This document shows, one piece after another, positions 1 to 40,349 of a DNA stretch of 40,349 bases. A program made the translations under genes and the position numbers. Origin of the DNA: Sphingomicrobium sp. (GTDB taxonomy: Bacteria; Pseudomonadota; Alphaproteobacteria; Sphingomonadales; Sphingomonadaceae); the NCBI GenBank assembly GCA_030447545.1, contig JAUJOV010000020.1, positions 1-40,349 of the forward strand, written 5' to 3'. The stretch's first letter is position 1. Every line of letters begins with the position of its first letter. The notes below the pieces were generated by a model. It made no database searches and was not told where the DNA came from. It saw only the letters and a program-made list of their open reading frames with translations.

Positions 1-1
1 G

Positions 2-1102
2 CGTCGCGCCCGCGGGGTCATCGAGCGCCGCACCGACCCGCGCCAGCTCGAGCGACGCGACCTCGGCGCGCTCGCGACGGTCGCCGACGTCGCGAAGCTC
101 CACAGCCTCAACCGCGCGTTCGTGACTCAAGGCCTCCGGGTCATGGCGGCGCGGCAGAACATCGGCCTGGTCGCCCTGGCGGAGGCGGCGCGGCTGGTGA
201 AGGACCCGTGCTGCCGCGACCTGGGCTGGGCGCTGGGCCCGCGGATCAATGCCGGTGGGCGCGTCGGCAAGTCCGACCTCGGCGTGCGCCTGCTGACCTG
301 CACCGATGCGGAGGAAGCGCGAACGATCGCCGCCGAGCTCGACCGGCTGAACGAGGAGCGGCGCGCGATCGAAATGCAGGTGTGCGAGGCTGCCGAGCGC
401 CAGGCCGAGCAGCTCAACGGCGCGCCGGTGATCATTGTGATGGGCGCGGGCTGGCACCCCGGCGTGATCGGAATCGTCGCTGGCAGGCTCAAGGAGAGGT
501 TCGCCCGCCCGGCGATCGTGATCGCGCAAGGCGAGGACGGCACCGGCAAGGGCTCCGGCCGGTCGATCAGTGGCGTGGACCTCGGCGCAGCGGTGCTTGC
601 CGCCAGCGATTGCGGGCTGCTGGTCGCGGGCGGCGGCCATGCGATGGCGGCGGGCCTGACGCTTGCGCCGGGCGCGCTCGAGCCGTTCCGCGGTTTTCTT
701 GCCGAGCGGCTGGCGGCCGACGTCGAGAAGGCGCTGTGCGGGCGGGCGCTGCTGCTCGACGCGCTGCTTGTGCCCGGCGGGATCTGCGGCGGGCTGTGCG
801 ATGCGCTGGAGGGCGGGGGGCCGTACGGCGCGGGCTGGCCGGCGCCGCGCGTCGCCGCGGGGCCGGCGCGGCTGCTTCGCGCCGGCATCGTCGGCGACGG
901 CCATGTGCGCGGACTCGCGTGCGGGGAGGACGGCAGGAGCTTCAAATGGATCGCCTTCCGCAGCGCCTCGAGCGAGCTCGGGCAGGCGCTTCTCTCCTCT
1001 TCGGGCGACCGGCGCTGGTGGCTTGCCGGCACGGTCAAGCGCGACGAGTGGACCGGCGGCAATGCGGCCGAGATGCACCTCGAGGACGCGGCCCTTGCTT
1101 GA
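2..1102 (+). CDS. recJ: RecJ single-strand 5'-3' exonuclease, C-terminal part (5' end outside window)
   Basis: The reading frame is open from base 2 and the true start lies left of the window. RecJ degrades single-stranded DNA 5' to 3' in recombination and mismatch repair. The visible 366 codons begin inside the DHH domain (ATVADVAKLHSLNRAF) and run through the DHHA1 domain, with GWHPGVIGIVAGRLKERF and the glycine-rich GGGHAMAAGL, followed by the C-terminal OB-like region. The catalytic DHH aspartates would be in the missing part. The gene is followed after about 40 bases by a tRNA gene. The family assignment is secure; only the extent is unknown. Confidence 0.93.
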   Translation, partial: RRARGVIERRTDPRQLERRDLGALATVADVAKLHSLNRAFVTQGLRVMAARQNIGLVALAEAARLVKDPCCRDLGWALGPRINAGGRVGKSDLGVRLLTCTDAEEARTIAAELDRLNEERRAIEMQVCEAAERQAEQLNGAPVIIVMGAGWHPGVIGIVAGRLKERFARPAIVIAQGEDGTGKGSGRSISGVDLGAAVLAASDCGLLVAGGGHAMAAGLTLAPGALEPFRGFLAERLAADVEKALCGRALLLDALLVPGGICGGLCDALEGGGPYGAGWPAPRVAAGPARLLRAGIVGDGHVRGLACGEDGRSFKWIAFRSASSELGQALLSSSGDRRWWLAGTVKRDEWTGGNAAEMHLEDAALA

Positions 1103-1144
1103 CCCGCGCAGGACCCTGACTTAACGCGCTCGGCGCCACCGGCA

Positions 1145-1220
1145 GGCCCCATCGTCTAGCGGTCTAGGACGTCGCCCTTTCACGGCGAAAACACGGGTTC
1201 GAGTCCCGTTGGGGTCACCA
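1145..1220 (+). tRNA. tRNA-Glu (anticodon TTC)
   Basis: A full cloverleaf can be folded by eye. The acceptor stem GGCCCCA pairs with TGGGGTC with one G-T pair. The anticodon stem TCGCC/GGCGA encloses loop CTTTCAC with anticodon TTC at 1179-1181. The T arm contains GGTTCGAGTCC, and CCA is encoded at 1218-1220. It decodes GAA/GAG. No integrase or attachment-site duplication is visible next to it. Confidence 0.97.
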
Positions 1221-1451
1221 GTAAAATCAAAGTCGTACATCGCCTGAGTCTCAGCTCGGCAGCTTCTCGGCAACGATCGGCATCAAGCGTCATTTGACCC
1301 ATTACGGAGATTGGGTGGCGACCGCCGTCTGCGAGGAATCGGCAACGCCGCAGCGGATTGCCGTTCGCCAGGAGGGAAGTGGTCGCTGGCGCTTGCCGGT
1401 CAGGCTGCGCCTCAGCGAGCACGGTCGAGAGCCCGTGCTCAAATTTCCTTC

Positions 1452-2087
1452 TCATCTGTCTTTTGCGTGCTCTGCAGCTTCCCCGGGATATGGCTGCGTC
1501 TTCAAAAGGTTCGCGAGGTGAGCTGCATTTGACGCCAGCATCGTCGCGCTTTGCACCACGCTGTCCGGAGCGGTTGGAAGATCCTTGAAATCGGTCTTCT
1601 GCATCGCTTCACCGACCCAGTAACAGGCAGCCCCGGCGGGAATGGTCCAGCCTTCGTCGTTCAGCGCCTGGAACAAGGTGGCAGTCACGTGATGGGCCCC
1701 GTCCTCGTTGCCGACGATCGCCGCGACTACCACCTTGCCGAAGCTCGGCATCCGCCCCCGATCGTCGGTCTCGCCGAGGAAGGCATCCATCCGCTCGAGC
1801 ACTCGCTGCGCCAGGCTCGACATCTGCCCGAGCCAGATCGGAGTGCCGAAGATGAGGATGTCCTGTTCGAGGATGCGGCGGCGGATTTCGGGCCAGGCGT
1901 CGCCCTCCCCCTCGTCCGAGCTGACGCCCGGCAGGACGTCGTGATCGACGATCCGGATCGTCTCGGTGAACTCGACCCCATGCCTGGCCAGTTCGCCGGC
2001 GAGCAACCCGATCATCTTGTCCGTGGAGGAGGGCCCGCCGCCACTATGCTTGAGGCTGCAATTGATGGCGATTGCCTTGAGGCTCAT
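1452..2087 (-). CDS. NAD(P)H-dependent FMN reductase / flavodoxin-like oxidoreductase
   Basis: This 211-residue protein has the flavodoxin-like fold of the NADPH-dependent FMN reductase family. Its N-terminus (MSLKAIAINCSLKHSGG) is the phosphate-binding loop for FMN, and GTPIWLGQMSSLAQRVLERM is the usual second flavin-contact segment. AIVGNEDGAHH is typical of the family. It would reduce FMN or quinones with NAD(P)H in the cytoplasm. The ATG follows AGGAAAT at good distance. It is the last gene of a minus-strand operon, 30 bases behind the isochorismatase-like gene. The substrate cannot be named from sequence. Confidence 0.85.
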   Translation of the reverse strand: MSLKAIAINCSLKHSGGGPSSTDKMIGLLAGELARHGVEFTETIRIVDHDVLPGVSSDEGEGDAWPEIRRRILEQDILIFGTPIWLGQMSSLAQRVLERMDAFLGETDDRGRMPSFGKVVVAAIVGNEDGAHHVTATLFQALNDEGWTIPAGAACYWVGEAMQKTDFKDLPTAPDSVVQSATMLASNAAHLANLLKTQPYPGEAAEHAKDR

Positions 2088-2117
2088 CCCGGATTTCCTG
2101 ACGCTCGCAAGACCAGC

Positions 2118-3188
2118 TCAGCTCGCAGTCGAGCGAGGCGACATTGCTGCCGGCTCTGCCGAAGGTGATCCTCCATCGCCGCTTGGACTGAAGCTTCGAT
2201 ACAAATGGTCGAAGGACGAAGCGGCCGGGCCCTCCTTCTCCTTGCGGTCGGCTACCGTCGGCGGCTGATCCCAAGGCATCTTGCTGGCCACCAGCTTGGG
2301 CACGTTGATGAACACGTCGGTGCCCGAACGCTGAACCACGGCATCGAGCGGGATGTACGTGTCGCGGCCGAAGATCAGGCCCTGAGGCACGAGCATGTGC
2401 GCATCATGCTCATGCCCTGCGGGTCGAACTTCCTCGACGGTGCCGAGCTCTCCATGATCGGAGCCGCGAACGGTGTCGCCGACCTGAACGGTTACCGGCG
2501 CGTCGCTCGAGCCGTCGAACGCTTGCATGAATTCTTCGACCGTGATCACGGCGTTGCTGAGCAGCGGGTAGTTCAGGCGGATCGATGCCTCGTAGGACGG
2601 CATGCTTTCCGATCCGATCGCATCCGACAAATAGGTCACGTCGAAACCGCGCTCGACCGCATGGCGCCCGGTCGATTCACAGCACAGATTGGCGGTCATC
2701 CCGGCGATCACGAGATGGGTGGTGCCGAGCCGCTCCAGATGCTCTGGAAGATCGGTCATGAACACGTCGGTGCTCTTGTGCGGCGTGAGAATGATGTCAC
2801 CGGGGCCAGGCTGCAGATCGGGGTGGAAGTCCGCGCCCCAGCTGCCCGCGAGGAACATCTTCTTCTCGTACATGATGCGGTTGATGCCGCTGCGCTTGTG
2901 CAGCGAATGCTCCGCGTAATCCTCCTCGGTGTAGGCCATCGGCCCGAACAGAACCGGTATGCCTCTTTCGCGCGCGCCCTCGATCGCTTCGCGCAGGTGC
3001 CTGACGACATTATTGTGCTCCACCGTTCCCTTGGTGAGCTCCCAGGCGGCGCCGCCCTCCGAAAGGAAGTCGTTCACCGGATCGATGATCAGCAGCGCGG
3101 TCTTGCCGCGCGGATAGCCGGGACCCGCCTCGTCCTTGGGCAGATAGGTGCCGCGCTCGCGGCGCTGCTCGGCGGACATATTAGTCAT
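2118..3188 (-). CDS. Isochorismatase-family hydrolase with C-terminal DUF2171-like domain
   Basis: 356 residues from an ATG preceded by AAGGAGA; a longer frame exists upstream but lacks a ribosome site and overlaps the previous gene. Residues about 28-225 form a cysteine-hydrolase (isochorismatase-like) domain with the expected triad: Asp36 in LLIIDPVNDF, Lys138 in LTPHKSTDVF and Cys169 in GMTANLCCES. Residues about 245-330 are a small beta-rich module resembling DUF2171/PRC-barrel stress proteins (GSDHGELGTVEEV, YIPLDAVVQRSGTDVFINV). Members of the first family hydrolyse amides or vinyl ethers. The combination with the second module is unusual, and the substrate is unknown. It is fourth in the operon, 20 bases after the TPP-enzyme gene. 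Confidence 0.82.
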   Translation of the reverse strand: MTNMSAEQRRERGTYLPKDEAGPGYPRGKTALLIIDPVNDFLSEGGAAWELTKGTVEHNNVVRHLREAIEGARERGIPVLFGPMAYTEEDYAEHSLHKRSGINRIMYEKKMFLAGSWGADFHPDLQPGPGDIILTPHKSTDVFMTDLPEHLERLGTTHLVIAGMTANLCCESTGRHAVERGFDVTYLSDAIGSESMPSYEASIRLNYPLLSNAVITVEEFMQAFDGSSDAPVTVQVGDTVRGSDHGELGTVEEVRPAGHEHDAHMLVPQGLIFGRDTYIPLDAVVQRSGTDVFINVPKLVASKMPWDQPPTVADRKEKEGPAASSFDHLYRSFSPSGDGGSPSAEPAAMSPRSTAS

Positions 3189-3208
3189 CTCGTGTCTCCT
3201 TCTGTCGA

Positions 3209-4381
3209 TTAGTCCCGGTCGCCCGAATCGCGGCCGGGAAGCACGGTTGCGAGGATCTGGCGCGCCGCGTTTTTCACGACGCCTCCTCGTTCCGGGTCCC
3301 CCTTGAGCATCATCGAGGTGAAATTCTTCGCCTGCTCGAAAGTGATGTGCGGCGGCAGCGGCGGCACTTCCGGATCGGTCTTGACCTCGAGGACGACCGG
3401 GCGGTCTGCCGCGAGCGCCTGATCCCACGCCGTTCCCATGTCTTCGGGATCGTCGACGAAGATGCCCTTGAGGCCGATCAGCTCGGCGAAGCGGTGGTAG
3501 GGCACATCGGGCAGGCTCTGGCTGACGTCATATTTGGGGTCGCCTTCCATGATCCTTTGTTCCCATGTGACCTGGTTGAGGTCCTCATTGTTGAAGACAC
3601 AGCAGATCAGCCGCGGATCGGCCCAGCGCTCGCAATATTTGGACACGGTGATCAGCTCGGCCATGTTGTTCATCTGCATCGCACCGTCGCCGACCAGGGC
3701 TATGACGGGGCGGTCGGGATGCGCGAACTTGGCAGCGATCGCGTAGGGGACGGCCGCGCCCATCGAGGCGAGCCCGCCCGAAAGCGAGCACATCATCCCG
3801 CGGCCGATCTTCAGGTCCCGGGCGTACCAGTTGGCGCACGAGCCCGAATCGCATGTGATGATCGCGTCTGCCGGAAGGCGCGGCGACAGCTCCCAGGTGA
3901 CCCGCTGCGGATTGACCGGGCTTGCGGCGGCAAGCGCGCGCGCCTCGAGGACTTTCCACCAGTCCCTGACCTGCTCCTCGATCGAAGAACGCCAGCTGCT
4001 TTCGGTCTTCTGATCGAGGAGCGGAAGAAGCGCTCGAAGAGTCTCGGCAGCGTCGCCGTGGAGGTTCACTTCCATCGGATAGCGCACGCTCAGCATGCCG
4101 GGATCGATGTCGATCTGGACGCCGCGCGCCTGCCCTTCCCGGGGCAGGAACTCCGAATAGGGAAAGCCCGAGCCGATCATGAGCAAGGTGTCGCACTGCA
4201 TCATCAGGTCGTAGCTGGGCTTGGTGCCGAGGAGCCCGATCGAGCCGGTCACCCACGGCAGCGCATCGGGCAGCGCCGCCTTGCCGAGAAGCGCCTTGGC
4301 AGCCCCGGCGCCAAGGCGGTCCGCGACCAGGCTCACCTCGTCGGACGCGCCAAGTGCGCCGGCACCGCCGAGAATGGCCAC
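3209..4381 (-). CDS. TPP-dependent (PoxB/acetolactate-synthase-like) enzyme, C-terminal two thirds after in-frame TAG
   Basis: This 390-residue half carries the central domain (VAILGGAGALGASDEV, TGSIGLLGTKPSYD) and the thiamine-pyrophosphate domain, with the TPP/Mg motif GDGAMQMNN and its downstream FNNEDLNQVTWEQ. It continues in exactly the same frame as the 208-residue half encoded just upstream (4382-5008). The two are separated only by one TAG codon at 4382-4384. A GTG directly follows the TAG, and GGGGAG lies 3 bases before it, so a weak restart is conceivable. Joined, the product is about 599 residues, the usual size of PoxB-like pyruvate:quinone oxidoreductases. Without restart or readthrough the locus is a pseudogene. 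Confidence 0.8.
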   Translation of the reverse strand: MAILGGAGALGASDEVSLVADRLGAGAAKALLGKAALPDALPWVTGSIGLLGTKPSYDLMMQCDTLLMIGSGFPYSEFLPREGQARGVQIDIDPGMLSVRYPMEVNLHGDAAETLRALLPLLDQKTESSWRSSIEEQVRDWWKVLEARALAAASPVNPQRVTWELSPRLPADAIITCDSGSCANWYARDLKIGRGMMCSLSGGLASMGAAVPYAIAAKFAHPDRPVIALVGDGAMQMNNMAELITVSKYCERWADPRLICCVFNNEDLNQVTWEQRIMEGDPKYDVSQSLPDVPYHRFAELIGLKGIFVDDPEDMGTAWDQALAADRPVVLEVKTDPEVPPLPPHITFEQAKNFTSMMLKGDPERGGVVKNAARQILATVLPGRDSGDRD

Positions 4382-5008
4382 CTACTCCCCGGCGTTGAGG
4401 ACCGCTGCCGCTCGGCGAAGCTCCCCTTCATCCGGGATCGTCAGCGGCGTCGAATAACCCACTCCGCTGAAGACGGAGCCATGCTGGCGCGGCGGATCTT
4501 CGTAGGGCTCGTCCTGCAGGTCGCCCGGGAGGATGAGGACCGAGATCGCGTTGCGGCCAAGTGCAATGCGCATGCCTCGGTCTATGATGTGCCGCACCTG
4601 CGACGGCACGGCGGCTTCCTGGACGAAGCCGGCGACGTCGGCGAACATCCGGTCGAGGTTCACTTCCTGCTGGTAATGAGCGCCGCGTGCCGTGCGCGGC
4701 GCCTGCCCGGTGATCGCGAACACCGGCACGTGGTCGAGCTTGGCGTCGTAGAGGCCGGTTACCAGGTGCGACGCGCCGGGTCCGCCGGTCGACAGGCAGA
4801 CACCGATTTCGCCGGAGAACTTCGAATAGGCACTGGCCATGAAGGCCGCCATTTCTTCGTGGCGCACCTGGATCAGGTCGATCTTTCCCTCAGCCTTCTG
4901 GATTGCTCCAATGACGCCGTTGATGCCGTCCCCGGGGTAGCCGAAAATCCGCGTCACGCCCCATTCGAGGAGGCGCTCGACGACAAATTCGCCTACGGTT
5001 GTGCTCAT
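4382..5008 (-). CDS. TPP-dependent (PoxB/acetolactate-synthase-like) enzyme, N-terminal PYR domain ending at in-frame TAG
   Basis: 208 residues holding the pyrimidine-binding (PYR) domain of a TPP enzyme. FGYPGDGINGVIGAI leads to the catalytic glutamate (Glu51 in VRHEEMAAF), then the classic STGGPGASHLVTGLYDAKLD. It ends at TAG exactly where homologues continue with a Lys/Arg/Glu/Gln before VAIL. The break falls between the PYR and central domains, so neither half alone could be an active enzyme. The start ATG overlaps the stop of the preceding DUF1440-like gene as ATGA. The most likely complete enzyme is a pyruvate dehydrogenase (quinone) or related stress-induced decarboxylase. Confidence 0.82.
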   Translation of the reverse strand: MSTTVGEFVVERLLEWGVTRIFGYPGDGINGVIGAIQKAEGKIDLIQVRHEEMAAFMASAYSKFSGEIGVCLSTGGPGASHLVTGLYDAKLDHVPVFAITGQAPRTARGAHYQQEVNLDRMFADVAGFVQEAAVPSQVRHIIDRGMRIALGRNAISVLILPGDLQDEPYEDPPRQHGSVFSGVGYSTPLTIPDEGELRRAAAVLNAGE

Positions 5009-5556
5009 CGAGCAGGGTCGCTCGCGTCGCCGGGAATCACCTGCTCGATCAGCCGCCGTGTTCCTTCCAGGGCCGCTCCGAACACCAGGTGCGACACCAG
5101 CCCAAGGGCATGAGTCCTGACCGGCACGTCCTGCGGCGGTGGCGTCAGGCCGGCAGCCGGAACCAGCGCCTCGTCCACGACGATCGCCACTCCGGCGCCG
5201 TAGGCAGTGCCAAATCCGGTCCTGACGCCGGGCAGTAACTCACCAAGGACACCATAAAGACCGCCGAGGAACGCGCCGAACCCATAGTGAACCGCGGATC
5301 CGGCAGGCTCCTCGTACGCCTTGGGCACCGGCTCGCCAGTGACCGTCTCGCTCAGCATGTCTGCGGTTTTGACCGTCGTTGGCTTTTCTTCGCTGCCGTC
5401 GTTCGAGCCGCCTTCATCACTGGTGGCGGCGCTCAGCACGGCCTGGAAGCGGTCCATGATCCACGAGGCGGACAAGCCGCCTACAATCCCGACGGCGGCG
5501 CCCCGCAGCAGCTGCCGAACTTCCACCCTGGGCGCGGATTCACTCGGCTGGTGCAT
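5005..5556 (-). CDS. DUF1440-like small membrane protein
   Basis: 183 residues from an ATG preceded by GGAGAGG. The segment RGAAVGIVGGLSASWIMDRFQ (about residues 18-38) is a hydrophobic helix. Later glycine-rich helices (YGFGAFLGGLYGVLGELLPG, HALGLVSHLVFGAALEGTRR) and the EALVPAAGL segment are typical of the DUF1440 family, whose function is unknown. A charged low-complexity stretch (about 47-70) separates the first helix from the rest. It lies in the middle of the minus-strand operon, and its stop overlaps the start of the TPP-enzyme gene by four bases (ATGA), implying coupled translation. Confidence 0.7.
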   Translation of the reverse strand: MHQPSESAPRVEVRQLLRGAAVGIVGGLSASWIMDRFQAVLSAATSDEGGSNDGSEEKPTTVKTADMLSETVTGEPVPKAYEEPAGSAVHYGFGAFLGGLYGVLGELLPGVRTGFGTAYGAGVAIVVDEALVPAAGLTPPPQDVPVRTHALGLVSHLVFGAALEGTRRLIEQVIPGDASDPAR

Positions 5557-5679
5557 TGGACCTCTCCATTGGCCGGCGTTTGCGTCGGGCACCGCTTTTC
5601 GACTGACGCTCGGGCGGACGAGGCCCTGGACCGTCGGGTAGCTGCCTTCGGTGCCGGTCGCGAAGATGATGTTCTTCAC
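5557..5679 (-). pseudogene. Possible remnant of a glycosyl-hydrolase-family-1-like gene start
   Basis: Between two genes of the operon, a roughly 41-codon open stretch begins GTG and reads VKNIIFATGTEGSYPTVQG. This resembles the N-termini of family-1 glycosidase-like proteins common in sphingomonads (pattern FATG-E-SYPT). It then loses resemblance and runs in frame into the DUF1440-like gene. There is no ribosome site before the GTG. It may be a 5' scrap left by deletion of a larger gene, or a chance likeness. The resemblance is from memory of the family only. Confidence 0.3.
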
Positions 5680-6170
5680 GGGCGCGTTCTGCCGAGGTTC
5701 TCGTCCTCGAGCCTCGGCTTGGCGATCGCATGGTAAGCCCAGCCAAGCACCAGGCCGAACATCGCATGAGCGAATATCGAGATCGCGCCGCGGGCCATGG
5801 CGAACCACGGAAAGACCGCCGTCATCAGGTAGAAATCGACGAAATAGACGACCAGGCCGAAAATCGTGCCGGCGATGATCGAAGTGACGAGGCTCATCCG
5901 CCAATGCGAGATGATCCAGCCAAGGACGACCCCGAGAAGCACGGACATGATGAAGTGGATCATCATTGCGACCATCATGATCGTCATGTCGAACGTGCCC
6001 GGCGGCGGCAGTACGCCCTTGCCCATTGCCATTGCGGCGATCATCCGCGGCGGCCCCCACGGGCTTTGCCCGCCGATCGTTCCGACCAGGGCCATTTCAA
6101 GCATCATGAAGACTGCGCCCGCGATCAGTCCCGCGACGACCGCTGCTTTGAAATCGAGCTTTGCTGACAC
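5676..6170 (-). CDS. Four-helix integral membrane protein of unknown function
   Basis: 164 residues from GTG, with GGGAG seven bases upstream; an in-frame ATG at 6218 gives a 16-residue extension without a ribosome site. Four hydrophobic helices are visible at about residues 8-30, 57-83, 90-112 and 118-140. The second is very methionine-rich (TIMMVAMMIHFIMSVLLG). I do not recognise the family with confidence; small proteins of this shape sit next to DUF1440 genes in stress operons. It is the first gene of the five-step minus-strand operon and stands opposite the AraC-type regulator gene. Confidence 0.65.
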   Translation of the reverse strand: MSAKLDFKAAVVAGLIAGAVFMMLEMALVGTIGGQSPWGPPRMIAAMAMGKGVLPPPGTFDMTIMMVAMMIHFIMSVLLGVVLGWIISHWRMSLVTSIIAGTIFGLVVYFVDFYLMTAVFPWFAMARGAISIFAHAMFGLVLGWAYHAIAKPRLEDENLGRTRP

Positions 6171-6307
6171 GTGCGATCTCCCGTTGTGGCAGCCGCTCAC
6201 TGAGGAGGCGCGAGACATGCGCGCGTCTGATTTGGCGCGCGTCCAAATTTGGCGCCGGAGCGGCTAATTCGCAGCGTTGGGAAAAACCCTTGGCTGGTAC
6301 AGTTACA

Positions 6308-6333
6308 AACTAGCGGCAACTGCGCATCGTTCC
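6308..6333 (-). promoter_or_regulatory. Candidate EcfG (general stress sigma) promoter for the minus-strand operon
   Basis: On the minus strand GGAAC (6333-6329) is followed after 17 bases by AGTT (6311-6308), close to the GGAAC-N16/17-CGTT pattern used by the alphaproteobacterial stress sigma factor EcfG. It lies about 140 bases before the first gene of the operon. The -10 half deviates in its first base, so this is a suggestion. The operon content (TPP enzyme, small membrane proteins, DUF2171-like module) fits a stress regulon. Confidence 0.35.
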
Positions 6334-6347
6334 TGCGCACGTGGATC

Positions 6348-6381
6348 CTATCGTCCGTAATCCGTGCCCGATCGTCCGATT
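6348..6381. promoter_or_regulatory. 21-bp-spaced direct repeat, candidate AraC-family operator
   Basis: ATCGTCCG occurs at 6350-6357 and again at 6371-6378, in the same orientation and exactly 21 bp apart; two C residues just before each copy also match. Direct half-sites two helical turns apart are the classic binding arrangement of AraC-family regulators, and such a gene starts 54 bases downstream. It could serve autoregulation, control of the divergent operon, or both. Confidence 0.4.
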
Positions 6382-6434
6382 AGGGGAACTGCCCAGGAGA
6401 TCGGTGCGCTGAGGATTCGAAGGCGGCAGGTGAC

Positions 6435-7361
6435 ATGCGTTCAGAGACACTCGACAAGCTGCTCTGCCTGCTCGATGTGCGGCTTAACGCAATGGCACTT
6501 TGTGAGGTGCCGGCCGGTAAGCGACTGCGGCTGCCGGCGATGGACAGCATCCTGGTTCACTACATCCTCGAGGGTCGCGGCGTGCTCAGGACCAGCGACG
6601 GCAGCACAGCGCAATTCGGCCCCGGCGCATTGGTCTTTGTGCCCCGGAACTGCGGGCATGAACTCTCACAAAGCGGGGGAGAGCAGGGTGTCCACGTGTG
6701 GAGCGAGGGCGCTGTTCCTCTCGGCGATGGAATGATGAAGTTCTCGTTCGAGGACGGCCAGGCAGCAATCGTCACAGCATGTGGAACCATGTCGGCCGAA
6801 TGCGGCGGGCTCGATCTCTTCGAGCACTTTCGCGAGCCGACCGCGGAGAACGTATCGGCGGATCCTCACATCGCCTCTGCATTCGAGCTCATGCTGAAGG
6901 AACTGGATTCGCCGCGGTTCGCAACGCGTCCCTTGTGCGAGGCACTGATGAAGCAGTGCATGCTTCTGGCCATCCGGGCGCAGGTGGAACGAGGCGAGCT
7001 TTCGTTGCTGCCTCTGGGCGGCGTTCGCGACACTCGCCTGCTGAAGGCGCTCCTCGCAATGGTCGAGCGGCCTGCGGAAGATCATAGCCTGGATGAACTG
7101 GCGAAATCGAGCGGGATGAGCAGATCGCTTTTCGCCGAGCGTTTTGCCGAAGCGTTCGAGCGGCCACCGATCGACCTGTTGAGGCAGGTGAGGCTCCACC
7201 GCGCAGCGAACCTGCTGCGTTCTACCAAGCTTCCCGTGCAGGTGATCGCGATTGCGGTTGGCTACACCAGCCGAAGCTACTTCACGCGCGCCTTTCGGTC
7301 GGCGTACGGAGCGGACCCGAAATCTTTCCGCGAGACCAGCCGCGCCGATGCAGCAAAGTAG
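6435..7361 (+). CDS. AraC-family transcriptional regulator (cupin N-terminal domain)
   Basis: 308 residues. The first 110 or so form a cupin-type sensing domain (RLPAMDSILVHYILEGRGVL, FGPGALVFVPRNCGHEL). Residues about 210-305 are the double helix-turn-helix DNA-binding domain: SLDELAKSSGMSRSLFAERF is the first helix-turn-helix, and VIAIAVGYTSRSYFTRAFR is the signature second one. It is transcribed away from the stress-like operon at 1.4-6.2 kb and is the obvious candidate regulator of it. The ligand is not deducible. The following 100 bases hold no intact gene. Confidence 0.92.
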   Translation: MRSETLDKLLCLLDVRLNAMALCEVPAGKRLRLPAMDSILVHYILEGRGVLRTSDGSTAQFGPGALVFVPRNCGHELSQSGGEQGVHVWSEGAVPLGDGMMKFSFEDGQAAIVTACGTMSAECGGLDLFEHFREPTAENVSADPHIASAFELMLKELDSPRFATRPLCEALMKQCMLLAIRAQVERGELSLLPLGGVRDTRLLKALLAMVERPAEDHSLDELAKSSGMSRSLFAERFAEAFERPPIDLLRQVRLHRAANLLRSTKLPVQVIAIAVGYTSRSYFTRAFRSAYGADPKSFRETSRADAAK

Positions 7362-7413
7362 CAGGACCTGACCGACGCACGAAACACCTGCGCGCGAACG
7401 GCCCCGCCGTGAC

Positions 7414-7485
7414 CTACCACTTCAGCAGCCGCGGGCCGAGCAGCAAGCCGACCAATCCCGCCGCTCCAATTCCGAGCGAGTCGGG
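7414..7485 (-). pseudogene. Possible remnant of a C-terminal PEP-CTERM-like anchor
   Basis: On the minus strand, just beside the phosphoglucomutase fragment, the frame reads APDSLGIGAAGLVGLLLGPR followed by LLKW and a stop. A proline motif, a short hydrophobic helix and terminal basic residues have the shape of a PEP-CTERM-type sorting signal. No matching N-terminal gene precedes it, and the junction with the phosphoglucomutase homology is at about 7482. Very tentative. Confidence 0.2.
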
Positions 7486-8052
7486 AGCCTGCTTGATGCA
7501 GGGCTGATCACGCTGTGCGGCGAAGAAAGCTTCGGCACTGGTTCGGACCATATCCGCGAGAAAGACGGCATTTGGGCAGTTCTCTTCTGGCTGAACATCC
7601 TCGCGCGCACGCGCAGCTCCGTCGCGCAAATCCAGCGGTCACACTGGCGCCGCTATGGCCGCAACTACTTCACGCGGCATGATTTTGAAGACCTGTCTGA
7701 AGCAACGACGGAAAAGCTGCTCGCGGCTCTGCAGCAGCGCATTGCAACGCCGCCATTGTCGCTCGGAGTCGAAGAGGCTTTCGATTTCGAATATCGAGAC
7801 CCGGTCGACGGCTCCACCAGTTCGGGCCAAGGCTATTGCTTTCACCTGAAGAGCGGCGCTCGGATCGTCTACCGCTTCTCCGGCACCGGCACCGGGGGAG
7901 CGACGCTCCGGGTGTATATCGAGCAGTGGCTGCCCCCGCAGGCCAATGTCGATGACGATCCTCAGACGGTGCTGGAGCCGCTGATCCGGCTCTCGCGAAT
8001 GCTTCCAAGCGTCACCGGGGATTTCCTGGGGCAGCCGACGACAATCACTTGA
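7480..8052 (+). pseudogene. pgm: Phosphoglucomutase, C-terminal fragment
   Basis: An open frame with no plausible start reads LLDAGLITLCGEESFGTGSD, then HIREKDGIWAVLFWLNILAR, and near its end ARIVYRFSGTGTGGATLRVY. These are the sugar-binding and phosphate-binding segments of alpha-D-phosphoglucomutase, so it covers roughly the last 190 of about 545 residues. The active-site serine and metal-binding loop, in the N-terminal half, are absent, and upstream sequence (7362-7480) does not match. The protein cannot be a working mutase. The fragment has no stop codons, which suggests a fairly recent deletion. Ends with TGA at 8050-8052. Confidence 0.82.
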
Positions 8053-8105
8053 GCATCTGCGCCAGCACCATCTGCCGGGTCTGCCGCGAAGGCGAGCTAT
8101 GTTGC

Positions 8106-8417
8106 TCACAAGTGGCGGTCCTCGCCGCGATCTTCGGTTCCCGGAAGATATTTCGGAAGCTGCTCCGTGAACTCAGGGAAGTATCGCTGGATGTCGCTGA
8201 TGTTAAAACGTCGAAGGACCGCCTCCTTTGGCTCTCGCTCAAGAAGGAACCGAAAAGCTGCTTCGACGGAGCGCTTCTGGGAACAGCTGCCTCCCCCCAG
8301 CCGATCACAGTCTGCTCTTGAGACGGTGACCCAGTGGCGGGTGCTCGTGCCGTCGGTGTGGACGATCACTTCGAACTCGATCGGATCACCCTGGCTGCTC
8401 TGTCTGACCTCGATCAA
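8106..8417 (-). CDS. Small conserved-looking hypothetical protein
   Basis: 103 residues from TTG, with AGGTGA eight bases upstream. No family is recognised. The C-terminal half (FRFLLEREPKEAVLRRFN, then RYFPEFTEQLPKYL) looks like a folded helical module, and the N-terminus like a beta hairpin. It overlaps the end of the zinc-ribbon gene before it by 32 bases and is probably co-transcribed with it behind prfC. No signal peptide or membrane segment. Confidence 0.55.
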   Translation of the reverse strand: MIEVRQSSQGDPIEFEVIVHTDGTSTRHWVTVSRADCDRLGGGSCSQKRSVEAAFRFLLEREPKEAVLRRFNISDIQRYFPEFTEQLPKYLPGTEDRGEDRHL

Positions 8418-8718
8418 CTGTCTTCACCTCTTGGGGGCGCTGAAACGCTGCCGCCATTGCTGAATCCGTTTCCCGAGGTGTCCGATGCCGAACATTGCGC
8501 TCTTGCATCCAGAGCGTCTGCGCCTGCCTGGGCGACGAATGCCTCGGCCCCTGTGCGCCGCACGCGCCGCAATTCACCGTGAAGAGCTTCGAGTAGGTAT
8601 ATTCGTAAAACCCCAGCGTCCCCGAGCCGCAGAATGGGCAGCGCCGAAGGCGAATGTTCGCAGCCATATTGAGCGACGCCAGCGTCCATGAAGGTTCATT
8701 GGTTGCCCGGTCCGGCAT
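8386..8718 (-). CDS. Zinc-ribbon protein resembling restriction-alleviation (Lar-like) small proteins
   Basis: 110 residues from ATG with GGAG eight bases upstream, 24 bases behind the prfC stop. Residues about 25-75 carry a four-cysteine zinc ribbon: RRCPFCGSGTLGF, then VNCGACGAQGP and a following A-x-x-x-W. This is the pattern of Lar-like restriction-alleviation and related phage/plasmid zinc ribbons. The C-terminal 35 residues are polar and unstructured-looking. The name is by motif only; a generic nucleic-acid-binding zinc ribbon is equally possible. Confidence 0.6.
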   Translation of the reverse strand: MPDRATNEPSWTLASLNMAANIRLRRCPFCGSGTLGFYEYTYSKLFTVNCGACGAQGPRHSSPRQAQTLWMQERNVRHRTPRETDSAMAAAFQRPQEVKTVDRGQTEQPG

Positions 8719-8742
8719 CTTGAAAGCTCCGTCTCCTGTCCC

Positions 8743-10401
<1,659 letters not shown>

Positions 10402-10674
10402 TAGTCCTCCGTCGAACACAGGCCAAGATGCCCGGAAAGCCGCCCGCATCCGACTGCGTCAGGTGCGACGAGGCTCGATTGTGCGGTGAAGCCACGCCGC
10501 ACTAAGGCGGCGCGGAACGGCGGCTACATAGGACCTCGCGCATCGCTTTTGTAGTGATTTGTGCGAAGAGCGATGTGGAGGAGGGTAGCCAGACAAGCCC
10601 TCGCAACCGTCGTGGACTCGGCGCGGTTGCGCGTTGGGGCCGACGCCGTTTGAGCCAAGTGGCGGGCTCATGCT

Positions 10675-12606
10675 ATGCGCTTCGCCGAAAGCATTGGGGC
10701 CGCGTCCGAAATGGCAGTTGAGTCCGCTCGGCCAGACACTGTTGCGCCTGTTTCGTGGCCCCGGCTGCCCGAACGGATTCCCGACCTTAAGCAGCCGTGG
10801 CTCAACATGTTCCAGCTGCTGTGGTTCGCCGCTTTGTTGCTTGCGGTGGTCGGGCCGATCGGCGGGACGCTGCACCGCTGGAAGGCGATCAGCGAGAATT
10901 CGGCGCTGATGCTCGGCAGCCGTATCGGGCTCGTCCTGTCGCATGACGACCTCACCCAGGTGCGTTTCCCCGTAGGATCAGCGGCCAAGGCGGCAGGCGT
11001 TCGGCCCGGCGATGACATCGTCGCGATCGACGGGACACCCATCGCGAAGGTGGTGCCGATCTCCGAGCGCGGGATGGCCCAGCCTCACGACGCGACCGAG
11101 GCGGACTATGCTCTGTTCGCCAATATCGTCGAAGGCGGCGACGAAACCGAGATGCAGATCACGCTTCGCTCGGCCGACGGCGCGCAGCGCGATTTCCGGG
11201 TGCGGCCGGGCGAACAGCATATCGAAGAAGCCGCTCGAGGGCTCGGGCTTCCCGGCGGTTTCCTCAGGGTCTTCGACCTGCTGCACGTCCTCACTTACCC
11301 GTTCCTTCTGCTGGCTGCGTGGATCCTCCAGCGGCGCAAGCCCGAGGACCTGCTGAGCTCGCTGCTTTCGCTGGCAATCCTGCTGACGATCGCGGCCGAG
11401 CAACCCTCGGCAACCTTCCTGCGGTTCGTCCTCCAGGTGCCGCATTTGCTCCACCAGACGATCTATGACCTCGGCAACATCTGCCTTCTTCTTGGAATCC
11501 TGCTGTTCCCGTTCGGGGCGCTGCGGCCCCGGGTCGTCGTCGCGCTTTGCGCGCTCCTGCCTGTCCTGCTGTTCCTCGAAGGCAACATTTACCGGCTGGT
11601 GTTCATGCTGTTCATGGCGGCCGGAGTAGCGACGCTGCTGGCGAGGATGCACCGCACCGCCACGACGGATGCGCGCCAGCAGATCAAATGGGCGCTGTTC
11701 GGCTTCACCGGCTACACCATGTTCCTGGCCGTCTCTCTGCTCAGCGACATGGCCAAGCTCGGGGTCGGCTCGTTCGGTACCCAGCTGACGCTCGAAGTGC
11801 TGGGCGGCTTCACCCTGGGTCTGGCCTTTCTCTCGCTGCAAATGGGCCTGCTCGTCGCGCTGTTGCGCTTCCGGCTGTACGACGCGGAGGTGGTGATCAG
11901 TCGTTCAGCGACCGTTGCGCTGGTCACGATCACCATCGGCGGCATCTTCGCGGCGACCAGCGAGGCAGTGAAGGAGATCACGCTCAACCTGCTCGGGCGC
12001 GACGCGGGTTCGGCGCCGGTGATCTTCGCGGCGGCGGTCGCCACCGTCCTGGTCGAACCGGCGCGCGACAGGATCAGCGGCTGGTCGGAACGCAAGTTCC
12101 AGCGCAAGCTGGTCGAGCTTCGCAACGATCTTCCCGAGGTGGTGCGCGATCTCAGGGTCACCGCTCCGCTTCCCGAGCTGCTCGAGGAAGTGCTGAGGCG
12201 CATCCAGGCCGGCGTGCGCACCACGTCGGTCGCGGTGCTGATCGACGGCAAGGTCTGCAGCACGAGGGGGATTGCGCCCGAGGAAGTCGCGGCCTGGGCT
12301 GCGACCTTCAATCCCACCGACAGCAGCCGCGCGATCTGTCACGCCGCCGATCGCACATTCCCGATCCGCATTCCCTTGCAGTGCGCGCTTGGCGATGGCG
12401 AGTGTCTCGGCTGGATCCTCGTCGGCCCAAGGCCCGACTGCTCGATTCCGAGCAGGGACGAGCAGGCGGCATTGAGCGGAATCGTCGATCCCGTCTCGCG
12501 CGCCGTGAAGATCGTCTGCCGCCGCGACAAGCGCGAACTGGAGCATGCCCTTGCAATGGCTCGCCACGAGCGCGAACGCGCAATAAAATTTGCGTCATGC
12601 CCCTGA
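10675..12606 (+). CDS. Multi-pass membrane protein with extracytoplasmic PDZ domain and C-terminal GAF-like domain
   Basis: 643 residues. A first helix at about 45-65 is followed by a PDZ domain at about 80-180 (FPVGSAAKAAGVRPGDDIVA). Seven or eight hydrophobic helices follow between about 195 and 455. A cytoplasmic GAF-like domain at about 500-630 contains SVAVLIDGKVCSTRG and GECLGWILVGPRPD. The architecture recalls sensor proteins such as the input half of ComP-type histidine kinases, but no kinase, HAMP or output domain follows. The start is the first ATG of the frame; an internal ATG at residue 12 is an alternative. Function unknown; role as a membrane sensor or adaptor is inferred. Confidence 0.75.
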   Translation: MRFAESIGAASEMAVESARPDTVAPVSWPRLPERIPDLKQPWLNMFQLLWFAALLLAVVGPIGGTLHRWKAISENSALMLGSRIGLVLSHDDLTQVRFPVGSAAKAAGVRPGDDIVAIDGTPIAKVVPISERGMAQPHDATEADYALFANIVEGGDETEMQITLRSADGAQRDFRVRPGEQHIEEAARGLGLPGGFLRVFDLLHVLTYPFLLLAAWILQRRKPEDLLSSLLSLAILLTIAAEQPSATFLRFVLQVPHLLHQTIYDLGNICLLLGILLFPFGALRPRVVVALCALLPVLLFLEGNIYRLVFMLFMAAGVATLLARMHRTATTDARQQIKWALFGFTGYTMFLAVSLLSDMAKLGVGSFGTQLTLEVLGGFTLGLAFLSLQMGLLVALLRFRLYDAEVVISRSATVALVTITIGGIFAATSEAVKEITLNLLGRDAGSAPVIFAAAVATVLVEPARDRISGWSERKFQRKLVELRNDLPEVVRDLRVTAPLPELLEEVLRRIQAGVRTTSVAVLIDGKVCSTRGIAPEEVAAWAATFNPTDSSRAICHAADRTFPIRIPLQCALGDGECLGWILVGPRPDCSIPSRDEQAALSGIVDPVSRAVKIVCRRDKRELEHALAMARHERERAIKFASCP

Positions 12607-12916
12607 AACAACCTGGGTGCCCCTTCCCAAGCGTTGCCGAGGTCGCCCCGGACCGGTCAAGTAAACAGCTTAATAAACAACAAGCAAGCCCCTTGGCTGA
12701 ACGGCCTAATTTAGGTGAGTGCGGAGCAACTCCGTCCCAAATCGGGCCAAGCAGCAGGCCCAAAGAAGCTTGTGCCGAACAGCCTTCCGGACAGCGCCAT
12801 TAACTGCTCCATTTACTTGGCAAGCGCTTGAGCGTGCGGAATTTTGGTGCCGCGACGCCGGCCGGTTGGTGGTCGTCCTTGACGCGTCGCAAGCGCCTCT
12901 CCACCGCATGTCGGTC
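12607..12916. other. Non-coding spacer before hisN
   Basis: About 310 bases between two plus-strand genes. It includes an AT-richer patch (12660-12715) unlike the surroundings that could hold a promoter for hisN, but no convincing -35/-10 pair, hairpin or RNA gene is visible. A plus-strand frame open from 12719 runs into hisN, but its upstream 60 residues are cysteine/arginine-rich and unlike any family. Confidence 0.5.
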
Positions 12917-13705
12917 ATGGTGGATCCCGCGCTTGTCGCTTTCGCTTCGAGGCTTGCCGACGTCGCGCGCGTGGAGACGCTGGGGCGCGCATCCGCAATC
13001 GGGGCTGTCGAAAACAAAAGCCTCTGCGACCTGTTCGACCCGGTCACCGAGGCGGACCGCGAGGCCGAGCGGGTGATGCGCGAGCTGATCGAGCGGCAGC
13101 ATCCGGATCATGGCGTTGCCGGCGAGGAATTCGAAGACCGGCAGGCAAGCGGTCCGTTCACCTGGAGCCTCGACCCGATCGACGGCACCCGTTCCTACAT
13201 GTGCGGGCTTCCGACCTGGGTCACGCTGATCGGGCTTCTGGAGCAGCAGCAGCCGATACTCGGAGTGATCGATGTCCCGCGTCTGGGCGAACGATATTCG
13301 GGCGACGGCAGCAGCGCCTGGCTCGAGAGCGGCGGCAAGAGGCAGCCGCTCGGCACGAGCAACTGCACGCAGCTTTCGGCGGCGCGGCTGTCGGCGACCG
13401 ATCCGTTTCTCTTCAGCGGCGAGACCTGGGACGCGTTCGAGGCTCTGCGCACCTCGGTACGCACCACACGCTATGGCCACGACGGCTATGCCTATGCGCG
13501 GCTCGCTGCAGGCACGCTCGACCTGGTGGTCGAGTGCGGCCTCAAGCCGCACGATTAAGTTGCGCTGATTGCCGTCGTGCGCGGCGCCGGAGGCGTGTTT
13601 GGCGACTGGTCCGCCGGTACCGATTTCGCCGCGGGGCAGGTGATCGCCGCCGCTACCCGCGAGCTCTATGATGCGGCGGTCGAGGTCATGGGTCCGGCGC
13701 GCTAG
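12917..13705 (+). pseudogene. hisN: Histidinol-phosphate phosphatase (HisN type), interrupted by in-frame TAA
   Basis: An inositol-monophosphatase-fold phosphatase that would remove phosphate from histidinol phosphate. It has GEEF (about residue 71), the metal site SLDPIDGTRSYM and GLKPHD, whose Asp is the last metal ligand. Directly after that Asp comes TAA (13556-13558). The frame then continues perfectly with VALIAVVRGAGGVFGDW and ends at TAG 13703-13705, exactly the C-terminus expected of the family. The codon at the TAA is usually an aromatic residue, so TAT/TAC to TAA explains it. The shorter product would lack 49 residues of the core sheet. The start is uncertain (ATG 12908 or 12917). 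The 3' end overlaps convergent hisIE by 20 bases. Confidence 0.85.
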
Positions 13706-14336
13706 TTTCGTGGCGGCGGCGAAGCACATCCACGACCTCGTCCCAGCTCAGCCCGCGCGCCTCGAGCAACACGGCAAGGTGATAGAGCAGGTCCGCGGCT
13801 TCTTCGGCGCAGCCGGCAGAATCGCGAGTCACCGCGGCCAGCGCGAGCTCGACGCCCTCTTCGCCGAGCTTCTGCGCGATCCGCTCCGGCCCGCCTTCGA
13901 GAAGGCGACGGGTGTAACTGGACTCGTCGCCTGACGCCGCGCGCTCGGCAACGACCGCCGACAGCTCGGCGAGCCAGCCGGGGCCGCCGAGCCAGGCGTC
14001 GCCGAAGCAGCTGCGCGTGCCCTCGTGGCAGGTCGGCCCTTGCGGATTGGCAAGCACGAGCAGCGCGTCGCCGTCGCAGTCGGTGGTCACCGCGTGCACC
14101 TTCAGCACGTTGCCGCTGGTCTCGCCCTTGCACCACAGGCGCTGCTTCGATCGGCTGAAGAAGGTCGCGAAGCCGCTTTGGAGGGTCGCGTCGAGGGCTT
14201 CGCGATCCATGTAGCCGAGCATCAGCACGCGGCCCGAGCGGCGGTCCTGGACGACTGCCGGCAGAAGCCCGTCCATCTTGCCCCATGCGAGGCCGGCGAT
14301 TTCCGTCGCGGTCAGCGGCGCATTTCGATCCCGCAT
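13686..14336 (-). CDS. hisI: Bifunctional phosphoribosyl-AMP cyclohydrolase / phosphoribosyl-ATP diphosphatase
   Basis: 216 residues joining two histidine-pathway enzymes (HisIE), steps 3 and 2. The cyclohydrolase part (about 1-115) has [28 protein letters not shown] and the zinc/magnesium motifs [10 protein letters not shown] and CHEGTRSCF. The diphosphatase part (about 120-205) has [20 protein letters not shown] and [13 protein letters not shown]. The fused form is typical of gammaproteobacteria and Bacteroidetes; alphaproteobacteria usually keep hisI and hisE separate. The start overlaps the hisF end by 25 bases. Last gene of the his operon. Confidence 0.95.
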
Positions 14337-15076
14337 CGGGCGAGAAACTCCTTGAGCTCGGGGATGGGGATGATTCGGTCGTGGAACACGGTCGCGGCAA
14401 GCGCGCCGCTTGCACCCGCATCGAACGCCTCGCGGAAATGGCGGGGTTCGCCGGCTCCTCCGGAAGCGATCACGGGCACGCTCACCGCGTCGATCACGTG
14501 TGCAGTGTGAGCGATGTCGTAGCCGGTGCGAAGGCCGTCGCGGCGCATGCAGTTGAGCACGATCTCCCCGGCGCCGCGGCTGCACGCCTCGCGCAGCCAG
14601 TCGAGCGTGCGGCGCCGCGTGTCGCGAGTCGTCGAGGGGTCGCCGGTATATTGCTTCACGCGATAGTCGCCGCCGTCCTCGAAGCTGTCCACTCCGAGCA
14701 CCACGCATTGCGCGCCGAAGTCGCGCGCGAGCTCGTCGATCAACTCGGGCCTTTCGAGCGCGGGTGAGTTGACCGACACCTTGTCGGCGCCGGCGTCGAG
14801 GCACGCGGCGGCCGAATCGCGAGTGCGGATTCCGCCCGCGACGGCGAATGGGATGTCGATCACCTCGGCGATGCGCCGCACCCATGAGAGGTCGAGGCTG
14901 CGGCCCTCGGCGCTCGCCGAAATGTCGTAGAAGACGAGCTCGTCGGCGCCTTCGTCGCGATAGCGCATCGCCTGTTCGACGATGTCGCCGGCGTCGCGGT
15001 GGTCGCGGAACTGCACGCCTTTGACGACTCGCCCGTCCTTGACGTCGAGGCAGGGGATGATCCTACGCGCGGGCAA
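14312..15076 (-). CDS. hisF: Imidazole glycerol phosphate synthase, cyclase subunit HisF
   Basis: 254 residues, a (beta/alpha)8 barrel that with HisH makes IGP and AICAR from PRFAR. The catalytic Asp in [17 protein letters not shown] and the second Asp in [13 protein letters not shown] are present, as are both phosphate sites ([16 protein letters not shown]). Segments such as [20 protein letters not shown] and [11 protein letters not shown] belong to the enterobacterial/xanthomonad HisF type rather than the usual alphaproteobacterial one. The start is TTG with GAGGAGG nine bases upstream, overlapping the hisA end by 14 bases. Confidence 0.96.
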
Positions 15077-15782
15077 GGTCGAGCGCCTCCTCGAGCAGCA
15101 CGCGGCCTTCCCACAGCGCCTTGCCGACGATCGCGCCGGCAGTCCGCAGCCGCTTCAGGTCGGCGAGCGAAGAGACGCCGCCGGACGCTTGCACAGCCAT
15201 GTGCGGCAGACGCTCCACGGCGTGTTCGAGCAGCTCGAAATTGGGGCCGGCAAGCTCGCCGTCGCGGCCGATGTCGGTCAGCAGCAGGTGGCGCGCGTCC
15301 GGGAACTGGCACGCCACATCCCACAAAGTCAGCCCCGTATTCTCCGTCCAGCCGGAAATCGCGACCTGCGGCTCCCCGCCGATCATGCGAACGTCGAGCG
15401 CCAGCGTGATCCGTTCGGCGCCAAACTCGGCGATCCAACCGCGCACCAGCTCCGGCTGGCGCACCGCGACGCTTCCGACCACCACGCGGGCGACACCCGC
15501 GCGCCGCAAGCTTTCGACATGCTCGCGCGAACGGACGCCGCCGCCTACCTGCAGGCGCAGCGCCGCGGCGGCCGCGAGGCGCGCAATCAGCTCGTGCTGC
15601 ACCGGTTCGCGCGCGCGGGCGCCGTCCAGGTCGACGACATGCGCCCATTGTGCACCCGCCGCGGCGAACTCCCGAAGCGCGCTTTGCGGGTCGGCCGAAT
15701 AGGTCGTCGACTCCTCGAAGCGGCCCTGGCGAAGGCGCACGACCTGCCCGCCCATCAGGTCCATCGCGGGATAGACGATCAT
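15063..15782 (-). CDS. hisA: ProFAR isomerase HisA
   Basis: 239 residues; isomerises ProFAR to [25 protein letters not shown] holds the first catalytic Asp. LQVGGGVRS and [12 protein letters not shown] form a phosphate site, and [12 protein letters not shown] holds the second catalytic Asp. The overall sequence follows the gammaproteobacterial pattern. The ATG overlaps the hisH stop as ATGA. Confidence 0.95.
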
Positions 15783-16357
15783 GCAAGGAAGCTCTGAAGG
15801 AAGCGCGCGCCTGCCGCGCCGGAGCGCTCCGGGTGGAACTGCGCGCCGATCCAGTTGCCGTGCCGGACGACGGCCGGAACCGGGCGTCCGTACTCGCTTG
15901 CCGCAACCGTCGCCGGGCCGTCGTCGCACGCATAGCTGTGCGCGAAATAGAGATAGTCGCCGTCTTCGATGCCGCCGCCGGGCTCGCGGACCTCGACGCG
16001 GCTCCAGCCCATGTGCGGCACCGGCCGATGGGGCTCAGGTCTCAGCGCGCGAACTTCGCCTGGAATGATGCCGAGGCACTCGGCGTCCGCCTCCTCGCTT
16101 CGCTCGAACAGCAGCTGCATGCCGAGGCAAATGCCGAGCGCCGGCTGCTCGAGCGAAGTCAGCGGCCCGCGCAAGGCAAGCGCGTCGACTCGCTCCATCG
16201 CGTAGCCGGCTGCGCCGACGCCGGGCAGGATGACCTTGTCGGCCGCCCCAATCTCGTGCGCGTCAGCGCTCAGCACCGGCTCGATTGCGAACCGCCGAAA
16301 GGCGAGCCGCACCGAACCGATGTTGCCATAGCCAAGGTCGACGATCACCAGCTTCAC
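15779..16357 (-). CDS. hisH: Imidazole glycerol phosphate synthase, glutaminase subunit HisH
   Basis: 192 residues, class-I glutamine amidotransferase that supplies ammonia to HisF. The oxyanion loop is ILPGVGAAGYAM. The nucleophile Cys lies in LGICLGMQLLFERSEE, and the His-x-Glu pair in AQFHPERSG. GTG start overlaps the stop of hisCB (GTGA). Resembles the xanthomonad-type subunit. Confidence 0.95.
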   Translation of the reverse strand: MKLVIVDLGYGNIGSVRLAFRRFAIEPVLSADAHEIGAADKVILPGVGAAGYAMERVDALALRGPLTSLEQPALGICLGMQLLFERSEEADAECLGIIPGEVRALRPEPHRPVPHMGWSRVEVREPGGGIEDGDYLYFAHSYACDDGPATVAASEYGRPVPAVVRHGNWIGAQFHPERSGAAGARFLQSFLA

Positions 16358-18018
16358 AGAACGCCCTTGGTGCTCGGTAGCTGGTCGGCGTCGCCCTCGC
16401 GGCGCACCGCCTGGCGGAGCGCTCGCCCGAAGGCCTTGAAGCAGGCCTCGGTCTTGTGGTGGTCGTTCTCGCCCTCGACGCGCACGTGGATCGCAGCGCC
16501 CATGCTGTCGGCCAGCGAGCGGAACACGTGGCGAGTCATTTCGGTCGGATAGGCGCCGATGTGGCTCGCTTCGAACGCGCCTTCGAAGCGGCTGAACGGA
16601 CGTCCCGACAGGTCGATCAGCACCTGCGCCTGCGCCTCGTCCATCGGCAGGGCAAAGCCGAATCGGCCGATGCCGCGCCGCTCGCCGAGCGCGCGCGACA
16701 AGGCGGAGCCGAGCGCGATCGCGCAATCCTCGACGCTGTGATGGGCATCGATGTCGAGGTCGCCGTCGCAGGTCAGCGTAAGGCTGAACCCGCCGTGTGC
16801 GGCGACCTGGTCGAGCATGTGGTCGTAGAAAGGCACGCCGGTTTCGATGCGCCGCGGGGCGGCCCGGTCGAGGTCCACGGCGACGGCGATCTTCGTCTCC
16901 TTGGTGTCGCGCACCAGCTCGGCGCGGCGCACCGGGGCGGCCGCGGCGGGAACGCCAAAGGCCGCAAGCACAGCTGCATTCTCGGCCTCGGTACCGACTG
17001 TGATCCGGATTCCACCGGGCGCGGCATTCGGCCGGAAGCGCACGCGGATCCCCAGCGCGTGCAGCTTCTGCGCAAGCGCATGCGGCTCTTCCACCTCGAG
17101 GAACAGGAAGTTGCCGCCGCCGGAGCGGGCCGACCGGACGATCGGCGAGCTTGCGAGCAGCGGCGCGAGGCGCTCGCGCTCGGCGATGGTGCGCGCGATC
17201 CGATCCTCGTGGATCCCGCGGCGCGATGGGGCGAGCGCCGCCATCGCCGCTTCGATCGACAGGCTCGGAAGCGGGTAGGGGGGCAGCGCCCGCGCGGCGA
17301 TCGCGATCAGCTCGGGATTGCCGATCGCACAGCCGACGCGCGCGCCCGCCAAGCCGAAAGCCTTCGACAGGGTTTTGAGCACCACCACGTTGGGGCGCTT
17401 GGCTGCTTCGGCGGCGAGGCTCGGCATGGACGAGAAATCGAGATAGGCCTCGTCGAGCACGATGAGCGTGTCCGCCAGCGCGTCGGCGACTTCAAGCACC
17501 TGGCTGGGCGCGACCTCGTTGCCGGTCGGGTTGTTGGGCGAGCAGATGAAGGCGAGCTTGAGGCCCGGCACGTCGCCCAGCGCAGCGACATAGGTCTCGG
17601 CGTCGAAGTCGAAGCCGGCGCCGAGCGGCACCTCGACGACGCGCGCGCCCTGCAGCTTGGCGAAATGCGCATAAGCCGAGAAGGTCGGCGCCGGAACCGC
17701 GACGGCATCCTCGCCGGGCCTGCAGAAGGCGCGCACCAGCACGTCGATCGCATCGTCCGCACCGCGCGTGACGACGAGGCTTTCGCGATCGACTCCGTAC
17801 AGCGCCGCAAGCGCGCGAGTCAGCCGCTCGGGCTGCGGCTCGGGATAGCGGTTGAGGCCAGCGACGAGCGGCCCGTCGGACAGCGGCGGATACGGGTTCT
17901 CGTTGGCGTCCAGCTTGATCGCGTCCGGGCCGAAGGCGGCGTTCGCCTGGGCGGCGATGTCGAACGGCTCGAGCGCGAGGATCTCCGGGCGCGCGAGGCG
18001 CTGCGCAAGCGATTCCAT
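16354..18018 (-). CDS. hisC: HisC-HisB fusion: histidinol-phosphate aminotransferase + imidazoleglycerol-phosphate dehydratase
   Basis: One uninterrupted 554-residue frame. Residues 1-355 are a complete HisC, a PLP aminotransferase. DANENPYPPL, CSPNNPTGNEV, VLDEAYLDF and the PLP lysine Lys219 in TLSKAFGLAGARVG are present. Residues 363-554 are a complete HisB dehydratase: VRDTKETKI, HHSVED at 426-431, GENDHH at 516-521 and the C-terminal STKGVL. The linker is only a few alanines (PAAAAP). A GTG at 16932 sits where a free HisB would start but has no ribosome site and no stop before it. HisB is normally fused, if at all, to a histidinol phosphatase. ATG shares one base with the hisD stop (TGATG). 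Confidence 0.93.
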   Translation of the reverse strand: MESLAQRLARPEILALEPFDIAAQANAAFGPDAIKLDANENPYPPLSDGPLVAGLNRYPEPQPERLTRALAALYGVDRESLVVTRGADDAIDVLVRAFCRPGEDAVAVPAPTFSAYAHFAKLQGARVVEVPLGAGFDFDAETYVAALGDVPGLKLAFICSPNNPTGNEVAPSQVLEVADALADTLIVLDEAYLDFSSMPSLAAEAAKRPNVVVLKTLSKAFGLAGARVGCAIGNPELIAIAARALPPYPLPSLSIEAAMAALAPSRRGIHEDRIARTIAERERLAPLLASSPIVRSARSGGGNFLFLEVEEPHALAQKLHALGIRVRFRPNAAPGGIRITVGTEAENAAVLAAFGVPAAAAPVRRAELVRDTKETKIAVAVDLDRAAPRRIETGVPFYDHMLDQVAAHGGFSLTLTCDGDLDIDAHHSVEDCAIALGSALSRALGERRGIGRFGFALPMDEAQAQVLIDLSGRPFSRFEGAFEASHIGAYPTEMTRHVFRSLADSMGAAIHVRVEGENDHHKTEACFKAFGRALRQAVRREGDADQLPSTKGVL

Positions 18019-19310
18019 CAGGCGCACTCCAGCCGCGCGTCGGCAGCCAAGGCGTGCGCCTCGAGCGCTTCCATCCGCGCGAGCAAAGCGGCAGGCCGAG
18101 CGATCTGCCGCGCGGCTTCGGCTGTGACCGACTGCACGCTCATCGCCTTGAGGAAGGTATGGACGCCGACGCCGCTCCACGCGCGCGCGGCGCCGTCGGT
18201 CGGAAGCACGTGGCTCGAACCCGCAAGATAGTCTCCGAACGTTTCGGCTGCGGCTGCGCCGGCGAAAACCGCGCCGGCATTGCGCACCTGCGGAATGAGC
18301 GCGTCGGCGTCGGCAACGGCAAGCGACAGATGCTCGGGCGCGTAGAGGTTCGCGACTTCAATCGCCTGGCCGAGGTCTTCAGTGAGGATCACCCGCGACT
18401 GCTCAAGCGAAGCGCGCGCGATGTCCGCCCGAGGTAGTGTCTTCACGCGAGCCTCGACCTCAGCCGTTGCACGCTCCGCCAGCCGTTTCGAGGGCGTGAC
18501 CAGAAGCACCTGCGCCGCCGAGTCGTGCTCGGCCTGGCTCAGCAGGTCCGCAGCGACACGCGCCGGGACGGCATGATCAACGGCGATGACCATAATCTCG
18601 CTCGCGCCCGCAGGCATGTCGATCGCGGGTCCGCCGGCCATGCTCGACACCAGCCGCTTCGCCTCCGCGACCCAGGCGTTTCCGGGGCCGCAGATCTTGT
18701 CCACCCTTGAGATCGGGCCTGCGCCGAAGGCGAGCGCCGCGACGGCCTGGGCGCCGCCGACGGTCCAGATCGATTCGATGCCGCACAGCTCGGCAGCAAG
18801 CGCGATGACCGGCGACAGGCTGCCGTCGCCGCGGGGCGGCGTGACCGTCACGATCTCGCGGACCCCCGCAGCGCGGGCGGGGATGGCGAGCATCAGGAGG
18901 GTCGAGAACAGGGGGGTCGCGCCGCCGGGCACGTAGAGGCCGATACGATCGATCGGCCGCCAGACCTTGCGCACAAGCAGGCCCGGCGCGGTCTCCACCG
19001 CGACATCCTGAGGCCTGCTCGCCTGGTGAAACGCCTCGATGTTGCGGGCGGCAAGCTCGATCGCCGCAAGCTGCTCCGGCGCGAGGGTCCGGCGAGCCTC
19101 CGCCGCGACGGGCGCGACCTCAACCAGCCGCGGCTCGGCGCCGTCGATCCGCTGCGCCGCCGAGCACAGGCCGTCCCAGCCGCGCTCGCGCACGGCGGCG
19201 ACGGTCGCGGCGACGGCCTCCTGGAGACGAGCGTCACTTCTCTGCTCGGGCCGGGCGAGCGCATTGCTTCGTCCGCGCTCATCGAGCGCATTCCACTGGT
19301 ACAGCCTCAC
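18018..19310 (-). CDS. hisD: Histidinol dehydrogenase
   Basis: 430 residues; performs the last two oxidations to histidine with NAD and zinc. Signature segments: RIGLYVPGGATPLFSTLLM, TVGGAQAVAALAFG, DKICGPGNAWVAEAKRLV, the catalytic region SQAEHDSAAQ and YAPEHLSL, and SSHVLPTDGAARAWSG. GTG start overlaps the hisG stop as GTGA. Length is normal (about 430). Confidence 0.96.
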   Translation of the reverse strand: MRLYQWNALDERGRSNALARPEQRSDARLQEAVAATVAAVRERGWDGLCSAAQRIDGAEPRLVEVAPVAAEARRTLAPEQLAAIELAARNIEAFHQASRPQDVAVETAPGLLVRKVWRPIDRIGLYVPGGATPLFSTLLMLAIPARAAGVREIVTVTPPRGDGSLSPVIALAAELCGIESIWTVGGAQAVAALAFGAGPISRVDKICGPGNAWVAEAKRLVSSMAGGPAIDMPAGASEIMVIAVDHAVPARVAADLLSQAEHDSAAQVLLVTPSKRLAERATAEVEARVKTLPRADIARASLEQSRVILTEDLGQAIEVANLYAPEHLSLAVADADALIPQVRNAGAVFAGAAAAETFGDYLAGSSHVLPTDGAARAWSGVGVHTFLKAMSVQSVTAEAARQIARPAALLARMEALEAHALAADARLECA

Positions 19311-20197
19311 ATCATCATCTTTTCGATTGGAACGACGAGGATCGCCGAAGCGCCTGCGCCCTTGAGCTTCTGCAGCGTCTCCCAGAACACCGATTCCTGG
19401 CAGACGGCGTGGACCGCGAAATGGCCGGGCCGGCCGTGCAGCGGGACAATCGTCGGTGCTTCAGCCCCGGGCAGGATCGCGGTGATCTGCTCGAGCGACT
19501 CTTCGGTGGCGTTGAGCATGATATATTTCGATTCCTTGGTCGCGAGCACGCCATCGACGCGGCTCAGCAGCCCGGCCGCGATCTCCGCCCGCTTCTGGTC
19601 GAGCGGCTTGCGCGTGCGGATCAGCACTGCCTGGCTGTCGAGCACCGTCTCGACCGGACGGAGGCCATTGGCCTCGAGCGTTGCTCCGGTCGACACGAGG
19701 TCGCAGATGAAATTGGCGATCTGAAGCCGCGGCGCGAGCTCGACCGCGCCGTTCATCTTGACGACGGTCGCGTCGATGCCCTGGTCGGCCAGGTAGCGGG
19801 CGGTGATCCGCGGGTAGGAGGTCGCGATGCGCGCGCCGGCGAGCGAGCGCGGACCGTCGAAGGCAAGGCTTTCCGGCGCTGCGAGCTTCAGGCTGCAGCG
19901 GCCGAAGCCCAGCTCCGCAAGCACCTCGTAGCGCTGCTCGTTTTCGCCGAGCGCGAATTCCTCGAGCACGTTCTCGCCGACAATGCCGAACTCGCACACG
20001 CCGTCGCTGACGAAGGTCGGAATGTCGTCGTCGCGCACGAACATCAGCTCGGCCGGGAAATTTTCCACCCGCGCCGTCAGGCTGTTCTTGCTCGACTGGA
20101 TGCGAAAGCCCGCGTCGCGCAGCAGCTCGCGGCTGAGGTCGGACAGGCGGCCGGATTTTTGAAGCGCGATGTGGAGGCGCGATCGGTCAGCGAGCAT
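19307..20197 (-). CDS. hisG: ATP phosphoribosyltransferase, long form with C-terminal regulatory domain
   Basis: 296 residues; catalyses the committed step, PRPP + ATP to PR-ATP. The catalytic domain has SDGVCEFGIVGENVLEE, and the PRPP loop lies around FICDLVSTGATLEANGL. From about residue 225 the ACT-like domain that binds histidine for feedback inhibition follows (TIVPLHGRPGHFAVHAV). This long form works without HisZ; many alphaproteobacteria use the short form plus HisZ. Starts 11 bases inside the trpR-like gene. Confidence 0.96.
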   Translation of the reverse strand: MLADRSRLHIALQKSGRLSDLSRELLRDAGFRIQSSKNSLTARVENFPAELMFVRDDDIPTFVSDGVCEFGIVGENVLEEFALGENEQRYEVLAELGFGRCSLKLAAPESLAFDGPRSLAGARIATSYPRITARYLADQGIDATVVKMNGAVELAPRLQIANFICDLVSTGATLEANGLRPVETVLDSQAVLIRTRKPLDQKRAEIAAGLLSRVDGVLATKESKYIMLNATEESLEQITAILPGAEAPTIVPLHGRPGHFAVHAVCQESVFWETLQKLKGAGASAILVVPIEKMMM

Positions 20198-20519
20198 CGC
20201 GAGCCCTCAGCGCGTCGATCGCGCGGCGATAGCCCTGGTGCGGCTCGTGACGAAGGAAGCGGCCGACCCGGACGATCGTGGTGGTGCTCACGCCCGTTGC
20301 ATCGTGGATGTCGCGATAAGGCATGCTGGTCTCGTCGAGCAGGCGTGCGACGTGCCAGCGCTCGGACAAGGTGCGCAGCTCCGCCGGAGTGCACAGGTCG
20401 CGAAGCAGCTGCCGCATGTCCTCGCGGGTGCGCGGGGTCAGCAGCGCATCGCACAGATCGTCGAGCAGGAGCGCCGGATCGCGGGTGGGCGCGACCGGCA
20501 TCGGTTCGGTTTTGGTCAA
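20187..20519 (-). CDS. TrpR-like (YerC/YecD family) regulator heading the his operon
   Basis: 110 residues with a TrpR-superfamily helical fold: LCTPAELRTLSERWHVARLL, then the helix-turn-helix SMPYRDIHDATGVSTTTIVR. Genes of this family stand first in the his operons of Xanthomonadaceae and relatives, where they are believed to repress it. Start is TTG at 20519; an ATG six codons later (20501) is the alternative, and neither has a strong ribosome site. It probably controls the adjacent divergent spacer. Confidence 0.85.
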   Translation of the reverse strand: MTKTEPMPVAPTRDPALLLDDLCDALLTPRTREDMRQLLRDLCTPAELRTLSERWHVARLLDETSMPYRDIHDATGVSTTTIVRVGRFLRHEPHQGYRRAIDALRARDAR

Positions 20520-20536
20520 GGCTTTTGTTCCACCGT

Positions 20537-20587
20537 GTTAAAGCGCTGAAACGCATGTAGTGGGCCATAGCGGCGAATCAATGGCCC
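20537..20587. promoter_or_regulatory. Divergent his/aro regulatory spacer with palindrome and inverted repeat
   Basis: The 87 bases between yerC and aroA contain GTTnnAGCGCTnnAAC at 20537-20552, a 16-bp interrupted palindrome, and the 7-bp inverted repeat GGGCCAT (20562-20568) / ATGGCCC (20581-20587). The palindrome is a plausible operator for the TrpR-like protein encoded next to it. Promoter boxes cannot be fixed by eye. Confidence 0.4.
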
Positions 20588-20606
20588 GCCGATTTATGGA
20601 AAGGCA

Positions 20607-21986
20607 TTGATTTCCCGCGGTTACGGCTCGATTGGCCCGCCGGTGCCAGACGATCCGCAACTTCCGGCTGCAGCGGCCGCTCCGCTTGCCCTGTCCGCCC
20701 AGCGCTCCGGGCCGATCAGGGGCGAGGCGGCTACGCCCAGCGACAAGTCCATGTCGCACCGAGCGCTGATTTTGGGCGCAATGGCGCAGGGCGAGACTCA
20801 GGTCAGCGGCCTGCTTGAAAGCGCCGACGTGCTTCGCACCGCCGCCGCGATCGAGGCATTCGGCGCTGGCGTGACCCGCACCGCTGCGGGGAGCTGGACG
20901 GTGCGCGGGGGCGAGTGGCGCTCGCCGGCCGAGCCGATCGACTGCGGCAATGCCGGCACTGCGGCGCGCCTCCTGATGGGAGCTGCATCGGGGTTCGAGC
21001 TGGCGGCGACTTTCACAGGGGACGAGTCGCTGCGCCGCCGGCCGATGGCGCGGGTGATCGAGCCATTGAGGCAGATGGGTGCGCGGATCGACGGCGGTCC
21101 GCTGCTGCCCCTCACGATCGTCGGCGGTGCGCTGCGGGGGATCGACTATGTCAGCCCGCACGCTTCGGCGCAGGTGAAGTCGGCGGTGCTGCTCGCAGGG
21201 TTGAGGGCCAGCGGCCCGGTCGAGGTGATCGAGCCTGCGCGCTCGCGCGATCACACCGAGCGGATGCTCGGCGTGTTCGGCGTCCAGGTCGAGGCGGAGC
21301 AGTGCGCAGGCGGCTGGCGCGTGCGGCTGCCGAGCGACAGGCGATTGCGCGCCGCGCGGCTCGCAGTCGCAGGCGATCCTTCGTCCGCAGCCTTTCCGCT
21401 GGTCGCCGCTTTGCTGGTGCCCGGCTCGCAGGTGAATCTCTCCAGCGTCCTTGCGAACCCGCTTCGCACCGGCCTGTTCGACGTGCTGCGCGCGATGGGC
21501 GCCGACCTCTGCTCGACCAACCCGCGCGAGCGTGGCGGCGAGCCGGTAGCTGACCTGACGGCTCGGTCGAGCAGCCTGTCGGGCGTCGAGGTCGAGGCCG
21601 CGGCTGCCCCGAGCATGATCGACGAATATCCGATCCTTGCCGTCGCCGCGGCCTGCGCGTCGGGCACGACGATCATGCACGGGCTCGCCGAGCTTCGAGT
21701 GAAGGAGAGCGACCGGCTTGCCGCGATCGTCGCGGGCCTGCACAGGTGCGGCGTGAATGCGCAGATGCAGGGCGACAGCTTGATCGTGCACGGCTGCGGT
21801 GGCCCTCCTCTTGGCGGCGCGTCGGTCCAGACCGATGGCGACCACCGCATCGCCATGGCGTTCCTCGTGCTCGGCCTTGCCGCCCAGCGGCCGGTGGAGG
21901 TCGACGAGGCCGGAATGATCGACACGAGCTTTCCGGACTTCGCTGCCCTGATGCGCGGCCTCGGCGCGGCAATCGAGCCGGCATGA
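20607..21986 (+). CDS. aroA: 3-phosphoshikimate 1-carboxyvinyltransferase (EPSP synthase)
   Basis: 459 residues from TTG behind GGAAAGG. The enzyme joins PEP to shikimate-3-phosphate. [18 protein letters not shown] is the substrate-binding N-terminal motif. [12 protein letters not shown] and the [17 protein letters not shown] segment follow. The catalytic [14 protein letters not shown] and [13 protein letters not shown] complete it. The first 35 residues are poorly conserved, so a start at GTG 20643 is possible. First gene of the plus-strand aro operon, divergent from the his operon. The TTG overlaps the stop of a 9-codon frame beginning at ATG 20581. Confidence 0.95.
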
Positions 21987-23062
21987 GCGTCAACAGCTTA
22001 GGACGGCTGCTGCGCGTCACGACATGGGGCGAGAGCCACGGGCCGGCGATCGGAGCGGTGGTGGACGGCTGCCCCCCCGGGCTCGCGCTCAGCGAGGCCG
22101 ACATCCAGCCCTGGCTCGACCGCCGCCGCCCGGGCCAGTCGCGCCACACGACCCAGCGCCGCGAGCCCGACGCGGTGCGCATCCTCTCCGGCACCTTCGA
22201 AGGCAAAACGACCGGCACTCCGATTTCGCTGATGATCGAAAATGTCGATGCTCGATCCAAGGATTACGCCGGCATCGCCGGAGCTTATCGGCCCGGGCAT
22301 GCCGATCTCGTCTATGATGCCAAGTACGGCGTGCGCGACTGGCGCGGCGGCGGGCGCAGCTCGGCGCGCGAGACTGCTGCGCGGGTCGCCGCCGGGGCGA
22401 TCGCCCGGCTGGTGGTTCCGGACGTTCGGATCAGTGGGTATGTGGTGGAGCTTGGCGGGGATGCCATCGACCGCGCCGGGTTCGATCCGGCGGCGATCGA
22501 CGCGAACCCCTTCTTCTGCCCGGATCCCGCTGCGGCCGAGCGGTGGGAGCGGCTGCTCGACGCTGCGCGCAAGGACGGCAATTCGCTCGGCGCGGTCGTC
22601 GAGTGCGTTGCGAGCGGAGTGCCGGCGGGCTGGGGAGCGCCGGTTTACGGAAAGCTCGACGCCGATCTCGCCGCCGCAATGGTGTCGATCAACGCGGTCA
22701 AGGGCGTGGAGATCGGCGACGGCTTCGCAGCGGCGCGGGCAAGCGGGCGCGAGAATGCCGACGAGATGCGCCAGGGCGCCGACGGCCGGCCGCGCTTCCT
22801 CGCGAACCACAGCGGCGGCGTGATCGGCGGCATCGCCACCGGGCAGGACGTGATCGTCCGGGTCGCGTTCAAGCCGACATCTTCGATCTCCTCTCCGCTC
22901 GCGACCGTCGAGCGCGAAGGCAGCGAGACGGAGATCCGCACCACCGGGCGCCACGACCCCTGCGTCGCCATCCGCGGAGCCCCGGTGGTCGAGGCGATGA
23001 TGGCGCTGGTCCTTGCCGACCAGGCGCTGCTGCACCGCGCCCAGTGCGGGGAGCGGCGGTGA
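21983..23062 (+). CDS. aroC: Chorismate synthase
   Basis: 359 residues; converts EPSP to chorismate using reduced FMN. Starts [21 protein letters not shown], with [23 protein letters not shown] and [13 protein letters not shown], all signature motifs. The second active-site histidine lies in [14 protein letters not shown] overlaps the aroA stop (ATGA). Length normal. Confidence 0.97.
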
Positions 23063-24153
23063 CCCGTATCGACGTCGCGCTGGGCGAGCGCAGCTATCCC
23101 GTGCTGGTCGAGCAAGGCCTGCTCGGGCAGGCCGGGGAGCTGCTAGCGCCTTATGCGCGCGGCGGCCGGATCGCGGTCGTAAGCGACCAGAACGTCTGGT
23201 CGCTGCACGGGCCGGCGCTGGAGCGAGGCCTTCGCCGAAGCGGCATTTCTGCAGTGCCGATCCTCGTTCCGACTGGAGAGGAGGCCAAGACCTGGACGAT
23301 CGCGGCGGCGGTAAGCGAGCAGCTCCTGTCGCTCGAGCTTGGGCGCGACGATCATGTGGCGGCGTTCGGGGGCGGCGCGGTCGGCGATCTTGCTGGGTTC
23401 GTCGCGGCGATCCTCAAGCGCGGCTGCGGCTATATCCAGCTGCCGACCACTCTGCTCGCACAGGTCGACAGCTCGGTCGGCGGCAAGACGGCGATCAACA
23501 GTGCGGCCGGCAAGAATCTGATCGGCGCGTTCCACCAGCCAAGGCTGGTGCTGGTCGACCCCTGCGTGCTCGACACTCTGCCGCCGCGCGAGCTTCGCGC
23601 GGGCTATGCCGAGGTGGTGAAGTACGGGCTTATCGGCGATCGCGACTTCTTCGACTGGCTCGAGCACAGCGGCGCTGCCATGCTTGGCGGCGAGCCCGCC
23701 GCGCGGCTGCACGCGATTGCCACGAGCATCGCCGCCAAGGTCCGGGTGGTCGCCGAGGACGAGCGCGAGACGTCGGGCCGGCGAGCGCTTCTCAACCTTG
23801 GCCACACGTTCGGCCACGCGCTCGAGGCGGAGGCCGGCTTTTCGGACCGGCTGCTCCACGGCGAGGCGGTTGCGGTCGGGATGGTGCTCGCCTTTGCCTT
23901 TTCCGCCGAGCGGGGGCTGTGCCCCGCCGAGCATGCCGAGCGGGTGCGGGCGCATCTCGAGGCGGTGGGGCTGCCGACCAGCTTCGAGGCGGACCCGGCA
24001 GCGCTGGTGCGCCACATCCGGCAGGACAAGAAAGCGTCGGCGGGACGCGTGCCGTTCATCCTGGCCCGCGCGATCGGCGAAGCCATCGTTGCCCACGACG
24101 TCGAGCTTGACGAGGTCGAAGCCTTTCTGTCGCGTCAGCTCCAGCTCGCATGA
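23059..24153 (+). CDS. aroB: 3-dehydroquinate synthase
   Basis: 364 residues; NAD- and zinc-dependent cyclisation of DAHP. NAD site: [34 protein letters not shown] is the signature. The zinc ligands lie in [24 protein letters not shown] and [13 protein letters not shown] start overlaps the aroC stop (GTGA). Confidence 0.97.
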
Positions 24154-24962
24154 TCCCTTGGGCAGAGGTGATCGGCGATCCGATCGCCCATTCGCTGTCG
24201 CCTTCGATCCACCGCTTCTGGCTCGAGACGCTGGGCATTGCCGGCCGCTATGAAGCAACCCAGGTGCGCGCGCCTGATCTTGGCTCCTTCCTCTCGCAAA
24301 GGCGCGCGGACGTGGCGTGGCGGGGCTGCAATGTGACTGCGCCGCACAAGGAACGCCTCGCCGGGCTGGTGGACCAGCTCGACGACGCGGCCGTGGCCGT
24401 GGGCGCGGTCAATTGCGTCCATCGCACCGGCGGCGAGCTGTCCGGCACCAACACCGACGTCGAGGGCGTGTCGCAAGCGCTGCACGGCCTGGCGCTGCGC
24501 GGCGCCAAGGTTGCGATCATCGGCGGCGGCGGCGGCGCGCGGGCTGCGCTTCACTACCTGCGGCAGCCGGGGGCCGGGGAGGTCCGGCTCGTCCTGCGCG
24601 ATCCCGAAAAGGCCCTGCTGCTCGACTCGCCCGCCGTACCGGTAGCGGAGGCGGGCCGCGCCTTCCGCTCCGCGGCGCTGATCGTCAACGCAACTCCGCT
24701 CGGCCTGGCGGGCGGCGAGCCGATGCCGGACGAGCTGCTTGCGCAAGTGCGCGAGGCGGGCGCGGCGGCCGCATTCGACATGGTCTACAGGCCGCTCGAG
24801 ACTCCGTTCCTCACTGCCGCAAGGGAAGGCGGCGCTCGCACTATCGACGGCCTCGGCATGCTGATCGGCCAGGCGCGCCGCGCGTTCAGCCTGTTCTTCG
24901 GCGCCCAGCCGCCGGCCGGGACGGACGGCGAGCTGCGGCGACGGCTCGCCGCGGATCAGTGA
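24150..24962 (+). CDS. aroE: Shikimate dehydrogenase
   Basis: 270 residues; reduces 3-dehydroshikimate with NADPH. The N-terminus [18 protein letters not shown] binds shikimate. Catalytic Lys in [13 protein letters not shown], and Asp in [13 protein letters not shown] loop [12 protein letters not shown], and C-terminal [16 protein letters not shown] overlaps the aroB stop (ATGA). It is the last gene before the internal leader/terminator region. Confidence 0.95.
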
Positions 24963-24990
24963 TTTCAACGCCTTGCACCGCGCACGCGCG

Positions 24991-25020
24991 TTGACGGATG
25001 CGCGCAAGCTCGCCTAGGGT
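24991..25020 (+). promoter_or_regulatory. Candidate promoter of the trp leader
   Basis: TTGACG (24991-24996) and TAGGGT (25015-25020) lie 18 bases apart, directly ahead of the leader peptide ATG at 25028. If used, transcription would begin at about 25027, so the leader mRNA would be virtually leaderless. That arrangement has been reported for the rhizobial trpL leader. The -10 is a 3/6 match to TATAAT. Confidence 0.5.
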
Positions 25021-25027
25021 CGCATCA

Positions 25028-25129
25028 ATGGCTCCGATCACCTTCGCGACCGTGACTGCCTCCGCCAATGCCTGGCGCTGGTGGCGCGTGCCCGCGTGTG
25101 GCGAGTCCGCCTGGCGAAGCGTCGAGTAG
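25028..25129 (+). CDS. trpL: Tryptophan-rich leader peptide of a transcription attenuator
   Basis: A 33-codon frame beginning MAPITFATV and containing a tight run of tryptophan codons (AWRWWR at codons 15-20) with a fourth Trp at codon 29, ending TAG. It is followed 33 bases later by a strong hairpin with a U-run, and then by the DAHP synthase and anthranilate synthase genes. This is the textbook layout of trp attenuation: ribosome stalling at Trp codons when charged tRNA-Trp is scarce would prevent terminator formation. Four Trp in 33 residues is far above chance. It is longer than most leader peptides, and its ribosome site is absent, as expected if the mRNA starts near the ATG. Confidence 0.8.
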   Translation: MAPITFATVTASANAWRWWRVPACGESAWRSVE

Positions 25130-25162
25130 CAAAGCAACCGCACTCACCGCCGACCAGCTGAG

Positions 25163-25190
25163 GCCCGCCCCACCGGCGGGCTTTTTCTTT
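25163..25190 (+). terminator. Attenuator terminator before aroG-trpEG
   Basis: GCCCGCC (25163-25169), loop CCACC, GGCGGGC (25175-25181), then TTTTTCTTT. A perfect 7-bp GC stem with U-run, 40 bases before the aroG ATG. It would end both leader transcripts and readthrough from aroACBE unless overridden. The Trp-codon stretch (GGTGG at about 25080-25084) is complementary to the loop CCACC, so alternative pairings are possible. Confidence 0.88.
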
Positions 25191-25221
25191 GCCTTTCCAT
25201 CCGATCCAGAAAGCCCATTCG

Positions 25222-26241
25222 ATGATCATCGTCCTCAAGCCCGGAACGCCGCCGCACGTCACTCAGGAGCTGCTCGACCGAATCGCCGAAAGCGGGCTGA
25301 AGCCGCTCCATCTTCCCGGGGCGGAGCGGGTCGTGCTCGGCGCGCTCGGCGACGAGCGGGTGCTTGCCGACCTGCAGCTCGACGGCCACCCGATGGTCGA
25401 ATCGGTCAAGCCGATCCTCGCGCCTTACAAGCTCGTCAGCCGCGAGGCGCAGCCGGAGGATTCGGTCGTGCGCATCGGCAATGCGGCGATCGGTGGCGGG
25501 GCGTTCGCGGTAATCGCGGGGCCGTGCGCAGTGGAGAGCTACGAACAGACGCTGGCAAGCGCCCGGGCAGCGAAGGACGCGGGCGCTTCGGCGATCCGCG
25601 CGGGCGCGTTCAAGCCGCGCACCAGCCCCTACGACTTTCGCGGCCATGGCGCCGAGGCGCTGCAGATCCTTCGCTCGGTCGGCGACGAGCTCGGGCTGCC
25701 TGTGGTCACCGAAGTGATGGATGCATCCGATCTCGACCTCGTCGTCGAGAAGGCGGACGCGCTCCAGGTCGGCGCGCGCAACATGCAGAACTTCACCCTG
25801 CTCCGAGCGATCGGCCAGACTCGCAAGCCCGTGCTCCTGAAGCGAGGCATGTCGGCGAAGATCGACGAGCTGCTGCTCGCTGCGGAATATCTGCTCGCGG
25901 GCGGCAACCGCGAGGTGGTGCTGGTCGAACGCGGCATCCGCACGTTCGAGACGGCGATGCGCAACACGCTCGACCTCAACGCGGTGCCCTACATCAAGCA
26001 GCGGACCCACCTGCCGGTGGTGGTCGATCCTTCGCACGGCACGGGCATCCGCGACCTGGTGACGCCGATGGCGCTTGCGGCCGCGGCGTGCGGCGCGGAT
26101 GGGCTGCTGATCGAGGTTCACGAGAACCCGGCGGTGGCCTTGTCGGACGGAGCGCAGTCGCTCTACCCGGATCAGTTCGCGCAGCTGATGGCGCAGCTTC
26201 GGCCCGTCGTGTCGGCGGTAGGGCGACAGCTGGCGTGCTGA
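25222..26241 (+). CDS. aroG: DAHP synthase, type I-beta with N-terminal regulatory domain
   Basis: 339 residues; joins PEP and erythrose-4-phosphate, the entry to the shikimate pathway. Residues 1-70 form a ferredoxin/ACT-like domain (MIIVLKPGTPPHVTQELLDR), the feedback-sensing module of the Thermotoga-type enzyme. The barrel follows with FAVIAGPCAVESYEQTL, GAFKPRTSPYDFRGHG, LLKRGMSAKIDELL and VVVDPSHGTGIRD. Chosen ATG is 25222 because conservation begins there. It lies behind the trp attenuator, so aromatic input and anthranilate synthesis share tryptophan control. Many alphaproteobacteria use the unrelated type II enzyme instead. The symbol is functional, not orthology-based. Confidence 0.93.
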   Translation: MIIVLKPGTPPHVTQELLDRIAESGLKPLHLPGAERVVLGALGDERVLADLQLDGHPMVESVKPILAPYKLVSREAQPEDSVVRIGNAAIGGGAFAVIAGPCAVESYEQTLASARAAKDAGASAIRAGAFKPRTSPYDFRGHGAEALQILRSVGDELGLPVVTEVMDASDLDLVVEKADALQVGARNMQNFTLLRAIGQTRKPVLLKRGMSAKIDELLLAAEYLLAGGNREVVLVERGIRTFETAMRNTLDLNAVPYIKQRTHLPVVVDPSHGTGIRDLVTPMALAAAACGADGLLIEVHENPAVALSDGAQSLYPDQFAQLMAQLRPVVSAVGRQLAC

Positions 26242-27716
26242 AACCCCACGCGCTGGTGCGCGAGCTCGCCCTTCGAACGGACCCGCTGGCGCTCTACGTG
26301 CACCTGACCGGCGGCCGGGTCGACACGATGCTGTTCGAGCGGCCCGTCGCGACGACCCTGCTGCTCGTCGAGGCCGCCGTTCGGATCGAGTGCCGGGGGC
26401 AGGAAGTGAGCGTCACTGCGCTGGACTCGGAAGGGCCGGCGGTTGTTGCCGCGCTGGCCGAAGCAATGCCCGCGCAACTGGTGAGCCGGGACGAGGGAAG
26501 CGCGCGCTTTGCCTATGCTCGGATCGACGCGACCGACCCGCAGGAGCGACTCATGGCTGCTTCGCCGTTCGACGTGCTCCGGATGATTTGCGACAGCGCG
26601 GCGTCGGCCGAACCGTTCGCCGCTGCGGCGCTCGGCGTGGTCGCGTTCGATCATGTCGACCTGCTCGAGGACCTGCCCGCGAACCTTGCCGATCCGCTCG
26701 GCTTTCCGGACTTCGTCTTCTGTGTGCCGCAAGCGCTGATCGCGATCGAGCCCGACGGGCGCGCGCGCGCCATCTGCACGATGTTCGGCAATGCAGTCGG
26801 GGCGGCCGCGCGCCTCGAGACACTGGTCGAGCGCTGCTCGGCCGTGCCGCCGCTGGATGAGCCCGGGCGTGCGGGCGAGGCGGCATTCGACAGCGCAGAC
26901 CTCAGCGACGAGGCTTATGCCGATGTGGTGCGGGCGATGAAGGCGCATATCGGCGCAGGCGACGTCTACCAGATCGTGCCGTCGCGCACCTTTCGCGCGC
27001 CGTGCCCCGACGCGCTCGCCGCGTTCGCAGCGCAGCGCGCCGCGGACCCGAGCCCGTACCAGTTCTATGTGTCGGCAGCCGATCATGTGCTGTTCGGCTG
27101 CTCTCCGGAAACTTCGGTGCGGGTCGGCGCCGAACGCGAGATCGAGGTGAAGCCCATCGCGGGGACGCGGCCGCGCGGGACGACCATCGACGAGGACGAC
27201 CGGCTCGAGGCGGAGCTTCGGCTCGACGAAAAGGAAGTCGCCGAGCATATGATGCTGGTCGATCTCGCTCGCAACGATGTCGCGCGGGTGAGCGAGCCGG
27301 GCACGCGGAGGGTCGCAAGGCTGCTCGGCGTCGAGCGCTATGCGCGCGTGATGCATCTCGTGTCCTCGGTGACCGGCGTTCTCAAGCAGGGGTTCGGTCC
27401 CGTGCACGCGCTCCAGGCGTGCCTCAACGTGGGCACGATTTCGGGCGCTCCGAAGCTTCGCGCGACGCAGCTGCTTCGATCGGCCGAAGCGACCAAGCGC
27501 GGTCCGTACGGCGGCGCGGTCGGATGGCTGAACGGCGCCGGAGAGATGGACACCGGCGTCGTCATCCGTTCGGCCGTGGTGCAGGCCGGGGTCGCCTTCG
27601 TCCGCGCGGGGGCGGGCGTGGTCCACGACAGCGATCCCGCAGCGGAAGCCGACGAAACCAGGCGCAAGGCATCGGCCCTCCTGTCGGTGCTCGCCGGGCA
27701 GGTCGCCGATGCCTAG
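26235..27716 (+). CDS. trpE: Anthranilate synthase component I
   Basis: 493 residues from GTG, overlapping the aroG stop by seven bases. It turns chorismate into anthranilate with ammonia from TrpG. The N-terminal domain holds the Trp feedback site (LFERP, in place of the usual LLES). Catalytic domain: VYQIVPSRTFRAP, IAGTRPRGTTIDED, HMMLVDLARNDVARV, VMHLVSSVTG, GTISGAPKLRA and GPYGGAVGWL. The closest pattern is the enterobacterial TrpE, not the fused TrpEG or the usual alphaproteobacterial TrpE. Confidence 0.95.
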   Translation: MLKPHALVRELALRTDPLALYVHLTGGRVDTMLFERPVATTLLLVEAAVRIECRGQEVSVTALDSEGPAVVAALAEAMPAQLVSRDEGSARFAYARIDATDPQERLMAASPFDVLRMICDSAASAEPFAAAALGVVAFDHVDLLEDLPANLADPLGFPDFVFCVPQALIAIEPDGRARAICTMFGNAVGAAARLETLVERCSAVPPLDEPGRAGEAAFDSADLSDEAYADVVRAMKAHIGAGDVYQIVPSRTFRAPCPDALAAFAAQRAADPSPYQFYVSAADHVLFGCSPETSVRVGAEREIEVKPIAGTRPRGTTIDEDDRLEAELRLDEKEVAEHMMLVDLARNDVARVSEPGTRRVARLLGVERYARVMHLVSSVTGVLKQGFGPVHALQACLNVGTISGAPKLRATQLLRSAEATKRGPYGGAVGWLNGAGEMDTGVVIRSAVVQAGVAFVRAGAGVVHDSDPAAEADETRRKASALLSVLAGQVADA

Positions 27717-28287
27717 GAACGTCGTGCTCCTCGACAATCTCGACTCGTTCAGCTTCAACCTCGTCGAGGCGTTCGAGCGCCACGGCGCTCAAGTGCGGGT
27801 GGTGCGCAACACGGCTGCGGCTTGCGACGTCGCCGCCTTGGCCGCCGGTCTCGACGCGACCATCCTGCTTTCACCCGGCCCCGGCACTCCGCGCGAGGCC
27901 GGCTGCCTGATGGAGCTGGTGGCGCTCGCCAGGGGACGGCTGCCGGTGATCGGCGTCTGCCTGGGCCACCAGGCGATGGTCGAGGAAGCGGGCGGCCGGG
28001 TGACTCGGGCGCCGGAGCCGGTGCATGGCAAGGCGTGGCGGGTGACTCACAACGGGACCGGCGCGTTCGCCGGGCTGCCCGACCCGCTGATCGTCGGGCG
28101 CTATCACAGCCTCACGACCACCGACGTGCCGGAGCGCTTCACGATCGACGCGCGGAGCGAAGGCGACGAGCTGGTGATGGCGATCAGCGACAGCGAAGCC
28201 CGGCAGACGGGGGTGCAGTTTCATCCCGAATCGATCCTGACGCCGCGGGGCGACCGGATCATCGCCAACCTGCTCGGTCTCGCGTGA
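27709..28287 (+). CDS. trpG: Anthranilate synthase glutaminase component
   Basis: 192 residues; releases ammonia from glutamine for TrpE. LLDNLDSFSFNLVEAF start, LLSPGPGTPREAGC oxyanion loop, nucleophile Cys in GVCLGHQAMVEEAGG, HGKAWRVTHNGTG, and His-x-Glu in GVQFHPESILT. It overlaps the trpE end by eight bases. Reads like the glutaminase half of enterobacterial TrpGD, here without the phosphoribosyltransferase part. Confidence 0.95.
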   Translation: MPRNVVLLDNLDSFSFNLVEAFERHGAQVRVVRNTAAACDVAALAAGLDATILLSPGPGTPREAGCLMELVALARGRLPVIGVCLGHQAMVEEAGGRVTRAPEPVHGKAWRVTHNGTGAFAGLPDPLIVGRYHSLTTTDVPERFTIDARSEGDELVMAISDSEARQTGVQFHPESILTPRGDRIIANLLGLA

Positions 28288-28817
28288 CGCTCGCTCGCCA
28301 CCTGTGCCTCGTGGGGCTCCCCGGAGCGGGCAAGTCGACTGTCGGCAGAGCGCTTGCCGAGCGGCTCGGGTGCGCATTCGCGGACAGCGACGAGGAGGTG
28401 GAGAGGGAGGCGGGAGCGAGCATTGCCGACATCTTCGAGCGCCTGGGCGAAGCGGAGTTCAGGAGGCTCGAACGAGCGGCGATCATGCGGCTTCTTCAGC
28501 GTTCGCCGCTGGTGATCGCGCTGGGCGGCGGCGCGTTCGACGATCCTTCCACGCGGGGGACGCTCCTTGCCAGCGCCGTCGTCGCCTGGCTCGATGTCCC
28601 CCAGGATGTGATCGTCGAGCGCTTATCTGCTGATGGTGTTCGGCCGTTGTTCGACGGGCATGAGGTCGCACTGCGCCTCGCCGAGCTCGCAGCGAAGCGC
28701 CTGCCTCATTACCGGCAGGCTCAGCTGCACATCGAGGCAGCGACCTCGGCCGCGATGACCGAAGCCATCGTCTCGGCGCTTCAGAGCGACATCGCCGCCC
28801 GCAGCGCCAGGCGGTAG
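28284..28817 (+). CDS. aroK: Shikimate kinase
   Basis: 177 residues; phosphorylates shikimate. Walker A VGLPGAGKSTVGRAL, shikimate-binding DSDEEVEREAG and FRRLER, and the GGGAF loop are present. The lid RPLF is near residue 120. GTG start overlaps the trpG stop (GTGA). Its 3' end overlaps the convergent aroQ end by 37 bases. Last gene of the plus-strand aro/trp operon. Confidence 0.94.
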   Translation: MTLARHLCLVGLPGAGKSTVGRALAERLGCAFADSDEEVEREAGASIADIFERLGEAEFRRLERAAIMRLLQRSPLVIALGGGAFDDPSTRGTLLASAVVAWLDVPQDVIVERLSADGVRPLFDGHEVALRLAELAAKRLPHYRQAQLHIEAATSAAMTEAIVSALQSDIAARSARR

Positions 28818-29215
28818 GACAAGGAGCCGAAGCCGCCGAGGGTCCCACGCGCGGCGGCAGCGACCAGGTCGCGACGGCGGAAGCTTTCGCGAGCCGCCGT
28901 GTTCGACAGATGCACCGCGATCACGGGCACGCTGATTCCGCGGATCATGTCGTGGAGCGCGACCGACGTGTGGGACAAGCCGCCGGCATTGAGGATGACG
29001 GCCCGGGCTTTCGCCGCGTCGGCTTCGCACAGCCAGTCGAGCAGCACGCCCTCGTGATTCGTCTGCCGCGCGACGAGCTCGACGTCATGCACGTCGCTGG
29101 CCTCCTGGCGAAGGCCCTCGATGATGGCGTCGAGCGTCTCGGTGCCGTAGACATGCGGTTCGCGCTGGCCGAGCAGGTTGAGGCCGGGCCCGTTGAGTAT
29201 CCAGATGGCAGCCAT
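28781..29215 (-). CDS. aroQ: Type II 3-dehydroquinate dehydratase
   Basis: 144 residues; dehydrates 3-dehydroquinate. Catalytic Arg18 and Tyr23 are in GQREPHVYG. The substrate-binding SHTSVAL, then VHLSN with RESFRRRDL, match the family. Odd: the usual GPNLN motif reads GPGLN, so the conserved active-site Asn is Gly11. The codon is GGC, two changes from AAC, which argues against a simple read error. Start at ATG 29215 matches family length; an upstream GTG at 29251 adds 12 residues. It follows the chorismate mutase gene by 56 bases on the same strand. It supplies the only dehydratase step in the cluster. Confidence 0.9.
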   Translation of the reverse strand: MAAIWILNGPGLNLLGQREPHVYGTETLDAIIEGLRQEASDVHDVELVARQTNHEGVLLDWLCEADAAKARAVILNAGGLSHTSVALHDMIRGISVPVIAVHLSNTAARESFRRRDLVAAAARGTLGGFGSLSYRLALRAAMSL

Positions 29216-29271
29216 GATCTGACCGTTAGGCCGGGGGCTCGCAAAACGCACCTGCCATTTGAGGCCGCTTG

Positions 29272-29565
29272 TCAGCGTGCGTCGAAACGGGCGTACTCGT
29301 AGGCGATCGATCGCTCGACGAGCATTTCATAGAGGTCTCGGATCAGCTCTTCGGGGACTCCGGCTCTTCTGGCCGTGGCCACGGCATTGGCGATGACCGC
29401 CGCCTTGCGCGCTTCGTCGCGAACCTCGCCTCTATGCTGCTTGATCCGCGCCGCCGCATCCATGAAGCGCATGCGCCTGGCGAGCAGCGCGACGATCTGC
29501 TCGTCCAGCGAGTCGACTCCGTGGCGCACCTCGGCCATCGATCGGCAGTCTTCGGGTTCGACCAT
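29272..29565 (-). CDS. Chorismate mutase (AroQ class)
   Basis: 97 residues, an all-helical mutase turning chorismate into prephenate for phenylalanine and tyrosine. Helix 1 SLDEQIVALLARRMRFMDAA, with KQHRGEVRDEARKAAVI carrying the conserved Arg/Lys/Asp residues, and C-terminal helix DLYEMLVERSIAYEY. No fused prephenate dehydratase or dehydrogenase. It is expressed with aroQ, convergent to aroK, giving the locus the other branch from chorismate. Confidence 0.92.
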   Translation of the reverse strand: MVEPEDCRSMAEVRHGVDSLDEQIVALLARRMRFMDAAARIKQHRGEVRDEARKAAVIANAVATARRAGVPEELIRDLYEMLVERSIAYEYARFDAR

Positions 29566-29633
29566 TGCTGCGAGGTTAGCGATTGTCGCTGCTCGATGGA
29601 ACCGGAAGCGCCGGTCGCGGCGTTGAGCGCCGC

Positions 29634-29972
29634 ATGGCCGCTCATGACCCGCAGCAAGTGACGAGCGAGCCGTCCGTGCTGCTCGAGGTGGCCAGCAACC
29701 CGCGGTACCAGCAGTTGGTGCGCGAGCGGTCCCGCTTCTCCTGGACGCTGACGATCGTCATGCTCGTCATCTTCTTCGGCTATATCCTGGTGATTGCCTT
29801 CGCGCCCGAGCTGCTCGGGCGGCGCATCGCCGGGGGCACCACGACCATCGGGATCCCGATCGGCATGGGCGTGATCGTCTGCGGGATCATCCTCACCGGC
29901 GTCTACGTGCACCGCGCCAACACGCGCTTCGACCAGCTGACCGCGCAGATCGTCGAGGAGTCGAAGCGTTGA
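29634..29972 (+). CDS. DUF485 membrane protein, partner of the acetate symporter
   Basis: 112 residues from ATG 29634; a TTG at 29583 would extend it by 17. After [20 protein letters not shown] come two membrane helices (about 40-62 and 72-93), the standard DUF485 layout. Genes of this family nearly always precede actP and are thought to assist the transporter. Its stop overlaps the TTG start of the symporter (TTGA). Confidence 0.9.
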
Positions 29973-31683
29973 GCGGCTCGCTGAGCCCGCGGATTGCGGT
30001 GCTTGTGATCGCCGTTGTTCTGCCGGCGGCGGCGCTTGCCCACACGAAGCTTTCCGCGGTCACGGCGCAAGCGACCAACTGGCCGGCGATCATGGTGTTC
30101 GGCGCCTTCGTCGTGGTGACCCTGGGGATCACGCGCTGGGCTGCGGGGCGGACCAAGACCACGTCCGACTTCTACGCGGCGGGCGGAGGGATCACCGGCT
30201 TCCAGAACGGGCTTGCGATCGCCGGCGACTATATGTCCGCCGCCTCGTTCCTGGGCATTTCGGCGCAGATTTTCGCGGACGGCTATGACGGGCTGATCTA
30301 CTCGACCGGCTTCCTCGTCGGATGGCCGATCATCCTGTTCCTTCTGGCAGAGCGGTTCCGCAACCTCGGCCGCTACACCTTCGCCGACGTCGCATCGTTC
30401 CGCTTCGCTCAGACCCCGGTGCGGCTGTTCGCGGCCTTCAGCACCATGTCGGTGGTGCTGTTCTACCTGATCGCGCAGATGGTCGGCGCGGGGCAGCTGA
30501 TAAAGCTGCTGTTCGGACTGCCCTACGAGTTCGCGGTGGTGATCGTGGGCGTGCTGATGACGCTGTACGTGATCTTCGGCGGCATGATCGCGACCACCTG
30601 GGTGCAGATCATCAAGGCGGTGCTGCTGCTGGGCTGCGCGACGGTGATGGCGGTCGCGGTGCTCTCCAGCTTCGGCTTTTCGCCCGATGCGCTGTTCGCC
30701 CGCGCGGTCGAGGTCAAGACCGGGCTTGCAGCCGCCGGCGGCACCGCGCCGGGTCAAGCCGCGGCGGCGGGCGCCTCGATCATGGCGCCCGGCGGGTTCA
30801 TCAAGGATCCTATTTCGGCCATCTCGTTCGGGATGGCGCTGATCTTCGGCACCGCCGGCCTTCCCCACATCCTGATGCGCTTCATCACCGTCCCCGACGC
30901 CAAGGCGGCGCGCAAGTCGGTGCTGTGGGCGACCGGCTGGATCGGCTATTTCTATCTGCTGACCTTCATCATCGGCTTCGGCGCGATCGTGATGGTCGCA
31001 ACCAACCCGGCATTCATCGATCCGTCCACCGGGGGCTGCGCGGCGGCGGCAACATGGCCGCCATGCACCTTGCGAGCGCGATCGGCGGCAACCTGTTCCT
31101 CGGCTTCGTCTCGGCCGTCGCCTTCGCGACCATCCTCGCGGTGGTCGCCGGGCTGACGCTGGCCGGGGCGTCGGCCGTCAGCCACGACATCTACGCCTCG
31201 GTGATCCGCCGAGGCGAAGCGCGGTCGGAAGATGAGCTGCGCGTCTCGCGGATCACGGTGCTGGTCTTGGCGGCCATCGCGATCCTGCTCGGCATCCTGT
31301 TCGAAAAGCAGAACGTCGCCTTCATGGTGAGCCTCGCCTTCGCGCTTGCCGCCTCGGGCAATTTCCCGGTGCTTCTGCTCTCGATCCTGTGGAGCGGGTG
31401 CACGACCCGCGGGATCGTCTGGGGCGGCACGCTCGGAGTGCTGGTCGCGCTGGTGCTGACGCTGCTTTCGCCCGGCGTGTGGGTCGCGGCGTTCGGCTTT
31501 GACGAAGCGATCTTCCCCTATACCTCGCCTACATTCTTCTCGATGCCGCTCGCCTTTTTCACCATCTGGCTGGTGTCGAAGCTCGACCGCAGCGCGCGCT
31601 CGGCGGTCGACCGCAGCGGCTATGTCGAGCAGCGGGTGCGGTCGGAGACCGGCATCGGCTCGGCCGGCGCGGCGCAGCACTAG
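29969..31683 (+). pseudogene. actP: Cation/acetate symporter ActP, one-base frameshift in a G run
   Basis: A sodium:solute symporter family acetate permease. Frame one covers about 355 residues: signal-like N-terminus, [35 protein letters not shown] and [19 protein letters not shown]. Directly after FIDPSTG, at the GGGGG run (31031-31035), coding moves to another frame and continues [17 protein letters not shown] to GSAGAAQH at 31683. One extra G restores LRGGGN and a product of about 571 residues, normal for the family. Everything else is intact. A homopolymer error is likely; a true or phase-variable mutation is possible. Confidence 0.88.
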
Positions 31684-31693
31684 GCGCTTGCGC

Positions 31694-31734
31694 AAAAAAA
31701 GGCGGGGCGCAATGCGCCCCGCCGGTCTTTTAGC
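31694..31734. terminator. Bidirectional terminator between actP and the secreted metzincin-like gene
   Basis: A perfect 10-bp stem GGCGGGGCGC (31701-31710) / GCGCCCCGCC (31714-31723) with loop AAT. It is flanked by AAAAAAA on the left and TCTTTT on the right, so it can act on both strands. It separates convergent genes ending at 31683 (+) and 31751 (-). Confidence 0.9.
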
Positions 31735-31750
31735 CAGTCTTGCGGGCCGC

Positions 31751-32539
31751 TTAGCGGCTGCGCCGCGGACCTTCGCCGATCGCCCAGAAGACGTGCGTGA
31801 TGGTCTTGCCGGCTGCTTCCTCGCGGACGAACACGATCGGGCGGCCCTGACGGTCGAACCGCACCGGCCTGCCCCATGCCGCGGGCGTATCGCCGGGCTC
31901 GGCGAAGCCGGCGCCGGCGCTGCGGCCGTTGCCACCGATGGTCATCGTCGCCGATTCCATGTGGTTGTAGATCGTAAGCAGCTGCTCATAGTCGTGAGCG
32001 TCCGGATGCTCGTTGCCCTCCGGAACACTCGTATAGTCCATGCAGCTGGCCGTGTTGTCGGTATTGAAGTCCTCGTCCTGGTGGCCGAGGCCGTAGTCGT
32101 GGCCGATTTCCTGGCACATGACGAGCGCCCGCCAGGCCGGCGTGTTGTACTTGGCGGTGTCGAAATAGGTGTCGTTGAGCTTGGTCGTGCCCTGGACGAT
32201 GTGACCGCCCGACAGCGAGATGGAGGCGATGCCGAGCCAGCCGGTCTGGCCGTACTTCGCGTTGCACACCTGGATGGTGCCCGAAACGCCGCGGCAATTC
32301 TTGGGATTGGTGCTGCCCGCGACCTTGGCCGAGTTGATCACGGCCGACTGGTTCCAGTCGGTGATCGCCATGTTGAGGTAGGAATCCCAACGCAGATCGA
32401 CATTGTCGCCGGTCGGCACGGTCAACTCACTCGTCGTGCGCTTCCAGTGATAAGTGCTCCAGCTGTGCGTGGCGAGAACCGGCGCGGTCAGTGCGACCAC
32501 CGCGACGCCGAATGCGAATTTACGCGACCATGTAGGCAT
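31751..32539 (-). CDS. Secreted metzincin-like (matrixin-type) protein with altered zinc motif
   Basis: 262 residues with a signal peptide (MPTWSRKFAFGVAVVALTAP, cleavage near residue 24). The metzincin helix reads MCQEIGHDYGLGHQDE: His147, His153 and catalytic Glu144 are kept, but the first zinc His is Gln143. A Met-turn-like CMDYTS follows at 166-171, and four cysteines suggest disulfides. Related secreted proteins with CQE instead of HE exist as far as I recall, so this may be a subfamily rather than a mutation. The C-terminal 60 residues carry a separate segment (GRPVRFDRQGRPIVFVREE). Substrate unknown. Confidence 0.75.
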   Translation of the reverse strand: MPTWSRKFAFGVAVVALTAPVLATHSWSTYHWKRTTSELTVPTGDNVDLRWDSYLNMAITDWNQSAVINSAKVAGSTNPKNCRGVSGTIQVCNAKYGQTGWLGIASISLSGGHIVQGTTKLNDTYFDTAKYNTPAWRALVMCQEIGHDYGLGHQDEDFNTDNTASCMDYTSVPEGNEHPDAHDYEQLLTIYNHMESATMTIGGNGRSAGAGFAEPGDTPAAWGRPVRFDRQGRPIVFVREEAAGKTITHVFWAIGEGPRRSR

Positions 32540-32656
32540 TGCCTGTAACTCCCCAGTTCATTGCTGACGAACGCCGCGGCAGGGCAAGTCCTTCAGTGAA
32601 GGCTGCTTGCAGCTGTTTACCAATTGTCCCCGAGTCCCTCCTGCGGCCTTGGAAAG

Positions 32657-33415
32657 CTATCCGAACGCGGACCAGCGCTGAGCGACCTGGCCCTGCGACG
32701 TCGAATAGGTCGTCGTGGTGTTCGCTCCAAGCGACCCGAACCCCGGCTCGCGGCGGATGAAGACATTGTTCGGCTTGACCGTCACCCCGTTGCTCAGAAG
32801 GCCTACGACTTCGCTGACGTCGGCATATTTGAGCATCACCAGCTCATATCCGTCCTCGCCCGGACAGGGATCATAAGCCGGAGGCAGGCCTGTCGCCGGG
32901 ACCAGTACCTCGTCTTCGGACGCGATCGGACGGCTGCCGACCGCTTCGGCTCCGGTCAGCTTGATGACCGTGACCAGAAGCTTGTTGGTGCCGCTGGCAT
33001 CGACCTTCAGCTTGGCTGGCTGGACCGAGTCGAAGCCGACGGCGAGCCCGCTGTCGGTCGGCTCCACTTCGACCGTCCGGACCAGCCCGCGATATTCGCG
33101 GCGCTGGTCGAGCCCGGGATCGCGCCGGGTCCGCAGCAGCATCAGCGCCGGCCTGCTCGGATCGTTGTTGACCGCCGAGTAGCTGCCGGCGGTGGGGGAG
33201 AGCGTGACCTGGAAGACGCTCTGGTTAGGCCCTTCCGCGAGCAGCTGGACGTTGGTCAGGCTGGTCGGCGCGGCCGATTGCGCCGCGGCCAGGCTCGCGA
33301 ACAGCGCCGCCGCAAGGAGCGCGATCAGCGAAAGGAAAAGGGCGCGGTCGACGCGCAATGCTACTCGCAACACCCCCCTCGCCCTTTCGAAAAAAATCAC
33401 CCGCGAACCCAGCAC
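32657..33415 (-). CDS. Short exported protein resembling the N-domains of a secretin
   Basis: 252 residues. A membrane/signal helix at about 25-45 (LSLIALLAAALFASLAAAQS) is followed by a beta-rich AMIN-like region (VQLLAEGPNQSVFQVTLSP). A secretin N1-like module comes next (ELVMLKYADVSEVVGLLS, NNVFIRREPGFG). It stops where a secretin would continue with its pore domain, and nothing in the following 120 bases restores that in any frame. It is either a truncated secretin or a free periplasmic relative. Convincing pilus or secretion partners are absent nearby. Confidence 0.55.
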   Translation of the reverse strand: MLGSRVIFFERARGVLRVALRVDRALFLSLIALLAAALFASLAAAQSAAPTSLTNVQLLAEGPNQSVFQVTLSPTAGSYSAVNNDPSRPALMLLRTRRDPGLDQRREYRGLVRTVEVEPTDSGLAVGFDSVQPAKLKVDASGTNKLLVTVIKLTGAEAVGSRPIASEDEVLVPATGLPPAYDPCPGEDGYELVMLKYADVSEVVGLLSNGVTVKPNNVFIRREPGFGSLGANTTTTYSTSQGQVAQRWSAFG

Positions 33416-33437
33416 CTTAGCACGGCAGCAAAAGGGA

Positions 33438-34283
33438 TCAAGCGGCTGGCCGGCAAAGCCGTTGCGCGTGCCAGGCGAGGTGATCGGCCATGAAGGTCGA
33501 GATGAAAGAATAGCTGTGGTCGTAGCCTTCGCGCCGGTTGAGAGCGAGCACGATTCCGGCTTGCGCGCAGGCGCGTTCGAGCAGCTCGGGCCGAAGCTCG
33601 TTTTCGAGGAAGGGGTCTGCAGTGCCGATGTCGACGAGCAGCTCGGGCACGCGCGCCCCCTCCGCGATGAGAGCCGCGGAGTCGTGAAGGCGCCAGGCCG
33701 AGCGGTCCTCGCCCAAATAGCCGCCGAGCGCCTTCTGCCCCCACGGCACTTCTCCCGGTGCGACGATCGGCGCGAATGCCGAGACGCTTCGGAAGCGGTC
33801 GGGATTGCGCAGCGCGACGGTGAGCGCGCCGTGCCCGCCCATCGAGTGGCCGGTGATGCCCTGGCGGTCGATGTCGATCGGGAACTCGGCCGCGATCAGC
33901 GCGGGGAGCTCGTCGGCAACATAGGTCCACATCCGGTAGTTGGCCGACCAGGGATCCTGGGTCGCGTCGACGTAGAAGCCGGCCCCCTTGCCGAAGTCAT
34001 AGTCTTCCGCGTCAGGGACATCGTCGCCGCGGGGGCTGGTGTCGGGAGCGACGAAGACCAGCCCGAGCTCCGCGCAGGCGGCGCGATACTCGCCCTTGTC
34101 GGTGACGTTCGCGTGCGTGCAGGTGAGGCCCGACAAATACCAGACGACCGGCAGCTTTCGCCCGTCCTGCGTTTGCGGCGGAAGGAAGATCGAGAAGGTC
34201 ATGTCGGTGCGCGTCGCGGCCGACGCGTGCTTGACGACCAGCTGCCGCCCACCGTGGGATTTCGACTCGGTGACGATCTCCAT
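33438..34283 (-). CDS. fghA: S-formylglutathione hydrolase
   Basis: 281 residues; alpha/beta-hydrolase that splits S-formylglutathione to formate and glutathione, completing formaldehyde detoxification. Nucleophile Ser in ITGHSMGGHGAL, Asp in GTADPFLE, His in GYDHSYSFIST. WYLSGLTCTHAN is the conserved oxyanion segment. ATG shares one base with the stop of adhC (TGATG). Confidence 0.96.
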   Translation of the reverse strand: MEIVTESKSHGGRQLVVKHASAATRTDMTFSIFLPPQTQDGRKLPVVWYLSGLTCTHANVTDKGEYRAACAELGLVFVAPDTSPRGDDVPDAEDYDFGKGAGFYVDATQDPWSANYRMWTYVADELPALIAAEFPIDIDRQGITGHSMGGHGALTVALRNPDRFRSVSAFAPIVAPGEVPWGQKALGGYLGEDRSAWRLHDSAALIAEGARVPELLVDIGTADPFLENELRPELLERACAQAGIVLALNRREGYDHSYSFISTFMADHLAWHAQRLCRPAA

Positions 34284-35395
34284 CAGTAGACCACGACCGA
34301 GCGGATGCTCTCGCCCGAGTGCATCAGGTCGAAACCCTTGTTGATCTCGTCGAGCTTGAGCACATGGGTGATCATCGGGTCGATCGCGATCCGGCCGTCC
34401 ATGTACCAGTCGACGATTTGGGGCACGTCGGTGCGCCCCCTCGCGCCGCCGAACGCGGTGCCCTTCCACACCCGCCCGGTGACCAGCTGGAACGGCCGCG
34501 TCGAGACCTCCTTGCCCGCTTCGGCGACGCCGATGATGATCGATTCGCCCCAGCCGCGGTGGCAGCATTCGAGCGCGGTGCGCATCACTTCGGTGTTGCC
34601 CGTGCAGTCGAAGCTGTAGTCGGCGCCGCCGTCGGTGATCTCGAGCACCTCGGCGATCGTCTGCTCGCGCGACTTGTTTCGAGCATCGATGAAGTCGGTC
34701 ATTCCGAACCGGCGGCCCCATTCCTCCTTGCCGGGGTTGATGTCGACGCCGACGATTCGGTTGGCGCCGACCAGCCGCGCGCCTTGGATGACGTTGAGCC
34801 CGATCCCGCCGAGGCCGAACACGACGACGTTCGCGCCGGGCTCGACCTTGGCGGTGTTGATCACCGCGCCGACGCCGGTAGTCACTCCGCAGCCGATGTA
34901 GCAGCTGGTCTGGAACGGCGCGTCCTGGCGGATCTTCGCGACCGCGATCTCGGGCAGCACGGTGAAGTTGGAGAAGGTCGAGCAGCCCATGTAATGATGG
35001 ATCGGCTGGCCGCGATGGCTGAAGCGGCTGGTGCCGTCGGGCATCACGCCCTTGCCCTGGGTGGCGCGGATCGCGGTGCACAAATTGGTCTTGCCCGACA
35101 GGCACGACTTACACTGGCGGCATTCGGGCGTGTACAGCGGGATGACGTGATCGCCTGCCTTGACCGAGGTCACGCCTGGGCCGACCTCGCGCACCACGCC
35201 CGCGCCTTCGTGGCCAAGGATCGAGGGGAACAGGCCCTCGCTGTCGAGCCCGTCGAGCGTGTAGGCATCGGTGTGGCAGATGCCGGTCGCCATGATCTCG
35301 ACCAGCACTTCGCCTTGCCTGGGCCCGTCGAGGTCCACCTCGACGATCTCGAGCGGCTTTGTGGGCTCGAACGCCACGGCGGCGCGGGTCTTCAT
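34283..35395 (-). CDS. adhC: S-(hydroxymethyl)glutathione dehydrogenase (class III alcohol dehydrogenase)
   Basis: 370 residues from ATG behind GGGGAAAGAG. It oxidises S-hydroxymethylglutathione with NAD. Catalytic zinc ligands: [10 protein letters not shown] and GHEGAGVV. The structural zinc site is the four-Cys segment [18 protein letters not shown] fold: [28 protein letters not shown] is typical of the family. It forms an operon with fghA and is divergent from the CoA-pathway genes. Confidence 0.96.
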
Positions 35396-35448
35396 GGCTC
35401 TTTCCCCTGTCCACTGGCGGCTGTTGCCACCAGGATTGGCATGGGCCA

Positions 35449-36234
35449 ATGCTCGATTCGATGCTGGGGAACAACCCGCTTCAGGGACGCCATGCGCTGA
35501 TCACCGGTGGAGGCACGGGCATCGGTGCGGCGACGGCTCGGCAGCTCGTCGCCGGGGGCGCGGCGGTGACCGTGACCGGGCGCCGGCAGGAACCGCTCGA
35601 AGCGGTCGTGGGCGCCGCAAGCGCAAGCGGCTGGTTGCAGTGCGACATCACCGATCCGGCGGCGGTGGGAGCTGCATTCGAACGGGCGCGAACGGTACGG
35701 GGGCCGATCTCGATCCTCATCGTCAACGCCGGAATCGGCGACAGCGCACCGTTCCATCGGATGACTCGCGAGGCTTGGGACCGGATGCTTGCGGTAAACC
35801 TGAACGGCGCGTTCGACTGCGTGCAGGCGGCGCTTCCGGATCTGCTTGCAACCGAGCATGCGCGCGTCGTTTTCGTCGCCTCGATCGCTGGGGTTCGCGG
35901 AGTGCCCTATGCGGCGCATTATGCGGCATCGAAGCACGGCCTGATCGGCCTGATGCGATCGATGGCGGCTGAATATGCGAAGTCGAGCATGACGGTGAAC
36001 GCCGTCTGTCCGGGCTATGTCGACACGCCGATGACCGACCAGTCGGTCGCTCGGGTGTCCGAAATCACCGGTCGAAGCGAGGAGCAATCGCGAGATGCGA
36101 TCGCCGGCATGAACGCCAGCGGCCGCCTGGTCGAGCCTGAGGCGGTCGCCAACGTCATCGCGATGCTGTGCCTGCCCGCCAGCCGCGACATCAACGGTGC
36201 GGCGATCACCATCGACGGGGGCACGAGCGCGTGA
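35449..36234 (+). CDS. Short-chain dehydrogenase/reductase of an aryl-CoA degradation operon
   Basis: 261 residues. NAD(P) motif TGGGTGIG, structural NAGIG, catalytic Ser in [10 protein letters not shown], then [17 protein letters not shown] (Tyr-x3-Lys), and C-terminal [12 protein letters not shown]. Likely a 3-hydroxyacyl-CoA dehydrogenase. Start is ATG 35449, or 35461 four codons later. First of five overlapping genes; the set SDR, enoyl-CoA hydratase, acyl-CoA dehydrogenase, RidA and CoA ligase matches 2-aminobenzoyl-CoA clusters. Confidence 0.88.
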
Positions 36235-37040
36235 GCTTCGACGCCGCCGGCTTTCGTCCGGAGCACTTCCTGTGGGCGTTCGCGGATGGCGTGGCGACGA
36301 TCACCCTCAACCGGCCCGAGCGGAAGAACCCGCTGACGTTCGAAAGCTATGCCGAATTGCGCGACGCGTTCCGCGCCTTGACCGACGCGCGCGAGGTGAA
36401 GGCCGTCGTCATTACCGGCGCCGGCGGCAATTTCTGCTCGGGCGGCGATGTGCACGAGATCATCGGACCGCTGACTCAAATGGATCCGGCAGCCTTGCGC
36501 GACTTCACTCGAATGACCGGCGACCTCGTGCGGGCGATGCGCGCCTGTCCGCAGCCGATCGTCGCTGCAGTCGAGGGCGTGTGCGCGGGCGCCGGAGCGA
36601 TACTGGCGATGGCGAGCGACGTCCGGCTTGCCTCGCCGACGGCGAGCACGGCGTTCCTGTTCACCCGTGTGGGCCTGTCGGGGGCCGACATGGGGGCCTG
36701 CGCGATCCTGCCGCGGATCATCGGCCACGGGCGTGCCGCGGAGCTGCTCTTCACCGGCCGCATCATGAGCGCCGAGGAAGGGCTCGCCTGGGGCTTCTGG
36801 AACCGGCTGAGCGACGATGTGCTCTCGGACGCGCAGAAGCTCGCGGCGGAGCTGGCGAGCGGTCCCAGCTTCGCGCATGGAGTGACCAAGCGGCAGCTCG
36901 ACGCGGAATGGGATGTGTCCATCGATCAGGCACTGGACATGGAGGCGGAAGCGCAGGCTGTGTGCATGGAAACCAACGACTTCAGGCGCGCCTATGAGGC
37001 ATTCGCAGCGAAACGGACCCCGGTCTTCAAGGGCGACTGA
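36231..37040 (+). CDS. Enoyl-CoA hydratase family protein
   Basis: 269 residues of crotonase fold. [20 protein letters not shown] leads to the oxyanion segments [19 protein letters not shown] and [39 protein letters not shown] carries the position of the second catalytic residue. GTG start overlaps the SDR stop (GTGA). Likely hydrates an unsaturated acyl-CoA after ring cleavage. Confidence 0.9.
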
Positions 37041-37048
37041 CAGGCGAC

Positions 37049-37076
37049 GGCGCCCCTGTCCTACAGGTGCCCTTTT
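37049..37076 (+). terminator. Possible hairpin terminator after the enoyl-CoA hydratase gene
   Basis: GGCGCC(CC)TG at 37049-37058, loop TCCTA, CAGGTGCC at 37064-37071 followed by CCTTTTC. The stem has a two-base bulge and one G-T pair. It sits in the only gap of this operon, so it may partly separate the first two genes from the last three. Confidence 0.35.
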
Positions 37077-37139
37077 CCGCTACGGATGGGGCATGCCCTC
37101 GCATCTGCCGGCAAGCCGCCTCTACTCGATACGGCCCCT

Positions 37140-37170
37140 TGCGCGCGCGCACGTGCGCGCACGTGCGTAC
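37140..37170. repeat. 31-bp perfectly alternating purine-pyrimidine tract
   Basis: From 37140 to 37170 bases alternate pyrimidine/purine without a break (CG-rich with two CACGTG palindromes 12 bases apart). Such tracts favour left-handed Z-DNA under negative supercoiling. It lies 35 bases before the acyl-CoA dehydrogenase start, in the only intergenic gap of the operon. Confidence 0.6.
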
Positions 37171-37205
37171 CGGTGCTGCGTTCGCTGCGTTTCGCGAGTC
37201 GCGCG

Positions 37206-38366
37206 ATGAGAGACCGCAGCTTCCTCGCCTGGCCCTTCTTCGAGCGGCGGCACCGCGACCTCGCCGACGAGCTCGAGGAATGGTGCGGTAGGCTGGAGGC
37301 CGACGGCGGCGACCTCGACGAGCAATGCCGAGGCCTCGTGGCCGAGCTCGGTGACGCCGGCTTCCTCAAGCTGACGGTCGGCGACGGCGATCGCCGGCCG
37401 GACGTGCGCAGCCTGGCGCTTGCGCGCGAGTCGCTCGCCTACCACAGCGCGCTCGCCGATTTCGCGTTCGCGATGCAGGGGCTGGGCTCGGGCGCGATCA
37501 GCCTGTTCGGGACGGTCGAGCAGAAGCGGCGATGGCTTCCCGCGGTCGCGAGCGGTGAGGCGATCGCCGCCTTTGCGATGACCGAGCCCGAGTGCGGGTC
37601 CGACGCCGCCAATATCCAGACCTCCGCGATGCGCGATGGCGACGAGTGGGTGCTGGTCGGCGAGAAGACCTACATCTCCAACGGCGGAATTGCCGATTTC
37701 TACGTGACCTTCGCGCGCACCGGCGAGGCGGAGGGCGCGCGCGGGCTGTCGGCGTTCATCGTGCCCGCCGACGCGCCCGGGCTGAGCGTGGCCGAGCGCA
37801 TCGAGGTGGTCGCGCCGCACCCGCTCGCGCGGCTCGCCTACGACAATGTGCGCGTTCCCGCCGACGCTCTGATCGGCGAGCCGGGCGAGGGCTTCCGGAT
37901 CGGCATGGAGACATTGAACCTGTTTCGCGTGACGGTCGGGGCCGCGGCGCTCGGGTTCGCGCGGCGCGCGCTCGACGAAGCGCTGCGCTTCGCGTGCAGT
38001 CGCCGGCTCGGCTCGGCGACGCTCGCCGACAATGCGGTGACTCAGGAGAAGCTCGCCGACATGGCGACCGCCGTCGATGCGTCGGCGCTGCTGGTCTACC
38101 GCGCCGCATGGCAGCAGGACGTTGGGAGCTCGGGGGGCGGAAACGACAACCGCCGTGCGGCCCCAATGGCCAAGCTGCACGCGACCGAGGCGGCTGCCCA
38201 GGTGATTGATGCGGCGGTGCAGATGCACGGCGGCGCCGGCGTGACCAAAGGCGTCAAGGTCGAGGAGCTCTACCGCGAGGTGCGGGCGCTTCGCATCTAC
38301 GAGGGCGCAAGCGAGGTGCAGCGGCAGATCATTGCGCGCGACATGCTCAAGGAACGCGCCGAGTGA
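37206..38366 (+). CDS. Acyl-CoA dehydrogenase
   Basis: 386 residues. FAD motifs [17 protein letters not shown] and [17 protein letters not shown]. The C-terminal helical domain has [20 protein letters not shown] and the family ending [18 protein letters not shown]. The N-terminal part ([18 protein letters not shown]) is that seen in homologues in 2-aminobenzoyl-CoA gene sets. An in-frame upstream extension covers the alternating purine-pyrimidine tract and is not conserved-looking. Confidence 0.9.
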
Positions 38367-38758
38367 ACGTGCTCCAGCCGCCGCGATGGCCGCGGCCGAA
38401 GGGTTATTCCAACGGCATTTCCGCGCGCGGCCGGATGGTCTTCACTGCAGGCGTGGTCGGATGGGACGAGGCGGAGACGTTCGTCTCCGACACTCTCGCG
38501 GCCCAGTTTGCGCAGGCGCTTGGCAACATCGTGGCCATCCTCGCGGAGGACGGGGCGGGGCCCCAGCATATCGTGCGCATGACAGCGTACGTCGTCGACG
38601 TGGAGGCCTATCGCGCGTCTCTGTCGGAGATTGGCGAGGCGTGGAAGGCGATCATCGGGCGGCACTATCCGGCGATGGCGCTGGTCGAGGTGCGCGCGCT
38701 GGTCGAGCCGCAGGCGCTCGTGGAGATCGAAGCGACTGCGGTAGTGCCGGATGAGTGA
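38363..38758 (+). CDS. RidA family protein
   Basis: 131 residues of the YjgF/RidA fold: [57 protein letters not shown]. The Arg in EVRALV is the position that contacts carboxylates in deaminating members. RidA proteins hydrolyse reactive enamines/imines, which suits a route that removes an aryl amino group. GTG start overlaps the previous stop (GTGA). Confidence 0.9.
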
Positions 38759-40340
38759 TTACGACTCCTTCGTCCGCGACAGGCTGCCGCCGACGGAGCT
38801 GCTGCCGGAGTTCCTTTTCGACCTTCCCGAGCTGCACTATCCGGAGCGCCTGAACGCGGCGGCGGAGCTGCTCGCGACCGGCAATCCGGATTCGCCGGTG
38901 TGCATCAACGGCCAGGGCCGCTGGACCTATGCCGAGCTCGACGATTTCAGTGGGCGCATTGCGCGTCTGCTGCTCGAGCGGGAGGGGCTGGTTCCGGGCA
39001 ACCGCGTGCTCCTGCGTGGACCGAACACCTACACGATGTTTGCCGCCTGGCTGGGCGTGCTGAAGGCGGGCGGAGTCGTGGTCGCGACCATGCCTTTGCT
39101 TCGTCCGGGCGAGATCGCGACGGTGATCGAGCGTGCGCAAATCTCGCACGCAATAGTCGACAATCGTTTCATCGGCGACTTGCGTCAGGCGCAGGAGCAG
39201 ACGCATTCCATCCGCTCGCTCGTCAAATATGACGGCGACCATGGCAAGGGAGAGCTGGAGGAGCGGTGCGCGTCGCTCGACCCGCTGCCGCCGCACGACA
39301 CGCACCGCGACGATCCCGCGCTGATCGCCTTTACCAGCGGCACGACGGGCGTGCCCAAGGGCTGCGTGCAGTTCCACGGCGACGTGCTCGCGCCGTGCGA
39401 CAGCTTCGCGAAGCATTTGATCGGCATGCGGCCTGGCGACGTCGCGCTGACCAGCGCGCCGCTCGCCTTCACTTTCGGGCTGGGCGCGGCCTTCCTGTTC
39501 CCGCTGCGCGCGGGCGCCGCCTTCGCGACAATCGAGCAGGCGACACCCCCGGCGATGCTCGACGCGATCGCGAAGTTCGGTGTGACTCACCTCGGCACCG
39601 CGCCGACTGCGTACAAGGCGATGCTGTCGCAGCCTGGGCTCGAAGCCGCGCTCGTGACCCTGCGCTACTGCCTGTCGGCCGGCGAGCATCTGCCCGACGC
39701 GACCTGGCGCGCCTGGCACGAGCGCACCGGCATTGCGATCACCGACGGTATCGGCGCGACCGAGATGATGCACATCTTCATCTCCGCCGCGGGAGCGGAC
39801 GTGCGGCCGGGATCAACCGGCAAGGCGGTGCCGGGCTATGTCGCGACGGTGCTCGACGACGCGGGTGAGCCAATGGAGCAGGGCGTAGGGCGTCTGGCGA
39901 TCAAGGGCCCGACCGGCTGCCGCTACCTCGACGACCCGCGCCAGCGCGACTACGTGCAGAACGGCTGGAACGTGACCGGCGACACCTACCGCCGCGACTG
40001 CGACGGCTACTACTGGTACGTCGCGCGCAGCGACGACATGATTGTCAGCTCGGGCTACAACATCGGCGCTCCCGAAGTGGAGAATGCGCTCCTGTCGCAC
40101 CCCGCCGTCGCCGAATGCGGGGTGATCGGCGTGCCGTGCGAGGAGCGCTGGCAAAAGGTGAAAGCGTTCGTGGTGCCGGCGGCGGGCGTCAGCGGTTCGG
40201 ACGAGCTCGTCGCGGAGCTCCAGGCGCACGCCAAGGCGCAGATCGCCCCATACAAATATCCGCGCGAAATCGAGTTCGTCGACGCGCTGCCGAAGACCGC
40301 GACGGGCAAGCTGAGACGCGTGGAGTTGCGGACTAGGTGA
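38751..40340 (+). CDS. Aryl-CoA ligase, probably 2-aminobenzoate (anthranilate)-CoA ligase
   Basis: 529 residues of the benzoate-CoA ligase branch of AMP-forming enzymes. ATP loop AFTSGTTGVPKGCV, substrate/AMP segments DGIGATEMMHIF and VTGDTYRRD, hinge YYWYVARSDDMIVSSGYNIG, and the acyladenylate lysine in LPKTATGKLRR. Its N-terminus (LPPTELLPEFLFDLPELHYP) is as in ligases of 2-aminobenzoyl-CoA clusters. ATG overlaps the ridA stop by eight bases. A further start (GTG 40337 or ATG 40346) overlaps its stop, so the operon continues past the edge. Anthranilate is the favoured substrate by context; benzoate or salicylate remain possible. Confidence 0.85.
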   Translation: MSDYDSFVRDRLPPTELLPEFLFDLPELHYPERLNAAAELLATGNPDSPVCINGQGRWTYAELDDFSGRIARLLLEREGLVPGNRVLLRGPNTYTMFAAWLGVLKAGGVVVATMPLLRPGEIATVIERAQISHAIVDNRFIGDLRQAQEQTHSIRSLVKYDGDHGKGELEERCASLDPLPPHDTHRDDPALIAFTSGTTGVPKGCVQFHGDVLAPCDSFAKHLIGMRPGDVALTSAPLAFTFGLGAAFLFPLRAGAAFATIEQATPPAMLDAIAKFGVTHLGTAPTAYKAMLSQPGLEAALVTLRYCLSAGEHLPDATWRAWHERTGIAITDGIGATEMMHIFISAAGADVRPGSTGKAVPGYVATVLDDAGEPMEQGVGRLAIKGPTGCRYLDDPRQRDYVQNGWNVTGDTYRRDCDGYYWYVARSDDMIVSSGYNIGAPEVENALLSHPAVAECGVIGVPCEERWQKVKAFVVPAAGVSGSDELVAELQAHAKAQIAPYKYPREIEFVDALPKTATGKLRRVELRTR

Positions 40341-40349
40341 GCGTCATGA

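Follow-up and report, generated by a model that had tools for sequence, protein, structure and literature searches.

Adjacent histidine and shikimate genes in a Sphingomicrobium genome: a prototrophy locus probably assembled stepwise

Genes of histidine biosynthesis and of the shikimate pathway lie side by side in the window (the whole analyzed stretch of DNA, 40,349 nt), forming two arms that diverge from an 87-bp spacer. Probably, this is a prototrophy locus assembled stepwise, with most of its genes native to the family. Counting from the spacer, the left arm reads hisR-hisG-hisD-hisCB-hisH-hisA-hisF-hisIE and the right arm aroA-aroC-aroB-aroE-aroF-trpE-trpG-aroK, followed by aroQ and a chorismate-mutase-family gene. 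By profile matches, hisG to hisIE span 13686–20197 (minus strand), aroA to aroK 20607–28817 (plus strand), and the last two genes 28781–29565 (minus strand). The features are as follows.

12917..13558, plus: hisN, IMPase-type histidinol-phosphatase, interrupted (TIGR02067, below cut-off)
13686..14315 (start approximate), minus: hisIE (NF002747, 256 bits, over cut-off)
14312..15076, minus: hisF (TIGR00735, 318 bits, over cut-off)
15063..15785 (start approximate), minus: hisA (TIGR00007, 227.5 bits, cut-off 228.95)
15779..16357, minus: hisH (TIGR01855, 183 bits, over cut-off)
16354..18018 (start chosen), minus: hisC and hisB sharing a single open frame (both models on one ORF, each over a cut-off)
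18018..19310, minus: hisD (TIGR00069, 447 bits, over cut-off)
19307..20197, minus: hisG, long form carrying the C-terminal domain (over cut-off with TIGR00070 and with TIGR03455)
20187..20519, minus: hisR, YerC/HisR-type regulator of the TrpR family, located upstream of hisG (PF01371, 72 bits)
20520..20606, no strand: divergent spacer common to the his and aro arms (sequence, 87 bp)
20526..20545, minus: predicted HisR operator, top site of the window (matrix score 25.5 bits)
20534..20553, plus: second operator-like site, overlapping the first, 8 bp on (18.3 bits)
20607..21986, plus: aroA, EPSP synthase (TIGR01356, 398 bits, over cut-off)
21983..23062, plus: aroC, chorismate synthase (NF003793, 483 bits, over cut-off)
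23062..24153 (start approximate), plus: aroB, 3-dehydroquinate synthase (TIGR01357, 355 bits, over cut-off)
24150..24962, plus: aroE, shikimate dehydrogenase (TIGR00507, 183 bits, cut-off 200)
25189..26241, plus: aroF, DAHP synthase, B. subtilis-like (NF006421, 464 bits, and TIGR01361, 376 bits, over cut-off)
26238..27716 (start approximate), plus: trpE, anthranilate synthase I (NF010079, 499 bits, over cut-off; PF00425)
27709..28287, plus: trpG/pabA-type amidotransferase (TIGR00566, 173 bits, over cut-off)
28284..28817, plus: aroK, shikimate kinase (PF01202, 145 bits; NF010552, 163 bits, cut-off 186)
28781..29251, minus: aroQ, type II 3-dehydroquinate dehydratase (NF003806, 177 bits, cut-off 171; TIGR01088, 153 bits, cut-off 170)
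29272..29565, minus: chorismate-mutase-family gene (PF01817, 67.6 bits)

Curated cut-offs are passed by most his and aro genes, the exceptions being hisA, aroE, aroK and one of the two aroQ models, and, hisN apart, the frames of hisG–hisIE, aroA–aroK, aroQ and the mutase-family gene contain no internal stops. The shikimate cluster is complete: each of the seven steps has its gene here, and aroE and aroK, which miss their equivalog cut-offs, are clear by family. This agrees with the original prediction, which listed the seven steps to chorismate, trpEG and a chorismate mutase; its aroG is a DAHP synthase of the aroF type, and the mutase is identified by Pfam only. The best NCBIfam match of the latter gene is PRK07075 (isochorismate lyase), below cut-off, and to judge from its sequence it could be an isochorismate lyase relative.

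A full histidine pathway from PRPP had been predicted as well, and this holds for hisG, hisD, hisCB, hisH, hisA, hisF and hisIE and fails at hisN, which carries an in-frame TAA at 13556–13558. As the TAA cuts hisN, the assembled window lacks an intact gene for the histidinol-phosphatase step, and the his locus is incomplete in this sense. The similarity extends past the TAA to approximately 13690, scoring 250.5 bits across the stop, with a conserved tail; the draft is error-prone, and the stop may be an assembly error.

In the right arm, given the chosen starts, six neighboring gene pairs either touch or share a few bases, the exception to this tight packing being an aroE–aroF gap of about 230 bp. 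Together with an independent MAG contig, L111, where aro and his blocks are also adjacent, this places the clustering beyond chance.

The shared spacer and known systems

The 87-bp length of the spacer matches the original prediction, and the gene to its left is hisR, missed there, and not hisG. The product of hisR scores 58.7 bits with TIGR02531 (cut-off 42.2) and is below the cut-off of the TrpR equivalog. In the window and in 31 relatives' loci (not counting G246, a duplicate of L111) hisR is directly upstream of hisG on the same strand. With an operator matrix built from 30 relatives, the window left out, the next non-overlapping site of the window after those in the spacer scores 5.3 bits. 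The predicted operator is palindromic, as expected upstream of HisR-type regulator genes. The two arms would constitute two operons, and HisR with histidine would repress the his arm and possibly the aro arm as well. A promoter scan of the 87-bp spacer found no sigma-70-like promoter.

Retention in the window spacer of the operator-like site observed upstream of the relatives' hisR, as well as the aro genes of L111 likewise running into hisR-hisG, argue against a his–aro junction created by misassembly of two loci or of two co-binned strains. This explanation, which we consider very unlikely, derives some support from the state of the bin (70% complete, 4% contaminated), which contains a broken rpoB. 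A search for second copies in the genome, proposed in the original prediction, finds AroB and AroC to be single in this bin, and yields another his operon, a broken one, on contig C85, which is a further point for an artefact.

In the aromatic supraoperon of Bacillus subtilis aromatic genes are clustered with one his gene, hisC, whereas the two divergent arms of the window bring together nearly the whole his pathway and every shikimate step. Thermotoga and some archaea have complete aro clusters, with all or most shikimate genes together; in contrast, the genus of the window also shows dispersed, intermediate and missing states. Among the titles and abstract openings listed by the literature searches, none describes the his–aro arrangement, most subscription journals being outside their scope.

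The order of the his genes in the window, G-D-C-B-H-A-F-IE, is that of the enterobacterial operon, described as hisGDC(NB)HAF(IE) (PMC10138114), and the long HisG shares 52–53% identity with its counterparts in E. coli and Salmonella records. Unlike in the enterobacterial operon, hisC is fused to hisB, HisB has no preceding HAD phosphatase domain, a separate convergent hisN is of the IMPase type, and hisR precedes the operon. The fused HisCB (aminotransferase and IGP dehydratase, in a frame that is unbroken in 32 of 33 loci) matches the bifunctional model NF003937 at positions 166–355 only, and is thus not a HAD-type bifunctional hisNB. For Proteobacteria, his operons with the TrpR-family gene hisR as the first gene and a 20-bp palindromic HisR operator, TGTAnTArnnnnyTnTTACA, have been described, the alphaproteobacterial orders named there including Rhodobacterales and Caulobacterales (PMC9413887). 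In the window, hisR is also the first gene of the his operon, and the 20-bp palindromic predicted operator resembles this consensus; the differences from the operons described in that source are the host, from Sphingomonadales, and the aro operon sharing the spacer.

Distribution and graded states in relatives

The clustering is rare, in line with its having been called unusual: other aro genes of the window are present within 10 kb of aroC in 4 of 80 AroC loci (the 80 best among 463 found, some of them cut by contig ends). Among the his loci compared (19 from 18 genomes, three more, one of them L111, and a further 12, several being cut by contig ends), L111 is the only one besides the window where aroA, aroC, aroB and aroE lie next to his genes. 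Comparison with related sphingomonads, also proposed originally, rules out an ordinary ancestral locus of the family, as 13 genomes from 12 other genera have no other query gene within the approximately 5 kb covered on each side of aroC. The same is true of two genomes of family f2, one of these contigs being shorter.

Several graded states are observed in relatives. DAHPS(II)-aroA-aroC is found in G208, G190, G235 and G195, with phhA 3.6–4 kb further on in the first three, and CM/DAHPS(II)-aroA-pheA-aroC-aroB-aroE-phhA in G261, G307, G270 and G259 (protein domains checked for G261). In L111 the block from CM/DAHPS to phhA runs on into aroF-trpE-trpG-hisR-hisG-hisD; it is only a candidate intermediate of the genus, to which it may not belong, and its rpoB was not found. 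The upstream neighbors of the aro block are common to G261, G307, G270, G259, G291, G292 and L111. With this home locus of seven relatives the window has no common run of flanking genes, only isolated matches of 34–44%, so the move of its cluster from there is not traceable. In G261, alone among six loci compared, the flanks of the dispersed aroA-aroC site are joined without the pair, approximately 14–15 kb upstream of aroC. The distance between hisG and aroA is 41–48 kb in G261, G307 and G259, and his and aro are about 750 kb apart in G270. Of the 36 genus genomes with a close AroF, the window's own included, 18 encode it no more than 20 kb from hisG.

Stepwise assembly is supported by the gene content, the adjacency and these graded states, by the kept upstream neighbors, the joined empty site, the 41–48 kb distances and the proximity of aroF to hisG, as well as by the operator-like site in the spacer. 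It is weakened by the lack of a flanking run in common with the home locus, the restriction of the empty site to one genome, the distance in G270, the candidate status of L111 as an intermediate, the negative promoter scan, and the draft MAG status of both the window and L111. In such an assembly, a hisR-led his operon of enterobacterial gene order would have become a neighbor of the aroA-aroC-aroB-aroE block and of the aroF-trpE-trpG block, with aroK, aroQ and the chorismate-mutase-family gene joining in the window species; the seven chorismate steps and the entry to tryptophan now lie beside the histidine pathway. The direction of these steps, from dispersed to clustered, is likewise presumed. 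Clustering may have been favored by frequent dispensability of the pathways in the genus, or by a benefit of co-regulation.

The origin of operons has long been disputed, one view being that genes gather stepwise in place, the other that clusters spread ready-made. The genus and its relatives comprise scattered genes, half-built clusters, a near-complete supercluster and apparent complete loss among close species, and such a set makes models of operon origin testable with dated trees and simple growth assays.

Pathway absence and gene trees

Many species of the genus seem to have lost these pathways. Out of 71 genus genomes, AroB is missing in 22, AroC in 23 and HisG in 22, all 22 genomes without AroB being among the 23 without AroC. 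The joint absence of AroB and AroC, often with HisG, in many genomes is a further point for stepwise assembly. At the same time, both proteins are absent from the six nearest relatives by HisG (82–88%), which weakens stepwise assembly, as it also fits a regain from outside. The window AroB is nearest to that of L111 (65–66%), and its AroC, at 80%, ties between L111 and the unclustered L112.

These similarities favor a serious rival, possible yet in our estimate clearly the less probable account, by which the lineage lost its shikimate genes and took a compact aro block from another sphingomonad, the block landing beside the his operon, as in selfish-operon dynamics. Consistent with this, a quick RpoB tree intersperses the clustered gene sets with aro-minus genomes; in this tree the window genome, its rpoB matched in 12 pieces, forms a long branch. 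The gene-tree comparison, proposed originally and performed here, gives a divided answer. The AroC tree groups the dispersed genes of the genus with the neighbor genus (G135/G173) and leaves the clustered ones outside (97/96), in favor of regain, but the AroB tree points the opposite way, and the two disagree on the native gene set of the genus, a conflict that weakens stepwise assembly too. A single clade remains acceptable in AU tests at the 0.05 level (p 0.0586 for AroC, p 0.0698 for RpoB), and this, along with the upstream neighbors retained by the block in seven other genomes and the absence of mobility genes among the window ORFs scanned, argues against regain. On these p values, lateral transfer inside the family may still have taken place.

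The two accounts may be combined in a series of operon formation, where shikimate, pheA/phhA, tryptophan-entry and his genes gather while sister species lose the pathways, the window species having regained a finished block beside its hisR-led his operon, and one TrpR-family repressor possibly governing both. We put this forward tentatively, as a rather unlikely scenario.

Flanking genes, composition and possible product

Nameable flanking genes are recJ, a TPP enzyme, an FMN reductase, an AraC-type regulator, prfC, DUF485-actP and an esterase, as well as an alcohol dehydrogenase, enoyl-CoA hydratase, acyl-CoA dehydrogenase and AMP-binding enzyme (38751–40340). No integrase, transposase or plasmid gene is present among the ORFs scanned in the 40 kb, a part of the window's ORFs. 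Given this, and the upstream neighbors kept by the aro block in relatives, the transferable module suggested originally is not established. Against 72,556 plasmid records, the best matches are at 53% for HisG (an E. coli record) and at 74.7% for AroC (a 395-kb Sphingomonas record).

The G+C content is 0.67–0.71 in the cluster, 0.62–0.65 across the greater part of the left flank, whose first 2 kb have 0.69, and 0.65–0.69 in the right one; at third positions it is 0.79–0.88 in the cluster, 0.74–0.83 in five left genes (recJ omitted) and 0.84–0.91 in seven right genes. We draw no conclusion from composition.

The other suggestion, supply for a chorismate- or anthranilate-derived specialized product, finds no support and is highly improbable: the nameable flanking ORFs contain no assembly-line or tailoring set, and AroB and AroC, single in the incomplete bin, look like the primary pathway. 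What speaks for it is trpEG in the cluster, the isochorismate lyase match of the mutase-family gene, and the AMP-binding enzyme. An Rfam scan of the window found a single RNA, the tRNA-Glu located at 1145–1220.

Gene content of the window

The window encodes all seven shikimate steps together with the his genes, in a layout unlike that of its relatives. It is contig C15 of a draft bin (2.32 Mb in 99 contigs, 70.5% complete, 4.1% contaminated), whose relatives by AroC point to a sphingomonad. Genes were assigned with NCBIfam and Pfam profiles as follows.

From 12917, plus strand: hisN, interrupted by a TAA at 13556–13558
13686–20519, minus strand: his arm with hisIE, hisF, hisA, hisH, hisC-hisB (16354–18180), hisD, hisG and, next to the spacer, hisR
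20520–20606: 87-bp spacer
20607–28817, plus strand: aro arm with aroA, aroC, aroB, aroE, a B. subtilis-like DAHP synthase gene, trpE, trpG and aroK
Beyond aroK, minus strand: aroQ and a chorismate-mutase-family gene

Matches of hisA, aroE, aroK and one of the two aroQ models fall below equivalog cut-offs. The chorismate-mutase-family gene passes Pfam CM_2 (67.6 bits) and no NCBIfam cut-off, with isochorismate lyase as the top NCBIfam match. With the starts chosen by us, neighboring genes touch or share a few bases at aroA/aroC, aroC/aroB, aroB/aroE, aroF/trpE, trpE/trpG and trpG/aroK, an operon-like spacing; approximately 230 bp separate aroE from aroF. Most likely the locus consists of two divergent operons, one for histidine, with the phosphatase step doubtful, and the other for chorismate and the entry to tryptophan.

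The original prediction of complete histidine and shikimate pathways in an unusual layout was mostly right in gene content, but hisN is not intact. The TAA follows the KPHD codons, and similarity continues past it (250.5 bits, positions 3–251 of 252, with one TAA inside), the sequence beyond resembling the tail of the relatives' intact hisN. Across the bin no match reaches the HisN cut-off, the next best scoring 149.6 and 110.1 bits, plus a part on contig C85. Both a recent nonsense change and an assembly error are possible: in the same bin rpoB is fragmented, the his operon of C85 is broken, and two genes of the window are split. These are actP (29969–31683) and the gene of a TPP-dependent enzyme (3209–5008), each in two frames, being either assembly errors or pseudogenes. 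The C85 operon (L070), a second his operon truncated by the contig end, with HisG 78% identical, probably comes from a co-binned congener.

In the window and at 31 relatives' loci, 32 of the 33 compared for this type of his operon, hisC and hisB form one open frame, an aminotransferase fused to IGP dehydratase; the sole exception is the broken C85 copy. Among the papers listed in a literature search that included hisCB, no title or abstract opening reports a hisC-hisB fusion.

Rarity of the arrangement and loss of the pathways

Comparison with related sphingomonads demonstrates that this is not the ordinary locus, and the predicted rarity of the clustering is borne out. Other aro genes of the window lie within 10 kb of AroC in four of 80 named loci, the best 80 of 463 (L111, L113, L114, L142), and aroC stands without other query genes in 13 genomes from 12 other genera of the family. 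Elsewhere, aroB has aroK as its partner at 18 of 20 retrieved AroB loci, those of G208 and G190 among them. HisG is matched in 226 of 246 genomes of the order; full-length relatives of the long HisG of the window (at least 50% identity) are present in 18 other genomes, and the remaining matches, among those listed, are mostly part-length with 37–45% identity. The his loci of these 18 genomes (19 in all, covered to at most 20 kb in either direction, in some cases less where the contig ends) yielded no aroA, aroC, aroB or aroE, and aroF-trpE-trpG is found near his in eight of the genomes.

Of the 71 genomes of the genus (own included), 53 of them good, AroB is found in 49 (41 good), AroC in 48 (41 good) and HisG in 49 (38 good). 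All 22 genomes lacking AroB are among the 23 lacking AroC. The sole AroB match of G300 is distant (35%). Among good genomes, five retain HisG without AroB and AroC (G260, G268, G269, G274, G301), seven lack all three, and eight have AroB and AroC without HisG. As the rpoB of the window could not place the genome, HisG was taken as the measure of nearness: AroB and AroC are missing from each of the six top matches (82–88%; G282 and the five genomes just named), of which four are 98–100% complete single contigs. In G176, G264, G273, G277 and G278 (99% completeness) HisG, AroB and AroC are all unmatched, and these are predicted to be histidine and aromatic auxotrophs.

Intermediate states and origin of the cluster

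The arrangement is unusual, every part of it is of a known kind, and there is no new mechanism; the value of the locus is in the unusual completeness of the series of intermediate states. For the dispersed type, that is, congeners with divergent AroC and scattered aro genes, five loci were compared (first two lines below).

Arrangement of aro genes in relatives of the window
G208, G190, G235: class II DAHP synthase-aroA-aroC, phhA 3.6–4 kb further on
G195: DAHP synthase-aroA-aroC; G112: aroA-aroC; no phhA in the fetched stretch of either
G289: aroA-aroC-aroB
G291, G292: aroA-pheA-aroC-aroB-phhA, DAHP synthase match partial, aroE unmatched
G261, G307, G270, G259: chorismate mutase/class II DAHP synthase-aroA-pheA-aroC-aroB-aroE-phhA (Pfam domains checked for the G261 proteins; DAHP synthase match split in two for G270 and G259)
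L111 (independent MAG contig): the block runs on as phhA-aroF-trpE-trpG-hisR-hisG-hisD until the contig stops, with all genes in one direction
G287 (MAG): aroQ, aroK, trpG-trpE-aroF and aroA-aroC-aroB-aroE on one contig, the last cut off at the contig end

Full shikimate clustering is thus seen on two draft contigs, the window and G287, with different layouts; HisG is unmatched in the 97%-complete genome of the latter. Upstream neighbors are common to the G261 and G291 types and L111; the window has isolated 34–44% matches to them, and G287 none. The distance from hisG to aroA is 40.7 kb in G261, 47.9 kb in both G307 and G259, and approximately 750 kb in G270. Close AroF (at least 65% identity, one partial) is present in 36 genomes of the genus, counting the own one, and 18 of these have aroF no more than 20 kb from hisG. 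In G261, alone among six loci compared, the sequences that flank the dispersed aroA-aroC site adjoin without the pair between them, approximately 14–15 kb upstream of aroC, which suggests that aroA-aroC moved locally and was not imported.

In the four genomes of the G261 type (L200 and L201 in G261) a prephenate dehydratase gene separates aroA from aroC, and aroE is followed by the gene of a biopterin-type aromatic amino acid hydroxylase, which suggests that they may make tyrosine from phenylalanine. The L111 block (3390–17067) carries two kinds of DAHP synthase. Most dispersed-type congeners (among L307–L326) lack approximately 20 or more residues of AroC near positions 161–185 of the window protein, and some lack more.

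For phylogeny, 28 of the 80 named AroC loci were taken in. In the careful AroC tree (54 of 76 extracted sequences, 13 dispersed and nine named rows omitted, bootstrap not settled) the dispersed genes join genus g24 (G135, G173) with support 97/96, the clustered genes falling outside; the quick tree of all 76 gives the same grouping (support 92). A single clade of clustered and dispersed rows is not rejected for AroC (p-AU 0.0586). In the quick AroB tree G135 and G173 fall among clustered genes (support 94), and the quick RpoB tree intersperses the clustered genomes with aro-minus and dispersed ones; clustered genomes as one clade versus dispersed are not rejected for RpoB (p-AU 0.0698, window and G016 left out). 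As the clustered/dispersed split is identical for AroC and AroB, and one clade is not rejected in either test, assembly in place seems more likely than transfer. Regain of lost aro genes by transfer is a serious rival. Of the two models described in PMC10138114, the graded series favors the piecewise one, and the losses in the genus leave room for the selfish-operon one. The long-HisG his operon occurs patchily across the order (246 genomes) and may have an origin outside it: HisG of the window shares 52–53% identity with records from E. coli and Salmonella along 99% of its length.

hisR and a predicted operator in the shared spacer

The gene to the left of the spacer, not named in the original prediction, is a TrpR-family regulator (PF01371, TIGR02531) resembling the HisR of PMC9413887, which reports that hisR leads the his operon in most hisR-bearing Proteobacteria and gives the motif as TGTAnTArnnnnyTnTTACA. 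A 20-bp matrix (consensus TGTTTTAACACGTTGTAACA), seeded with a site chosen by eye, was fitted to 30 upstream regions. hisR is matched at 31 loci of relatives, the window and the duplicate genome G246 not counted, and G295 was dropped because its contig ends there. The top-scoring site across the 40-kb window, 20526–20545 (25.5 bits), is inside the spacer, 6 bp ahead of the hisR start and approximately 60–80 bp ahead of aroA; the next non-overlapping site scores 5.3 bits. Among 2,074,426 positions of the training loci, counted on both strands, 29 score at least 25.5 bits. The training sites account for 25 of these (the other five of the 30 score 19–21), which leaves about four others. A second operator-like site at 20534–20553 (18.3 bits) overlaps the first with an 8-bp offset, and we take the pair (20526–20553) to be reminiscent of tandem TrpR operators. 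No consensus promoter was found in a scan of 20150–20750.

If it behaves like the protein tested in PMC9413887, HisR would sense histidine and shut the his arm. Given the predicted site in the shared spacer, it is possible that HisR also controls the aro arm.
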